Of a stretch of 64,000 nt of DNA, positions 1-64,000 are shown in pieces. Made by a program: the position numbers and the translations under genes. The notes below the pieces were generated by a model that saw nothing but the letters and a program-made list of their open reading frames with translations, was not told the origin of the DNA and did not search any database. Within the stretch, counting starts at the first letter, position 1; the number at the start of each line of letters is the position of its first letter. This DNA comes from Candidozyma auris (lineage: Eukaryota; Ascomycota; Pichiomycetes; Serinales; Metschnikowiaceae): the NCBI RefSeq assembly GCF_003013715.1, contig NC_072816.1, positions 620,001 through 684,000 on the forward strand, in the 5' to 3' direction.

Positions 1-1029
1 AAACTCCTTCCTCGTCAACTTAGGGCCCTTCTCAAGATCAGATTCGTCCACATTGTCCTGAACCAAGTCATACAACACAGCAAGGCTGTTGGGGCTCTCC
101 TTGTAAAAGTTGCGGATTCTCCTATTGAGTTGCACTCTCTGCCAAATTGCATTAGACAAGAGGTAGACTGAGTACACGGGCATAATCACCACTAGGGAGG
201 CCAACACCTTGATCCACACAAACGCCTTATACACCCAGCGCTTGGGGCTGAACCAATGTTTTTTGCTTTGACGCACGATCTTGCTAAACGAAATGGATTT
301 CGAGAAGTCGATGACGTTGGGCTCGTACCCCTTGATGTACTGAAAGTTGTAGGCGCTGCGGGACTCGTTCACCATCGAGTTGAACGGGTCAACATTCGAG
401 ATAAACGTGGTGTACCAGCTTGTTCTCTTATCGTTGATGGCATTGCCGTAAAGGGAGCGATGAGCAAAACGGGCCAACGCCTTGTAAAACGGTGACTTCG
501 AGTCTGCCATCCACACAAGCAAGGGCAACCTGTCATCATTCCCCACCGTAGCAGTCTTGTCCCTCAAGAACATCTGTTGTCCCGTATACACCAACACATA
601 GGGGGCCACCAAGTTGAAGATCTTGGACGAAAGCGACAGACTCACGCTATTTGTGCCAACATGGGGTGTGCAAAACGTGACAAAGTGAACAGGCTGCACC
701 TCGTCAAAGTACCTGTGGTGGTACAAGATGCCCAAGGCATAACGAGACATGAGGCCTCCTAGCGAGTAGCCGATAACCGAGAGCTTGGTGACCTTGCCTG
801 TCTCATTTAGACGATCAGTTTCGGCAAAAATCTCGTCAGCCACGCGTTTCCCGTTCACGTCGATGCCGTCGTAGGTTTTGTAGCCAGAATGGGAGCCTGT
901 TTTGTAAACAACAATCTTATCTTCTCCATTAGCAGCCAGACTGTAGCGCTGTATCTGGTCTGCCAAATAGGACATGTGGGAGGAGTTTCCCCAGATTCCG
1001 TGCACAAGCACGACCAAATGATAAGGCAT
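1..1029 (-). CDS. LPL1: Lpl1-like serine esterase/phospholipase, partial (3' end outside window)
   Basis: The reading frame opens at the ATG whose complement lies at 1027-1029 and is open for 343 codons to the left edge, so the C-terminus is missing. The N-terminus (MPYHLVVLVHGIWGNSSHM) is the oxyanion-hole HG strand of DUF676-type alpha/beta hydrolases. The nucleophile elbow GYSLGG follows, with the serine at about residue 89, and a conserved FVTFCTPHVG segment comes next. This order matches yeast Lpl1 (YOR059C) and its relatives, lipid-droplet phospholipases. The family call is firm. The choice of Lpl1 rather than another DUF676 paralogue (such as the Rog1 branch) is inference. The upstream region carries a CGGTTGCGAAAA copy about 140 bases before the start. 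Confidence 0.8.
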   Translation of the reverse strand, partial: MPYHLVVLVHGIWGNSSHMSYLADQIQRYSLAANGEDKIVVYKTGSHSGYKTYDGIDVNGKRVADEIFAETDRLNETGKVTKLSVIGYSLGGLMSRYALGILYHHRYFDEVQPVHFVTFCTPHVGTNSVSLSLSSKIFNLVAPYVLVYTGQQMFLRDKTATVGNDDRLPLLVWMADSKSPFYKALARFAHRSLYGNAINDKRTSWYTTFISNVDPFNSMVNESRSAYNFQYIKGYEPNVIDFSKSISFSKIVRQSKKHWFSPKRWVYKAFVWIKVLASLVVIMPVYSVYLLSNAIWQRVQLNRRIRNFYKESPNSLAVLYDLVQDNVDESDLEKGPKLTRKEF

Positions 1030-1169
1030 AACGAGGAGTTAGAAGAGCAAAAATTTAGCGAAAAGTAAATGTCTCTGCAAAACGGTCAATATATAAACGG
1101 GTCTGTTGGAGGCTGCAATATATATAGAGGGGTTTGTATGCCCTACATGGTGAATGTGATTTTTAGAAG

Positions 1170-1181
1170 CGGTTGCGAAAA
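1170..1181 (+). promoter_or_regulatory. GGYTGCRAAA element (variant CGGTTGCGAAAA)
   Basis: Copy of the window-wide promoter element, about 140 bases upstream of the lipase start and on the opposite strand to that gene. Confidence 0.45.
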
Positions 1182-2383
1182 AAAAAGCGGGTCCTACTAA
1201 GTGCACTTGAAAAGTCCGAGCCAGACGCAAAACGGTGACCCTGAAGGGAAATTCAGAAAAAGATAAAAGTGGAGCGGAATGCTTAAGCCCTAGTGAAGTG
1301 GAGAATAGTGACTGAAAGTGAAGGATCTGCTTCCTATTCTGTTTTTGTCGAGATCCCTGCTTATCTATTATTTCCAGACCTAGTCGAGACGTTGGGGTTT
1401 GGGGGGATGGCACCGAGGCACTTGCACGTGACGCAAAGTGCCATTGTGAATGGACAAACACATGGAGCTTTTAGTTGGGGGTTATTTTTGTTTTAGTGCC
1501 CTGCGCTTTCACCTACGTGTGTCGATTTGATTTCTCTTTTGTGTACAAAAGGCTCTACTTTGTATTTGTGCCATTTGCGCTTTGGCCATGTGCGGGCATT
1601 TGCAATAGTTGCGAAACCCAATACAATCGTGGTTAGACCACTCGAGAGAAAGGTGAGGAATTGATGTGATAGTATTACTGTGGATTTCTGGTTGGAAGCT
1701 AACAGATTGAGTGTCGAAATGATTATTTGTCTTTCGTTGGTGATTTGGTCGATGTGCGGTTAAATTCCTGTTGGGGATATCGTGCCTCGAGGACTATGAT
1801 TTTAGGTATAGTAATGGGGATTTTTAGGCTGTCAACAATGGATGCTTCAAAAGTGTACGGATTCTTCAATTTTGTGATCTACGTGGACTTGCAGATTTTT
1901 GTCTCCACATTTAAAGTGCTTGAGAACTTGCGCTTTGGGTGCAAATTTCCCGAGGGCATGAATACTCTTCAGGTTACTTGGAGGATTACTCTGGACAAGT
2001 CTTGGAAGAAAGAGATGTGGTTGGGGTTAAATGATGCATTTGCTTGCGGAGTTAGGACTTAAGCTCAGCGGGACCGAGTAGACGAAATTTGGTTGTTTCT
2101 CTCTTCTCTTCGCTTTTTATAACGTAATTTTATGTTCTCAGCGATTCAAAACTGTGCAACTATATTCTGGGGCTATACGTGCTGAAGTTTTGGGATGCAA
2201 CTATGAGGGACAAGCGAAAAAGACAAAAGTATGAGAGGCTTCGCTCAAATGCATGAAAAGTCAAGAAAAAGTCAATAATTTTGCTACTACAAGAAGATAG
2301 ACTTCCACTTGCTTTATGAGTAAGTTGGCATTAAGTAGTCTGCGATCGAGACGGTCTCAACAGGAGAAATTGGGCACCCCTTA

Positions 2384-2408
2384 CACGTGATTCAGGCGCA
2401 CGTGATTC
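2384..2408 (+). promoter_or_regulatory. Tandem CACGTGATTC E-box pair
   Basis: Two copies of CACGTGATTC start 15 bases apart (2384 and 2399), about 230-250 bases upstream of the septin start. CACGTG is the core recognised by Cbf1-type bHLH factors in yeasts. Binding here is inferred only from the core and the duplication. Confidence 0.4.
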
Positions 2409-2631
2409 CACACCATAGCCGACAATATTTCTCCCAACAAAAGGATAAGTATCCCAAGCACCTCGTCCCGTTCCATATCTTCGTTTCCGTCTCTCAACTC
2501 AACTACCTCCTAGCATTAGCCCCATTAGTCAAGTGCCAAAAAGTGGTGGACTCCGGTGTTACCTGCAGGTCTCTATGGACGTGTCGCTTTTGCGAGTAAA
2601 CACAGCACCCTTCAACTACAATTCACCGCCA

Positions 2632-3813
2632 ATGTCGTTCCAGGATTACAACACGTCGTCGCTGGCGTTGAGAAAAAGAAGGACCATCAAGAAGTCCATC
2701 AACTTCTCTGCCATGATCATAGGTGAGTCCGGCTCCGGCCGCTCCACCTTGATCAATTCGTTGTGTGGTGGGAATTCCATCGTGCCCACGTCACTGACGG
2801 CAGGGCAGGACCCTTTTCTGAAGAAGCTCACCTTGAGACACGAGAACGTCGAATTGGAAGATAACGAGGGCCATAAGATCTCGTTGAACATCATTGATAC
2901 GCCCAATTTCGCCAACGCCATCAATTGCGACGACGACTTTAAAATTATCGTGGATTTTATCAGACACCAGTACGACGAGGTGCTCTTGGAAGAGAGTAGG
3001 GTCAAGCGTAACCCTCGGTTCAAAGATGGCAGGATCCACGTGTTGATTTACTTGATCAACGCCACGGGCCACGGTCTCTCAGAAATTGACGTGAAGTTCT
3101 TGCAGCACGTCAGTGGGCTCGTAAATGTGATACCTGTCATTGCCAAAGCAGACTCATTGACCCCTGCAGAATTGAAATTGAACAAGAGACTCATCTTGGA
3201 GGACCTCAACAACTACAAGATTGAATATTACAAGTTCAACGAGTACGAGTACGAGGAAGACTATATCGACGACGAGATCATCGAATATAATAAATATTTG
3301 AACTCCTTGATCCCCTTCGCCATCATTGGTGCCAACAAGTTCCAGGAGCTGGGTGATGAAGACGATCTCTTGAAGCTAAGAGTTTTGAACCCAGCATACG
3401 CGAAGCCCATCAACATTGAGTTGCCCGAATTCAATGACTTCACGATATTGAAGAATATTCTTTTGATCACACATCTCAACGAATTTAAGGAGAGGACACA
3501 CGACGTCATTTACGAAAATTACAGAACGGAAGCGTTGTCGGGTAAGAAGTTTTCCTACAGCAATTACGACGGAAATGAGGAGGATGGCTCAAATAAGGAC
3601 GATGAGTCAGCCAGCTATCTAATGAAAGAGGAACAGATCAAGTTGGAGGAAGAGAGATTGAAAAAATTCGAAGAAAGAGTGCATCAGGATTTGATCAACA
3701 AGAGAAAAGAGCTCTTGGAAAGAGAAAATGAGTTGAAGGAGATCGAAAAGAGGCTACTCGCAGAGGGGTTGAAGCTCAACGAAGAAGGTGAAGTGGTCAA
3801 GATAGACGAGTGA
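2632..3813 (+). CDS. CDC11: Septin, Cdc11 type, divergent
   Basis: 393-residue septin. I start it at ATG 2632 because MSFQDYNTSSLALRKRR matches the N-terminus of Candida Cdc11; the 33 upstream in-frame residues look non-coding. A basic stretch precedes the P-loop GESGSGRS. Then come RHQYDEVLLEESRVKRNPRFKDGR and a G4 motif AKAD, all typical of Cdc11. The C-terminal ~70 residues form a charged coiled coil (KEEQIKLEEERLKKFEERV), as in filament-forming septins. Cdc11 caps septin rods at the bud neck and helps cytokinesis. Two features are odd: the G3 motif reads DTPN instead of DTPG, and the RG-x-YPWG segment of other septins is replaced by a tryptophan-free stretch. A sporulation-type paralogue (Spr28-like) is a less likely alternative. 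Confidence 0.85.
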   Translation: MSFQDYNTSSLALRKRRTIKKSINFSAMIIGESGSGRSTLINSLCGGNSIVPTSLTAGQDPFLKKLTLRHENVELEDNEGHKISLNIIDTPNFANAINCDDDFKIIVDFIRHQYDEVLLEESRVKRNPRFKDGRIHVLIYLINATGHGLSEIDVKFLQHVSGLVNVIPVIAKADSLTPAELKLNKRLILEDLNNYKIEYYKFNEYEYEEDYIDDEIIEYNKYLNSLIPFAIIGANKFQELGDEDDLLKLRVLNPAYAKPINIELPEFNDFTILKNILLITHLNEFKERTHDVIYENYRTEALSGKKFSYSNYDGNEEDGSNKDDESASYLMKEEQIKLEEERLKKFEERVHQDLINKRKELLERENELKEIEKRLLAEGLKLNEEGEVVKIDE

Positions 3814-3891
3814 ACTAGGGATATAGTTAAACGAATGAAAAATGCAAAAAGGTAAGATCTTCTCTTTCTAATATACACATCATGGATTTCT

Positions 3892-4836
3892 CTAAGTAGC
3901 AGTCTGGTACTTGCTGACGATCTCATCGAACTTGGCCTCTTTTTCGGCCAAGTCAGCTAGTAACTGGTGCTCAGGGTTTGACTCTTTCAAGTGCTGCAAC
4001 AAGGACTCGACGTTGGCGCCGTTGTTAGTGAGATAATCGAAAGTGACCTGGTTGGCGAGAAAATCGTCATTCTCGTTGCCCTTGTAGTTAAGAGCATTAA
4101 TCTGGTTCAACAACTCCTTGGCCTCGGGCAAGTGCTTTAATTGCATCGTCATGACGAACAAAACGTTCAAAATGCGGAACTTGCCCTGAGGATCATCTTC
4201 AAAGTCTGAAGACAACATCTCGTCGTAGAAATAAAATGCGTTTGAAATATTGTCCGACTCTCCCTTGATGGACAAGATCCAGCTCTCCAAAACCTGGTAT
4301 ATGATATTATCTCTTGCTTGTGGAGGGAAGTTCTGGAAGCCAGTGTAGATTTTGTATGCCTCCGAAAAGTTCTCTCTAACCAAGTACAACTGAACCAAGA
4401 TCAAGTAAGGCTCCAACTCTTTGACGTTGTTTGTGTTGTAGTTTGTGTACTTGACTAGAAGCTGTATCGCAAGGGGGACATCTTTTTTGAACTTGACGTA
4501 GTAGAGGGCAGTAAGGATAGCCTGCAATTCAAACTCAGGATTCACCACATCATCAAAGTAGGTGGACTCGTCTGTACCGAAAGTCATCAAATCGTTCCAG
4601 GCCTGCAAGACATCAAACACCTGAGTCTGCTCTGGGAATATCAGCTTACCATTGTCGATCAATTGGGAAGCATCTTGGGATAACGCTACGCTCGATCTCA
4701 CTTGAAACTCAATCACCTTGAGCTGATTATCTCTGGAAAAACTGTCCAAAGAATATGACAAGACTTTGTGGTGTTGGCTTGTGAAGAATTGGTTTCTGAT
4801 TGTGTACAACTCGCCCGAGTCGCTAAAGTCGTCCAT
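3892..4836 (-). CDS. SEC28: COPI coatomer epsilon subunit (Sec28)
   Basis: 314 residues if started at the ATG at 4834-4836; an upstream in-frame ATG (4908) would add 24 unrelated residues. The protein opens with MDDFSDSGELYTIRNQFFTS, the family start just before the first TPR-like helical pair. It continues as an all-helical repeat protein (ALTALYYVKFKKDVPLAIQLL; NIIYQVLESWILSIKG; ISNAFYFYDEML) and ends HQLLADLAEKEAKFDEIVSKY, which matches epsilon-COP. It stabilises alpha-COP in the coat of retrograde Golgi-to-ER vesicles. It is convergent with the septin gene (78 bases apart). A CGGTTGCAAAAAA element lies about 92 bases upstream of the start. Confidence 0.88.
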   Translation of the reverse strand: MDDFSDSGELYTIRNQFFTSQHHKVLSYSLDSFSRDNQLKVIEFQVRSSVALSQDASQLIDNGKLIFPEQTQVFDVLQAWNDLMTFGTDESTYFDDVVNPEFELQAILTALYYVKFKKDVPLAIQLLVKYTNYNTNNVKELEPYLILVQLYLVRENFSEAYKIYTGFQNFPPQARDNIIYQVLESWILSIKGESDNISNAFYFYDEMLSSDFEDDPQGKFRILNVLFVMTMQLKHLPEAKELLNQINALNYKGNENDDFLANQVTFDYLTNNGANVESLLQHLKESNPEHQLLADLAEKEAKFDEIVSKYQTAT

Positions 4837-4927
4837 ATTGTTCGTGGTTGTCTGTTTCTGTTTTCTGTCGACGTGTATATGGCTCTGAGAAATTGATAGT
4901 GTGGGCATATACAGGTCGCACCAAATT

Positions 4928-4940
4928 CGGTTGCAAAAAA
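4928..4940 (+). promoter_or_regulatory. GGYTGCRAAA element (variant CGGTTGCAAAAAA)
   Basis: Lies in the short gap between the LCCL gene stop and the SEC28 start, opposite in strand to SEC28, about 92 bases upstream of its ATG. Confidence 0.4.
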
Positions 4941-4952
4941 CTAGAGTTGGGC

Positions 4953-7025
4953 TTAAGTCACTCCAGCGGCTGCCATGGTAAGATTGAATCCGGGATACGA
5001 GAGGATGTAAGCTTTTGTATAGTCTCCGTGTTTCTTGCTCAGTGGGTCGTATCTTGCGATTCTTAAGTAGAGGTCGATCTCCTCCTCATCTTGTGTAGCC
5101 ATCTTAACAAGATCATTGAGGAATTCATTGGTGCTGATAAGTTGTGTCATGTTGAGGCTTCCTTGATTCTCATCCAAATATCTCTCGACATCATTGATCA
5201 AGAGTGATACATGCGTGTATCTTGTAAGCTCCTGTCCTACGACGGCATTTTCTTCCTCCGTGGCCTCTGGGAAGCTGTCTTCCCAGTAGAGCATGCCTTT
5301 GTCAGGATTCACATCGAAGATCATTGGCGGCGTGATATTTCCCTCGGGCTCACCACGTAAAAGCGACACGTTTGTCTCAGCGATAGAGGCGTAGCCCCAG
5401 CGAGCAACACCGGAGAGGAAGAGACCAAGTAAAATCCCTTGGAACACATATGCGGTGCGGCCTCTTGTAGAGCAACCAGGGATGAAAATCAAGGCGAAAA
5501 TGTAGTGGTGGATACGAAGAGTGAGTCCAGGTATCCATGCTAAAAGGAACAATGCAGCAATCATTAGAATGTAGATCTTGATGAGTCTGTTGAATCGTCC
5601 TGAAAGCCATACAGCATATGCCTGAGTAATTACACAAACAAGAATTATCACTGAAAAGATCGATACTGTGAGAAGGGCGCCAGGTTGATTCTGAAGATCT
5701 TTCCATGTAAGCCTATCGACAGGCAATCTATCGAAGGTTATGTTGTTGAGTATACCTAGCCAAAAAAATGGGTACCAAAATATGAGTCTTGACATTGGTG
5801 AGCTTGAAGGCTCCATGGGAGAAATGGGAGCTTCTCTTTCTTCTTGTGGCTTACTGAAAGTTCGCTTTATACTCACCTTCCACAAAAAGTACATTACGAA
5901 GCAAGTTGGCAAAAATCGGCCCAAGCTGAGCGAGATCAATTCGTAGAAGGTCTCCAGACGAGCAGGGTCTACAAGTGTAGGCGGATCGGTGGCCAAGCTA
6001 ATGGTCCAGAATCCCACAGACATGAGGCCCCATATAAAAACAGCAGATGAGCCCAATATGACCAATGGTATGCCAAGGACAACGTTCATGATCAACACAA
6101 CGAGCCTGGGGTCTTTGCAATGCGACACCGAGGCGTCGATGTCCTTAAACACGTATGAGGATGGGAAAAACGATTTAAATGCAATAGAGTCGGAAACGCC
6201 GTACTTGCCTTTAGTCGCTTCAAACGAGGTTTGTGGCCCGCTTTTGAATGAAGCTCTAGCGCAACCACCAAAGAAAGGAGAAATGATCCCTGCGTGGACG
6301 CCAGCCCCACAAGGAAATGAGTCCGCTCTATAAGGGTGTGTGATAGCACCATCTTTTCCACTATCTTTGCTTCCTCCACCCACAAAAAAACCCCTGTACT
6401 TGATCATCTGGTCCCCTACTGCCCTCAGGGAGTAGAGCCAGCTGCCCCTATCACAAAGAGCAGGACATCTGATGATCACATCCTCATCTTCAGGAAGTTT
6501 TGGGCAAAGATGGGCATCTAGTCCACATGCAGCGTTTTTCCCCTTCCAGAAGTCCACTGCACCTTCACAAGTAAGAGAGATCGCCGAGGCGTCTGGATCA
6601 CCACTTACTTGGGGCACCTCAGTGAAGTACGGAAGTAGCACTCGTGCCCAAATAGCTACCCACACAAGCACGTATAGCAATAAAGCGATGATTCGAACAT
6701 TGGGAGAAGTTTTTTGCCGGAATCTATCTGGAAGAAGCTCTAGCGGTCTGAGCTTAGAGATGGGTCGAGGTGGGTCGTCCCTAGGATACGCAGGACCCAG
6801 AACCAATGCAGAAAAGAAGCTCTTGACCGAATCTTTCCATGTCTGAGGATGCCACGGGGCCCAGCGGGTTCCCTGGGGTTCGGGCTCTGGGGAAGATGTA
6901 GATGGGTTTAAGGATGTAGTGGGATCAGCAGAGGAAGTGCCCCCCGACCGCTCCAAGTCGGTATCAGGTTCGAGATCAGCGTCTTTGTTTGCTGCCAATA
7001 GCGACAGCCTTTGCTCATCAGACAT
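4953..7025 (-). CDS. LCCL-domain multipass membrane protein
   Basis: 690 residues. A hydrophilic, Ser/Pro-rich N-terminus (1-105) is followed by a first membrane segment (IIALLLYVLVWVAIWARVLL). A lumenal Cys-rich domain of about 150 residues comes next, with the pattern VIIRCPALCDRGSWLY ... HPYRADSFPCGAGVHAGI ... GGCARASF. This is the LCCL fold as found in a fungal family of unknown function. At least seven further hydrophobic helices follow, including AVFIWGLMSVGFWTISLA, FWYPFFWLGILNNI and IYILMIAALFLLAWIPGL. The C-terminal ~130 residues are soluble. The family call rests on the cysteine pattern and topology; no role in the cell is established. The gene lies 116 bases upstream of SEC28 in tandem. 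Start ATG is at 7023-7025. Confidence 0.8.
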   Translation of the reverse strand: MSDEQRLSLLAANKDADLEPDTDLERSGGTSSADPTTSLNPSTSSPEPEPQGTRWAPWHPQTWKDSVKSFFSALVLGPAYPRDDPPRPISKLRPLELLPDRFRQKTSPNVRIIALLLYVLVWVAIWARVLLPYFTEVPQVSGDPDASAISLTCEGAVDFWKGKNAACGLDAHLCPKLPEDEDVIIRCPALCDRGSWLYSLRAVGDQMIKYRGFFVGGGSKDSGKDGAITHPYRADSFPCGAGVHAGIISPFFGGCARASFKSGPQTSFEATKGKYGVSDSIAFKSFFPSSYVFKDIDASVSHCKDPRLVVLIMNVVLGIPLVILGSSAVFIWGLMSVGFWTISLATDPPTLVDPARLETFYELISLSLGRFLPTCFVMYFLWKVSIKRTFSKPQEEREAPISPMEPSSSPMSRLIFWYPFFWLGILNNITFDRLPVDRLTWKDLQNQPGALLTVSIFSVIILVCVITQAYAVWLSGRFNRLIKIYILMIAALFLLAWIPGLTLRIHHYIFALIFIPGCSTRGRTAYVFQGILLGLFLSGVARWGYASIAETNVSLLRGEPEGNITPPMIFDVNPDKGMLYWEDSFPEATEEENAVVGQELTRYTHVSLLINDVERYLDENQGSLNMTQLISTNEFLNDLVKMATQDEEEIDLYLRIARYDPLSKKHGDYTKAYILSYPGFNLTMAAAGVT

Positions 7026-7654
7026 GAATATGAAGGTGGAAGGAGGAAGTCAGCTAAAGCTGTAGATAGGGAGACAGATTTCTCGGTATCTACGATCGGT
7101 CCTGTGTCGGATAAACTGATAGAGAGGCCGACCCGGGAACAATAGTATGGAAGGACCATTATATACATAAATTTAAGCAAATTGATGCAGGGGCAATAGA
7201 TAAGCTTTGTTACTTTGTAATTGTTCAATGTTATTTCCTTTTTCTTCTTTCTTTTTCATGTGTTTGATCAATTCTGTACGACAATGGTTGATCCTGGTAT
7301 GTCTTGCGAACCACTTTGTACTCCACATTTTTTTTTAGTTGGTCCACAAATAATTGTCAACTTCTTCTTCTCTCGTTCTTTCAATCCTTTTATTTTTCCT
7401 GAATTATGTGGTCCCTAAAGAAAGATCAGATGACTTGTTTAAATAAGATCGATCAAGAAGTCTATTTTCAACTCATACATAAAACGAAAAAGACCTGTGA
7501 GATTTTGATACATCTTGCGCCTTCACCTGAAGTAAACTAACTACGCTCTTCATTCTCATTCTTGCAATATCACAAACGTTTAATCAAAAAATCTTGAGCC
7601 GATTTGGGTCAAGCAAATTAACCTATGTACCATTAGAAATAGAAGTCCCATTCA
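7026..7654. other. Intergenic region upstream of the LCCL gene
   Basis: 629 bases between the start of the LCCL gene and the stop of the OPT reading frame. Pyrimidine-rich with several T tracts (7230-7260, 7329-7338). No coding sequence or RNA gene recognised. Confidence 0.5.
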
Positions 7655-9985
7655 TCACCAGGTGTCTGGGCCAATAGCCTCTCCTGGTTTAAGAATCTTG
7701 CTCACAGCCGTACCGTTGGTGTCAGCAGTGTTGATGACGTTGTTTCCCCACCAATCAGGGAACGAGGCGTTTGTCAAGTTCAAGCACAAGAAAATGATCA
7801 AGGATGCCCACGCCAACCCAATGTCCAAACCAGCGGAAAGAGAGTAGTTGTACTTGAAGTACCAGTGGGTGAATCTCTTCTTGATGAAAACACCAAAGAT
7901 GATACCAACGGCACAGTAGTTGACGTAGTTGTATGGAGTGGCTGGAGGAATCATACCTGTACCCGAGAAGAACACGGGCCAGTTGAGCCATCTAACGGGC
8001 GAGTTGGGCCATCTCTTGCAGATGAGCCAGTTGACCACTGGCAAAAATCCAAGCAAGAAGAAGAACAACAACTTGTAGTAGATTTGGCCCTGACTGAAAA
8101 TTCTCTCTGGACCAATGGCGCCCTAAATGACCGAGGCCTGGAAGAACACTCTACCGTTAGGACAAGTGTAGTGATTCTTCTGCTGAGGGTCACACAAGTT
8201 ATCGATGCTGCCGTAGGCCCATCTCAAAACACCAATCTGGACAAGAGAGCCCCAAATGGTGGCAAGCATCTGTGCCCAGAACAAAAGACGGGGCTTGATC
8301 TTCATGTAGTGGCCGAGCTTCATGTCCTGAGCAAAAGTGACCGCCTGGTTGTTGGTGATGTAACCGTAAGTCTTGAAAAACATCATGGCCAATGGCTTAC
8401 CAGGGACCATGTAGCCGATGATGAACTCGGTGACCACGTTTAAGCCAACGGCAATGTTGGTGATGGAGTAGATGATACCAACAGGCAACAAGAAGAAAAC
8501 AGCAATGAGAAGAGCCACAATAAGGGCCCACACGGGCATCTCGGTGTTCCACACTCTGATGGTGACGATGGAAAGGGCGAACGCACAGAGGAAAACAATC
8601 AAGAACCACCACTCAGGGATGTTTTTGTAGTTTTTCATCAATCTCTGGTGAACATCGGGTCTGTCCTTCTGTCTGATCTGGTTCCAGATATCGTGGCCGT
8701 GGAAAAGAGCTGTGTGGACCACGGTGGCAATGATGGAGGCGAAAGACACACCGTAGGAGATGGCGAAGGTGGTGGACATGAACAACGGCGAGTACTCCTT
8801 GTAGGCCTTTTCGTTGAAAGTCAAGTTCTCGGTGTTCATGATTCTCAGCACATTGTAGGATTCGCCGTATCTGTCGAAGTTGGTCGACAGCGACAAGGGG
8901 AGGTACTGGGACCACCAGGTGTTTGTGTAGTAGATGGCAGACACACAGACCCAGTAAATGATGACGATGGAAAGGGCAATGGTGAGAATGACGGAGGCAG
9001 GAGGAATCAAGGGGGAGCCGACGTAGCCGGCGATCTGGTTCCAGTCAAAAGTGATGGGCATCAACCCCATGCCTGAGGAAGCACCAAAAACCTGATTGAC
9101 CACAGCGTTATCGGGAGCAATCCACGTAGGCCAGGCAAAGTACGACAAGGCCTGGAACATGTAGCCGGGGAAGAAGTACCACACAAAGGAGGAGCAGAAC
9201 ACAATGGCGAAAAAAGCGTATCTGGAGATCCTCCAGCCGTTGGCCACATGGTTCTCGTTAACGTGCATGTTTGTCAAGAAGGTAGCGGTAACCAAGTTGG
9301 CGGGCCACACTGCCGATGGCGCCTCCACGAGGATTTTTCTGGCCATGCCAGCAAGCGAGAAGCCGATGATCTGGGTGGAGAGAATGGCACAGATGGCAAA
9401 ACCGACGCCGTAATCAGAATTGTAGAACTTGTTCTGCGCCAAAAGAATGTCGGTAGCGTAAGCAGCACCACCGCCAAAGGAAACCGAGCCCATGATGGTG
9501 ATGATGGTGTGCTCCTTCAAGTTGAAGGGCCCGGGGTTCAACGGCATTCCAAAAATCTTGATATCGGGCATGATGTACTGCCAGCCACGCCCAAGCGGGT
9601 AGGCCAAGATGGAGGTGACGTAGGTGGTGATGGAGAAGGCAGGAGCGTGGAAGGAGAAGAGTAAGTTCATCCCACACCCCAACGTGGTCAAGATGAACCC
9701 CAACACCCACATACGAATGGTGCTCTGGGGAATCAGCGGGTCGTCAGTCGAGGGCACCGAGGCTCTCACTTCTGGGTACGGCGAGTCGTCCTCAACCGTG
9801 ATGGCAGCATAGCCGTCCTTGGAAATTTCAGCAGCAATAGCATGGTCGATGGGATCGTACTCCTGGGACTTGGACACCACAAGCGCCACGGGGGTATCGT
9901 CTTCAGAAGAGTTCAGCACATTCTTCTCCTCGTGCGAGAGGTCGACCTGGCGCTCTTTGAAGAGCGTCGCCTTGATCTTGTCCAT
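7655..9985 (-). pseudogene. OPT-family oligopeptide transporter interrupted by an in-frame TAG
   Basis: The frame opens at ATG 9983-9985 and encodes a long OPT transporter: acidic N-tail, then many membrane helices with family segments LGCGMNLLFSFHAP, YPLGRGWQYIMPDIKIFG, FNLKEHTIITIMGSVSFGG and VLRWAYGSIDNLCDP. After residue 620 (ending VFFQASVI) a TAG at 8123-8125 stops it. The same frame then continues without any indel for 155 codons of clear OPT sequence (GAIGPERIFSQGQIYYK, then KRWPNSPVRWLNWPVFFSG) to TGA 7655-7657. OPT relatives have Trp-Gly after VI, so a single TGG-to-TAG change explains the break. The truncated product lacks the last helices and is probably non-functional. Possible explanations are a pseudogene, a strain-specific null allele, stop readthrough or a base error. 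OPT proteins import small peptides across the plasma membrane with protons. Confidence 0.85.
8123..8125 (-). other. Premature TAG codon inside the OPT gene
   Basis: The plus strand reads CTA. Flanking codons on both sides stay in one frame and match the OPT family. The stop sits where family members carry the Trp of a V-I-W-G segment, so one transition accounts for it. The following bases (GGCGCC) do not resemble the CAATTA readthrough context known from S. cerevisiae. Confidence 0.85.
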
Positions 9986-11159
9986 GGTGGAGGGCTATGG
10001 AAATGGCTGCGAAAAAAAAATGTCAACCTTTAGAGAAATCTGCTTACGCGGCCTATATATGGCAGAGGGCAGCGAAGGGCACAGTGCCGTGGCTCTGTAA
10101 CTGATGGCACGCACGATACAGAGCTTATCAGGGCGCTGGGGCGCCGCAGAGGGTGGTGCTTGCAGCGAGGGCCCTCAGCGGGAAAACTGGCAGGCCCTCA
10201 CTCCAAGGGCAAGAAGTCACCAATAAATCAGAAATAAAAAAAAAGATTACCCGAGAACTGCCAAAATCGTGCAAAAAATGCAAACAAATTGCAAAAACTG
10301 AAGGCAGTATCCAAGGTTTCTGGTGATTTTCACATCATCGACGGTTGAAGCGGATTGTTTTTTTCCTCTTTGGTGTTGGTTCGTGTTGCACGGCTGTGGG
10401 GGAAGACCGTGGAGGAGAGCGACAAAAAAAAAAGAACAATCCCAGGGCGCCAGAGGGGACCGGCCCGATGGGCCCGCGCAGTGATGCTGAAACAAGCTCC
10501 AAGGTCAGCGCCAGGGCCAAGACGCACTTTGACAGGCCAAGCACAAGGTTGACAGATTGAGAGCAGAAAGGGGCCCCAAACGGCGAATTGTTCAAGCTGC
10601 TCGGTGGTTATTTTGCTTTTTTGGTTTTCTTTTGTGACTTTATTTGTGTGTCATTGGCAGGTGCCAGGTGATAGCCCTGGGTGCTTATTAGGTGCCGGTG
10701 CCGCCTGGAGCCGTACGGTGAGAAGGCTTCGGCCGGGAGCGAAACCGGCGAAACAAAAGGGCGCTTGCTCGCTGCTCGCTTGCGGGAAGAATGTCATCGC
10801 GCCGAGATCGCGCAATGTGTCATCGAGCGACGGGCTGCTGCGAATAACGAGATGCTGGGATTGCCTTGAAGTTGACGTTGACGAGACGGTGAAGATGATT
10901 TCGTGAAAAGTGCCCTCTGTGTGAAGTTTTTGTGATCTTATCGCCCTTTAATCATGTGGCTTCTGGGGGGCTTTCATGGGGGCTTTGCCGTGTGGCTACC
11001 TTCGCCTGTTTGACATCGGTTGTTCTCTGCAGACACCCGCGCTCCACACTGGCCTGTGTGGCAGCTGCCTGCCTTCCCCCGCCTACAACTCTCTTATCGT
11101 GGTATTAACATTAAACTTGACATTCCTTCCGGTAAACTACTTCCTGCTTTCCCTTGCGC
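9986..11159. other. Intergenic region upstream of OPT
   Basis: 1.17 kb between the OPT start and the RNR1 stop. Contains an exact TGGCTGCGAAAA (10004-10015) and a TATATA at 10054-10059, about 70 bases before the OPT ATG. Further out are purine tracts (near 10236 and 10430) and an AATTGCAAAAAC partial match near 10288. Overlapping short ORFs in several frames resemble nothing known. No gene called. Confidence 0.5.
10004..10015 (+). promoter_or_regulatory. TGGCTGCGAAAA element, exact copy
   Basis: Only 19 bases upstream of the OPT initiation codon, opposite in strand to the gene. It is the copy closest to a start codon, so it probably lies in the 5' UTR or at the transcription start. Confidence 0.5.
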
Positions 11160-13748
11160 TCATCCCGAGCACATCGTGCACGACTCTGGGTTGTTGATCG
11201 CACACGCAATCACCTGCGAGCTGTAGATGTCGCTCTCCTCCCCGTCTTGCTTCTCTTCACCTTTCTTCTCCTCGGCCTTTTCCCCAATGTGCAACTCCGC
11301 AACCAGATTCTCCAACGATGAGGGCTCCGTCGACACCGCACGCGCGTTCTCCTCGCTGACACTCGTCACGTTGGGCAGTGGGGTCTGCGACTCTCCTGTA
11401 AGCCTCTTCGGAAGGTACTTTCTCTGGTTCAACTTCTCTAAGAGGGCAACCGTCTTTCCGGCCTCGCCAACAGCGTTCTTGTCGATGGTGAACTGGATGG
11501 CCGCTGCCGCCGCCTGTGTTCTCAAGTAGTACATCCCTGTCTTCAATCCCTTCTTCCATCCGTAGAAGTGCATCGACGTCAACTTACCCATGGTAGGGTC
11601 CTTGATGTGGATGTTCAACGACTGTGACTGGTCAATGAACGCGGCTCTGTCTGCTGCCATGTCAATGATGTGCTTCTGCGAGATCTCCCACACCGTCTTG
11701 TACAATGCCTTGATCTCGTCCGGCACGTTGGGCAACGACTGGATCGACCCGTTGTTGGCAATAATGTTGTTCTTCATAGCATCGTTCCAGATACCCAAGT
11801 CAACCAAGTCCTTCAACATGTGAGGGTTGACGATCTGGAACTCACCGGCAAGCACTCTTCTCGAGTAAATGTTCGAGGTGTATGGCTCGAAACACTCGTT
11901 GTTACCCAAGATTTGAGAAGTAGATGCCGTAGGCATTGGTGCCACGAGCAACGAGTTTCTGAGTCCGTGCTTGGCCATCTTCTGCTTCAAGGTGTCCCAA
12001 TCCCACAACTCAGTGGGCTTTCTGCCCCACAAGTCATACTGCAACAAGCCCTTGGATGCTGGAGATCCCTCATAGGTCTCGTAAGGACCTTCCTCAGCTG
12101 CCAACTCGATAGAAGCTTCGACGGCAGCGTGGTAGATGGTCTCGAAGATCTGGATGTTCAACTCCTTGGCTTCTTGCGAGTCAAATGGCAATCTCAAGCT
12201 CATGAACGCGTCGGCGAGACCTTGCACACCGAGCGCAATAGGTCTGTTCTTGAAGTTGGATCTTCTGGCCTCCTCAACTGGATAGTAGTTACGGTCAATA
12301 ATTCTGTTCAAGTTTCTCGTGACAACCTTGGTCACCTCGTGCAACTTGTCAAAGTCGTACCAGCAAGAAGTGGTGTCCTTCTGGACGAAAGAAGGCAAGG
12401 CAATAGAGGCCAAGTTACACACGGCAACCTCCTCTGGAGAAGAATACTCGACAATCTCGCAACACAAGTTGGAGGACTTGATAATACCCAAGTTCTTCTG
12501 GTTAGTCTTTTGATTGCAGGCATCCTTGTACAACATGAATGGAGTACCGGTCTCGGTCTGGGCCTCCAAGATGGAGTACCAAAGCTTCTGGGCCTTGATG
12601 GTGGACCTTCCACGGCCTTCCTTTTCGTACTTTTCATACAAGGCAACGAACTCGTCACCGTAGCAGTCAGCCAAGCCAGGAGCTTCGTTAGGAGAAAACA
12701 AAGTCCAGTCGCCATTCAGCTCGACTCTCTTCATGAACAAGTCTGGGATCCAAAGAGCAGGGAACAAGTCTCTAGCTCTAATCTCTTCTTTACCGTGGTT
12801 CTTTCTGATGTCGATGAAGTCAAAGATGTCTGAGTGCCATGGCTCCAAGTAGAGAGCAAAGGCACCAGGTCTCTTGTTACCACCCTGATCGACGTAACGG
12901 GCAGTGTTGTTGAACACACGCACCATGGGGATAATACCGTTGGAAGTACCGTTTGTTCCAGCAATGTAAGCACCAGTGCCTCTGATGTTGTGGATGTGCA
13001 AACCGATACCACCAGCACTCTTAGAAATCAAGGCACACGTCTTCAACGTGTCGTAGATACCATCGATGGAGTCCTCCTTCATGGCAACAAGGAAACAAGA
13101 GGACATCTGGGGGCTAGGAGTACCAGCGTTGAACAAAGTTGGAGAACCGTGGGTGAAGTATCTCTGGGACATCAAATTGTACGTCTCGATGACACGCTCA
13201 ATGTCTTTGCCATGAATACCAACTGCAACTCTCATGAGCAAGTGCTGGGGTCTTTCGGCAACTTTCCCATTCACTCTAAGCAAGTAGGACCTCTCCAAGG
13301 TCTTGAAGCCGAAGTAATTGTAGTTGAAGTCTCTGTCGTAGACTATGGCCGAGTTCAACTCGTTCTCGTGCTCACAGATGATGTCATAAGTCTCTTTGGA
13401 AATCATGGGCGAGTGCAAGCCGGTCTTTGGGTTGACGTACTCCCACAAGATCTTGGCCACCTGGGAGAACTGCTTGGTGGTCTGCTTGTGCAAGTTCGAC
13501 ACCGCTATTCTGGCAGCCAAAATCGCATAGTCTGGGTGGATGGTCGTCATGTAGGCGGCGGTCTCAGCAGCCAAGTTGTCCAACTCGATGGTGGTAACTC
13601 CTTGGTAGACTCCCGAGATCACTCTCTGGGTGATGGCAACGGCATCGACATGCTCCGTGTCCAAGCCGTAGCACAACCTCTGCACTCTGGCGGTGATTTT
13701 GTCGAAGCGCACGGGCTCCTTGTGGCCGTCTCTCTTGTAGACGTACAT
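11160..13748 (-). CDS. RNR1: Ribonucleotide reductase large subunit
   Basis: 862 residues from the ATG at 13746-13748 ([15 protein letters not shown]); the 37 codons upstream in frame are untranslated leader. An N-terminal ATP-cone precedes the ten-stranded catalytic barrel. The redox cysteine of [10 protein letters not shown] falls at residue 218. The [10 protein letters not shown] cysteine (about 429) and the AVCNLAS cysteine (about 444) match the S. cerevisiae thiyl and partner positions within one residue. The flexible C-terminus ends CTMCSG, supplying the CxxC pair that re-reduces the active site. The enzyme converts ribonucleoside diphosphates to deoxy forms with a small beta subunit. 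Upstream is an ACGCGT MCB box, the signature of S-phase (MBF) control. The long antisense ORFs over this gene are codon-bias shadows. Confidence 0.97.
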
Positions 13749-13817
13749 GGTGGGAGGAAAAGGAGGATGATCAAAAAAAGTCAGGAAAAACCGGTAGGAA
13801 AGAGCAGGCGGCCTGAA

Positions 13818-13831
13818 TATATAGTACGCGT
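13818..13831 (-). promoter_or_regulatory. RNR1 promoter: TATA-like and MCB (ACGCGT) site
   Basis: TATATA at 13818-13823 (about 70 bases before the ATG) lies next to ACGCGT at 13826-13831. ACGCGT is the MluI cell-cycle box bound by MBF at G1/S, the expected regulator of RNR1 in yeasts. Confidence 0.6.
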
Positions 13832-13886
13832 GTGCACAGAAAATTTTGTTACAAATCAAAACAAACCCGTCGGGGGATCACAAGGC

Positions 13887-13900
13887 GTGTCGCGCGACAC
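13887..13900. promoter_or_regulatory. 14-bp palindrome GTGTCGCGCGACAC upstream of RNR1
   Basis: A perfect palindrome about 140 bases upstream of the RNR1 start. Its right half (CGCGCGACA) recurs twice in the TEF1 promoter. This is compatible with a dimeric factor site; the factor is unknown. Confidence 0.45.
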
Positions 13901-14121
13901 AAGATATGAGCACGAGTACCGCGTAAGAGGCAGCAATCTCGGTTACCTCTGTCATTGGGTGGAGGGAAGAAAAAGGAAAGTGAACGGTTTTCAGGAGAAA
14001 ATAGAGGATTTTCAAGATGGAGGTTTAGAAGGTGAAATTAGAAAGGTTGATTTGAGTGGATTTGTCATGGGCTTTGCTTTTCCTTTGTACTGAACAATGT
14101 TGCTTACAAATGTCGAAGAAT

Positions 14122-14133
14122 GGCTGCGAAAAG
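14122..14133 (+). promoter_or_regulatory. TGGCTGCGAAAA element, exact copy
   Basis: About 374 bases upstream of RNR1, on the opposite strand to that gene. Confidence 0.5.
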
Positions 14134-15782
14134 ACCCACATAGACTGATATAGACACCCAGAAGACCTGAGAAATAGAAACCCTCCACTCTTAACAAGAG
14201 AAGTAGCATTCGGTTAATGAATTGACCTGAGCAGTGTGGGAATTGTAGCCTGGTCTTGTATTTTCACTAACTTATAGTGTTGTTTTACCTCTCTCATTGG
14301 GTCTTTTTCCACCCTGTGTTCTACGCTGAACTGTAAAACCGTAATGAATTATTCTTCAATTACTGGTCCACGTTCTTTTCAAAGTTGACACGACCACGTT
14401 CTCCATAACACGTCCACATCGTCAAGTTGTTACTTTTTAGCTCTCTTTACGATTTCCGGGTGGGTCTCCGGATCGGAGCGCCTTCGACACAGGTTGTTTG
14501 TATACGGCTGCAAACAGGCTTCCTTATGCCTGATAACACAATCAAAACATCCTCATCGGGTAACAATAACGAGGAAGCCCTTGATTTGGGGAGATTCTGA
14601 TCCAGTTTACCTTGTTTCACATCTGGCTAACATTGATATTGGTTTTTGGCTTTTTCTTTCTCATGCCTCTCAGGATAGTACATCTATAACCAATTTCATC
14701 GAACGCGCTCGCGTGGGCCGCTAAGAACGTGTATCGTGGACGTGTATCTGTGTGTCGTGAGGTGTTGACGAATTTCCTGTTAGGGCATATTAATTGTGTG
14801 GATCCAGTTCCTGTTTGTGACCGATCGAAGTTGATTGCTGTGGAATGCTGGTCAATGTGTGGACTGGACTTGAGTACGTGGTTGTGGAATTGAACAAATT
14901 AGGCATCCAGGTAGCCGATTCAGGTACGTTTTGTAGATAAGGGGTGATTTTGGACTGATTTAGTGGTTCTTTAAGTGATGCTAGTTGAGCATTTAGGGGA
15001 GGCGAGACCGATACAGAGCAAACTCTGGGCTGACACCTTCGTCCTGTGAGAAGAAAAGATAATATCAAATTTTGCCTGATTTCTTTTAAACTTTTAGAAG
15101 GTAAGTTCACTCTTCTGGATCAATACAAGCCACGCATGTATATACACTGGTCTTGAGGAGTTGACAGAATTGAGTGCTCATATTGCGACGACAATAAGCA
15201 AAGATGGTGGATTTATTGGAAAGCATCGCCAGGATTGTTCTGAGTCCATACCCCTAAACATCTGTCTTCAGGTGAGCTCAACGGTTTCAGAGTAGGTTCA
15301 AAGCATCTACAATGAATCTTGGAGCGGATGTCTTCAGGAATGGCTTTCGAATTGCACATCTACTCATTCTCTCTCCAAAGACAACCGACGCATTTATAAT
15401 GCAACGGTCTGAGCAGCGATGGACTTACTGAGTACGTAAGAAGAACTATTGGACCGCCATCTGCACACTAACAAGTATCGAAGAGCCCTTCTATTTCCTT
15501 CCTCAAGTCCCTTCTAATCAACCATCATTGCGAGAAGCCCCTCTGAGTTTATCCAGCCTTAGAGGCCTTAGGTTCGATCTAAACTTTCGAAAACGGTCTC
15601 CAATATCATCACTAAAGCTTTTCGTCTCCCAAAAAATCACCATTCTCAAGCCTCCATCAACAGACTCCAAAATAGCCGGGCAAATTAGGCCCTTAGATCG
15701 ACGACTCAGCCAGCGCCTTCCTCCTCCTCTTCCTCCTCCTCGGCTTCCCCATACTAATTTCCGGTTCCAGTGTAGAGAGAAA

Positions 15783-15794
15783 TGGCTGCGAAAA
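15783..15794 (+). promoter_or_regulatory. TGGCTGCGAAAA element, exact copy
   Basis: About 110 bases upstream of the alcohol dehydrogenase start and on the same strand. A TATATAA follows at 15834-15840, about 63 bases before the ATG. Confidence 0.5.
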
Positions 15795-15902
15795 AGTCTG
15801 CGGGGGAAATTTCCGAAGTAAATCCGGAGTTCCTATATAATGCAAGCATCCCCACTGGAACTCAAATCCAAAGATACACCCAGATTCATTTAACGTTTAC
15901 TC

Positions 15903-16942
15903 ATGCCAGCGACTCAGACGGCTTACGGCTTCGAGAGGGGAAAAAGAAAGATTCAGCGCTGGGACAACTGTCCCATTCCAACCCCCGGCGCCAACGAGGT
16001 ATTGCTCAAGATCGAGGCAGCAGGAATCTGCCACTCAGACATCCACATTCTCATGTCTCAATCGCCACCAATGGACAGAATGGTGATGGGTCACGAGGTA
16101 TGTGGAACAATTGCCGAGGTAGGACTGGCTCTCACCGACGACCCAAGGTACGAGGTTGGCCAAAGGTGTGCTTTGCTTATTGGCATGGCGTGTGGAGTCT
16201 GTGTGGATTGTCGAAACGGAAAAGACAACCAGTGCTCGAGAGCTCGGGGCGGGTTTGGCATCTTCAGCGACGGCGGGTTCCAGTCGTACCTTGTGGTGAA
16301 GGAGGTGAGGTGCTTGCTTCCAATTCCAGACAACGTTACATTTGCCCAGGCTGCGCTGGCGTCGGACGCCATTCTTACACCGTTCCATGCAATCAAGAAA
16401 GTTCGTCATGTGCTCAATCCAACGGCCAAAGTGTTGGTGTTTGGTGCTGGCGGGCTTGGACTCAACGCTCTTCAGATCTTGAGGACTTATGGCTGCCACA
16501 TTGTCTCCATAGACAAAAAAGCGTCCAATAAAGAGCTTGCGTTGCAGTCTGGCGCCAGCGAATTCTACACCAGCGCAGATGATGTTGATGAAGACTCGGA
16601 GTCGTTCGATGTATGTTTCGATTTTGTCGGTTACCAGGCTACTGCCAACGGGTGTGTGGAATATGTGAAAGCCAACGGACATATTGTTGTTGTCGGCATG
16701 GGCAACTCGAAGTTGATGTTGCCTAACTATAACTTGGCGAGGCGTGATGTGACAGTCTACTACAACTTTGGCGGTACGTCGCTGGAACAGATGGAGATCA
16801 TGGAGTGGATCTCACGGGCGTGTTGAAGCCCGTGGTTCAAGAGGCGCCAATGGACGAGTTACCCATGTGGATGGACAAGTTGGAAAGAGGAGAAGTGGTG
16901 GGAAGAGTTGTGATGGTGCCTAGTCACGAAGAAAAGTTGTAA
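15903..16942 (+). pseudogene. Zinc-dependent alcohol dehydrogenase (MDR family), frameshifted near the C-terminus
   Basis: ATG 15903 opens a medium-chain dehydrogenase. Catalytic zinc ligands are in AGICHSD (Cys43) and GHE (His64, Glu65). The structural zinc loop has all four cysteines (97, 100, 103, 111; C-x2-C-x2-C-x7-C). A Rossmann motif VFGAGGLGLNA lies near residue 175. The frame ends after 307 residues at TGA 16824-16826. Shifting by one base near 16811-16818 restores the family C-terminus (GVLKPVVQEAPMDELPMW and onward) to TAA 16940-16942, giving about 346 residues, the usual length. One base therefore appears lost, probably an A within TCA(A)CGGGC. The short product lacks the final strands and helices. 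The cause may be pseudogenisation or a sequence error. The substrate is unknown; related Candida Ife proteins are secondary alcohol dehydrogenase-like. Confidence 0.82.
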
Positions 16943-17170
16943 GAGGGACGGGAAAGCAACAACAGGAAAGAAATAGGAAAGACTTTATAGGCATAAGAGG
17001 AGGCTGATATGTCCATGACATCGATTGTAGAGCTTGAACTTTTGTAGTAAATGGCTCTTGCTGGTGGTCATGATTCCCCACAAAATAATCAGAGGGGGCT
17101 CGACTACGTCAATGAACGACAAACGAGTAATAAATTTTATATTTTTCGTTTATGAAGTGTCTCAGAAGAT

Positions 17171-17512
17171 CTATTTTTCGTCTTTGGTGAAGTCGCTATA
17201 AGGTTAGTATTGTTTTTTGCTACTCTTGCGCACTTGCTCAATCAGCATATCGATACATACTTGATGATCTTTTGGAAGTCGAACTCTTCATCCTTGTCAC
17301 CGGGTTTGGGGCCTTTGGTCGTCTGGTCCACAACCTCCTTCTTGGCCTTTTTCTGCCCTGGCCACAAGGCAATGCCTACCACGGCACCCAAAGTGAGGAG
17401 AGAAAGCTGAATGTTAGTATGTTGCCATTGAGCAAGGTCTGGAGATAAAAATTTCACATACCACGTGCGGCTTCACTGGCCTGCCAAAGATCTTGTATTC
17501 TGCGCCCGCCAT
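17171..17512 (-). CDS. ATP19: F1Fo ATP synthase subunit k (Atp19), three exons
   Basis: Spliced on the minus strand: exon 1 17462-17512, exon 2 17261-17406, exon 3 17171-17195. Joined length is 222 bases, 73 residues (S. cerevisiae Atp19 has 68). The protein begins MAGAEYKIFGRPVKPHV, has one membrane span (LSLLTLGAVVGIALWPG), a basic stretch, and an acidic tail DKDEEFDFQKIINDFTKDEK. The same layout is found in Atp19, a small dimer-associated subunit of the mitochondrial inner-membrane ATP synthase. Splicing evidence is strong: both introns have GTATGT donors, perfect TACTAAC branch points and nearby AG acceptors, and both joins keep the frame. Without splicing only a 71-residue ORF with wrong ends is seen. 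The gene is tandem with PRP3, 124 bases away. Confidence 0.88.
17196..17260 (-). other. ATP19 intron 2 (65 bases)
   Basis: Donor GTATGT at 17260, branch TACTAAC at 17203-17209, acceptor TAG at 17196-17198. It interrupts an AA|C codon (Asn). The downstream exon is only 25 bases and supplies the acidic C-terminus and the stop codon. Confidence 0.85.
17407..17461 (-). other. ATP19 intron 1 (55 bases, phase 0)
   Basis: Donor GTATGT at 17461, branch TACTAAC six bases before the acceptor CAG at 17407-17409. It splits the coding sequence after the Val codon of PHV. The very short branch-to-acceptor gap is typical of compact yeast introns. Confidence 0.88.
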
Positions 17513-17636
17513 TCTTGTTCAATTGTGAGTTTCCTGAAGAAGTAGCTTGTGGAGGCTGGTCCGAGCATGGAGAGCTAATGGTTGGTGGGTCCCCTGCTTA
17601 TGTGCAAGACCCGGTCATGACCACCACTTCTCCAAC

Positions 17637-18971
17637 TCACATTGCCGCTGCCTCCCGCCAATAATTGTCAGCTCCAAAGCGTGCTAGCAAGTCAATGGCT
17701 TCATTGTCTGTAGACGTGTACATTCGCAGCCACTTTTTGAAGGAAAGCTGCTTGATCTGGCCCTCCCACACTATAGTACATGAGTTTTTGGATGGTTGCA
17801 GGATTGGCTGCGAATCTGGGGAACCCTCTGTCTGGCTCTTCACGTTCCAGTCGATTCTGGCGGTCATCAACCTTTTGTAAAACTTGATGGCCTTTTCTCC
17901 TCCCTCAACAATGACCAAGTTAAATCTAGGATTGAAGAGCATCACACCATGAAGCTCCATCTGCTTGGCGTTGATATCCACCTTGAACTGGTGCTGCTTA
18001 TTATCTAGAGAGTCCACCCGATACACTGTGGTGAAGATTCCTCGGTCCAAGTCCCGCTCGAGCCGTTGCTTCGCTTTCTCGTGCCGCTGTTCGGGCGTGA
18101 GACGCCGCTCCTCGTTCGTTTTCATGTGCTGCTTGTACCGTTCCTCCACCTGCTGACGCACCTTCATTTCCACGCCTGTAGGGTCCTTGATGGCCTCGTT
18201 AGTGAGTACGTTCATCAAGTTAGAAAGCTTAACTTTCGGTGGCGGTGGCGGGTCAAGCCCAAGTCTGATACGATCCTGTTTCTCCTGGTGTCGGGCAAGA
18301 CGCTCATTTCTTCTTTTCCGTTTGAGTTCCTTCTTCGTGAGGAACAACCCTGGTTCCACCTCATGGCGTTCGTTCAGCACGGTCATTGGATGCTGGATAT
18401 AAATTGAAACGGGCGCCTCCTCGTTGTCTAGCACAAATTCGCCCTTGAAATCGTCATACAGCCGTGTCTGAAGGTACGGTCTGTCCCACCATTCTATGAG
18501 GGGAGGGAACTGGCGCTGGTATAGATGTTCTCCAATACTTTCGTCGGGAAGTAGGTTTTTTTCTCTAAGTCTTCGTCTATGCTCCTCTTCCTCTTTCTCC
18601 TTTTTGAGCTTTTCTCTGAGCTGTTCCCCCTGGGCAATGTATTTTCCCTGAGGATTCAATTGGAGGGGCCTCGGTCTGTGTAAGGGTGCTCTCACGTCAC
18701 TCTGGTTGAGGTATGGATTCAACGCCGCAGGATCAAAAACACTTCGAGCCTTGCGTTTTCCTGGGCCCTTTTGTGCCTGTGGCACCGATGCTAGGTCTCG
18801 TAGAAGAGGGTGAACTTCAACATTGAGCCCTCCCGAAGGTTGTTTTGACTGTGATGCAGATTGGGTTTTTGGTGGCGCTTTTTTCGGTGGAGCAGGCTCA
18901 TCGTCAAAGTCCAAGCGACGCTTCCCTTTCGGTAGCTTGTCTCGCCAATTGCCAGCTTTGTTCCCTGACAT
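17637..18971 (-). CDS. PRP3: U4/U6 snRNP protein Prp3
   Basis: 444 residues. A Lys/Pro-rich N-terminus carries basic patches (KLPKGKRRLDF). The Prp3 domain follows: a charged helix (REKLKKEKEEEEHRRRLREKN), the IEWWDRPYL segment, PVSIYIQHP, and LFLTKKELKRKRRNERLARH. The C-terminal ferredoxin-like DUF1115 region holds GVMLFNPRFNLVIVEGGEKAIKFYKRLMTARIDW. Prp3 bridges U4/U6 RNA and binds U6 in the U4/U6.U5 tri-snRNP before spliceosome activation. The family match is clear over the whole length, and the C-terminus ends a little after the DUF1115 fold. Start ATG is at 18969-18971. A TGGCTGCAAATT element lies 72 bases upstream. Confidence 0.93.
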   Translation of the reverse strand: MSGNKAGNWRDKLPKGKRRLDFDDEPAPPKKAPPKTQSASQSKQPSGGLNVEVHPLLRDLASVPQAQKGPGKRKARSVFDPAALNPYLNQSDVRAPLHRPRPLQLNPQGKYIAQGEQLREKLKKEKEEEEHRRRLREKNLLPDESIGEHLYQRQFPPLIEWWDRPYLQTRLYDDFKGEFVLDNEEAPVSIYIQHPMTVLNERHEVEPGLFLTKKELKRKRRNERLARHQEKQDRIRLGLDPPPPPKVKLSNLMNVLTNEAIKDPTGVEMKVRQQVEERYKQHMKTNEERRLTPEQRHEKAKQRLERDLDRGIFTTVYRVDSLDNKQHQFKVDINAKQMELHGVMLFNPRFNLVIVEGGEKAIKFYKRLMTARIDWNVKSQTEGSPDSQPILQPSKNSCTIVWEGQIKQLSFKKWLRMYTSTDNEAIDLLARFGADNYWREAAAM

Positions 18972-19390
18972 ATAGATTAAGAAGTGGTTGATAGTAGTTA
19001 CTATGGGATGCGATGTCTGGTGGATGCAGTATATGCGTAGAATGGCTGCAAATTGGCAAACAGAAGAGAAGAGAACATAATGAAGGGAAAATCGTATACT
19101 GTATTAGACAATATCTAGAAATCTTCAAATTTTCAAATCTTTACAACTTTTGCAACAATCTAGGACTTTGGGAAAACTGGCTTAAAAGAAGAGGCATCGT
19201 TGTCTGTCCACAAACAAATCTGTCTAGCGAGTCTGGGCCCTGTCCACTTTAACAACAAAAATTTCGATATTATTTGCTTTAACCACTTTGTCGACATAGT
19301 GTTCTAGTGGCTTGCTCCTGCACTCATTTTTTTATCAGTTTTGCGCTTATGTGTGACGGGGCCTCCTGCCATTCCTTTCTTCTTTAAAAG
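18972..19390. other. Intergenic region upstream of PRP3
   Basis: 419 AT-rich bases between PRP3 and the orphan membrane protein gene. Contains TGGCTGCAAATT at 19043-19054. Nothing else recognised. Confidence 0.5.
19043..19054 (+). promoter_or_regulatory. GGYTGCRAAA element (variant TGGCTGCAAATT)
   Basis: 72 bases upstream of the PRP3 ATG, opposite in strand to PRP3. Confidence 0.42.
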
Positions 19391-20365
19391 TTATGCATAC
19401 ACAATCGATGAAAATATGAAAATCAATTGCAAAACCACAAGGATGATGAATTTAATCACGAGACCACCTTGCTTTATCCCGATGGCGTTCTCCTCTAGTA
19501 CACCTGGATAAGGTGGTTTAACAATCCCAGGGCAAGTGAATATGGTTGAAATTATCAGACAAACGATGCATATTACGGTGAGCAATGCAACATCATCAGC
19601 CCTCGCAGCAATATAGCTGAATATGAACATCAACAATACTATGGCATCAAAGAACCAAAAGCCGATCTCGACGAGAGGCCTAGTAGCTCCCGTTGGTGGT
19701 TCCATTCCTTTGATTAATCGAGCAGCTGAGGCATCATAGTCTCTGTGATAGCGTTCGAACTCCTTAATCTTGTCCTCAGCTTCTTTACGTACTCCCGAAA
19801 AGATGTGTGTAAACTTTGAAAAGTACTTCTGCAAATCGTCGACTTTTCCTTCTTGTGCTGCCTTCAATGCCATTAAAGCAATAAATATGTTCCCGTCCCA
19901 TATGTCGGGCTTCACACATGTCTTGTTCAAGCACAATTTGTCGTAGTACCATTGATATCTTGAGTCACCAGCTGTCACATTCGGGAAGAATTCTGCAAGT
20001 CTGTCAGATGAATCAGGCACAAATTTTTCAAGCAGGCTTAAAACCGTTGAAGTGATATTTGGCCAGGTGGTAGCAGAGGTCTCCTCAATTTGGTATGAGG
20101 CAAAAGCAGGGGATGATACTCTAGGCCCAATATAATAAGAGACGTTAGACGAAAAGAAGATGAGGAACAGAACGCAATATAAGATCCGCAGTTTTGAAAT
20201 TTTTACACCATTATTGACCAGTTTCGAATGTTTTGAACGATCATGAGACCCGACTCTGTTTGAAACTGATTCGCTAGGTTGGTTCAATGTCTCCTTTGTG
20301 CGTTCCGATTCAATACTTTCCAATTTGATTTCGACGTTTATCCATTCCTCGGCTCTAGTCTCCAT
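19391..20365 (-). CDS. Orphan four-transmembrane protein
   Basis: 324 residues; I do not recognise the family. A charged cytosolic-type N-terminus (1-57) precedes a first membrane helix at about 58-78 (LRILYCVLFLIFFSSNV). An extracytoplasmic domain of about 150 residues follows, with possible N-glycosylation sites (NIT 103, NVT 129, NKT 147) and a close cysteine pair (CLNKTC). Three more helices lie at about 234-254, 259-280 and 301-323. The arrangement of one helix, a glycosylated loop and three helices loosely recalls eisosome Sur7/PalI-type proteins, but their signature motifs are absent, so no function is assigned. It is AT-richer than its neighbours. Start ATG at 20363-20365. It is divergent from MUS81 and shares a promoter region with it. 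Confidence 0.65.
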   Translation of the reverse strand: METRAEEWINVEIKLESIESERTKETLNQPSESVSNRVGSHDRSKHSKLVNNGVKISKLRILYCVLFLIFFSSNVSYYIGPRVSSPAFASYQIEETSATTWPNITSTVLSLLEKFVPDSSDRLAEFFPNVTAGDSRYQWYYDKLCLNKTCVKPDIWDGNIFIALMALKAAQEGKVDDLQKYFSKFTHIFSGVRKEAEDKIKEFERYHRDYDASAARLIKGMEPPTGATRPLVEIGFWFFDAIVLLMFIFSYIAARADDVALLTVICIVCLIISTIFTCPGIVKPPYPGVLEENAIGIKQGGLVIKFIILVVLQLIFIFSSIVYA

Positions 20366-20895
20366 CTTCGAAGTTGTTCTTCAAGTTTTGAAAAGAGATA
20401 TATACTTCTATTTATAGTTGAGCTTGACCTATAAGTCGACACAAAAGGGGGCAAAGGAGCTTGGAGTTGCTCCACAAGTTGCCTTTTGAGAGTAAATTTC
20501 CTTCAAGTTACCGAAGAAGCAGCAATTACCTTCTCAATAAAGGAAAAAAAAAAAATAAAAATTCCAAATTCCTGAAAACGGTAATCATTGTCAATATGCC
20601 TTGATCTTTTGAGAATTTGGTGTTATCTGAATTGCACAATTTGAACAAAGTGATCAGTGTCGTTATATGGCTGCGAAAACAATGGTCTCTGAAGTAGTAC
20701 CCTTTCATCAACTTTGAGAACACAGAAGAGCCATTTACTCTCACCTTAATCGTAACCTTAAATTATTTCTTTTTATTGCTTCCCTCTCCATTACTCTTCT
20801 CTTTCTTACATCATCTTCCTACGACATTCCATACTAACGCGCCCTGCTTACTCCCAATGTGTGCACACCAACATCAACAACCACCTTATGAACCC
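20366..20895. other. Divergent promoter region, orphan membrane protein / MUS81
   Basis: 530 bases with an exact TGGCTGCGAAAA at 20668-20679, 303 bases from the orphan start and 217 from MUS81. An A-rich tract lies at 20541-20560. ACGCGC (20837) is an imperfect MCB-like hexamer near MUS81. Confidence 0.5.
20668..20679 (+). promoter_or_regulatory. TGGCTGCGAAAA element, exact copy
   Basis: In the shared promoter region of the orphan membrane protein gene and MUS81. Confidence 0.5.
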
Positions 20896-22617
20896 ATGGC
20901 TGAACTCGATTTGAACCTGCTATTTGCAGGATGGCTCGAAGCCCACGCAGCTGAGCTCACGAAGAAAGGTTCCAAATTGGGATTCGCCTATACTAAGGCG
21001 TTCAACAATGTCAAAAACCACTCGCAACCCATTGAGAACGCGAAACATCTACGGCAGATCTCGTGTGTGGGCCAGAAAACGTTTGAGTTTCTCTGTTCGA
21101 AGCTCAAGAAGCACTGCGAGGGAGAGAACCTCCCGTTTCCAGAAGGATTTGCGTCGTTTTTGGAGGAGAGAGTGGGCGGGAAGAGAGCACATGAGCTAGA
21201 TGATGAGACATCGAAGAAAAAGCCCAAACGCAGGAGCCTGTGGGTGCCCAAACGCAGGAGCCTGTGGGTGCCCAAACGCAGATCTGGTTCTTGGGCCATA
21301 CTAATAGCATTATATAGGAACAAAGGAATGGAAAAGGGTCTAAGGAAAGAGGACATTATTGAAAGCGCCTCTCAGTACTGCGACCACTCCTTCACAGCCA
21401 ACCCAGCAGCCAGAGACTTCTATTCTGCGTGGGACGGCATCAAGACCCTTATGAATCGAGAGCTAGTTGAGTGTGTGGGAAGGGCGCCAAAACTATATTT
21501 ACTTACTGAGTCTGGTGTGGCGATGGCTCGTGTGATCATGCAGCAGGAAGACATTCACTCGTCTCCAGCACCAACAGTGGATTTGAGCTTTGACAATGGC
21601 GTTCGAGTTACCCCAGAGCTGTCTTTCATACCACAGCTGCAGATGGATACTCCATCGAGTCCCTTAAGAACTAAATTGAATCACGATGCTGCTCGAAAGA
21701 TTTACAGGAATGTGCCTTACGATGTATGGAACCCTGAGGACTACGAGGTGGCCGTATTGTTTGACACAAGAGAAATGCGGTCGCAAACAGAAAGAGATTT
21801 CTTTCAAAAAAGAGTTTCCCATCACAATATCTCGTGCGATGTTCGGGCGCTTTCTGTGGGGGACATCTTGTGGATAGCAAGACACAAGCATACTGGCAAA
21901 GAGGTGGTGCTCAACTACGTGTGTGAGAGGAAACGAATCGACGACTTGGCCATTTCGATCAAAGATGGAAGGTTCGTTGAGCAGAAGAATCGTTTGCAAA
22001 AGTCTGCGTTGAAGAACGTCTACTACATTGTCGAAGAGGGTGGTCTATGTGACATGGACCGGATTTTGGAGATGAAAAATTCAATCCAAACGGCGATCTC
22101 CATGATCATGACGGTCTCCAAGTTGTTTTTTGAGCGATTCAGAAAGTCAGATGATATTGTCGACTGGGTAGTCGCCATAACCAACATCTTACAAGAAAGG
22201 TACTCCAAGATCCGACTTATTGTACTTCGACCTGCTTCATTGGAGAACCAAGCCCAATACTCTGAAGTGCTACAAGCATTCAGAGAGAAATTTGAATCTC
22301 GAAGAACAAAATACGAATGCGTCCATTCGTTTCCCGCTTACCAGGCTGTCTTGTCCAAATCAGATATGATGACGGTGAAGGAGATGTTCATCTTGATGCT
22401 CATGCTGGTGCGAGGAATCTCCTTGGAAAAAGCTGTGGTGATACAAAACTACTTCCAGACGCCACGACGGCTCATAGAGTACTACCTAGAAAACTCGGAA
22501 TTGGAAGAGGACGAAAAAGCTCAATTGATGTTTAAAATGTTTGGGAATCATGTGGGAAACAAAAAAATAGGTAAGGCAGCCCTGGCTGCGCTATATGAAG
22601 CATGGGGAAAGGAGTGA
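20896..22617 (+). CDS. MUS81: Mus81 structure-specific endonuclease
   Basis: 573 residues from ATG 20896 (MAELDLNLLFAGWLEAHAAEL), where the family's N-terminal helix-hairpin-helix domain begins; ATG 20857 would add 13 residues. A winged-helix region (about 130-215) follows, then the XPF-type nuclease with FDTRE (289-293) and the catalytic ERK (344-346) in VCERKRIDDLA. The C-terminal HhH dimer domain completes the protein. Mus81 with Mms4/Eme1 cuts flaps, replication forks and nicked Holliday junctions. Odd: a 24-base unit is repeated in tandem at 21223-21270, giving KRRSLWVP repeats in the linker after the first domain. PET123 follows 91 bases downstream on the same strand. Confidence 0.93.
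   Translation: MAELDLNLLFAGWLEAHAAELTKKGSKLGFAYTKAFNNVKNHSQPIENAKHLRQISCVGQKTFEFLCSKLKKHCEGENLPFPEGFASFLEERVGGKRAHELDDETSKKKPKRRSLWVPKRRSLWVPKRRSGSWAILIALYRNKGMEKGLRKEDIIESASQYCDHSFTANPAARDFYSAWDGIKTLMNRELVECVGRAPKLYLLTESGVAMARVIMQQEDIHSSPAPTVDLSFDNGVRVTPELSFIPQLQMDTPSSPLRTKLNHDAARKIYRNVPYDVWNPEDYEVAVLFDTREMRSQTERDFFQKRVSHHNISCDVRALSVGDILWIARHKHTGKEVVLNYVCERKRIDDLAISIKDGRFVEQKNRLQKSALKNVYYIVEEGGLCDMDRILEMKNSIQTAISMIMTVSKLFFERFRKSDDIVDWVVAITNILQERYSKIRLIVLRPASLENQAQYSEVLQAFREKFESRRTKYECVHSFPAYQAVLSKSDMMTVKEMFILMLMLVRGISLEKAVVIQNYFQTPRRLIEYYLENSELEEDEKAQLMFKMFGNHVGNKKIGKAALAALYEAWGKE
21223..21281 (+). repeat. 24-bp coding tandem repeat in MUS81
   Basis: Two identical 24-base copies (21223-21246 and 21247-21270), then an 11-base partial third copy that diverges. 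The length is a multiple of three, so the frame is kept. It encodes a basic Trp-containing octapeptide, PKRRSLWV. Confidence 0.9.
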
Positions 22618-22708
22618 TATAATCTGAGTGCTTTAGGTGCGCGCACGACGGAAACATACAAAACTTTTTCCAAGGGCACGCAAGACCAACTGTAATCAAT
22701 CTAGGGCC

Positions 22709-23629
22709 ATGCATCCTACATCAGTAAGCTTGGGCAAGGGCGCCCTTAAATACGGTGGCAAGTCAGGTATCTTGCCGAAATTGAGGCCCATTTTCAAGAA
22801 CCCCATCACACCTCCACCGGAGTATGTGAAAAAGCAAGAGGCTAAACTAGAACAAGGTTATGCTGAAGGAGTGCCTACCCCTAAAATTAACGGTCGTCGT
22901 GTTGCCCGTCAGCCTGCCCCAAAGCAGATCATCCCAGTTGAGGAGGTTATCAAGAGAAGAATCGAGTTGAAGACTCCAGATGTGGACCCCAGTAAGCTAC
23001 AAGGCGATGAGTTGTGGGCGTACAAGAGAGATCAGATCAGAAAAGAGCATTTAAGGGATGCGTATTTGACTGAGGCGAGAAGACTCGAGAGGCTAGAAAA
23101 GCTCAAGGCAAGAAAGCACGAATTGGAGGAGAAGCATAAGGCCGAGGATAAGGTGCACGAAGATAGTGAGGCTACCAAGTTGACGTTACCCACGATAGAC
23201 TCGTATCTCAAGGGACCAATTATGAGGCCCAGAACTCCAGAAGAGAAAGCCATCAACGAAGAGCAAAGAGCGTTGAACAGAAGGTTACTGGAGTTGAAGA
23301 TCAAGGAACAGAAGGCCAACGAGTTGTTAGAGTTGTACCATGCGTCCGCCAACTTCATCACCACCGAAGAAGAGTTGGAGGAGGCTGTCAGAGAAGCATT
23401 TGAGGTGAAGGTTGGTCAGTTCGAGAGCAACGAGAGATTAGTGGAGGACAAGCTCTTCGGGTACAGCAATGCATACGCCAACTCGAAGATCAACGAGAGA
23501 ATGATCAAGGATGCTGCATTTGGTGAGATTGATGGCCAGCCCGGTCTTGAGACAGTAAAGGATACATTGAGCGGAGAGAACGAGAAGCTTCGGAGAGATG
23601 CCCAAGCGGAGCTCAACAAGGATGCGTGA
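22709..23629 (+). CDS. PET123: Mitochondrial small-subunit ribosomal protein Pet123 (mS26)
   Basis: 306 residues from ATG 22709 (MHPTSVSLGKGALKYGGKSG). The GKGALKYGGKSGILP segment matches the Pet123 N-terminus, which in S. cerevisiae begins at the GKGAAKYG equivalent. Later family segments are present: a helix-rich middle (RLERLEKLKARKHELEEKHK), LTLPTIDSYLKGPIMRPRTPEEKAINEEQRALNRRLLELK and NELLELYHASANFITTEEEL. The protein belongs to the yeast mitochondrial 37S subunit and is needed for mitochondrial translation. The upstream in-frame extension starts at GTG and looks non-coding. It follows MUS81 and precedes NDC1 on the same strand. Confidence 0.88.
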   Translation: MHPTSVSLGKGALKYGGKSGILPKLRPIFKNPITPPPEYVKKQEAKLEQGYAEGVPTPKINGRRVARQPAPKQIIPVEEVIKRRIELKTPDVDPSKLQGDELWAYKRDQIRKEHLRDAYLTEARRLERLEKLKARKHELEEKHKAEDKVHEDSEATKLTLPTIDSYLKGPIMRPRTPEEKAINEEQRALNRRLLELKIKEQKANELLELYHASANFITTEEELEEAVREAFEVKVGQFESNERLVEDKLFGYSNAYANSKINERMIKDAAFGEIDGQPGLETVKDTLSGENEKLRRDAQAELNKDA

Positions 23630-23736
23630 ACATGTAAATAGATTGTCAACAAGCGCTAGTACGATGACGATGGTCCTGATGAGTAGTTCAACACACATAA
23701 GCGAAATCAAGGATCAACGAAACCAAGGAAATCATG

Positions 23737-23748
23737 ATTTTGCAACCA
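23737..23748 (-). promoter_or_regulatory. GGYTGCRAAA element (variant TGGTTGCAAAAT), minus strand
   Basis: 87 bases upstream of the NDC1 start and opposite in strand to it. One of only two good copies written on the minus strand. Confidence 0.42.
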
Positions 23749-23834
23749 CTTTATGTCCATGACCTGCACATTACCCGCCTACCGAGTCTCTGCTTAAACA
23801 GAGCCATTCACACCCCTACTGTCAAAACTGAAGC

Positions 23835-25784
23835 ATGTCTGGTTCTTTAAAACCACCGCCAAAGCGGATCACATCGTACCAACACTACTTCAAGAAAGTG
23901 TTTGAGAAGCGATTGCGCTACTGGAACAAGATTGCGTTTCTTTTGGCCCTAGGGGCAAGCTTCATTTTGGCATTTCCTTACATGAGCATCTGGAGAAACC
24001 TAGCCTACACCTTCACCTTCAGAGGGCTCCTTTTGTACTTGGCCTTGTTTCTCGTAAAGCTTTGCCGAAACTCTAATGCGACTGTTGAATACAGCAAAAG
24101 CAAAACTTTGGCGCAGCAGATTGTCCGCAGCGTATTCACCCGTCGCTATGTCACCAGCTTGCTCTTTTACTTGGGCTCCTCGTACATGATCTACGGCTTG
24201 TTCATGTTGCAATTGCCCTTGAGGTCGCAGTATAGCATTGTTGCCAAAGAGTTCCGGAGAAGGCCGGCAATCAACGACGAGTGGGTGTATTTCTGGTTTC
24301 ATGCTTATTATGTTGCCTTGATGTATACGGTGCAGCACATTGTGTTTCAAAGAAACCGACTTCAGTTCAGGTACGGCGTGAACCATATTAGACCGGACAG
24401 TGTGTTGTTCACGAAGTTCCCTTCGCTTTTGGGGCACGCTGTTTTGTTTAATACCGTCACTTTGGTGAGCTCTCCAGTAGTGTACTGGGTGATCAGGTCC
24501 ACTATCTACAAGATCAATTGGTTATTTTTCACGATTCTCTCGTTGGACCTGACGATTCCAAGGTTCCACATTGGCTTCAGGACTTTGTTCAACATCTCGT
24601 TTGTGTCGTTTTTTGTGTTTTTGCTCTGGGAAATCGTCAATCATGTCTACGATACCTACGCCACCATTGGCTGCTTGGACGGGAAGAAGCCCATAAGCAG
24701 TTATAGTGCCGACCCTATCAGCACGATCTTGTCATGTTTACGTGATGTGGAGCCTGAGAACCAAATAAGCAGGTTGACGGCGTTCCAGGAATTGGCCTAT
24801 TTGGCCACTACCGACGATCCAGAAGGGGTCAAAAGACGTAAAGCTATCTATAATGCTCACTCGGTAGCAGGATTTGTGTGGCCAGCAATTCTTGATGAGT
24901 GTGCATTGGTGATCAAAGAAACGTCTTCAAGGGTCAACTATCGTTCTGAATCTGATATGAAGGCACTTCGAGGCTCCCAAGAAAGCACCAAAACTGAAGA
25001 GCCCCTCACCGAAAATAAGGATTCCTTCTTATTTGGCAACTCATTCAATACAACATCAGACACCACTCAGCCGCTTTTTGATGCTTCCTCTAGCCCTCTT
25101 AAGAGGTATGAGGAGGTAGCTCCTTCAAAGCCATCATTTTACACTCGCATGGAGAAGAGTCCATTCGGAAAAATGATCATCGATAATGTTCTTAAACCAG
25201 CACACAAATACTTGTCCGTCTATCTCAACCCACAAGAGTCCAGATCGAAACCCAAGGGCTTCACGAACAAGGTGGCTCTTCTTCAACAATACTACACTGA
25301 ATATAGAAATGAGGTTCTTGATTCTAGTATTGGTGTCTTATTCAGAATCACTCTCAAAAGAGATACAGAGTCTAGGGTGGTGAATCCTGTCAACTACGGG
25401 AATGCTGTCATTGCCTTGGCCGGGATTTTGATGCATGCTGTGGAAGAAGATCGAAACAACACCGTCACAGGAGCCCATATAAGTGAGGTGTTGAACCTCC
25501 TAGAAAGGCCAATAAGAGCATGTGCTAATTACACGGACATTTTGCCTGCTTCAGTGTACCTCACGAAGGAGCAAAGAGAGAATGAGCACGCTACCAGGCA
25601 GCATCTAATTGCACTATTGCATGACTTGACAATCCAGCAGTTTTTCCATCTTTGTGTTAAATACAATCACAAGCTCAACGACTTGCTGTTGTCATCCAGA
25701 GCTTTTAAACTCGCCAAGTGGGTTATTGACGCATCCATCGCTCAGCAACAAAAAGAGAGAAATCCTTCCGACTTGTATTACTAA
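23835..25784 (+). CDS. NDC1: Nuclear pore / spindle pole membrane protein Ndc1
   Basis: 649 residues. Six membrane helices occupy the N-terminal ~300 residues, e.g. IAFLLALGASFILAFPYMSI, FRGLLLYLALFLVKL, YVTSLLFYLGSSYMIYGLFML and NISFVSFFVFLLWEIVNHVYDTY. A soluble C-terminal half starts with the conserved block LTAFQELAYLATTDDPEGVKRRKAIY. This layout and block are diagnostic for Ndc1, which anchors the nuclear pore complex in the envelope and inserts the spindle pole body. The C-terminal helices (YGNAVIALAGILMHAVEED; LHDLTIQQFFHLCVKYNHKLNDLL) also fit. The gene is convergent with NHX1 at only 87 bases. Confidence 0.92.
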   Translation: MSGSLKPPPKRITSYQHYFKKVFEKRLRYWNKIAFLLALGASFILAFPYMSIWRNLAYTFTFRGLLLYLALFLVKLCRNSNATVEYSKSKTLAQQIVRSVFTRRYVTSLLFYLGSSYMIYGLFMLQLPLRSQYSIVAKEFRRRPAINDEWVYFWFHAYYVALMYTVQHIVFQRNRLQFRYGVNHIRPDSVLFTKFPSLLGHAVLFNTVTLVSSPVVYWVIRSTIYKINWLFFTILSLDLTIPRFHIGFRTLFNISFVSFFVFLLWEIVNHVYDTYATIGCLDGKKPISSYSADPISTILSCLRDVEPENQISRLTAFQELAYLATTDDPEGVKRRKAIYNAHSVAGFVWPAILDECALVIKETSSRVNYRSESDMKALRGSQESTKTEEPLTENKDSFLFGNSFNTTSDTTQPLFDASSSPLKRYEEVAPSKPSFYTRMEKSPFGKMIIDNVLKPAHKYLSVYLNPQESRSKPKGFTNKVALLQQYYTEYRNEVLDSSIGVLFRITLKRDTESRVVNPVNYGNAVIALAGILMHAVEEDRNNTVTGAHISEVLNLLERPIRACANYTDILPASVYLTKEQRENEHATRQHLIALLHDLTIQQFFHLCVKYNHKLNDLLLSSRAFKLAKWVIDASIAQQQKERNPSDLYY

Positions 25785-25871
25785 ACAGCAACCTTTAATA
25801 TATATCTTACCTGTGATCTTTTACCGTGAATCATGTGTAAGTTTTTGTGTCAAGAAAAAATGACAAAGAAC

Positions 25872-27806
25872 TCAAACAGGTGAGCCGTCATTGTTGTCAT
25901 TTCCGCGTTGACCGGGCATTTTGTCTAGGAGAACAGGCTTCAAAACCTCTTCATCGAACTTCGTAAACCATTTCGCATGCTCCTCTGCACTCAAGAAAGC
26001 CCCCAATATACCATTGTTTACTTGAGCGGCAGATGAAGAGTTCGCTCCAGGCAAGTTGTTGGAGGTCGTCAACATGTCGTCGACATCACTTCCATTCAAC
26101 TCATCATCATCGTTGGCTAGGTCAGGCTGTGAATTATTCCTTGAGTTCAGTAGACTGGAGTTCTTTATGTACGGAAGACTCGTGTTGCTGGTATTTCTGA
26201 AGTTGGTGCTTGAATTGCCGTTAGCGTAAGGATTGTTTTCGTATCTTCGACTACCCATGATGTTAACACTTGGGGTAGATTCAAGAGCAACTCTAGGTGC
26301 TTCAATGTCAAACTCATCGTCAGAGTCATTCTCTTCCACACAACCAACTTTAATACCTAGTATTTCAAGCATAGAAGCTGTGGTGCCTCCAAAAAAGATG
26401 ACGGTGAGTACGACAACAACCAACACCGTTGCTAGAAGAGTCCACTTGGCTTCACCTTGGATACCTAAAGCCAAGGCAACACCAACCGCACCTCTTAATC
26501 CGGCCCAGAATATCATCATTTGATACAGATGGCTTATATCTTCTGGTTGAGACTGGGAAGAGATGCCACCAGACATGACGGTGTTTCTGCTAAATCTTTC
26601 GAATCTCGAACGATAAAGGAAGTTCAAGAGCCTAGAGAGAGGGAACACAGCACACCAACGGGCGATACAGATGGAAATAAAAGTGACAATAATCAATAAT
26701 GGCTTGAATACCAACTCAACCTCAGTGAACAAGGACAAACCCAAGTAGATAAAGATAAAGTTTTCCGATAGCTGAGCAAGAAACTGAAAGATATATTTTG
26801 TGGCGATTTGTGTTCGTCTGGACATGTTGAAGTAAGCATAGTGCTTCAAGGTGATGCCGCAGAAAAGCAAAGAGACAATTCCAGACATGTGGGCACCATT
26901 GGAAAAGAAGTATGATTGGTAGGCGAAGAGCAAAACTAAACAAGTTTCGATTTGCGGATAGCGCCTGATGTGCGAGTGTTTCAAGATCAAGGCCACAATG
27001 ATACCAATTGCAATGCCGATAAAAGTGGAAATCGTGAAGGTCATTAAGAATAATGCCACACCTTCAAAGAAGGAGGAGAAGGTGACTTTTTTGCCGTGGA
27101 ACTTGGCGCATGTTTCGAACATGACAATGGAAATAGCATCATTCAAGAGCGACTCTCCAAAAATGATCGTGTAAAGCTTTGGGTCCACCTTATAGGCATT
27201 GAAGATGGACAAGATGGTGACTGGATCGGTGGCAGACAAGGTAGCACCGACAGCCAAAGTATCAACAAACTCGAGCTTGACGCCATCAACGCCCAATGCC
27301 GTCCAGATGTACAAGATCACGCCAAGGACCAAGGCGGATATAAACGTTCCCGGTATGGCAAAGGTCAAGATGGAGCCGATGTTTCTGAAAAAATTGGCCT
27401 GATGTAGCTCATAACCCGAATTCAAAATGATAGGCGGTAACAAAATATTGAAAAAGTAGCCCGACTTGAACTTCACTGCGTCTTGGATGTAATGGCCAGG
27501 GGCCACTCGAATAATCAACCCCACAACCATTCCGTAAAATATAGACAACACCGTCTCGTGAATTGCCTTGATGCGGCGTTGCTGTAGATAGTATGACGAC
27601 CACAACGCCAGACATAGGAGGAATAGAAGAATGAAAAGAGCCCACGAAGAGAACATCTCCTCGGTAACGGGGTCAGCGTCCTCCTCGGGATCGGGAGTGG
27701 TCACATCGGGTAGGTCGTCTTCGTCTGATACGGCACGCTTGAGAAGATATCCAATGCCCTTAAGAGCGGCTTGCTTAGCAACGACGGCGGTGACATTTGC
27801 AAGCAT
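25872..27806 (-). CDS. NHX1: Endosomal Na+(K+)/H+ exchanger Nhx1
   Basis: 644 residues. The first membrane helix is ALFILLFLLCLALWSSYYLQQRR. The CPA1 exchanger core has FFNILLPPIILNSGYELH (amiloride-site segment), VGATLSATDPVTILSIF and the hallmark FGESLLNDAISIVMF with the ion-coupling acidic residue. WAGLRGAVGVALALG follows. The hydrophilic tail of about 180 residues is rich in Ser and Asn. This matches yeast Nhx1, which exchanges cations for protons in late endosomes and vacuoles and controls lumenal pH and sorting. The ATG is at 27804-27806; the N-terminus has a hydrophobic-basic start before an acidic stretch. A CGGTTGCAAAAA element lies 87 bases upstream. Confidence 0.95.
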   Translation of the reverse strand: MLANVTAVVAKQAALKGIGYLLKRAVSDEDDLPDVTTPDPEEDADPVTEEMFSSWALFILLFLLCLALWSSYYLQQRRIKAIHETVLSIFYGMVVGLIIRVAPGHYIQDAVKFKSGYFFNILLPPIILNSGYELHQANFFRNIGSILTFAIPGTFISALVLGVILYIWTALGVDGVKLEFVDTLAVGATLSATDPVTILSIFNAYKVDPKLYTIIFGESLLNDAISIVMFETCAKFHGKKVTFSSFFEGVALFLMTFTISTFIGIAIGIIVALILKHSHIRRYPQIETCLVLLFAYQSYFFSNGAHMSGIVSLLFCGITLKHYAYFNMSRRTQIATKYIFQFLAQLSENFIFIYLGLSLFTEVELVFKPLLIIVTFISICIARWCAVFPLSRLLNFLYRSRFERFSRNTVMSGGISSQSQPEDISHLYQMMIFWAGLRGAVGVALALGIQGEAKWTLLATVLVVVVLTVIFFGGTTASMLEILGIKVGCVEENDSDDEFDIEAPRVALESTPSVNIMGSRRYENNPYANGNSSTNFRNTSNTSLPYIKNSSLLNSRNNSQPDLANDDDELNGSDVDDMLTTSNNLPGANSSSAAQVNNGILGAFLSAEEHAKWFTKFDEEVLKPVLLDKMPGQRGNDNNDGSPV

Positions 27807-27892
27807 CAGGCAGTTTCTGGAGATGGATTGATAGCAGGTAGTACTTATCGTGATAATGAGCGTGTCAAACGGATGCTTGTGGTGTGCAGGAA

Positions 27893-27904
27893 CGGTTGCA
27901 AAAA
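27893..27904 (+). promoter_or_regulatory. GGYTGCRAAA element (variant CGGTTGCAAAAA)
   Basis: 87 bases upstream of NHX1, opposite in strand to the gene. Confidence 0.42.
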
Positions 27905-28744
27905 GGTGTCAAAAGGGGAAAAGTGGAGGGCAGTGGAGGAATGGCTACAAGAGAGATGATTTTTGAGATGGTTGGTGATTTGAAATGAGGATGCTGATTG
28001 GGGGTGTTTTCGAAATTGTGGGAGATGTGGGCATCATGGTGCGTCAGAGGTTGAGTGAGGAACACATCAAGCAGAATCCCGAAAAGTCAATTGGGCTGTG
28101 GACAAAGAATAGTATACTAGGTGAAGGCTTCTTTCTGGAGAGAAACTTCAGAAATTTTGACTCTGAATGCACTTTGGTTGGGAGCGGGTGCTCGGGATCG
28201 AGGAAACAGTATAGTACATATGCTGAAGGACATTAGAAGAGTGGCATTCATGGATTCATGCTTTGGAAATTATCAGCGTTATGGTACTCTACTAAATTCA
28301 TATATTATGCTCTACTTCCTGTTTAGGAACACTTGGTGTCCTTTGTTGATGATTGGAGGCCGTCATTTCAATGACTTATTCTTGAATCATATAGGTGGTT
28401 TAAACTTTACAGGAGGGCTCGATGTCCTTGTTCGGCTTATACTTAATCAAAAGACAAGTTAAAAAGAAATAATGAAATTCAACTCTCTCACTTTCTTGCA
28501 ATTATTTGCCATTGGATGCACCGGGAGTATCACTGAGAAGCTGCACCTTCGAAGCAAGGATGGCTTCATATTTTGGTGAGACAACAGCGAAGAATGAACC
28601 ACTTCAGCCTCTGCTAGCCCTCTCTTCCATGTGCATCACTAGAGAGGATTAAATGGCCACAAAGACCTTAAGACTCACATACTTGTAGAGAGCACCCAGC
28701 GATGTGCTCAATCAAGACGTGATCGAGGGAAATAATAATCCCTG

Positions 28745-28783
28745 AAAAAAAAAAGAAGAAAAAAAAAAAAAGAAAAAAAAAAA
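28745..28783 (+). repeat. Oligo(A) tract
   Basis: About 39 bases of A interrupted only by single G positions. Likely a nucleosome-excluding tract in the NHX1/SLY41 intergenic region. Confidence 0.7.
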
Positions 28784-29621
28784 CTCAACGTGCTACAATA
28801 GCCCCATAAATTTGCAACATCGTAAAATTCAGCTCACAAAAGTGGCACCTGCCAATTGCGGCGACCCAAGTGCCAAAACCGTTTGACCCATCCACTTAGC
28901 CCCCCAGCCTCGAAAGGCTAAACCCTACCAAGCCAACAAAGCTTATCTTTACGACCCAAGCCACGGTCACAGCAATCACACGAACACAAGTCTGAGCGGT
29001 CATTTTGCCCGAGACTCTTGTCTCGCCCGGACCTGCTCTCCCGCTCTACTTCAGTATGTACATGTTACATGTTTTTACGGGCTTTTATGGGCTACGGAAA
29101 TCTACAAGATCGAGAATAGTTCTTTGCAAAAAGATTGCAATTTTCAATCTCAGCATGACTCAAAAAACGCTATATTGCACTTTTGGAAATTTTGTCTCTT
29201 CAGTCGGTGGTGCAAAAATAGCCTCTGCCAGCCGCATCCTCAGTGACACCTCCACTTGACAGCGCACTGACACATATTGCTCAGCAGCAAGCTTAGGCAC
29301 CAGACAAAAACGCAGTGACAGTGCCAATGCACGATGAATTGGTCAGATTTTGAGTTTTGGCTGAAATTTGTAGAATTCTCTTGAACATTTTTGGTGTCCG
29401 CTAACAAAAAAAAATTAGAGAGAAAAGGGACTAAGTTTTTGGAGGCGGCCAGCGTTGGTTGGTTTTGCTGGCTGCTAAATCCAGCGCGGGCCAGGCGTAA
29501 TCCAGCAGAAGTGGCAGAGGCACTGAAGTAGAAGAACAAAAGAACGGAGTCAACAAACAAAAAAAAAGATAGTGAAATTGACTTCACGAGAATCACATTT
29601 ACTGTCTCTCATTTTTGGTGA

Positions 29622-29628
<7 letters not shown>

Positions 29629-29652
<24 letters not shown>
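29629..29652. repeat. (AT)12 microsatellite
   Basis: Twelve uninterrupted AT units about 400 bases upstream of SLY41. Confidence 0.9.
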
Positions 29653-30050
29653 TTTAATCACTTTCCATTTTGTCTGACCACACGGGCGCTGCTGCCAGGG
29701 GAATTCGCGGCACCCTTTCTGTTCCTGTGGTTCCTCGTGGTTCCTTTTTCGCTGTCTTTTTTTGGGTCTCCCAGCGCCGACCTGCATGTACCGCGTGCTT
29801 CGCCTGGCTTGCATCGCAAAACAAACGGGTAAAAAAAGCCTATCCAGAAAGAAAAAAAACTCCTTATCCAACTACTTTTTCTCTGTCCTAAAAGCTTAAA
29901 GTTTAATAGCGGTGTCTAAGTTTAGTCTGCGACCAACTAACCGCCTGCTCCCTTCACTTCTCCCTACTTAGTCCCACGCCGTTCCTTGGCTTCTTGTCTT
30001 TCGCTTTCTTCCCCTTCACTTCACCAAGTTCCACTCAACTGCTACTTTCC

Positions 30051-31382
30051 ATGCTTAGCGTGAACCATTCGGTGGAGGATATCCACAGGTACCCGTACCC
30101 ACAACGGACGTCCCAGATGAACCCCAACATGTCCACAACCAACATCTTCCAGTTGAACCAGCCGAAGGCGCTCCGCAACCCGCTATCAGCTTATCAGCAG
30201 ATCACGCCGCCCTCGTCCAATTCTTCTACTCCCGTGGCCGAACGCAGAGAAGGCTTCAGTTTCAGTCTTTCCGCCAACGCTTCTACTTCGAGTCTTGACT
30301 TAAAGGCTGCTGGGGAAAAGGCTGCTGCTGGCTGGACCTCGTGGCTCCCGGAGGTTGACTTGAAAGTGGTGTCCTTGTGCACCTTGTGGTACGGCTTCAG
30401 TATAGTGTCAAACAACTCTACAAAGGCCATTTTGTCGAGGTTCTCGTATCCTGTGAGCTTGACCCAGTTCCAGTTCGTGTTGAACGCCTTGCTTTGCATC
30501 TCGCTTTTCGCTGCTCTTTCGCAGAAGCCCTCGTGGGCCTCTCACTTCCCCAAGGCGTCCATTCCAAACTTGCATGCTCTTGACTGCTCCGTGGTCAAGT
30601 TCCTTACTCCTAACGCATTCATCATCTCCACAACCTTGCCCATGGGCATTTTCCAGTTCTTGGGCCACATCACAAGCCACAAGGCCACCTCCATGATTCC
30701 GGTGTCTTTGGTGCACACCATCAAATCCTTGTCGCCCATCTCCACTGTGTTGATATACAGGGCTTTTCTCAGAACGAGATTCAAAACTGTTACCTATGTG
30801 ACGCTCATCCCGTTGATTCTCGGGATAATGCTCACATGTTACAAGCCCAAGAACTTGAACACTGCCCCGGGCTATTTTTCCGGCTTGTTTTACGCTTTCA
30901 TTTCGATGTTGATCTTCGTCTTGCAAAATATCTTTGCCAAGAAGAGATTGACTGTCAAGAGCCTGGAAGAAACTTCTTCGCTCCCGTCATATAAGGCTGG
31001 CGAGGAGAAAAAGCTCGATAAGTTGACTATTTTGCTTTTCTGCTCCGTCATTGGTTTTCTTTTCACGATGCCCATCTACATTATTTCCGAGTTTCACAAC
31101 GACGTGTTTTCTCTCGGCCAATTGACACTTCCCCTTGTGTCGTTGGTTGTGTTGAACGGCGTCTCTCACTTCTTACAATCGCTTCTTGCATTCCAGCTTC
31201 TTGGGACGATCTCCCCTATTAATTACTCCATTGCCAACATCATGAAGAGAATTGTTGTGATAATGTTTGCATTTCTTTGGGAGGGATCTTTTAGCTTTGT
31301 TGGATACCAGAGCTACGGCGTCTTACTAACGATCGCCGGGTTGTACTGCTACGATAAGTGGGGCATGACTCACAAGCAGTAG
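30051..31382 (+). CDS. SLY41: Sly41-type ER/Golgi phosphate-translocator family protein
   Basis: 443 residues from ATG 30051 (MLSVNHSVEDIHRYPYPQR). A 110-residue Ser-rich cytosolic N-terminus precedes about eight to ten helices of the triose-phosphate translocator/drug-metabolite fold. Signature segments are LWYGFSIVSNNSTKAILSRF, LGHITSHKATSMIPVSLVHTIKSLSPISTVLIYR and SHFLQSLLAFQLLGTISPINYSIANIMKRIVVI. These match Sly41, isolated in S. cerevisiae as a high-copy suppressor of loss of the Rab Ypt1 in ER-to-Golgi transport. Its transported substrate is unclear. Upstream in-frame codons begin at TTG and lie in a pyrimidine-rich leader. The gene is convergent with YHM2 (91 bases). Confidence 0.85.
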   Translation: MLSVNHSVEDIHRYPYPQRTSQMNPNMSTTNIFQLNQPKALRNPLSAYQQITPPSSNSSTPVAERREGFSFSLSANASTSSLDLKAAGEKAAAGWTSWLPEVDLKVVSLCTLWYGFSIVSNNSTKAILSRFSYPVSLTQFQFVLNALLCISLFAALSQKPSWASHFPKASIPNLHALDCSVVKFLTPNAFIISTTLPMGIFQFLGHITSHKATSMIPVSLVHTIKSLSPISTVLIYRAFLRTRFKTVTYVTLIPLILGIMLTCYKPKNLNTAPGYFSGLFYAFISMLIFVLQNIFAKKRLTVKSLEETSSLPSYKAGEEKKLDKLTILLFCSVIGFLFTMPIYIISEFHNDVFSLGQLTLPLVSLVVLNGVSHFLQSLLAFQLLGTISPINYSIANIMKRIVVIMFAFLWEGSFSFVGYQSYGVLLTIAGLYCYDKWGMTHKQ

Positions 31383-31473
31383 AAGCTAATTGCATACTAA
31401 TATTAAGTACTAGTAATAATAACTTGCATTTGAATATGTGGGAAAACTCTATGAACCTTTCGAATCTCTTCTT

Positions 31474-32376
31474 TTAATGACCACCGTCCGCATTCAACAT
31501 CTTCTTGAAAATGTCACCAAAGGCAACCATAAACACGGTCTGCCAGACTCCCAAACCAATTCTTGGGGCCACACCTCTGTACAAGCCCTTGATACCGTTG
31601 TTGGAGTAGATGTACTTGGCAGTAGAGAACACACCCAAGTTCTTTGGTCTGTTGGGGTCGTTTGTCTTGGATTGCATCTCCACTCTGATCACCTCAATTG
31701 GCTGGTTCCAAGCAGACAAACCACCACCCAACGTCGAGGCGGCGATCTTCTCCACGGCACTCAACTTGTCGTCCTTACCCTTACCGGTGAGAGACCTGAT
31801 ACCCTCCTCGGCCAATCTCGAAAGACCAAATCTCGAACCCCAATTGGTCATCTGTCTGATAGCCACAGCATTGACACCCTTGTTGATCCCTCTGATGCCT
31901 TCCTTCTTATAGATATCTCTGAACACTTGGAAAGTGGTCTGCTGAGGAGCACCAGCCACAGCCGCCTGCTTCGACCTGGTGATCTCCACAGTCTTCATAC
32001 ACGTGCAGAAACCCATAGTAAGGTATGCCTGGGCCACACCACCCGTGATACCACCGCCCATGCCACTGACAAACGAATTGAGCCCAAGGGTTCTGAACCT
32101 GTACTCAGCTTCGGCAGAAACAAACAACAACACGGCACCTTTGGTTGAGGCTTCAATCCACGCCCATGGGATCAAGCCCTGATAGAAGCCCTTGAGCCCA
32201 CCACGAGACCAAACCACTTTGGTCGCCTGAAGAAGGGAGAGGTTTCTGTTAGCAGCCATGGTGGTCTTGACCACTTCCAAAGGTTGGCCCAAGGTCGTGG
32301 CCTCAGCCATGTTCAAGGCGGCGCCCAAGAGGATGTTGGAGAAGTTGATTGGTTTCTTCTTGATTTCTTCAGGCAT
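31474..32376 (-). CDS. YHM2: Mitochondrial citrate/2-oxoglutarate carrier Yhm2
   Basis: 300 residues, the usual size for mitochondrial carriers. Three tandem ~100-residue repeats begin NFSNILLGAALNMAEATTLGQPLEVVKTTM, NSFVSGMGGGITGGVAQAYLTMGFCTCMKTVEI and SAVEKIAASTLGGGLSAWNQPIEVIRVEMQ. The odd second-repeat signature (no classical P-x-D/E-x-x-K/R) is a hallmark of Yhm2. The protein exchanges citrate for oxoglutarate across the inner membrane, supporting NADPH supply in the cytosol, and also associates with mtDNA in S. cerevisiae. Start ATG is at 32374-32376. Upstream there is a GC-rich block with two CGCCCGG repeats (32474, 32492) and, at 32711-32722, an exact TGGCTGCGAAAA. Confidence 0.93.
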   Translation of the reverse strand: MPEEIKKKPINFSNILLGAALNMAEATTLGQPLEVVKTTMAANRNLSLLQATKVVWSRGGLKGFYQGLIPWAWIEASTKGAVLLFVSAEAEYRFRTLGLNSFVSGMGGGITGGVAQAYLTMGFCTCMKTVEITRSKQAAVAGAPQQTTFQVFRDIYKKEGIRGINKGVNAVAIRQMTNWGSRFGLSRLAEEGIRSLTGKGKDDKLSAVEKIAASTLGGGLSAWNQPIEVIRVEMQSKTNDPNRPKNLGVFSTAKYIYSNNGIKGLYRGVAPRIGLGVWQTVFMVAFGDIFKKMLNADGGH

Positions 32377-32710
32377 ATTTTGGGAAAAAGGTGGTTGAAA
32401 AATTTGACGTTGTTGATGCCAGCCTTATCGGACTGTTGGAGTACATATAGCAGGGAAAAAAATGGTGGGGACTCGCCCGGCGAATCCCGTGCGCCCGGGA
32501 ATTACAGGGATCGAGGTCGCCTTGGTAGTTGCCTGGGGGTGAGTCACAGAGAAGTCAAACAGAAGAGTTGGAGATTTGAGTGGACGGTAAGCCGAATTGG
32601 GGATTGGAATTTGGGGAGCTTTTCAGGTTTGCGGTGGGAAGGGGAAGTGAAGTCAGAGGAGTCAGCTTGGCAACGAAGTCAATATGTGCCTGTGATAGTG
32701 CTCATAGAAA

Positions 32711-32722
32711 TGGCTGCGAAAA
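32711..32722 (+). promoter_or_regulatory. TGGCTGCGAAAA element, exact copy
   Basis: About 335 bases upstream of YHM2, opposite in strand to the gene. Confidence 0.5.
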
Positions 32723-33822
32723 GCAGTCCAGTCAGACGGAGTGGTGATCGAAGAATTCCGGGCAATGAGTGCGTGCTAAGGAGATGAGGTAATTATGATC
32801 TCATTTGAGTAGCTCTGACTGGTCAATTGAGGGTTTTGATTGTACGTTGGGAAATCAGTTGCCTGGAGAGGGCAGTGGGGATTATCCGCAAAATAAGTCA
32901 CCGACCCAGACCAATTTGCACTAATCAACCAGCAGAACTAAGGTGTATACATTGAAACGTATACAAATTGCAATTAGTTCATCTTATTAGAGCATCCCTT
33001 GGGAGCATTTGGGCCCCTGCTCAACCTGATTTTCTCAGATCCATGCCGCTCAGGTTAATGCATGCTAAATGAGGACAACTGGAAACTTCTATACAGTGAG
33101 TTTCTGGAAACTTGCCTCGATCTCGGAAATCCTCTGCCTTTTGACGAAAGCGTCACCCCTGTCTAAAGTGCATCCCCGTCATCTGTCCCCTCAGCCGTGT
33201 GGTTTCCCAATTTGGATAATCCATGTCGCCAGGCATGTCCAGGAACACATAGTTGACGAGAATGAGAGTGACGGAGCGAGAGTTGACGAGAGCTAAAGCT
33301 GAGGAGAATTGATAGAAATCGGCAAGAACTATATAGTTAGTGTGATTTTTTCGCTGGTAGCCAGCCACTTTATTCGCCAGCTTTGGCAGAAAGAGAATTG
33401 TAACTCAGTTGATGCTACTATAGTGCAACAAGGAATGTGGAGTGAATTTGCGATTGCAGGCCAGTTGAAATATTTGATAGGGAGACCCCTCTCTTAACTC
33501 CAGCGCTGTCTCCGGTGGCACCATAGATCAAGCAGGTGCCATAATAACTTCAGAATGAAGGCAGGCTCAAGCTTATTGTGAGACTCTACAAAAGCGCTTA
33601 ATCAGATATCAGCTGTTTGAGTAGCTTGCATTTATCTCTGTTGGCTGCCCCCACGCCACCCCCCACAGACATTCCCTCAAGAAACAATAAAAAAACAATG
33701 GTTTTTTACGTCATAACAAAACTACAACAATTTCCTGTTGAGAATATCCTTGCTGTAAAATCAGGCACATCTAGAGCTGGCTTAGTGAGATCTTGTTGAC
33801 CATAAAAGCAGTGCTGGGAGAG

Positions 33823-33834
33823 TGGTTGCAAAAT
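33823..33834 (+). promoter_or_regulatory. GGYTGCRAAA element (variant TGGTTGCAAAAT)
   Basis: About 745 bases upstream of FAD2, same strand. The identical 12-mer also precedes the MINDY gene and NDC1. Confidence 0.4.
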
Positions 33835-34265
33835 AAGGCAATTCTACTTGGTACGCCGCCCGACCTGCATACAGCCCCAGCCCGGGCAGCGAGCTTTACA
33901 GCGAGCTTTTCCATCATGGCACCACCGCGCTTGATCGATTTGATACGCTGAAACGGGCAGCGAAAAAAATTTGGTGTAGGTCTCCAAAAAAGTAAAAAAA
34001 CTTGGACAAAATACCGCACACTAAAAAAAGTACACATATCAGCTACCCAACACTAAGAAAGAATGAAAACAGAAACCGCTGAAAATCAAAAGCACCCATT
34101 TATTCGTCAACGCCTAGAATTGAAGAATACCCCCTTTTCTTGCTCAGGAAAAAAAGCTTCTCTAAGCCCTCGGCTGTCTCCTCTTCGTTCCCTTCAGCCG
34201 TGGCTTTTTCAGTCTCCTTTCTTTCTTTTCGCCCGATTTCACACCTCTTTGCACGTTTCTCACAT

Positions 34266-34277
34266 TGGCTGCGAATC
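34266..34277 (+). promoter_or_regulatory. GGYTGCRAAA element (variant TGGCTGCGAATC)
   Basis: About 300 bases upstream of the FAD2 ATG on the same strand. The core TGGCTGCGAA is exact. Confidence 0.4.
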
Positions 34278-34577
34278 TGCCTTCCAGTGCTCCTCTGCTT
34301 TTGGCTCAGCTTATTTCCTGAAATGGGCATTGGCTCGAGCACAAATGGAGAAACGAAGCGTTCTTATCAAAGACCCGAGCTCTACTATGTACTCTCTCGT
34401 TGTTCATTTCTTTTTTTTTGTTCATTTTATTCTTTTTTTTGTTCTTTCCCTTTTCACCACTTCTCCTCGTCTCCCCTGGACCAACGGTTTTCGAGCGTTT
34501 CTTTTTCTCACTATATTAGTACTCGTTTCGCATCCATCCACTTTTTCTTCTCCCACAACCTTTTCCACCCTTCTCTC

Positions 34578-35834
34578 ATGTCCAGCACTTTAGCGTCGGC
34601 CTCAGGCTCTAGCTTCAACTCTGGCGCCGCCTCCTCCATCAAGAAGGATGGCAACGTGGCGTCTTTTTCCTCCAAGGCCACCGCCATCGACACTTATGGC
34701 AACACCTTCGAGGCCCCCGACTACTCCATCAAGGATATTCTTAGAGCCACTCCTGCCCACTGCTACGAGAGAAGAACCGCCGAATCTCTCTGGTACGTGT
34801 TCAGAGACATTGCTTGCATGGTGTTTTTCGGGTACGTGGCCCAGAACTACATCTGCTTGTTGCCTCACCCAGCGCTTCGTTTTGCTGCGTGGGCTGCTTA
34901 CACGTATGTCCAGGGTCTTTTTGGTACCGGTCTTTGGGTGTTGGCCCACGAGTGTGGCCATGGGGCGTTTTCTGACCACACCTGGGTCAATGACACCGTG
35001 GGCTGGATCTTGCACTCGTACTGGTTTGTGCCTTACTTCTCCTGGAAGTTTTCCCACGGCAAGCACCACAAGGCCACGGGCCACATGGACAGAGACATGG
35101 TGTTCGTGCCCCACACTAAAGAGTCGTTCATGAAGAAGCACCACGCCCACTCCTTGGAAGAGATCGCCAGCGACTCGCCTCTTTACTCGTTGGGCCACTT
35201 GCTTGGCCAGCAGTTGGGCGGCTGGATCATGTACCTCTTCACCAACGTCACCGGCCAGAAGGTCGCTGACTCTGCTTGGGGCATGAACCACTTCAACCCC
35301 AACTCGGCCATTTTTGAGAAGAGGGACTACTGGTACATTGTCATGAGTGACATTGGTGTCTTGACCCAGGCGCTTGTTGTCTACACATGGTACAAGCACT
35401 TTGGTGCGTTCAACGTGCTCATGCACTGGGCCATTCCTTACATCTACGTGAACCACTGGTTGGTGTTCATTACGTTTCTTCAGCACTCGGACCCCAAGAT
35501 GCCCCACTACGAAGCCCACCAATGGAACTTCGCCAGGGGCGCTGCTGCCACCATCGACAGAGAATTTGGTTTTGTTGGAAAGCACATTTTCCACGACATC
35601 ATCGAGACCCACGTGTTGCACCACTACTGCTCGAGAATTCCCTTTTACAATGCCCGTGAAGCCTCCGAGGCCATCAAGAAGGTGATGGGCCACCACTACC
35701 AGCACTCTGACGAGAGCATGTGGGTATCGTTGTGGAAGTCGGCCAGACAGTGCCAGTTTGTCGAGGGCGACAACGGTGTGTTGATGTACAGAAACGTGAA
35801 TGGGTTTGGCGTTGACCCAAAGAAGAAGAGCTAG
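34578..35834 (+). CDS. FAD2: Membrane fatty-acid desaturase, delta-12 (Fad2) type
   Basis: 418 residues from ATG 34578 (MSSTLASASGSSFNSG); the frame is open much further upstream, but that part is pyrimidine-rich leader. Three histidine boxes bind the di-iron centre: HECGH (124-128), HGKHH (160-164) and HVLHH (345-349). The segment HHKATGHMDRDMVFVP is characteristic of fungal delta-12 desaturases. Several hydrophobic helices lie between the boxes. The enzyme would convert oleoyl to linoleoyl chains at the ER with cytochrome b5. The sister omega-3 desaturase (Fad3) of Candida species is the main alternative, and sequence reading alone does not fully exclude it. The gene is absent from S. cerevisiae. 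It is convergent with STE14 (59 bases). Confidence 0.85.
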   Translation: MSSTLASASGSSFNSGAASSIKKDGNVASFSSKATAIDTYGNTFEAPDYSIKDILRATPAHCYERRTAESLWYVFRDIACMVFFGYVAQNYICLLPHPALRFAAWAAYTYVQGLFGTGLWVLAHECGHGAFSDHTWVNDTVGWILHSYWFVPYFSWKFSHGKHHKATGHMDRDMVFVPHTKESFMKKHHAHSLEEIASDSPLYSLGHLLGQQLGGWIMYLFTNVTGQKVADSAWGMNHFNPNSAIFEKRDYWYIVMSDIGVLTQALVVYTWYKHFGAFNVLMHWAIPYIYVNHWLVFITFLQHSDPKMPHYEAHQWNFARGAAATIDREFGFVGKHIFHDIIETHVLHHYCSRIPFYNAREASEAIKKVMGHHYQHSDESMWVSLWKSARQCQFVEGDNGVLMYRNVNGFGVDPKKKS

Positions 35835-35893
35835 ATGTGTTAATAGAGTTGCTAGACAGAGAGAGCAATACACTATCGTTTTGCTTTGAACAT

Positions 35894-36580
35894 TTACTCT
35901 ATAAAGGGTATCCATGTACGTGTACGTCGGCTGTAGGCACGGTACCTTTCACCAAAGAAGGACTCAAGAAACTGTTCTTCGTACTCTATACGTGCCTGAA
36001 AGAAGCCTTGAAGCTTGTATGTTCCCACTACCAAGGTGAAAGCATTCTGAAGCAAGATCTGGCACCCTACAAACCACCAGAAGAAGCCAAAGTAGCTCGG
36101 GTGTCTTGAAAAACTGTATATGCCGTGCTCCACAAGAACATGTTTCTGGGACCGTTCCTTTTGGACATAGTGGTGGAAGGATGTGCCTGCTGTGTACATT
36201 GCCAACGTTCGGCAGAACTGACTTGCTAGCATTATCGCCAACCCAGCCCAAAATGAAATGTAGTGATATTTCCAGTGTTTATGCAAAAAGTATGATTCCG
36301 CCAATGACGCCACGTGCACAGCGTGAAGCTCCAAATCGTTCATGATGAACGAGTCGTCGTCAATGGACCCCGTGTTATACACGGCTGTGGTGAGAAACTC
36401 TAGCATGTAGAATCCACTCACGGCCATGGCATAGATCGATGCTCTGGCGACAAAGGACTGCAAAGACGAGCTGAAAGCCAAAACCACGCATGCTGCAGTG
36501 ATTGCCGCCCCTAGTATGAAAGCTTTAAGCACCACAACATGGAGACGAACCTTCTTTGGGTCGTAACTGGCGTAGTCCAT
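35894..36580 (-). CDS. STE14: Isoprenylcysteine carboxyl methyltransferase Ste14
   Basis: 228 residues, close to the 239 of S. cerevisiae Ste14. Several membrane helices (VLKAFILGAAITAACVVLAF; ISFWAGLAIMLASQFCRTLAM) precede the conserved C-terminal catalytic block HVLVEHGIYSFSRHPSYFGFFWW and the tail FFGERYRAYSRRTRTWIPF. This RHP-Y-x-G block binds S-adenosylmethionine. Ste14 methylates the prenylated cysteine of CAAX proteins (a-factor-type pheromone, Ras) at the ER. Start ATG is at 36578-36580 (MDYASYDPKKVRLHVVV). It is divergent from GTR1. Confidence 0.95.
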   Translation of the reverse strand: MDYASYDPKKVRLHVVVLKAFILGAAITAACVVLAFSSSLQSFVARASIYAMAVSGFYMLEFLTTAVYNTGSIDDDSFIMNDLELHAVHVASLAESYFLHKHWKYHYISFWAGLAIMLASQFCRTLAMYTAGTSFHHYVQKERSQKHVLVEHGIYSFSRHPSYFGFFWWFVGCQILLQNAFTLVVGTYKLQGFFQARIEYEEQFLESFFGERYRAYSRRTRTWIPFIE

Positions 36581-37364
36581 GTGGTAGAGATGTTATCACC
36601 TGGAGGCTTGATTGTTTGGTGCGCGCCGTACACGCCTTGACAGATTCCAGAAGAACCCTGGAAAGGAGAAGTGGGGAGAGGGTTGATTTGGGTTATACAA
36701 CTTTTCTGAGTGTGATGTAAGAGAAAGTCGTTTTCGCTTATGTGAAACAAAGGTGCTGGAAGCGTTTCATTTGCTTTCAGTTTGTATCATGGGCGGCATT
36801 GTTTTCGCAGGCTATTCGTCACAATAACGATTGCAAAACAGTATCAGTCCGTTGATTGACTATTGTGGGTTTCGGTAAATTGCGACCGTAGGTTGATTTG
36901 AAAGTCAGCGATAGATATTCTCTGAGTAATTTGTCAAACTTATCATTTTTTCAATGACAACCTTGGAGATAGTTGACGGTAGAAGTCGTTGGGGAACTGT
37001 TTTTTAATGTATAGCAGATCTCCGTAATTTAACTAAGAGGCTTTTCATAAGGAGTTGATCGTAAACGTTATGATCTATATCATGTTCCCTATATGGAACT
37101 GCCAATGACACGTTCATCTGTGTCTTCATAGGCGAGGCAAAAAAATGTCATGCTATACGAGAGCGTCACAGACTTGCCAATAATTTCCGAAGCAAGCTCC
37201 ACCCTTATTTGCATCAAATCCTCATCTGAGCAGACAAATCCTCGATGTGTTGATGGTGTTGGTGGGTCGGACCTGCACAGGTCTGTAAGCTCTTATCTAC
37301 TAGTGCTAGAACATCGAGTACCACTCGCAGCAAATTATACAACATATAAAGACCACAAAATCCC
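36581..37364. other. Divergent promoter region, STE14 / GTR1
   Basis: 784 bases. Contains GTTTTCGCAGGCTA (36801-36814), a one-base variant of the reverse complement of the GGCTGCGAAAAC element, and CGATTGCAAAAC nearby (36828). The rest is AT-rich with no recognisable gene. Confidence 0.45.
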
Positions 37365-38354
37365 ATGTCGCTGTCTTCTAGAAAAAAGCTTCTTTTGATG
37401 GGCCGCTCTGGCTCGGGCAAGTCGTCGATGCGCTCGATCATCTTCTCCAACTACTCAGCGTTCGATACCAGGCGCTTGGGCGCCACCATAGACGTGGAAC
37501 ACTCCCATTTAAGGTTTCTCGGGAACATGACGCTCAATCTTTGGGACTGTGGTGGTCAAGATGTGTTCATGGATAACTACTTCACCACTCAAAAGGACCA
37601 CATCTTCAAGATGGTGCAAGTGCTTATTCATGTGTTTGACGTGGAGTCCAAGTCCATCAATAAGGATATAGACATATTTGTCAAGTCGCTCACGAATTTG
37701 CAGAAGTTCAGTCCTGATGCCAAGATTTTCGTCTTGCTACACAAGATGGATTTGGTGCAAATCGACAAAAGAGAGGAGTTGTTCGTGATCATGATGGATA
37801 AGCTTCAGAAGATCTCGAACCCATACCAGTTCAAGTTGGTCGGGTTCCCGACATCTATCTGGGATGAGTCCTTGTACAAAGCATGGTCGCTGATTGTGTG
37901 CTCGTTGATCCCCAACATGAATCTTTTCAACAGCAACTTGTTGCGCTTTAATGAGGTTTTGGATGCCGAGGAGATCATCCTATTTGAAAAGACGACGTTC
38001 TTGGTCATTTCTTCCACGGCATCCATACAGCGGCAACAGAACGGCCTGTCTGGCGTGATCAACGGGTCAGTAGAGTCATTAGACCCAAAGCGGTTTGAGA
38101 AAATCTCCAACATCATCAAAACCTACAAGCAGTCCATCACAAAGTTGAGAACAAGCTTCAACAATTTAATTATTCGCGGCTCCAACGGCACGAGCTTCTA
38201 CGTGGATATTCTCACGGATAATCTCTTCATCATGATTGTGCTCAAGGACAAGAGTGCAGATGACAACTACGTGAATGCACGGGAAGACCTTGTCATATTA
38301 GAAAACATCAAGGCTGCTCGCCGCTGGTTTGAGAAGATTGAGAACGCCAAGTGA
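37365..38354 (+). CDS. GTR1: Rag-family GTPase Gtr1
   Basis: 329 residues. An N-terminal GTPase domain has P-loop GRSGSGKSS (about 13-21), switch GATIDVEHSHLRF, G3 WDCGGQD and G4 HKMD. A C-terminal roadblock-type domain (about 195-329) includes TTFLVISSTAS and SFYVDILTDNLFIMIVL. The RagA-like switch and the HKMD motif identify Gtr1 rather than Gtr2. Gtr1 pairs with Gtr2 on the vacuole within the EGO complex and signals amino-acid sufficiency to TORC1. The start ATG 37365 fits the conserved N-terminus (SSRKKLLLMGRSGSGKSS). Confidence 0.95.
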   Translation: MSLSSRKKLLLMGRSGSGKSSMRSIIFSNYSAFDTRRLGATIDVEHSHLRFLGNMTLNLWDCGGQDVFMDNYFTTQKDHIFKMVQVLIHVFDVESKSINKDIDIFVKSLTNLQKFSPDAKIFVLLHKMDLVQIDKREELFVIMMDKLQKISNPYQFKLVGFPTSIWDESLYKAWSLIVCSLIPNMNLFNSNLLRFNEVLDAEEIILFEKTTFLVISSTASIQRQQNGLSGVINGSVESLDPKRFEKISNIIKTYKQSITKLRTSFNNLIIRGSNGTSFYVDILTDNLFIMIVLKDKSADDNYVNAREDLVILENIKAARRWFEKIENAK

Positions 38355-38724
38355 TCAGGCTTCCTTGGTTGAAGTGGTAATATTGTCGTGACTTTAATTG
38401 AAGGAAATGCTGGTGGCCGGGCGTAGTACATCCCTCTACCATGGCAGGGAAAATCAGCCCTTGTGTCTCTCAAGAACACCAAAGCTAGAGTTATGCCGTA
38501 AACTGGGACACTAGAGTTTCAGAAATACTGGGACTAAGGGATCAAGTAATCAACCTTACCTTTAAGTCTTGCCTATATGGATTTTTACAAGTACAGCAAA
38601 AATCTCTCCAGGACGAGATGGTCATCTAATCAAATACCCTCAGAAACCTATCTAGATGTATAATATACCTGTTTAGGGACGTGTGGCGAAGAGGTGTCAC
38701 TCTCATATTGCTCACTCTCGTGTC

Positions 38725-38731
38725 TCGTTTA
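38725..38731 (+). promoter_or_regulatory. Candidate sterol response element (TCGTTTA)
   Basis: Matches the TCGT(A/T)TA core bound by Upc2/Ecm22 zinc-cluster factors at ergosterol genes. It sits about 230 bases upstream of ERG9. A seven-base match is weak by itself; the gene context raises its likelihood. Confidence 0.4.
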
Positions 38732-38760
38732 GCGCCCCATGTTGAGGATAAGGAGCGCGA

Positions 38761-38815
38761 CTGCCAACTCGAGATAGTTTCGCAAATATTCTCAACACTC
38801 ATCTCGCGTTGGCAG
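38761..38815. repeat. 15-bp inverted repeat with 25-bp loop upstream of ERG9
   Basis: CTGCCAACTCGAGAT pairs with ATCTCGCGTTGGCAG at 14 of 15 positions. It lies about 145-200 bases before the ERG9 ATG. It could form a hairpin or hold two opposed factor sites. Confidence 0.75.
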
Positions 38816-38960
38816 CTACTACTCCTATAATTGGAATTCTGAAACGGAAAGAGGAGTCCTTTGACAGCTGAATTTACCTGACTGAGCCATTATTTCTGTT
38901 CTTTTAGTTGCGTTCACGTTCGCTTACAACCCACATTTTGCTCGTCGTATTAAGAAAACC

Positions 38961-40298
38961 ATGGGAAAACTTCTTCAGTTGTTAGCACACCCCACAGAGC
39001 TCAAGGCCGTAGTGCAACTCAAAGTGTTCAAGGAATCAGCTTTTCCTCACGATCTCTCTGAGGCGCCCAAATCATTGGTGAGATGTTACGAACTTTTGGA
39101 CCACACATCTCGTTCATTTGCAGCAGTAATCAAGGAGTTGCATCCCGAATTGAGAAACTCTACCATGATTTTCTACCTTGTCTTGAGAGCATTGGACACC
39201 GTCGAGGACGACATGACCATCGATCCGCTGGTAAAGGTGCCCTTGTTGAGGAGTTTCCATGAGAAGCTTAATACCAAAGATTGGACGTTTACGGGAAGCG
39301 GGCCCAACGAGAAGGACAGAGCAGTGTTGGTGGAGTTTGACACAATTCTAACCGAGTACCACAAGTTGAAGCCCGAGCACCAGGACATTGTCAAGAAGAT
39401 CACGAGGAAAATGGGCAACGGAATGGCGGACTACATTGTCGACGAGAACTTCAACACCAACGGTGTTGCCACCATTGCCGACTTTGACTTGTATTGTCAT
39501 TACGTAGCTGGATTGGTGGGTGAAGGTTTGTCTGACTTGATGGTGTTGGCTGGTTTTGCCGACTCACAGGTGCAGGCGGACGACTATCAATTGTCCGAGA
39601 GCATGGGGTTGTTTTTACAAAAAACGAACATTATCAGAGACTATCACGAAGACTTGGAAGACGGCCGTTCCTTCTATCCGCGTGAGGTGTGGTCCAAGTA
39701 CACGGATGCATTGCCTAACTTCAACAAGGTGGCCGAAGAAAAAGAGAAAGGTGTCCACTGTATCAACGAATTGGTGTTGAACGCCTTAGGCCACGTCACA
39801 GACGTTTTGACATACTTATCGTTAATCACAGAATCCACCAGTTTTAACTTTTGTGCTATTCCACAAGTGATGGCGGTCGCCACGTTGGCCGAAATCTACA
39901 ACAACAAGGAAGTGTTGGAGAAGAACGTCAAGATCAGAAAGGGTACGACGTGCAAACTCATTCTCAACTCAAGAACGCTTCCCGACGTGGTGAAGATCTT
40001 CAGACACTACATGCGGGTCATCAACCACAAGCTGGACGTGAAGGACCCCAACTACCTCAAGATCGGCATCAAGCTCGGTGAGATTGAGCAATTCTGCGAG
40101 GAGATGTACCCTAGCCCCGGCGCCATTCCAGCGGGCGTGACCAAGACGCCCAAACCAATTGCTGAAAATATCGTCAGACGCGGCGACTTTGACATGAAGG
40201 TGGCCAAGCAGGTGAGCAGCGAGCGGGCCATGTGTGACATGTCGCTTGTGGCGCTTCTCGTGGCGGTGGTGAGCTTTGTGCGGTGGGTGGCTGCCTAG
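38961..40298 (+). CDS. ERG9: Squalene synthase Erg9
   Basis: 445 residues, matching the 444 of S. cerevisiae. Conserved blocks include CYELLDHTSRSFAAVIKEL, the first aspartate-rich motif LRALDTVEDD, YCHYVAGLVGEGLSDLM, and the second aspartate region LFLQKTNIIRDYHEDLEDGRSFYPREVW. The C-terminus is a hydrophobic anchor (SLVALLVAVVSFVRWVAA). The enzyme joins two farnesyl diphosphates into squalene at the ER membrane, the first committed step of ergosterol synthesis. ATG 38961 gives the family N-terminus (MGKLLQLLAHPTELKAVVQL). A CTG-encoded residue in NHKLDVKDPNYLK would read Ser under the CUG-Ser code. Confidence 0.97.
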   Translation: MGKLLQLLAHPTELKAVVQLKVFKESAFPHDLSEAPKSLVRCYELLDHTSRSFAAVIKELHPELRNSTMIFYLVLRALDTVEDDMTIDPLVKVPLLRSFHEKLNTKDWTFTGSGPNEKDRAVLVEFDTILTEYHKLKPEHQDIVKKITRKMGNGMADYIVDENFNTNGVATIADFDLYCHYVAGLVGEGLSDLMVLAGFADSQVQADDYQLSESMGLFLQKTNIIRDYHEDLEDGRSFYPREVWSKYTDALPNFNKVAEEKEKGVHCINELVLNALGHVTDVLTYLSLITESTSFNFCAIPQVMAVATLAEIYNNKEVLEKNVKIRKGTTCKLILNSRTLPDVVKIFRHYMRVINHKLDVKDPNYLKIGIKLGEIEQFCEEMYPSPGAIPAGVTKTPKPIAENIVRRGDFDMKVAKQVSSERAMCDMSLVALLVAVVSFVRWVAA

Positions 40299-40328
40299 AA
40301 AGACCAACTCTTCCTCGGCTACGAAGCA

Positions 40329-40340
40329 TGGTTGCAAAAT
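40329..40340 (+). promoter_or_regulatory. GGYTGCRAAA element (variant TGGTTGCAAAAT)
   Basis: About 125 bases upstream of the MINDY gene, same strand, in the short ERG9-MINDY gap. Confidence 0.42.
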
Positions 40341-40464
40341 CAGGCACATTGAGGCTCGGCGGCTAATGAACCGTGATGTGTGCCCTGGCGTACAGGATGT
40401 AGATAACAATACTTAATCTCACTATAAGCACCGCCCCCAGGGCCCACCACTTCTTCATAAAATC

Positions 40465-41523
40465 ATGTCCCAACACATATCCTTCCCGGTCAAACGTATC
40501 TGCTGGTCCCAGTATGAGCACGAGACGCCGATTCTTCTTCAAGAAGCCAACGGTCCGTGTCCTTTAATTGCCCTAGTCAACACGCTTCTCCTACAGAACG
40601 ATGTCCATAAGTTGGAGGCGGAGCTCAACCCAAAAAGCAACTCCAACAACGTGGACAGCAAGCACATTGAGAGCGTTGCAAAAGTCAGGCTGCTTTTGAA
40701 TAGAAACTTAGACCTGAGAGTGGCCCTTAGTGAAGTTTTGGCCTGTTTGGGAGACGTTTTGCTTGACATATACAGAGACGATGACTCGAGCGTGGTGAAT
40801 AAGCTTCTTGAGAGTCTTCCTCTTTTGCACACTGGCTTGAGTGTGGATCCGAACTTGTACGAGGGGGGTTTCGCTCAAGGCGATCTTGGGCAGCAGATGT
40901 TTGAAGCGTTTGGCCTAGTGTTCGTGCACGGGTGGCTCTGGGACCCTTCTGAAAACGTGCACGAGGAGCACTTCCGTAAATTGGCCACGTTTGACCGGAT
41001 TCAGGACTTTTTACTCAATCCTAAGGAGGACCCTGTTGTGAAGGCGGACCTTCACCAATGGCTTGATAGACACAGCACGCAGTTGACTGCTCATGGGTTG
41101 AAGGTGTTGGATGCGAGGTTGGAGGCGGGGTCGTTGGCGGTTTTTTTCCGAAACAATCACTTCCTGACCATATATAAGGCTCACGAGCACGACTTCTACC
41201 TGCTCATCACAGACTCGTCGCTAGCGTCCAACAAGTGCGTGTGGCAGTCGATCATCTCTGTGCTGGGCAAGGACGACTTGTTCTTCACGGGCGACTTTGT
41301 GCCGCTTCTGGAGAACTCAGAGCTGGGTCCGTTCGAGCTGCATGAGGACTTGGAGCTAGTGCGCCAGCTTCAGGAGGAGGAGGATGCTGCCATGGCCCAG
41401 AGAATGCAAAAACGGTACGATGATAGGCAACCCAAGACTTTGCCCAAGGAGCTAGAGAAGCCAAAGGAGAAGAAAGGCAAGAGGCTGGAGGTGTGCCAAA
41501 GAAGGGCAAACTACTGTGTGTGA
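40465..41523 (+). CDS. MIY1: MINDY-family deubiquitinase
   Basis: 352 residues. The catalytic module opens with FPVKRICW and ILLQEANGPCPLIALVNTLLL, containing the conserved Q and catalytic Cys of MINDY enzymes. It continues through SLPLLHTGLSVDPNLY, FEAFGLVFVHGWLWDP and FFRNNHFLTIYKA, which holds the catalytic His. A short C-terminal helix LVRQLQEEEDAAMAQ resembles the ubiquitin-binding MIU. These enzymes cleave K48-linked ubiquitin chains. S. cerevisiae has two (YPL191C/MIY1 and YGL082W); I cannot tell which is closer. The last 11 residues (VCQRRANYCV region) look odd: reading the next frame from about 41491 gives a lysine-rich end with a CAAX-like CVIT. A two-base slip is possible. It is convergent with PAF1. 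Confidence 0.85.
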   Translation: MSQHISFPVKRICWSQYEHETPILLQEANGPCPLIALVNTLLLQNDVHKLEAELNPKSNSNNVDSKHIESVAKVRLLLNRNLDLRVALSEVLACLGDVLLDIYRDDDSSVVNKLLESLPLLHTGLSVDPNLYEGGFAQGDLGQQMFEAFGLVFVHGWLWDPSENVHEEHFRKLATFDRIQDFLLNPKEDPVVKADLHQWLDRHSTQLTAHGLKVLDARLEAGSLAVFFRNNHFLTIYKAHEHDFYLLITDSSLASNKCVWQSIISVLGKDDLFFTGDFVPLLENSELGPFELHEDLELVRQLQEEEDAAMAQRMQKRYDDRQPKTLPKELEKPKEKKGKRLEVCQRRANYCV

Positions 41524-41827
41524 TTACGTGATGCATCACGAGGCTGCAACCAATGTAGAGACGCTATACATCGCAACGAATGTACATATGGTAATGACTT
41601 TATACAGAATTTATGTGATGAGAAATGAAAGGGATGTGGATGAAATAAGGATGAAAATGAGTAGTGATTGCAACATGTGCATTTGCTTATCCTGTGAGGA
41701 TCGACCATCTCAACCAAAGCTGCTCCATGAGCATTAACACTCAAGAACCGGGAAATGGGCCATTAAAATGATCCAGCCTTTAGTACTTTGTAGAGGGCAT
41801 AGATTCAAAAATGATCTGCGTCGATGA
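41524..41827. other. Convergent 3' region, MINDY / PAF1
   Basis: 304 bases, AT-rich; presumably the two 3' UTRs. Nothing else seen. Confidence 0.5.
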
Positions 41828-43204
41828 TTATTCATCGTCAATGGCTTCGTCGCTGGCTGCCTCGCTAGGAGCATCGCTTCTAGTAACGCTCTCTTCCCTA
41901 CTCTCCTCCTTGACTTCGCCGTTGGCGTGAACCTCTCCGTTTTGTTCGGTAGGCTCTTCGGTCTGCTCCTCTTCCTCCTCTTCCTCATCTTCATCCTCGC
42001 CTTCGTACTCCATAGGATCATATTCAGAACGAATGTTGTCCTTTCTCTTCAACTCACTGGTGTTGGGCTCTCTGATCTTCAAGCTGATCACGTCCACCGT
42101 ACTGTCTTTCAAGAAACGATTAATTTCTGTATTGGTAGACGCTCTGTGCTTCTTGAGCTCCACTCTCCCGGAAATAGGGTAGTAGTATGCCGCACGGCGC
42201 TTCTTGGATCCAGGCTGTTCAGGTACAAACCTCAACGCTAGCTCCTCGTCGGGTTTGCTGTATCTGTGGTAGACCATATCGTAGTTTTTGTGATGAGCAA
42301 ACAGGTACTCCTCTAAATCTTCTTCCTCCTCGTCTAACAAGTTCAGGGGCTGTTCTCTCTCTGTGGACTGCAACTTCTCCTTCAAGGACGCCAAAGCCTG
42401 CTTATCCTTAGCCTGGTAAAGGCTGACCCACTCACCATCCTCTGATGTGATTGGTTTGTAAAGAGCCGTGGCCAATGAGTCCTTCTGGAGCTCCTCGTCG
42501 TAGGCATCTTTTTGAATTCTTTTAGTGCTCTGCAACTCTCTGAACAAGGAGGCAGAACCAGAGAATTTGATGGCTAGGTACTTGATGTCCATCATCGATG
42601 TATCTGGAAGAAGAGGCCAAGCAGCCACCGCACGCAAGTTTTTTCTTCTTGGGTGCTTGATCTTCGAAAGATCCTGCAATGTGTCCTGAGCATGGTCGAA
42701 GCTCTCCTCTACTGCCGCTAGCTGAGAATCTGGGTCGACTAGATCCTTCTGGTCCTTCTTCTCTGCCAGCGCCTCCTCCTCTGTCTTGTTTGAAGCCTTG
42801 TTTTCTGCAATATACTCTGTTCTTCTTAAGAATGAAACACCAGGCTCCGACTTGTTCACACGCCCAATGCCAGCATCTCTCAACAATATTCTGTCCTTTG
42901 GATGCAAAGGCACTGTCAGATTTAACGCGTAGATGGCTGCTTCATTGGAGCCGTCCAAGAACCCTTCGTTCTGAAGAAGATTAAGGGGCATACCAAACTC
43001 TTCGTCGATCTGGCCAATAAACTGAGTGAAATTCTCTTTTCTGAAAAGTGAGCTTAGAAGCTGCTCGCTTTCTTGTTCGGGCAGCACATGCTCGGTGAGG
43101 TTGTACTTGAGAAATTTCGGGTTGAGTGGCGGTGGCGGTAAGTTATTGAGATAGCGGGCCTTGGCTATATAATCTTGCCTGACGGGTTTCTGCTGTTTTG
43201 ACAT
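41828..43204 (-). CDS. PAF1: Paf1 complex subunit Paf1
   Basis: 458 residues. The N-terminus QDYIAKARYLNNLPPPPLNPKFLKY is the family signature. DRILLRDAGIGRVNKSEPGVSFLRRTEYIAEN and SKIKHPRRKNLRAVAAWPLLPD are further conserved blocks. The C-terminal ~70 residues are very acidic (EGEDEDEEEEEEEQTEEPTEQ), as in other Paf1 proteins. Paf1 with Ctr9, Rtf1, Leo1 and Cdc73 rides on RNA polymerase II and promotes elongation and histone H2B ubiquitination. ATG is at 43202-43204. Confidence 0.95.
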   Translation of the reverse strand: MSKQQKPVRQDYIAKARYLNNLPPPPLNPKFLKYNLTEHVLPEQESEQLLSSLFRKENFTQFIGQIDEEFGMPLNLLQNEGFLDGSNEAAIYALNLTVPLHPKDRILLRDAGIGRVNKSEPGVSFLRRTEYIAENKASNKTEEEALAEKKDQKDLVDPDSQLAAVEESFDHAQDTLQDLSKIKHPRRKNLRAVAAWPLLPDTSMMDIKYLAIKFSGSASLFRELQSTKRIQKDAYDEELQKDSLATALYKPITSEDGEWVSLYQAKDKQALASLKEKLQSTEREQPLNLLDEEEEDLEEYLFAHHKNYDMVYHRYSKPDEELALRFVPEQPGSKKRRAAYYYPISGRVELKKHRASTNTEINRFLKDSTVDVISLKIREPNTSELKRKDNIRSEYDPMEYEGEDEDEEEEEEEQTEEPTEQNGEVHANGEVKEESREESVTRSDAPSEAASDEAIDDE

Positions 43205-43870
43205 GGATGGAGGTTGAAGGAAGATGTTGATAATTTCTCAATTGGTAGTACTTTTCATCGTTGAGCTTGCATACACTCCACAGTCAACAACTTTATCACC
43301 AAATGTGAATGGCAAAGGGAAAGGCTTTTGAAAAAGCTTATTTGTAGTTGTCTGCAAATCGTGACAAAACGCTCTTTATTGGTAACATAAACATTCTGAG
43401 ATAGGATCTCCATGTTTGAAGGCAGTTTGAGTATAAGACAAAAGCTGACCTCTCTATATGATATGGTGTCAGAGAGCTATTACCTTGGGCAGAATGAGAA
43501 GTGTATCCATCTAAAATTATGGCGAAAGCATATTAGCCTGTGAAAGCCAAATAGTTGATTACACACGTAAACGGAACCTTTCTGCAAATTACTCCGCCTA
43601 ACAAGTACTCTCAGCTACACACAGAAGGCTCGTATGTTGTTGATGTCAAAACCCTCTACGTGATGTCTTTCGTATATTTTTCAGCACTTACTGCTTCATA
43701 AAAAGTTTTTACTAAGCATGTCACAGGTCATTTGACACTCATTTGGTAGCTGTGAGGATTAGGTTGAAGATCGACCTTCTCTGCTCTGATATTAAGAATT
43801 GAACAACTAAGTAATAAGAAAAAAACCCTCCATTCGATAAAAGCTCAGAATTCCCTTCTTGTTCAGTGCA
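43205..43870. other. Intergenic region upstream of PAF1
   Basis: 666 bases, AT-rich, between the PAF1 start and the MFS transporter stop. Contains GTCTGCAAATCG near 43350, a weak element match. No gene seen. Confidence 0.45.
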
Positions 43871-45316
43871 TCACACAAACTTCAAGAATTGTGAGGCCCG
43901 ACTCCGAAGCCCGCTCCAGAGCTTTTTCCACGTACTCTCTATGGTTGATCCAGACTTACGGTCGATGTTTGGCAAAAGAAGCCAGAAAACTAACATCACG
44001 CTGTACGACGCAATGAAAATAGGCAACACCACGTAGGCGCCCAGTTTTTCTGCAATGAGACCAGTGACAAAGGGAAAAATGGCTCCACCGCTCAGGCCAA
44101 ATGCTGTCATGATCGTCAAGCTCACCACCTGGATTTTCCTAGGCACCATAAACGAAACGGCTGTGATCATGAGCGGGTACGTGGGGCCAATGAATAGTCC
44201 CGCAAACCCAACAAACACACCCACTGCAATGCTGTTGGGAACCACCCACGACACAACTACCATGGCTATGGCAAAGATTGCTAGCAAGAAAACGCTTTTA
44301 CGAACTCCAATGCTCTTGTGAAGTGGCCTTGTAAGAAGAAGTCTTCCCAACGTCAACCCTGCCCAGAATCCAGACAGCACGTAACCGTAGCTCTGTCCAG
44401 CGCCTCGGTAGTCCAAGAGATAGGTAACGATCCAGCCTCCAAGGACAACTTCGGAACCTTCGTAGCAAAATACGAAAAGAGCAATGAGCCATGTTGGGGT
44501 ATTCTTGAGAGCCAAAACCATGATGCTCTGCCCGCTTTGGTTGTTGCTCTCCTCTTGCCTGTGTTCAACGTGGTCCCATGGCAGCAAATCCTCGTCGGCA
44601 CCTTTAAAGGCATAGTTCACAGTGACTGAGTTGATCACCATCATTGCTAGCAAAATGAGGTAGAAGAAATGCCATTTCGTGCCGTTTTTCACCATGCTGG
44701 TCGCTCCAAGTGGAGCAATTGTGGCGCCAGCGCCGTAGCAGGCATGAAACAAGGCTAGGTACTTGGACTGTTTGTCTAGCTTGGTGAGGAACACATTCGA
44801 CTGGGCCAAGACAGTGGCAAGACCTATTCCAGCAAAAAAGAACCCCACACAAATCAATGGGAAAGGTCCTCCACTGGCAATGCAAGCGTATGCCACCACA
44901 GACAGAAAGATCCCATAAGTAAGAGAACCTCTTTTCCCAAACCAAGGGGTGATTTTATGGGAAAAGCAGGCCACCAAGATGAATCCTACGGCGTTCGACA
45001 TCCAAATAAGCGAGACCGTGGCGTATCCAATTTTATAGTAAGCTTCCATCGACGGCAATAATGCTCCAGGAGCAGCATCGGAGAAGCCGCCGCAGGCTGC
45101 CCAAAAACTCACTGATGCTACCCTCCACAAGTTTCTAGATGGATATTTCAATGTCATGAGAGGCGGAGTTGCTGGAGTTTGTTCATTTGTCTCGACGGAG
45201 TTTCTGGTGGCACTCTCCGTGTCGATATTAGTAGCATATGGTGAAGCAATATTGGACAATTCAATTTCAGGCTCCACGGAACGAATGTGGGCCGCCTCCT
45301 GCTGTATAATGGACAT
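43871..45316 (-). CDS. Major facilitator superfamily transporter
   Basis: 481 residues from the ATG at 45314-45316 (MSIIQQEAAHIRSVEPEIEL); the frame extends 100 codons further upstream, but that part is low-complexity leader crossing promoter-like sequence. After a 75-residue cytosolic N-terminus there are about twelve helices. These include ASVSFWAACGGFSDAAPGALLPSMEAYY, CVGFFFAGIGLATVLAQSNVFL, LFHACYGAGATIAPL (halfway motif) and GFAGLFIGPTYPLMITAVSFMVP. The pattern resembles fungal sugar-permease-like MFS proteins related to FucP (S. cerevisiae Bsc6 group). The substrate cannot be told from sequence. An inverted TGGCTGCAAATG element is 227 bases upstream. Confidence 0.82.
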   Translation of the reverse strand: MSIIQQEAAHIRSVEPEIELSNIASPYATNIDTESATRNSVETNEQTPATPPLMTLKYPSRNLWRVASVSFWAACGGFSDAAPGALLPSMEAYYKIGYATVSLIWMSNAVGFILVACFSHKITPWFGKRGSLTYGIFLSVVAYACIASGGPFPLICVGFFFAGIGLATVLAQSNVFLTKLDKQSKYLALFHACYGAGATIAPLGATSMVKNGTKWHFFYLILLAMMVINSVTVNYAFKGADEDLLPWDHVEHRQEESNNQSGQSIMVLALKNTPTWLIALFVFCYEGSEVVLGGWIVTYLLDYRGAGQSYGYVLSGFWAGLTLGRLLLTRPLHKSIGVRKSVFLLAIFAIAMVVVSWVVPNSIAVGVFVGFAGLFIGPTYPLMITAVSFMVPRKIQVVSLTIMTAFGLSGGAIFPFVTGLIAEKLGAYVVLPIFIASYSVMLVFWLLLPNIDRKSGSTIESTWKKLWSGLRSRASQFLKFV

Positions 45317-45634
45317 ATTTTGAGTAGTTTCGATAAAGAAGAGGAGTAGTTGTATGCTACGGATGATGTATGACTCAACTCCGACCCGAACAGTGTATTG
45401 TTTTTCTGCGAGGCTAACAATGAACCTGCCGTAATTCGAAGTCATACTGGAACTACACCTGGTCGAAATATTGAAACGTTCATATAACATAGATAATACA
45501 TTTCGGGCTTTTCTGAGGGGTAGGCAGCTAGCAGCGCAGCGCCATTTGCAGCCATTCTCATACTTCGCAAGCATGATTTCCATACATGGAGTACACTGCG
45601 TCGACAGAAACCTCACAACGATTCAGGTTCAACT
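45317..45634. other. Intergenic region upstream of the MFS gene
   Basis: 318 bases. Holds TGGCTGCAAATG on the minus strand (45543-45554). Nothing else recognised. Confidence 0.45.
45543..45554 (-). promoter_or_regulatory. GGYTGCRAAA element (variant TGGCTGCAAATG), minus strand
   Basis: 227 bases upstream of the MFS gene and on its own strand. Confidence 0.42.
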
Positions 45635-46594
45635 TCAACCTTCATATTGCGTTGGGTCAACGTGGCCCCAGGTCAACACCTCGTGCGAGTCGGGCTTGTT
45701 CAAGGCCTCAAGGATGTTGATGTCCAAGTCGATCTTGCCGCTATGAGAAGTGTCGTCCAAAGCATCTGCTGGAGCCTTGACGTCTGGCAACACAGACAAG
45801 TTCTCCTTGATTCTCTCCTTCTTGACGGTCTTCACCAACACTATGAAACCCTGGAGGTACGACCACTTCAACAAGATTTCAGCCTTGGGCACCCTGTACT
45901 TCTGCTCCAACTCCAAGAGCTCTGGATCTTGCAACTTGATGCCCTGAGTAAGTGGCGAGTACGCCTCGGCCAAGATGTTGTGCGAGGCCAAGTACTCCCT
46001 CAACTCCACCTGGGGCAACCATGGGTGCAATTCCAATTGGTCCACAGCAGGAGGCACCACCAAGCCGTCCCAATTGAGAATCTCGTCAATGTGCTTGGCG
46101 CCAAAGTTGGACACACCAATGGTGTTGATCTGAAGCACGTCGTTGGCTGGATCAAGCACAAACTCCTGCAACGCCTTCCACGTGCCCAACCTCTTCTCCT
46201 TGCTTGTCTTTGGCGAGTGGATCAACACCAAGTCGACGTAGCCAATGTGCTTCTTGACACGGCTGGCAATGCCCTGCACAGCCTTTTTGGTCTCCTCATA
46301 CCCTTGCTCAGCGTTCCAGATCTTGGTAGTAAACCAGATATCGCCCCTGGTGACTTTTCCGTTGCTGTCCTTGATGAACCTCTCAATTCCACGGGCAGAT
46401 TGCTCCTCGTTGCCGTAGATGACAGCGCTATCGATGTGGCGATATCCTTGAACCAAGGCCTCGTAGACCAAGTCCTCAGCCTGCTCCTTGGGAACAAGGT
46501 ACACGCCGAAACCGGCAACGGGGATATGCTGGCCGTTGTTGAGCCTGTAGCGGGTGGCACGGGTCAATTGTCTTGAGGTGACGACGTTAGACAT
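45635..46594 (-). CDS. Aldo-keto reductase
   Basis: 319 residues with the full AKR tetrad: Asp55 and Tyr60 in HIDSAVIYGNE, Lys91 in FTTKIW and His126 in LIHSP. The barrel continues through IGVSNFGAKHIDEIL, VDQLELHPWLPQVELREYL and the NADPH-binding end (GFIVLVKTVKKERIKENL). This is the AKR3/AKR5-type layout of yeast keto reductases such as YJR096W and YDL124W. The physiological substrate is not evident. Start ATG is at 46592-46594. A TGGTTGCAATCG element lies 55 bases and a CACGTGA site about 100 bases upstream. Confidence 0.9.
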   Translation of the reverse strand: MSNVVTSRQLTRATRYRLNNGQHIPVAGFGVYLVPKEQAEDLVYEALVQGYRHIDSAVIYGNEEQSARGIERFIKDSNGKVTRGDIWFTTKIWNAEQGYEETKKAVQGIASRVKKHIGYVDLVLIHSPKTSKEKRLGTWKALQEFVLDPANDVLQINTIGVSNFGAKHIDEILNWDGLVVPPAVDQLELHPWLPQVELREYLASHNILAEAYSPLTQGIKLQDPELLELEQKYRVPKAEILLKWSYLQGFIVLVKTVKKERIKENLSVLPDVKAPADALDDTSHSGKIDLDINILEALNKPDSHEVLTWGHVDPTQYEG

Positions 46595-46648
46595 TTTTGG
46601 GGGGTTTTAAAGTTTTTGGGATGTAGAAGTGGTTATATACCAAGAGGG

Positions 46649-46660
46649 TGGTTGCAATCG
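46649..46660 (+). promoter_or_regulatory. GGYTGCRAAA element (variant TGGTTGCAATCG)
   Basis: 55 bases upstream of the aldo-keto reductase start, opposite strand; a weaker match lacking the A run. Confidence 0.3.
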
Positions 46661-48616
46661 ATTTCTATAGAACGGTGGCGGAAGGTTGCTTCGCACGTGA
46701 CTTGAAACCACAATGGAGGGTCTCGGGTTTCTCGGATTATCCAAACGTGGTAGGAATGAAGAAACCTTGGGATAGATTGGATTAAATGGGCCCTTTATTT
46801 GCTGGTGGTAGCTTTTTTTAGTTAAAATTTCACCCGTTTGCAATTCATGAAGCCTGATTAAATATGCCAGGGTACGGCTTGAAAGGAGGTTCATTCTTGC
46901 ATGATCTGTATACACGGTCAGATCAGATTCTACTATGCTTGCAATCCGGTCCATTTTTTGAACTTGAATTGCATTGTCAGAAACTGGTGTATGTTTTTTG
47001 CCTCGGTATATCGAGGTCACTAAATGCGACAATCGGTCTCCAATTGCAGATAGATAAGACAGTTGGCAATTTCACAAGCTACTCCAGGGGGGTTCACTGG
47101 ATTCTAATATTGCAAAGTAAGTCGGGAAACTTGTACAAACCTTGTGTGGCATGCACAGATCTGCGCATGTCGCTTCTTTAGATCGAGGTGCTTCCGCTCA
47201 AAGCAAAGGATCAGCTGGCCCAATCTCTTGTTCAACATCTTGCCAATGCACTCTATAACTCCAGTTGAAGACCCATTTGTTGCTTCTCATGTGCGGGATA
47301 GTTCAAAAATACGGCCACTATATGGGTCATGCATTGTATGTATGGATAGATAAGCGACCCGCACAGTAGACCCCTGTTCTGCAATACCTGCACCGCTTAT
47401 GCGGTGTACCGACGCAGCTGAGATTTATGCATATTGTTTACCAGAGAAGATATGAGCACCAAAATTGGGACCACTTATCCGCTCAGGAGCGATTTTCACT
47501 TTTCAGTCCTGTTTGAATAATCACCAACAAATGACAGCTCTTTCTTGTCAAATGCTTGCCTAAGCAGTGGCAGAGTTAGATCGAATCTAATGAACTCCTT
47601 TATTTACGCTGATCTGCTCAGGTTCTGAACGACTTGTTTGCAAATCTCCTAAAAACTAACATAAAAAAGCCAGCTAATAAAACTCTAGGCTACATAAATT
47701 ATCCTGGTGTTAGTGAAGGTTTGGTGTATAGACTATTCTCCCCATTCTTGTTTTGCCTGAGATAACTGTAGAGACAAATATGCTCAAATCTCACAGAGGA
47801 ATCCATCAGGTGCAGTGTTACCAAACAAGTATAGATTTGATTTTTTTGGTCGAAGCTTTTCTCCAAAATCAATCTTGACATATGACGTAAGCTTAAATAT
47901 CCCCAACATCCTATGTCTTGGATGTCATGATTCTTGGCTTTCATGCCTGGCTTCCATTATTGGCTTTAATTCATCCGTTTTAGCTTAACCCACCGCAGAT
48001 CGAGACCCCGCTTCACTATGGACAAAACCGCTCGTAGACCAAAAGAAGTTCGTTCTTGATCCACCTAGATCCACCGTATTCCCCGCACTAAAGGGGGAAT
48101 CCCTCGAATAATTCAGTCGGGTTGTCGTTTATCATGGTTGGCTTTCATGCCAATCAGCAACAAAAACCTGATGTTTTGATGTGAAAAGTCTCGACAGTCC
48201 GGTGGTCGAGAGGGAAAACTGCGATACATAGTAAGAAGAAATTTGTACAACTAGAGGCAATTTGAATAAGATAAGCGTAAATGCACGTATGCTTCAGGTC
48301 TGGTCGTCTATGTGGGGAAGGCATAGGCAGGGTGCTAATTTTCCGGTGCGGCTTGACGATCCATGATGAACTGTCCACACACCACAATAGTGCGTCGACC
48401 ATTGATCCTGACATGGCACAGGTCTCCCTATCACTATTATTTTGAGGTGTGCTCAATTATTTGTAGATATAGCCCTTGGTTAGATTCCTATTCTATACTT
48501 TTTTCTCGATTTCCCCATAGACGAGCGGTGAATTCTCGAAATTCGCATGCGTTTGCCCGCTTTGCAGGTGAAATTGAGGATTTCCCATTGGCATGATTTG
48601 GGGGCAGATTCTGGGT

Positions 48617-48671
48617 ACAGTGAAATTAAATTTGGCCATTAATTTACAACAGTGAAATTAGAAATTTGGCC
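48617..48671 (+). repeat. Direct repeat upstream of orphan membrane gene
   Basis: ACAGTGAAATTAAATTTGGCC (48617-48637) recurs at 48649-48671 with a two-base insertion. The copies start 32 bases apart, about 126-180 bases before the ATG. Confidence 0.75.
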
Positions 48672-48796
48672 GGTCGCCGAGAGGTGCACTATAAAAGTCA
48701 GCTCTTTTTCTCTTTCAAAAGTTTCATATCCAACAATCACTTCACTTATCTTGAAAGTTGTTCTTACATTGGTTATCTTGTTTTATCAATTACGAT

Positions 48797-50330
48797 ATGA
48801 ACCTGAGAAACACTCACGACATTTCAGTTGGTTCGCAGCAACAAAGTGAAAGCGGTGGTGGTGAAGAGGGACCACCAGTCCTTGCATACCATCAAACACC
48901 TGAGGAGAAAGAAATCGACAAGTATTTTGCTTTTTCCAATCCATTACTGTCGAATGGCAACACCCTCAGTCTTGAAATTGAATTTGAAGCATGGAAAAAG
49001 TATATGATAGGAAAAGAAGCTTCAGTGGACAACCTTAAAAATCTCCTAACGAGGTCTGAACGTATCCCAAAAGGCTACGGGCAAACTCTTGCTAATTTTT
49101 TAGCCCTCATAGAATTTTTCGGCGGCTCCATAGGTGATGGCTCTGAAAGTACGGGACCATTTTTCTCCGAATGGCATGCGCTATCGTTGATAAGTGAAGC
49201 AAGTCTCTCACCGTCCAGAATAAACTCAGAGCAGTTACCGTATTGGAAACGCCTTTATCAAATCGCTATTGATAAAAAGGATCTTATCTTAAAAAGCTTT
49301 AAGAATCTTCTACAAGAGGCCCTTGAGCTCGTTTCGTTTAAGAAAAATTTGAAATATTGTGAATTTTTTCTTTCTGGAACAACGATTTTGAATTCAATTT
49401 TTCTTGCAGTTTGGCTTCTGTGTACCTTGGTGAGGCACAATTACTTGGTAAAGGAAGAAATCTCCACTTTCGCAGGTGCTAACAGTACAGAATCATCAGA
49501 ATTTACAACCACTTTTAAGCTGACAAATTTAACGAGAGCTGATTTGCTTCACGGTATGACGGCAGCGGTTTCAGTGTCAATGCCACTGAGAGAACCTGTT
49601 GTGATGAACTTTTTGGACCTGCTCATGTATTTGTCATTAATCCGCATGTTGCTCCATGGAAACAACGTTCTACTGATTATGTGCTCCTCATTGATAAAAT
49701 TATTGTGCTCTTGCATTGTTGAAAAAGAATACAAGAACGCAAGAAGGGCAAAAAAGAAAGAGTTCATGAGATATCTGGATGTGGTTGAAGCTTTTATCTA
49801 CAGTCTCTATAAAAAAAGGCCTTCGTGGTATACCTTTACACAGATTCCGTGCATCATTGCTTTCCTACCCGTGCGAAGCAGGAGTTGGGCAAACTTATCA
49901 GGATAACATACAAAAAACTGTTGGTGAAGACATTCATCTGTTGAATTGTTACAGCCGCGATATACAGTTTATGTTGAAAGTCGTTGAAAATCCACATTGC
50001 ACAGTTAGCCACATCCGTGCCTTCTTCGTCTGTATGATCATCAATGATCCATACTATGAGAGTATAGATCACCAGAATGGAGGTTTACTGAAGAGGCTTA
50101 AGATTTTGTGGCCTGGTTTGGAGCAACTCGCTCCGTTAAGAATAGAGAAAAAATCCACTACATTAGTGCTCTTACAAAACGCCATTCAGGCAATTGTTGC
50201 ATTTGTAATCTTTATGTGCTTGTTTTTCTGTTACTTCAAGAATGAGGTGAATATGGAGAACTTCACGATGCAGGCATTTTCTCCTGGCGTCGATGATTTG
50301 CTTGGGAGAGTCATCGATCTGTTTTTCTGA
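48797..50330 (+). pseudogene. Orphan multipass membrane protein, frameshifted
   Basis: I do not recognise this protein. ATG 48797 begins MNLRNTHDISVGSQQQSESG. The first frame runs 369 codons to 49906: a soluble N-terminal part of about 185 residues, a membrane helix at about 192-212 (TTILNSIFLAVWLLCTLV), a hydrophilic loop, and hydrophobic stretches at about 272-304. The +1 frame, open from before 49779 to 50330, continues with like composition (QTYQDNIQKTVGEDIHLLN) and ends with another helix (NAIQAIVAFVIFMCLFFCYF). The total length of 1,534 bases is one more than a multiple of three. One extra base between about 49827 and 49905 is therefore likely; no intron signals are found there. Alternatives are two separate genes or a sequence error. 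It is AT-rich compared with neighbours. Confidence 0.6.
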
Positions 50331-50706
50331 CCATGCCTGACTGAGGATCTCCATAAGTTTACAGTTATCAAGCGATGCAGCTTAATTTGATTTGATGCTT
50401 GGAATTCCAATTTCCTCATTCAAGAGATGTAGATACAGTGTGCAATTGCATCTTATTAGACGGTTTCTTTTTCTTAATTTTTTTTTTTTTTTTTTTTGAT
50501 TCTTTTCGTTTCCGAGGGTAGTGAATCACGTAGAGTCTGTCTTCAACCTGAACACTTCAATTCAATAGATCCACTTGAGAAGACTTTTGGATGTTATACT
50601 CGGAGTGCAAGGACTCGAGACGTTACAAATTTACTCAGCTGTGTAGCACGTCAACGAACAAAAACCACATAGGAATCAAATGATGAAACTCATGAAGGAA
50701 GGGTTA
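50331..50706. other. Convergent 3' region of two orphan genes
   Basis: 376 bases with a T20 run at 50478-50497. Probably both 3' UTRs; nothing else seen. Confidence 0.5.
50478..50497 (+). repeat. Poly(T) tract, 20 bases
   Basis: Uninterrupted T run between the convergent orphan genes. Confidence 0.85.
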
Positions 50707-52608
50707 CTATACGACCAGGTTGGAGGGTATCTCATAGCTCAAGTATGACACAATATTCAGTGTATCCCCTCCGGAAAAAATCAATTCTACTTCGACCTCA
50801 TAGAAATAGAACCTTCCTCCAGTAGAGCTCACGAGGGTGGGACATGAGCAGAAGTCTACCAGGAAATTACCAATGGTAAGATAAACTTTTTCACCCTCCC
50901 CCTTATGTGTAAAGCTATCCATAGAAGCTTTTGAGGGAGGTGGGCGATCAAAAATTTTGTCATAGCGTTGAAAAACTCTCTGAAATTTAGCTGGATTTTG
51001 CTCTCGAATAATGCCACATCTCAAAGAGTCAACTGCTACGATTTTTATGACAAAAAATTCCTCCGCTGACCCCGTTCCAAAGCATTCTGCTTTGTCCCAG
51101 CTATACGGAAGGCTCAAGGTTAAGGTCAACAAATAGCGGGTTGCCCAAGTTAGTTCAAGAGTGACAGAAACCGGTGGAGAACCCTTGAGCAGCAATAATT
51201 GTAGATCAGCTTTTCCCTCGTAGTCAAAAGAGAACGGCATATTTGGAAGCATGGTTGGATATTTGCAATTCTCTGATATCACGTAGCATGGATCCGCGTT
51301 GGTGCGCTCGTATGACGCTACCACAATGCTAGTACGCTTAGGATCACGGATCTTGTTCAATATTGAATTTCTGTAAACATCTACAGACGTCCTGTGACAC
51401 TTGCTCCATGCATATATTACCTCTTCGGGCGCCTCCCAATTCACAAAGGTTTTTGTCGTTATTAAATTGGTTGAGGAAAACACCTCCGTATGATGGGATA
51501 CATACGAAACGTTATGACATTTCATAGAATTGAAGAGAGTGTCAGCGATTTTCGGAGGCTCGAATGCTTCACGCTTCATTTCTTCAAGATGAACTAGTTG
51601 ATGCCTCAAATTGTCGGCTCCGCTTTTGATATACCGTGGAGGACCAAAAGAAAGCTCACGATTTACGCTTGCAGCTTTCACCTCCAAGTACGTTGTGAGG
51701 GGCTCGAGGCCCTCGATCTTGACAGTGAATTTTAGGACATAAAATCGTGCAACTCCAATGCAAGCGAACTTGAAACCTATTTGTGGTATGTCGCAATCAA
51801 ATAAGTAGCTTTGAAGTTCCGTGGGACTTTCCTTCGATACAACAACTTCTACGTTACAACTTTGCTCTAATAGTACAATTTTCTCGGCATAGCTCTTTTT
51901 GGTGTGCCTCGTAAGGCGGAACAATTCCACTTTGATATCATGGATACGTAACAGATGAACTTCAGGAACTGGATTGATTTGAAGTCCTACAAATTGCAGC
52001 AAACGTGAGGATGAAGTAACAATCACTTCATTATTGAGAGTCTCAAACCACAGTGACTCAACCCCGAAATCTTTGATCTTCACGGCCTGGAACCACGGTG
52101 GATCTTTGCCTAATACCTTGCGTTCAATATCGTATGTCGAGGAAAAGACAGTCATGTTGATTTCGAAATGTGATAGTACTTTTTCGTTTTTATAGTTTAG
52201 TACGCAAGCACCCATGAGTGGCTTTTTGGCGTCGGTTCCTTGGATTTGACGAAGCTGTGATTGATTTATGATTTCGTAACAAAAACCGTCAATTCCTTCT
52301 ACAAAGTCGTTGTCGAAGGCATAACCCAGGGGCTCAAAGGCGTGCTCTAGCTCATCAAATAGCAAAGGTGGGGACGTTTCATCTCTAGCGCAACATATAC
52401 GACTGGTAAGTATGACACTATTCCCTATCAAAAAAGTTCTTGTTGAATGATTGATATAACGCTTTCTGCAATTTGGGATGTACCCAACAGAGTCCCAGTT
52501 GAAGTCTGCTCCGTTGTAACTGTTGACTGGGCGCTCTTCAATATGAAAAAACTCTGGATTAAGCATGATGCTGGGAAAGTAGTTTACCGAATCAACCTGT
52601 TTCGCCAT
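50707..52608 (-). CDS. Uncharacterised beta-rich protein, possibly arrestin-like
   Basis: 633 residues from the ATG at 52606-52608 (MAKQVDSVNYFPSIMLNPEF). There are no membrane helices or signal peptide. The composition is rich in alternating hydrophobic and charged strands (HLLRIHDIKVELFRLTRHTK; FACIGVARFYVLKFTVKIEG; FYFYEVEVELIFSGGDTLNI). PxY-free proline segments such as DRPPPSKAS and TSPPLLFDELEHAFEP are present. Paired beta-sandwich-like halves and a Leu-Arg-His strand resemble Bul1/alpha-arrestin ubiquitin-ligase adaptors, but no PPxY was seen, so this is a weak guess. It is convergent with the orphan membrane protein gene and divergent from YPT7. Lower GC than neighbouring housekeeping genes. 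Confidence 0.55.
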   Translation of the reverse strand: MAKQVDSVNYFPSIMLNPEFFHIEERPVNSYNGADFNWDSVGYIPNCRKRYINHSTRTFLIGNSVILTSRICCARDETSPPLLFDELEHAFEPLGYAFDNDFVEGIDGFCYEIINQSQLRQIQGTDAKKPLMGACVLNYKNEKVLSHFEINMTVFSSTYDIERKVLGKDPPWFQAVKIKDFGVESLWFETLNNEVIVTSSSRLLQFVGLQINPVPEVHLLRIHDIKVELFRLTRHTKKSYAEKIVLLEQSCNVEVVVSKESPTELQSYLFDCDIPQIGFKFACIGVARFYVLKFTVKIEGLEPLTTYLEVKAASVNRELSFGPPRYIKSGADNLRHQLVHLEEMKREAFEPPKIADTLFNSMKCHNVSYVSHHTEVFSSTNLITTKTFVNWEAPEEVIYAWSKCHRTSVDVYRNSILNKIRDPKRTSIVVASYERTNADPCYVISENCKYPTMLPNMPFSFDYEGKADLQLLLLKGSPPVSVTLELTWATRYLLTLTLSLPYSWDKAECFGTGSAEEFFVIKIVAVDSLRCGIIREQNPAKFQRVFQRYDKIFDRPPPSKASMDSFTHKGEGEKVYLTIGNFLVDFCSCPTLVSSTGGRFYFYEVEVELIFSGGDTLNIVSYLSYEIPSNLVV

Positions 52609-53334
52609 GGTCTGCCATTTGTTGCACTTTCCAGAACTGAGCAACTCGGGAGTGAGTCACGGAAGCATGTATGTTCCCACTACTCATTTACCACTTGTAA
52701 ACTGAAAACCTCCCAGTTTCCTTCTAGGATCCCAAAAGACCAAGTGGAAAATTCACCTATTGAGCAGGCCGCAATAAACTGCGAATTCGGAGTCTTAGGA
52801 TGGAGATTCATGATACACTCTTAATTCGTTTATCTACGGATATAATTTCATCCACTTTGGGGATAATATACAAAAAAAGCACTCTTTGTCCTCTGATTGT
52901 CAGAAGTGAATCTAACAACGTACTCAATGTATTGCCGCGATTGAATCTACAACACACAATTCTAGCAAAGCAACGACAGATTTCTGCTAACTCGCCTCAC
53001 ATTCATTACAGCTCATCTATCTCTCTGTTATGTCTTTTCTGTGTGTGTGTGTGTGTGTGTGTTCATAGTGTCTCACGTACCTGAGAAGTTGTAGTATACT
53101 GCGATAATGCAATATTGACACATAAAAAGGCACAGTTCAAAACTGAATGACAACTTGATATTTCAAGTTACTGCTCTACTTAACGTCCCGCCAACGAAAC
53201 ATCTCGCTCTTGATTTTCTCCTCAACCTGTACCGTCTCTTGGGTCACCTCTTACCTGGTGGTACCCTTATCGCTGCACACAGTGCGCTCCCTACTTAACT
53301 AACTATCATCAACTACTTTGCTACACATCATACA
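52609..53334. other. Divergent region, orphan gene / YPT7
   Basis: 726 bases with a (GT)11 run (53041-53062). No GGYTGCRAAA element found. No other feature seen. Confidence 0.5.
53041..53062 (+). repeat. (GT)11 microsatellite
   Basis: Eleven GT units about 270 bases upstream of YPT7. Confidence 0.9.
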
Positions 53335-53979
53335 ATGTCAAGCCGCAAGAAGACCCTCCTCAAGGTCATCATTCTAGGCGACTCTGGAGTGGGTAAAACG
53401 TCGCTCATGCAGCAGTTTGTCAACAACAAATTCTCTCAGCAATATAAGGCCACCATTGGCGCCGACTTCTTGACCAAGGACCTCACCATCAATGGCAAGA
53501 CGGTCTCGTTGCAGATTTGGGACACTGCCGGCCAGGAACGGTTTCAGAGCTTGGGTGTGGCGTTCTACCGTGGTGCTGATTGCTGTGTGCTTTGCTACGA
53601 CGTTACCAATGAGAAATCACTCACCAACTTGGCCTCTTGGAAGGATGAGTTTTTGGTGCAACTGAACGTGCTGAACCCGCAAGACTTCCCCTTCATTATC
53701 ATTGGCAACAAGATTGACGTGGACGAGAGCAGGAGGATCCCGCTGTTGTCGAAGAAGTTGATGAACATCACCAACAATCAGCTAGGAGGTATGAACTACC
53801 CTGTTTTCGAGACGAGCGCCAAGGACTCCATTAACGTGGAGGCTGCGTTTGAAGTGGTGGCCAAGATGGCGTTGCAGCAGGAAGAGTTGAACGAAGGCTC
53901 TCGGAACGACATCAACGACGACTACAACGACGCTATCAACATTCACCTGGAGAACGAGCTGGGTGGATGTGCGTGCTGA
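53335..53979 (+). CDS. YPT7: Rab7-type GTPase Ypt7
   Basis: 214 residues. G1 is GDSGVGKT (15-22), the effector loop is [14 protein letters not shown]3 is WDTAGQE, G4 is NKID (125-128) and G5 is ETSAKD. The C-terminus CAC is a double geranylgeranylation site. The Rab7 signature at the effector loop and the length identify Ypt7, the Rab of late endosomes and vacuole fusion. Residues 110 and 113 are encoded by CTG at places where S. cerevisiae Ypt7 has Ala and Asn, so CUG-Ser decoding fits better than Leu. ATG 53335 directly precedes the conserved start [14 protein letters not shown]. Confidence 0.96.
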
Positions 53980-54149
53980 GAGATAGCAGGCTGCGAGCAA
54001 GCTGCTTTAGAGACAAAGAATTATTCGACAGCAGTGCTGTCGGAGGCTTGTATCGATACATTCATTATAATACAAACAAAAGTCTAGTCTAGTAGAACAC
54101 AACGAGGGTTTACTAGCATTGGGGGAGAATCCACGTAGCAAAAGGCATC

Positions 54150-54860
54150 CTATTTGGAGTTGATACACTGGCAAAATAAACGCAACAAGCCATCCACAAG
54201 AGAGTTGCCTGTTTTGATGTTTTGGAACTGGTTGCCTTGACCATGCTGCTGCTGCTGGTAGTGAGGTTGCTGCTGCTGCTGGTACCCGCCCTGGGAAATA
54301 GGCGACTGGTCCCAGTGGGAAGGAAGCTGGCCCTGGGAGTTTGCCAAGTCGATCACCATGACGCCTGTGTTTTTTGGGTCGATGTGGTGCTTCAAGCCGC
54401 TCTCACGGCATAACTCCTCCACTGCCGGTTTCAACTTGGCGATTCCGTTCTGCGAGTGCAACCCCTTACCCACTATCACACGCAAATGCGACTGATGTGT
54501 TCTGAAACACTCTGCCAACCGCTTTTGCAAGATCCACTCCGCCTCCTTGACATAGAGCCCGTGCAAGTCAATCTCGTCCCCTGCCGAGTCGGCGTTGTTC
54601 TCACGAAAAACGTACTCTGCTGCCTGGCGGTTGTATTTTTCTGCTTCCGCCAATACTTTCTTCAGCTCCTCACTGAGCTCGTGTGCCTTTTGCTTGTCTC
54701 CCTTCTGGTACGCATCCTGTGACTGGGCACTGAGCTTTTTCCGCTTCTCATACATCTGGTCGGCCTTGTCCCTCAAATCTTTGTACGTGTTGTCGGTGGC
54801 ATGGTTGTAGTCTCTCTGGTGATCAAAGAGGGGAGCACCTCTATCGGCAGACGCTGACAT
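54150..54860 (-). CDS. Smr-domain protein (DUF1771 + Smr)
   Basis: 236 residues. A helical DUF1771 region (about 15-90: YNHATDNTYKDLRDKADQMYEKRKKLSAQ) is followed by the Smr domain: EIDLHGLYVKEAEWILQKRL, HLRVIVGKGLHSQNGIAKLKP and GVMVIDL. A Gln-rich tail (QQQQQPHYQQQQHGQ) and a short C-terminal helix follow. The same layout occurs in S. cerevisiae YPL199C. Smr domains act as nucleases or nucleic-acid binders in other systems; the role of this subfamily is unsettled. The conserved DLHG and GKG motifs are intact. Start ATG is at 54858-54860. Confidence 0.88.
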   Translation of the reverse strand: MSASADRGAPLFDHQRDYNHATDNTYKDLRDKADQMYEKRKKLSAQSQDAYQKGDKQKAHELSEELKKVLAEAEKYNRQAAEYVFRENNADSAGDEIDLHGLYVKEAEWILQKRLAECFRTHQSHLRVIVGKGLHSQNGIAKLKPAVEELCRESGLKHHIDPKNTGVMVIDLANSQGQLPSHWDQSPISQGGYQQQQQPHYQQQQHGQGNQFQNIKTGNSLVDGLLRLFCQCINSK

Positions 54861-55356
54861 GTGTTTATGTTATACGTTTATATGTTGATGTCTGGGAGAT
54901 ACGGCCAAAGAACGTTTTTTATGCAGGCTGTTGACGTAGGGAACTCTTCCCTCTCAGGAACAAAGACACCAATACAATATAAAGCTTCTTTCAAGAAGTT
55001 TATGTGAAGAGAAGGTCACCTTCTTTCCTTTAAGTACCTCTATTTGCTTTGGAAGTAATATTGTGTCCGGCGCCAAAGTTTGCGGATGCGTAATGCTGCC
55101 GTTGAAAAATGGCTGTGGGGTGCTTATGGGCAACAAGAAATGAGCATTTGCACTTTTGAGATGTATGTACATGTACAATTGATCCTCATAGTTTCAGCTC
55201 AATATTAGGCTGTACTCACAAATTCAGTTGACATCTATGAGTACTATAGGTGGAGGCTTTAGGGCCCACGTTGACCAGTACCAGTACCCCCTCCTACATA
55301 TGTGTTATCAAGCTATCCTATTATAAAATATGTAAATCAAATAGACGCGGACTCGC
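54861..55356. other. Intergenic region upstream of the Smr gene
   Basis: 496 bases between the Smr gene start and the TEF1 stop. Contains TGGCTGTGGGG near 55110, which lacks the A run and is not counted as an element. Nothing else seen. Confidence 0.45.
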
Positions 55357-56733
55357 TTATTTCTTAGCAGCCTTCTGAGCAGCCTTGGTGACCTTACCGG
55401 CCTTGTCGGACTTCTCAACAGACTTGATGACACCGACAGCAACGGTCTGTCTCATGTCTCTAACAGCGAATCTACCCAATGGTGGGTAGTCAGTGAAAGC
55501 CTCAACACACATTGGCTTGGTTGGCACCATCTTGACAATAGCAGCGTCACCGGACTTGATGAACTTTGGCTCGTCCTCCAACTTCTTACCGGTTCTTCTG
55601 TCGATCTTCTCAATCAAGGTGTCGAACTTACAAGCAATGTGGGCAGTGTGACAGTCCAACACTGGAGAGTAACCAGAGGAGATCTGACCTGGGTGGTTCA
55701 ACACGATAACCTGGGCGGTGAAAGACTCGGAGCCCTTTGGTGGGTCGTTCTTGGAGTCACCACAGACGTTACCTCTTCTAATCTCCTTAACAGAGACGTT
55801 CTTGACGTTGAAACCAACGTTGTCACCTGGGACACCCTCGGCCAACTGCTCGTGGTGCATCTCAACGGACTTGACTTCGGTGGTGACACCAGCTGGGGCG
55901 AAGGTGACAACCATACCGGCCTTGATGACACCGGTCTCGACTCTACCGACTGGCACAGTACCAATACCACCGATCTTGTAGACATCCTGCAATGGCAATC
56001 TCAATGGCTTGTCGGTTGGTCTGGTTGGTGGCTCAATTGCGTCAATGGCCTCCAACAAGGTCTTACCGGTGGACTTACCGGCCTTGGTCTCCTTCTCCCA
56101 ACCCTTGTACCAGTCACAGTTGGTGGAGGCCTCAATCATGTTGTCACCGTTCCAACCAGAGATTGGCACGAAAGGAACAGTCTTAGGGTTGTAACCAACC
56201 TTCTTGACGAAGTTGGAAGTCTCCTTGACAATTTCCTCGAATCTGTTCTTGTCCCACTTGACAGAGTCCATCTTGTTGATGGCAACAATCAACTGCTTAA
56301 CACCCAAGGTGTAAGCCAAAAGAGCGTGCTCTCTGGTCTGACCGTCCTTGGAGATACCAGCCTCGAACTCACCAACACCACCGGCAATGATCAAGATGGC
56401 ACAGTCAGCCTGGGAGGTACCAGTGATCATGTTCTTGATGAAATCTCTGTGACCTGGAGCATCAATAACGGTGACGTGGTACTTTGGAGTCTCGAACTTC
56501 CACAAAGCGATATCGATGGTGATACCTCTCTCACGCTCAGCCTTCAACTTGTCCAAGACCCAAGCGTACTTGAAAGAACCCTTACCCAACTCGGCGGCTT
56601 CCTTCTCGAACTTCTCAATGGTTCTCTTGTCGATACCACCACACTTGTAAATCAAGTGACCGGTGGTGGTGGACTTACCGGAGTCGACGTGACCAATGAC
56701 AACCAAGTTGACGTGCTGCTTCTCTTTACCCAT
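55357..56733 (-). CDS. TEF1: Translation elongation factor 1-alpha
   Basis: 458 residues, identical in length to S. cerevisiae eEF1A. GTPase motifs are GHVDSGKST (14-22), DAPGH (91-95) and NKMD (153-156). Domains II and III follow, with [26 protein letters not shown] and the C-terminal Lys-rich tail [14 protein letters not shown]. It delivers aminoacyl-tRNA to the ribosome. Codon use is extremely biased, which also produces a spurious 366-codon antisense ORF. Start ATG is at 56731-56733. A TATAAAA box lies at 56792-56798 on the minus strand, 59 bases upstream. Yeasts often carry two copies; only one is here. Confidence 0.98.
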
Positions 56734-56844
56734 GTTTAATTGATGTGAAGTAGTTGGAAAAAAAGATTGGGAGGTGTGCGAGGGATGAAGGTTTTATATT
56801 GCGGCAAGGAAAAAAATTAGAAAAAGAACTGTACATAGGCCTCA

Positions 56845-57039
56845 TCGCGCGACATTACCAGCCACTCGTGGTTGCCCATTAGGAGCAATACTGAGGGGAA
56901 GAAAAGAGATGAGGTAGAATTCCGACTATTGTGGAGGTCCCTCATTATCGCTATGTTGAGTATCTTTTCAATTTCGTTCTGAAAGTGGAAAATTTAGGGG
57001 AACTGGTTCGGCCCTTGGAATGTCGTGGACGCGCGACAT
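56845..57039. promoter_or_regulatory. Pair of CGCGCGACAT sites in the TEF1 promoter
   Basis: Sites at 56845-56855 and 57030-57039, about 112 and 297 bases upstream of the TEF1 ATG. The distal one is part of an inverted ATGTCG...CGACAT arrangement (57020-57039). The same CGCGCGACA string is half of the palindrome upstream of RNR1. Confidence 0.45.
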
Positions 57040-57321
57040 TTTGCCATATAGAGGTCTTATTACTGAGCCGCAGAGGCGTGCATTTGCCTGGAGCTACTTT
57101 CTGATTTGCCTGATTAGGTGCAAAAAGCAAAAAAAAATTAATGTTGAATAAGGTTCCGAAGTTGTTCATCGACGACAATAAGGCGCTGAAATTTGGGGTC
57201 TCTTGCAAAGATATCAGCGTCTGTCGTCCATAAAACAAACCGTCACGTGCGGCCTCCGAGGGCTCAGCCCTGGAACTCCGAGCAACCGATGGGTGTCGCA
57301 CAGCATACTAAGCAGGCAAAG

Positions 57322-57333
57322 TGGCTGCAAAAG
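57322..57333 (+). promoter_or_regulatory. GGYTGCRAAA element (variant TGGCTGCAAAAG)
   Basis: About 590 bases upstream of TEF1, opposite in strand to the gene. Confidence 0.4.
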
Positions 57334-58028
57334 TTCTTCAAAGTTCCTTGGAAGCAAATTGAAAAGACATTGTGTTTCCAGGGATGAATTGGTGAAATTG
57401 TAAGCTTGCATCGTCATTGGAAGAATCCATAAGAATCTTGAAGTGTTTGTTGTTCTTTTTGATCGGTACTTGTAGTAAAGCGTCAGTTCGATATCGTCTC
57501 CAGAAGCATCTCCGTAAGTGCACCGAAGTAGATCGAATTCTTATGAAGCTTCACGACTTCTCCCAGAGTTCAAAAAAAACCAAAAAAAAATAAAGAAAAA
57601 AAACCATTGAGCTTCTAAAGCTGTTCAACATGGAACTCTCTAGAATTATGACTCCTTGTACTCTGAAACAACAGCTTTGAAGGCATTATAAGTTTTGCAA
57701 AGGGAATTCAAATTGCGGTATGATAGATGATCAATTTCCAAATTAGGGACTCAAAAAAGTCATTGAGGGCAACAATTTTCTGTAGTTGGCACAAAGCTGT
57801 ATTTTTATGTGTTGGTGTTTGTTTTGAGAAGTGCTTGTATTCTCACATTTCTGTCAGTGTCGTCTAAATCTACCCACACTTCGTGAATTAGGGCTTGTCA
57901 ACGAGAACAAAAAAATACCTCTACATTGAAATATGCTATCTTTTTAACAATAGCCTTCTTTTTCTCTTCATACTTGCAATATGCTTTGAAAATTCTACAT
58001 CTTTTTCCTCGTCAGTCGTGATATTAGT

Positions 58029-60065
58029 CTACTTGTTGGCTGCTCGCCTTGTCCGCTTGGCTGGACGGTCGATATCCTCTCCGAGCTTCTTCATGAGCTC
58101 TTCACTGTTCTGTACTGAGTCTTGGTTCACATACCCAACTTGTGTCATGATATCGTCGCTCTCGGGCGGCCGGTCCTCCGAGCGGACATCCTCACCGTCA
58201 TCCTCACCACCATCTCGAGCCCGCTTGAGCTTTTCTGTGAGCGATTCGCCGCCACCGGCTAAGCGACCAAACTTCTGCTTCTCTCTGACTTTTCGTGGTG
58301 ATGGAAGCTGCACAGACTCGCTAGCCTCCTCACTTTCTTCCACAGAGCGTCGTTGCGTTTGAAAGTCGTTGTTGATACTCCTAACGTAGTCAAGAAGCGT
58401 GGTGGGTTTTGCCAAGCTCCGAGGCGCATAGATACACCAATGATGATCAAATATGTCTGGCATTTGCAAATTGGCCTTGCCAGCCAGCGTTTGGATCATC
58501 TCCCAGAGGTAAGCGATTGATACGATGGGAATGTTCCATTTTTTGGCAGCATTCATCTTGTTCTGGGAGGAAAGCACAGACACTGACGACAGACCGTCGC
58601 CCGTGGAGTAAATCGGGCAGTTGAGCACGTCTTTGTGCTTGTATTTGAACAACGTCGGACTCTTCCCTAAGAGTCTGTCTTTGAATAAATTAATATTAAC
58701 GATAAGCAAGTCTCGCTTCGATGCAAGGGTCTCGCAAAACTCAAGATTTAGATACTCAATGAGTTTTTCAATGTGTAGTAGCTCCACTCCCGTGAAGCCC
58801 GTGATGCAAACTTTAAATTTCTTCGGCAGCGGCACCAACCCTTGCAAGGGTTTGCACCAGCTGTCATGACGAATCTGTTTATAGTAGATTGACCGTTCAA
58901 TGAACCAGTCGGTGACAACATGGACATCCTTACTGTTGATTCGACGCTTCATCCCGCTTGGGAGCATCAGAAGAACCAAATTGGCCTGAGGCCCGCTCTT
59001 CACCAAAAGAAGCACATGTGTGATTGTTTCGTCGTCAGCAGAGCCAGCCACTTCTCCGTTATGCGACTCCACTACCGTCCTCAACACTTTCTGCTGAGGA
59101 ATCGAGAAACCTACCGGTAAAAACTTGAAGCCCACAAAAAGCGAGCTTTTCTTGGCCGCCGGCGACCTGGGCGCCAGCTCCGTAGTTGTGATTGTTGTTT
59201 CCTTCTCCTCAGCAGGCTCGTCCCAGATACTCTCCTTGATCGTTTTCGCCGCCTTGGACCGTGCATTGTTCATGATTGAGCTCCACACTTCCGACGACTT
59301 CTTCAAGGGCGCCCTTTCCGCGTCCATGTTCACCCCTGGCGCAGACTGAGGCTTTGACAGCCCAATACGAGCAACGTATAGCTTCTTCCACACAAAAGAC
59401 GCGTTGTTGTAGAGATTGTTCCCATCAGCGGTGAGCACATAGTCGTCGAGGTCCAAAGCAGCACCTCTCAAGCACGAGTCGTACACCCAAAGCGGGTGTA
59501 CCACGGAAATCCCCCACTGCTTGGCCATCGTAAAGCGCTTCCCCAGAGTCTCTGTGCTCACCACCACATCGCTGCTGGGAGTTAGCGTCGTGCTGACCGT
59601 AGCACCCTTCTTTTCCATGCAAACAGACACCTCGTCCGCCAGAAACGCGTCAGTGAGCAGATCTCGAGGCATTGCCCCGGCCACAGGCGTTCTGAACCTC
59701 TCAGCAAACAACTTCAGCACCACTTCCACAGCAGGCCTGTCTATTCGTGCAACACACACATTGAACAGCAGAAACACAGGCAACTGGTACTCGTTTGGAT
59801 CGAGCCCCGTGTCGTCGCCCGCAGTCCATCTCTCGTGGATCTTCTTGATGGCGGTTGGTGCCAAAAACACAATGTCGTGCCGGTACTTGATTGAGTACTT
59901 GTACTTCTCTGTTGATCTGGAGCCCACAATTAAATACTGGACCAGACTCATGAGGTCGCTCTGGTGGGTGCCGCCCAAGGCCAAGATCTTCTCTGCGATC
60001 TCGTGGCGTTCCAGCCCCTGGAGCCCCGTGCAGCAGAACGTGCGGCCCATCAACGGCTTCGACAT
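58029..60065 (-). CDS. DPB11: BRCT-repeat replication initiation/checkpoint protein Dpb11
   Basis: 678 residues with four BRCT repeats in two pairs, roughly 5-90, 115-225, 310-405 and 425-530. Each ends in a hydrophobic-Trp helix (e.g. VVHPLWVYDSCLRG, VVTDWFIERSIYYK, VSIAYLWEMIQ). The first starts LMGRTFCCTGLQGLERHEI, close to Rad4/TopBP1 family openings. The tail is acidic and ends in a basic nuclear-type signal (RPAKRTRRAANK). Dpb11 binds phosphorylated Sld2/Sld3 to fire origins and activates the Mec1 checkpoint. Paired BRCTs with a long linker, rather than a C-terminal pair alone, favour Dpb11 over Rtt107 or Rad9. Start ATG is at 60063-60065, with an exact TGGCTGCGAAAT element 222 bases upstream. 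Confidence 0.88.
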   Translation of the reverse strand: MSKPLMGRTFCCTGLQGLERHEIAEKILALGGTHQSDLMSLVQYLIVGSRSTEKYKYSIKYRHDIVFLAPTAIKKIHERWTAGDDTGLDPNEYQLPVFLLFNVCVARIDRPAVEVVLKLFAERFRTPVAGAMPRDLLTDAFLADEVSVCMEKKGATVSTTLTPSSDVVVSTETLGKRFTMAKQWGISVVHPLWVYDSCLRGAALDLDDYVLTADGNNLYNNASFVWKKLYVARIGLSKPQSAPGVNMDAERAPLKKSSEVWSSIMNNARSKAAKTIKESIWDEPAEEKETTITTTELAPRSPAAKKSSLFVGFKFLPVGFSIPQQKVLRTVVESHNGEVAGSADDETITHVLLLVKSGPQANLVLLMLPSGMKRRINSKDVHVVTDWFIERSIYYKQIRHDSWCKPLQGLVPLPKKFKVCITGFTGVELLHIEKLIEYLNLEFCETLASKRDLLIVNINLFKDRLLGKSPTLFKYKHKDVLNCPIYSTGDGLSSVSVLSSQNKMNAAKKWNIPIVSIAYLWEMIQTLAGKANLQMPDIFDHHWCIYAPRSLAKPTTLLDYVRSINNDFQTQRRSVEESEEASESVQLPSPRKVREKQKFGRLAGGGESLTEKLKRARDGGEDDGEDVRSEDRPPESDDIMTQVGYVNQDSVQNSEELMKKLGEDIDRPAKRTRRAANK

Positions 60066-60286
60066 AGTTTCATGGGTAGTTGTATGTGAGTGGTGAGTGG
60101 GATGCGCGATATCAGTAGAGGATGGGTGATGATGGAGGTTGGAGGCAGTGGAAGAAGTGGGGGATAGTTTAAAGAGATGAGTAGAAATTAGAAGTTATAC
60201 AAGGGTCGGTTTGGAGTGTAGAAGCTGAAATTGTTTGTGTGGTTCGCTCAATGTGGATGTACGATGAAGTGTATGGGAGTTTTCTA

Positions 60287-60298
60287 TGGCTGCGAAAT
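60287..60298 (+). promoter_or_regulatory. TGGCTGCGAAA element, exact copy
   Basis: 222 bases upstream of DPB11, opposite in strand to the gene. Confidence 0.5.
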
Positions 60299-61201
60299 TT
60301 TTCAGAGCTGTTGAGAAGGAGGTAAGATGGCGAAAGAGGGGGGTTGAGGAGATGAGGGTGGGTTTATGGGAGTAGACTGACATAGATCAAAGTTCTCACT
60401 TGACAGGGAAAGTCGTCTATTCATGTATCTCTAAGCGGGAGTTTTCAGCGAAGGGTCCATTATCCTGCTAGTCCTCACCCTCAAGGTCTCACAAGTGAGG
60501 TAGTTCTGAAATGATGTATCATGTAGTTACAGTTCATAACTACTTCGTTGTAGCTGCTCTTGAACCATTGTGGTTTGTGGGCCCCAAGAAGTAGAATTAT
60601 TGTAAAGGACAACGTGGTATCCGCTCGTACCTCTTTGTAAAGTGTATTCTACGGGGTATCGCCTAGTGCCAATCTGATCCCGCCTTGCAATTTATGCCTG
60701 GAAACGCCAACAGAGAAATCTGCTGTACCAGAGTCAATCTCGATTCCCCAACGCCTCCCACAGTGTGGTTCGGGGAATAAAATGTAAGCAAACAGATCAG
60801 TATAATTGATAGCTAATGGATGAGAAGTTGTCACCGAATAGCACATTGGATGGAGGTAAAAAGGCAGGCAATCTCGACTGTTCATCAGCGAGAGCACATA
60901 CAGCGCCTAATGAAAACGCCTGCTTCTATTCTACCGTACAGTTAGTGTATGTCAATGGCACCGGGGGTGCTACAATTGTCAATAGAGAAGTGCATGTCAG
61001 CATCGATTACCCCCTCACTAACAACCACGGACGGCCCAGCAGCACCACGTGAACAGCAGCTTGTGTGTGATCTGGCACGCTGTCAACATAGCAAAAACGC
61101 TTTCTTTTTATTTCGTGGAGCAGGGATCTACAATTGTCAGAAACGGGGACATAGGAGGGTAAAGCAGAGTTCAAGGTGGACAAAGGAGGGATCGTCAATA
61201 T

Positions 61202-61325
61202 GGACCATCGAGCATTAGTGGGGGACCATCGAGCGTTAGTGGGGATCGACGTCGATTGAGCAATAGTTGGGATCGTCGTTACAGGCTGTGGTTATAGTTT
61301 TTCGTTACAGTCTGTCGTTATAGTT
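61202..61325 (+). repeat. Two adjacent imperfect tandem duplications
   Basis: Unit A, about 21 bases: GGACCATCGAGCATTAGTGG at 61202 and its near copy (one A-to-G change) at 61223. Unit B, 24 bases, at 61276-61299 and 61302-61325, differing at two positions. The palindrome ATCGACGTCGAT (61245-61256) lies between them. Confidence 0.8.
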
Positions 61326-61819
61326 CATCTCGCTAACGCTCACCGATCGATCTCACGTCGATGTCCTGGTGAGTGAGTCAAGCCACCAATGGCACCTCCC
61401 GCAATTACCGCATGAGGATGCGTAAGTGGAGCCCCCCGGCCAAACAGAACAGCAGGGTCCTGGGCGGCGGCAAAAAGCAGATCCAGAGGACATTCACAAC
61501 GAACAACCAACCATTTGCAAAGAATAGCTTTGAAAAAGAAATGTAGCGTTTAAAAGAAATCTGTAGAGGTGGAAGCTGGAAGTGGATGTGTAGAAGTGGT
61601 GGGTGCACTTGGCTACTGGCAGAAAATCCTCAGCTGGAGCAGAGCGAAGACGCCATCCCAAACGAGCAACAAACAAACAAGCAAGCTGGGAAGAAGACTT
61701 CAACACACAAAGTTCACAGGCGGCCCAGTTCCCGCCGCCCACGTTAAGCCAAGTTCCAAGCCCACTGAGTATATACGAGAAGCGCTAGGGCATAGAATTC
61801 CAGGGAGCAATTGCATGTT

Positions 61820-61851
61820 TGGGAATCTTTGGGGAATCTTTGGGGAATCTC
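61820..61851 (+). repeat. 11-bp tandem repeat (about three units)
   Basis: TGGGAATCTTT, GGGGAATCTTT, GGGGAATCTC in immediate succession. Confidence 0.8.
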
Positions 61852-62234
61852 TGCAGCGGCCCGCAGCAGGGAGAGTGAGAGTTTCAGATTCACGCGGTGA
61901 CGGTGACTAAAAAAAAAGGAAAAGAATGGCTCTGACTTCGCAGGCGGCCCAAGCTGTTTCCAGCAGGCGTGCTACTTAGTCAGGAAACCGCCGCGGCAGG
62001 CGCCTAGAAATTGGAGGTGTGTGGCAGGAAGGGGAACAGAGAATGTAGGAACAAGTCAAACAAAGACAATAACAGGGAAGGTGACAGGCGACAATGGTAG
62101 GGGCCTAAGATGGAGAAATTTAAATTGGATGAACTTGTAGATGGAGCAATCAGGGATATGGGGCCTGGAGATGGCATCGGGGAGGTAGCAAATAGGCAAC
62201 GGGGCGCCGGGGCTGGAGGCGCTCGCCCGCCTGG

Positions 62235-62246
62235 TGGCTGCGAAAA
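62235..62246 (+). promoter_or_regulatory. TGGCTGCGAAAA element, exact copy
   Basis: About 1.15 kb upstream of the wall-protein ATG, same strand; far for a promoter element unless the upstream region is regulatory or transcribed. Confidence 0.45.
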
Positions 62247-62400
62247 GTCGGCGGCAGCCCACCAGGACCAGCGAGAGGCCCCAGCCCAAAGCACCAGCCA
62301 GCGTGAAACACGATGGAGACCAAAATAGTACGATGATGAAAGTGCCGTCTGAGGAGGACGTGGCCGTGGAATTCCTTCAGCGTGGGTCCACCGCACTGGG

Positions 62401-62430
62401 TGCTGCTGCTGCTGCTTCTGCTGCTGCTGT
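62401..62430 (+). repeat. (CTG)n-rich triplet run
   Basis: Ten triplets, TGCTGCTG... with one TTC interruption. Not in a supported gene. Confidence 0.8.
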
Positions 62431-62769
62431 CGTCGATGCGCTTGTTGTTGCAATCGACGCAGCGACCTCCCTTGAACCCAAGTGCACAACACCCTGCCCT
62501 ATCCAGCAAGAAAGGAGATGCAATTGTTGATTGCCTGCTTGTTTAGTGCCAAAATTTAGTACCACCACCCTTTGTGCTGCTTTCAGCCTCTTTCTGCCTC
62601 TACCATCCAATTCCATCAAATTCCATCAGTGGCCATCGCCAATTCCTACTGCTTGGAGTCACTTGGGCAGCGCTCCACGCCGGCCGTGTGTATTTTTTCG
62701 CCTGTTTGGGCGCGGGCTGGGATGTTTTCCCCGTGCGCCGACTTTGCGCCTCCATGTACCCTCAGCAAA

Positions 62770-62850
62770 CGCTCGCTGTTTGCTCGCTGTTTGCTCGCTT
62801 TGCTCACTTTTTCCCTCTGTTTGCTCGCTTTTCGCCTCTGTTTTTCCTCC
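62770..62850 (+). repeat. Degenerate TTTGCTCGC tandem repeat
   Basis: At least four copies of (G)TTTGCTCGCT or close variants within 80 pyrimidine-rich bases, about 550-620 bases upstream of the wall-protein gene. Confidence 0.7.
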
Positions 62851-63302
62851 CGCTTGTGCTCGCCTGCCCCCACTGGCCTTGCTGTTTTCGGCCGCCGCAA
62901 GCGCGCCTCCTCCAGGCAAAAACCCCCTTTCCTGGGCCACTGGCGACCGACCTGAACCTCGAGAGCTACCGCTTGAGAGCAGAAGCTCAATTCTGATCTC
63001 TGGTCTTTTGCACTGTAATGTCACTATTTCTCTTGAAGAACATCAGCCACCAGTAAACTTAAATCCCATCGCTTAGGCCCCTCGTTTTCTCTTTTTTTCT
63101 TTTCTCGTCTGGGCAAGCGGCCGCCGGGCAACTGCCAAAAATAGCTCGTAACTGGTGCTTGGGCCCCCGCCTGCACATACCTGGTGCCATCAGACATTTC
63201 ACAATCAGAAAATTTTTTCCTCCTGGCTACCGTCCTGCACCGTCGTCGAGGCTGCTCGCGCCATCCAGAAAAGTCTCTCACCCTCGGGCGGCTTTGCCCA
63301 AC

Positions 63303-63310
63303 TATAAATA
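63303..63310 (+). promoter_or_regulatory. TATA box (TATAAATA)
   Basis: 82 bases before the wall-protein ATG and followed by a pyrimidine-rich stretch, the usual layout for a strongly expressed yeast gene. Confidence 0.65.
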
Positions 63311-63391
63311 CTGGCCCAATCCGCCTCACTTTGCCATTTCTCTTTTCTCTTCTTTCTTTATACTACAACCACAGTCACTCGCTTCTTCATA

Positions 63392-63823
63392 ATGCAATTC
63401 TCCACCGTCGCTGCTGCTTCTGCTCTCGCTGCCACCGTTGCCGCTGGCTACTCTAACGCCACCACCGTCACCACCGACGTTACCGTGACTGGCTACACCA
63501 CCTACTGCCCAGAGCCAACCGTCATCACCATCACCAAGTGTGAGGAGGTTTGCAAGCCAACCGAGATCACCGTGACTGAGGCCACCACCTTGACCGTCAC
63601 TGAGCCATGTGTTGTGCCAACCACCTACACCACTGCTTACCACACCACCACCTCCACTGTTCCATGTGAGGAGTGTGAGCACAAGCCAACCACTGTTGCT
63701 GGTGAGTCCACCAAGCCAGCTGAGTCCACCACCGCTGCTGTCTCCTCTTACGAGGGTGCTGCTGCCAAGAACGTTGCTGGTGCCGTTGCTGGTGTCGCTG
63801 CCGTTGCCGCTGCTTTGTTCTAA
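63392..63823 (+). CDS. Small GPI-anchored cell-wall protein (Pga59/Pga62-like)
   Basis: 143 residues. A signal peptide covers about 1-18 (MQFSTVAAASALAATVAAGY). The mature part is Thr/Val-rich with six cysteines (39, 50, 54, 73, 92, 95) and the segment GYTTYCPEPTVITITKCEEVC, typical of Sed1/Spi1 and Pga59/Pga62 wall proteins. The C-terminus has SSYEGAAAKN followed by a hydrophobic tail ending VAAVAAALF, which fits a GPI attachment signal with the cleavage site near 121-124. Heavily O-mannosylated proteins of this kind coat the wall surface. Codon use is highly biased, suggesting strong expression. A TATA box lies 82 bases upstream. The nearest match I know is C. albicans Pga59/Pga62; orthology is not proven. 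Confidence 0.85.
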   Translation: MQFSTVAAASALAATVAAGYSNATTVTTDVTVTGYTTYCPEPTVITITKCEEVCKPTEITVTEATTLTVTEPCVVPTTYTTAYHTTTSTVPCEECEHKPTTVAGESTKPAESTTAAVSSYEGAAAKNVAGAVAGVAAVAAALF

Positions 63824-64000
63824 GCATGACAGGGACTGTTTTTCTTTAAATAATAACTGACATGATCTCATTCTTTATATCTTGGTGAGCGTTGCACGCG
63901 CCTCCTCATTTCATTCGAACCATAGGTTACAGGGTTTTAATTTTTACATTTTTCTATATCATCGAATATTGTAGTGAGACATTTTGTGTAGTGGGCTTTT
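63824..64000. other. 3' region of the wall-protein gene
   Basis: 177 AT-rich bases to the window edge; probably the 3' UTR. Nothing else seen. Confidence 0.4.

Follow-up and report, generated by a model that had tools for sequence, protein, structure and literature searches.

A sharply specified, promoter-enriched element in Candidozyma auris, the probable site of an abundant general regulatory factor

Several described sites resemble the element reported here in kind or in sequence. Abf1 sites are long, promoter-borne and of the general-factor type, and the Reb1/Nsi1 site is a general-regulatory-factor site in S. cerevisiae, the role proposed here for a different sequence. The PACE or Rpn4 site is GGTGGCAAA, the YY1/TISU-type consensus is AANATGGCNGC and the Aft1/2 iron site is TGCACCC. 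In C. albicans, the Reb1/Nsi1 site TTACCCGG was seen for Nsi1 by ChEC-seq, according to an excerpt of PMC7565893. According to excerpts of PMC2897762, an Abf1 orthologue is missing in D. hansenii, C. albicans and Y. lipolytica, the sites of Reb1 and Abf1 account for little of how nucleosomes are arranged in the first two of these species, and Cbf1 is proposed as the general factor that was used ancestrally, until the whole-genome duplication. Which proteins keep CTG-clade promoters open is an unsettled question, on which the word described below bears. Literature searches by motif spelling and topic gave no description of this word among the matches listed, and it is absent from the excerpts of PMC7565893, PMC2897762, PMC12607694 and PMC7559329.

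The window, meaning the whole 64-kb stretch analysed, carries seven copies of the exact word TGGCTGCGAAA, all on the plus strand, against 0.04 expected by chance, and none of 100 window shuffles contained at least seven (Table 1). The initial annotation had pointed out all seven and put the chance rate of such an 11-mer at about 0.03; the copy it placed at 14122 begins at 14121. GGYTGCRAA was found 20 times where 3.08 matches were expected, a count reached in 0 of 100 shuffles, with 17 of the 20 on the plus strand. All seven exact copies, as had been claimed, and 13 of 16 matches to TGGYTGCRAA lie outside predicted genes. Two exact copies touch frames that were not accepted as genes: that at 62235 overlaps a mechanical 162-aa frame with a GTG start on the minus strand, and that at 15783 sits where a 249-aa frame, itself overlapping the alcohol-dehydrogenase-like gene, has its ATG. 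Ten of the 11 near matches listed earlier fit the form given for them; the other, TGGTTGCAAT at 46649, departs from it and is not counted among the 20. One of those listed, at 45545 (minus), falls just within an MFS transporter frame, at its predicted N-terminus, and the earlier list lacked an intergenic copy at 14506 and two copies inside the PRP3 frame, at 17723 (minus) and 17806 (plus). A Pfam scan of the window covered 30 frames, 24 of which have a family, and the 13 gene names assigned earlier all agree with these families, at family level. Rfam and tRNA scans of the 64-kb window returned no matches.

Table 1. Intergenic copies of the element and its variants in the window, with neighbouring genes (window coordinates)
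Site	Position	Strand	Context
CGGTTGCGAAA, near match	1170..1180	+	divergent region, lipase/esterase (-) / septin (+)
TGGGTGCAAA, G-variant of refined matrix	1936..1945	+	lipase/esterase (-) / septin (+) divergent region
CGGTTGCAAAA	4928..4938	+	between two minus-strand genes; COPI epsilon ATG 20 bp away, site upstream
TGGCTGCGAAA, exact	10004..10014	+	OPT transporter (-) ATG 19 bp away, site upstream
TGGCTGCGAAA, exact	14121..14131	+	RNR1 (-) 373 bp away, site upstream; divergent region
CGGCTGCAAAC	14505..14515	+	second site in RNR1 divergent region; intergenic
TGGCTGCGAAA, exact	15783..15793	+	alcohol-dehydrogenase-like gene (+) starts 110 bp on
TGGCTGCAAAT	19043..19053	+	PRP3 (-) 72 bp away, site upstream
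TGGCTGCGAAA, exact	20668..20678	+	divergent region; first ATG of MUS81 (+) 179 bp on
TGGTTGCAAAA	23738..23748	-	NDC1 (+) starts 87 bp on
CGGTTGCAAAA	27893..27903	+	Na/H exchanger (-) 87 bp away, site upstream
TGGCTGCGAAA, exact	32711..32721	+	mitochondrial carrier (-) 335 bp away, site upstream; divergent region
TGGTTGCAAAA	33823..33833	+	mitochondrial carrier/desaturase divergent region; fatty-acid desaturase (+) 490 bp on
TGGCTGCGAA	34266..34275	+	first ATG of fatty-acid desaturase (+) 47 bp on
TGGTTGCAAAA	40329..40339	+	MINDY deubiquitinase (+) starts 126 bp on
TGGCTGCAAAA	57322..57332	+	TEF1 (-) 589 bp away, site upstream
TGGCTGCGAAA, exact	60287..60297	+	DPB11 (-) 222 bp away, site upstream
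TGGCTGCGAAA, exact	62235..62245	+	GC-rich stretch without accepted gene

Words were counted in the whole 12.25-Mb genome, and coding and noncoding DNA were compared in a 364-kb sample of it, in which genes were predicted from frame statistics and not from RNA. The genome holds 926 copies of the exact word against 5 of its reversed control; so sharp a word is a directly testable handle in a medically important genus, and motif searches and promoter studies in Candidozyma will keep meeting it. The count depends on single positions, as TGGYTGCRAA occurs 2,682 times, compared with 69 occurrences of its reversed control and 194 of the pyrimidine variant TGGYTGCYAA. In the sample, the variant TGGGTGCAAA has 9 intergenic copies against 0.57 expected, and the remaining single-base variants of the exact word mostly have 0 or 1. 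The refined matrix, AATGG(C>T>G)TGC(A>G)AA(A) at 16.5 bits, converges on 129 intergenic sites, compared with 19 in synthetic DNA. Words of the site top the over-represented 8-mers and 10-mers of the sampled intergenic DNA after poly(A), and CACGTG words are likewise over-represented there. The very high copy number would suit remnants of a dispersed repeat, a transposon end or a compositional effect, but we give this explanation almost no credence: the reversed and pyrimidine controls are rare, the information content drops to background level some 3 bases beyond the core, and the flanks in the 364-kb sample are unrelated, with pairwise identities that average 0.25 on either side and reach at most 0.53, and therefore indicate no transposon end. 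The check for a transposon or dispersed-repeat match that the initial annotation had proposed accordingly found none in this sample.

The refined site can be set beside the known sequences that it most readily recalls. PACE is of similar length and has GG..GC(A)AA in common with it, but differs at position 4 of the 9-mer (G for T); GGTGGCAAA is also rare, with 3 copies in the 364-kb sample, 1 of them intergenic, and the earlier statement that the element is not PACE is borne out by the T that follows GG(C/T/G). The form AATGGCTGC resembles the YY1/TISU-type consensus, but the new site allows T or G at position 4 of the 10-mer and needs AA downstream. The Cbf1 site CACGTG is palindromic, whereas the new site is asymmetric and of different sequence. 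TGCACCC is contained in the minor variant TGGGTGCAAA, but the Aft1/2 site is not matched by the C and T forms, which are the major ones, and an iron regulon would not be expected to have thousands of sites.

The element is strongly enriched in noncoding DNA. In a held-out replication on 300 kb beyond the window, 59 of 66 TGGYTGCRAA matches lay outside predicted genes, and the refined matrix is 9.8 times as dense in noncoding as in coding DNA of the sample, so the two densities, whose equality the initial annotation had suggested checking, are unequal. Promoter-proximal enrichment is also evident: of 79 TGG(C/T/G)TGC(A/G)AA sites in the intergenic sample, 41 fall within the 44.8 kb lying 50–400 bp from an ATG, which amounts to twice the site density of the remaining 83.1 kb with its 38 sites (p = 0.003), while distances to the ATG are broadly spread with no tight peak. 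The matrix is present in 25 of 31 divergent, 46 of 92 tandem and 3 of 26 convergent regions of the sample; because the convergent regions are short, the contrast per kb is only about two-fold (0.70, 0.47 and 0.33, the last from 3 sites). An architectural or replication site, such as an origin-recognition or boundary element, would also be intergenic and of no fixed orientation, and some yeast origin motifs also occur in promoters. We nevertheless regard this as improbable, given the two-fold preference for the 50–400 bp interval, the scarcity of matched convergent regions and a copy number well above that of origins, which in a 12-Mb yeast genome are usually several-fold fewer than 2,682.

The site has no significant orientation to the gene. 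With sites in divergent regions scored against the nearer gene, TGGYTGCRAA has the same orientation as the gene in 27 cases and the opposite one in 39 (n = 66, p = 0.18), and GGYTGCRAA the same one in 30 of 78 (p = 0.05), which leaves room for a weak lean towards one orientation. The plus-strand excess in the window is local, since the exact word is divided genome-wide into 475 forward and 451 reverse copies and 653 of 5000 shuffles gave a run with as much skew as the worst 16 among the 62 sites. A chromosome-scale strand polarity was rejected, as minus sites also occur on the contig 1 stretch from ~344 kb; among the matches listed for contig 1, the two members lie on the same strand in 27 of 48 neighbouring pairs. 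A signal acting in RNA, whether a 3' splice site (TTYGCAG), a start-codon context or a UTR signal, would need one orientation and is for this reason very unlikely. It would account for the several copies less than 100 bp from an ATG, the CAG contained in the reverse strand, the A directly before about half of the sites, which gives ATGG, and the slight opposite-strand lean; ATGGCTGCGAAA would encode M-A-A-K, as in the TISU element. Two specific forms of it were rejected. For a start codon or TISU element, frames of more than 60 codons follow intergenic ATGGYTGCRAA in 3 of 36 cases against a background of 7%, and orientation is mixed; for a 3' splice site, branch-point-like words are not enriched upstream (14 of 93, compared with ~0.18 at random).

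The sites precede unrelated genes. Those in the window have splicing, replication, transport, lipid, translation and nuclear-pore functions, and in the sample a site lies at most 600 bp upstream of 54 of 154 genes, in line with the breadth claimed earlier. We therefore consider it probable that AATGG(C>T>G)TGC(A>G)AA(A) is the site of one abundant factor, most likely a general regulatory factor, at many unrelated promoters. The breadth and the intergenic enrichment agree with the general-regulatory-factor role suggested by the initial annotation; in its strict sense, that of an abundant factor that clears nucleosomes, we infer this role. An abundant sequence-specific factor would recognise a long site without fixed orientation, in a large fraction of unrelated promoters and by preference 50–400 bp ahead of the start codon. 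Once bound, it might keep nucleosomes off or mark the edge of a nucleosome-free region, so that other activators and polymerase could work, and the site would then be important for transcription.

Position and breadth are also compatible with any abundant activator, and the factor behind the sites could be a conventional transcription regulator that does not clear nucleosomes and governs a very large regulon, for example in growth, stress or nutrient control. No site is present in the 600 bp upstream of 100 of the 154 genes, about two thirds, as such a regulon would allow, and no cooperation with poly(A) tracts is seen: 8 of 79 sites in the sample have an A7 tract within 60 bp, compared with a random mean of 8.4. 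This explanation deserves serious weight, yet we hold it clearly less probable, as the targets span functions from splicing to the nuclear pore, 2,682 copies would be extreme for one pathway, and the codon bias of target genes in the sample is not significantly skewed (p = 0.19).

If a general regulatory factor is indeed responsible and can be found, the turnover of such factors between yeast lineages would become traceable. Profile matches in the genome comprise 17 Myb domains, 2 RFX and 3 AFT at 2 places, none of them tied to the site. Abf1 sites are of a similar kind, long and promoter-borne, but differ in sequence, and the Abf1 profile PF04684 has no match in the genome, yet the control genomes gave no match to it either. 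The Reb1-type TTACCCGG occurs 116 times in the genome, below its reversed control at 360. In Candidozyma, and perhaps more widely in the Metschnikowiaceae, the main role of Reb1 and Abf1 may have passed to a new general regulatory factor whose 12-bp site became the dominant specific promoter element. We put this forward only tentatively because TTACCCG is still somewhat enriched in intergenic DNA: 13 of its 20 copies in the sample are intergenic, at a density 3.4-fold that in coding DNA, and this genome may accordingly still use Reb1-type sites to a minor extent.

Across the genome (12.25 Mb, seven contigs), the exact 11-mer TGGCTGCGAAA was counted 475 times forward and 451 times in reverse, against 4 + 1 for the control, which for all word counts was the word reversed and not complemented. 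The degenerate form TGGYTGCRAA occurs 1367 + 1315 times (reversed control 36 + 33), and its pyrimidine variant TGGYTGCYAA, with 102 + 92 copies against 36 + 26 for its own control, may itself be slightly enriched. Strand use of the word is balanced genome-wide; a chromosome-long strand bias of the sites, suggested among the matches first listed, was dropped, because further matches in that stretch lie on the minus strand. Within the window, seven copies of TGGCTGCGAAA were found where 0.04 are expected, a number that 0 of 100 shuffles attained, along with 20 copies of GGYTGCRAA (3.08 expected). All seven copies reported in the initial annotation are present, on the plus strand, one of them a single base from where it had been put, and ten of its eleven near matches have the form that it gave. 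Of the 16 TGGYTGCRAA copies of the window, 13 are noncoding. Individual positions are collected in the table.

Sites and regions of the window (window coordinates)
Feature	Position	Strand	Remark
TGGGTGCAAA	1936-1945		possible variant of the site
TGGCTGCGAAA	14121	+	annotated at 14122
Intergenic copy	14506		absent from the initial annotation
GGCTGCGAA	17723-17731	-	in PRP3 coding frame
GGCTGCGAA	17806-17814	+	in PRP3 coding frame
Near match	45545	-	at start of predicted MFS frame
TGGTTGCAAT	46649		annotated near match; does not fit the form
Region lacking an accepted gene call	60066-63391		3.3 kb

For gene prediction in a 364-kb sample (the window and 300 kb from contigs 5 and 1), codon statistics were used to choose among frames that begin with ATG and have 60 codons or more; with one further frame, truncated at the window edge, this gave 155 predicted genes. 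Outside the window, 59 of 66 TGGYTGCRAA copies and all but one of the 17 exact words are noncoding, compared with a noncoding share of the DNA of 0.34-0.36, and this excess persists at stricter gene thresholds. The equal coding and intergenic density that the initial annotation had named as evidence against its reading is thus not seen in the sample. Ten of the 82 TGGYTGCRAA copies in the whole sample are coding, or 13 'coding or edge' when sites beyond the outermost genes are included. Among over-represented intergenic 8-mers and 10-mers (at least six copies), words of the motif rank next after poly(A) and above CACGTG words.

Matrix iteration in intergenic DNA yielded 129 sites, against 19 at the same threshold in synthetic DNA matched to it in third-order composition, with matrix and threshold both fitted on one and the same sample. 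The consensus, AATGG(C 0.58, T 0.29, G 0.12)TGC(A 0.62, G 0.35)AA(A), spans 17 positions and 16.5 bits, and its sites are 9.8-fold denser in intergenic than in coding DNA. Intergenic DNA of the sample holds 21 exact copies, and most one-base variants are nearly missing; the commoner ones are A (13) or T (4) at position 8 and T at position 11 (4), followed by T at position 4 in three copies and A at position 3 in two. Flanks show a mean identity of 25% and no conservation beyond the site in the sample. The variant TGGGTGCAAA, with nine intergenic copies in the sample (0.57 expected), contains an Aft-like TGCACCC, and may be a form of the same site or a distinct iron-regulon site.

TGGYTGCRAA is densest in divergent intergenic regions (0.70 per kb, 32 sites), followed by tandem (0.47, 34) and convergent ones (0.33, 3). 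Counting only regions longer than 20 bp, refined-matrix sites are found in 25 of the 31 divergent regions, in 46 of the 92 tandem ones and in 3 of the 26 convergent ones, the last being also short. Between 50 and 400 bp before the ATG, TGG(C/T/G)TGC(A/G)AA occurs 41 times in 44.8 kb, a two-fold density (p=0.003) relative to other intergenic DNA (38 in 83.1 kb), and 54 of 154 genes carry it within 600 bp upstream. GGYTGCRAA is present in 60 of 152 intergenic regions (about 53 expected), with copies per region fairly near the length-based expectation. Neither A7 tracts nor, significantly, the codon bias of genes showed a link with sites in the sample.

Relative to the gene (the nearer one if divergent), 27 TGGYTGCRAA copies have the same and 39 the opposite orientation (p=0.18; 13 and 21 in tandem regions alone, p=0.23). 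For GGYTGCRAA, 30 of 78 share the gene's orientation (p=0.05), and 48 of 78 thus read TTYGCARCCA on its own strand. Given these counts, orientation is not strong, with a possible, unproven slight lean, and because it is mixed an RNA signal is disfavoured. A start-codon role was rejected, as frames opened by ATGGYTGCRAA are short, as was a splice site: branch-point-like words were not enriched upstream, the random rate for these being slightly low because very-short-region draws were skipped yet kept in the denominator. A putative protein-recognised DNA site is what remains once these readings are weighed. Judged by number, length, breadth and promoter position, all of which match such sites, it is rather probably the site of a general regulatory factor; the main rival is an ordinary factor with a very large regulon. 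The genome holds matches to the Myb, RFX and AFT families, and no result links any of them to the site.

The site is neither that of Reb1 nor PACE nor CACGTG. Its resemblance to YY1/TISU and Aft words is treated as a lead only, and no description of the word appeared among the matches listed in the literature searched. The canonical Reb1 site TTACCCGG occurs 59 + 57 times genome-wide, three times more rarely than its reversed control (190 + 170); the shorter TTACCCG is intergenic in 13 of 20 cases in the sample, at 3.4-fold the coding density. The promoter role of Reb1 may be reduced in this Candidozyma yeast. According to PMC2897762, D. hansenii, C. albicans and Y. lipolytica are reported to lack Abf1, and Reb1 and Abf1 sites account for little of how nucleosomes are arranged there; another factor is therefore wanted in the clade. 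Separately, the CACGTG words GCACGTGA, TCACGTGA and ATCACGTG are enriched in intergenic DNA of the sample (2, 0 and 0 coding copies), and sites of the Cbf1 type seem to be important here. The words TATGTACA/TGTACATA have 18 intergenic copies (4.2 expected) and 3 coding copies in the 364 kb.

A Pfam scan of 30 frames in the window found a family in 24, and the 13 gene names proposed earlier all agree at family level: lipase, COPI epsilon, OPT, RNR1, PRP3, MUS81, NDC1, Na/H exchanger, mitochondrial carrier, fatty-acid desaturase, MINDY, EF-1 alpha and a BRCT protein. Over the window, neither ARAGORN nor Rfam (gathering thresholds) gave a hit. A PAF1-family protein of the window is 86% identical to a Candidozyma haemuli var. 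vulneris protein, and its DPB11 is 74% identical to the C. duobushaemuli counterpart, which places the genome in Candidozyma, the species being probably C. auris. The region lacking an accepted gene call, which includes a GC-rich stretch at about 62.2 kb holding one exact copy, may be the place of an unpredicted gene. The two GGCTGCGAA copies inside PRP3 lie 83 bp apart on opposite strands; they may mark an internal promoter or be there by chance.
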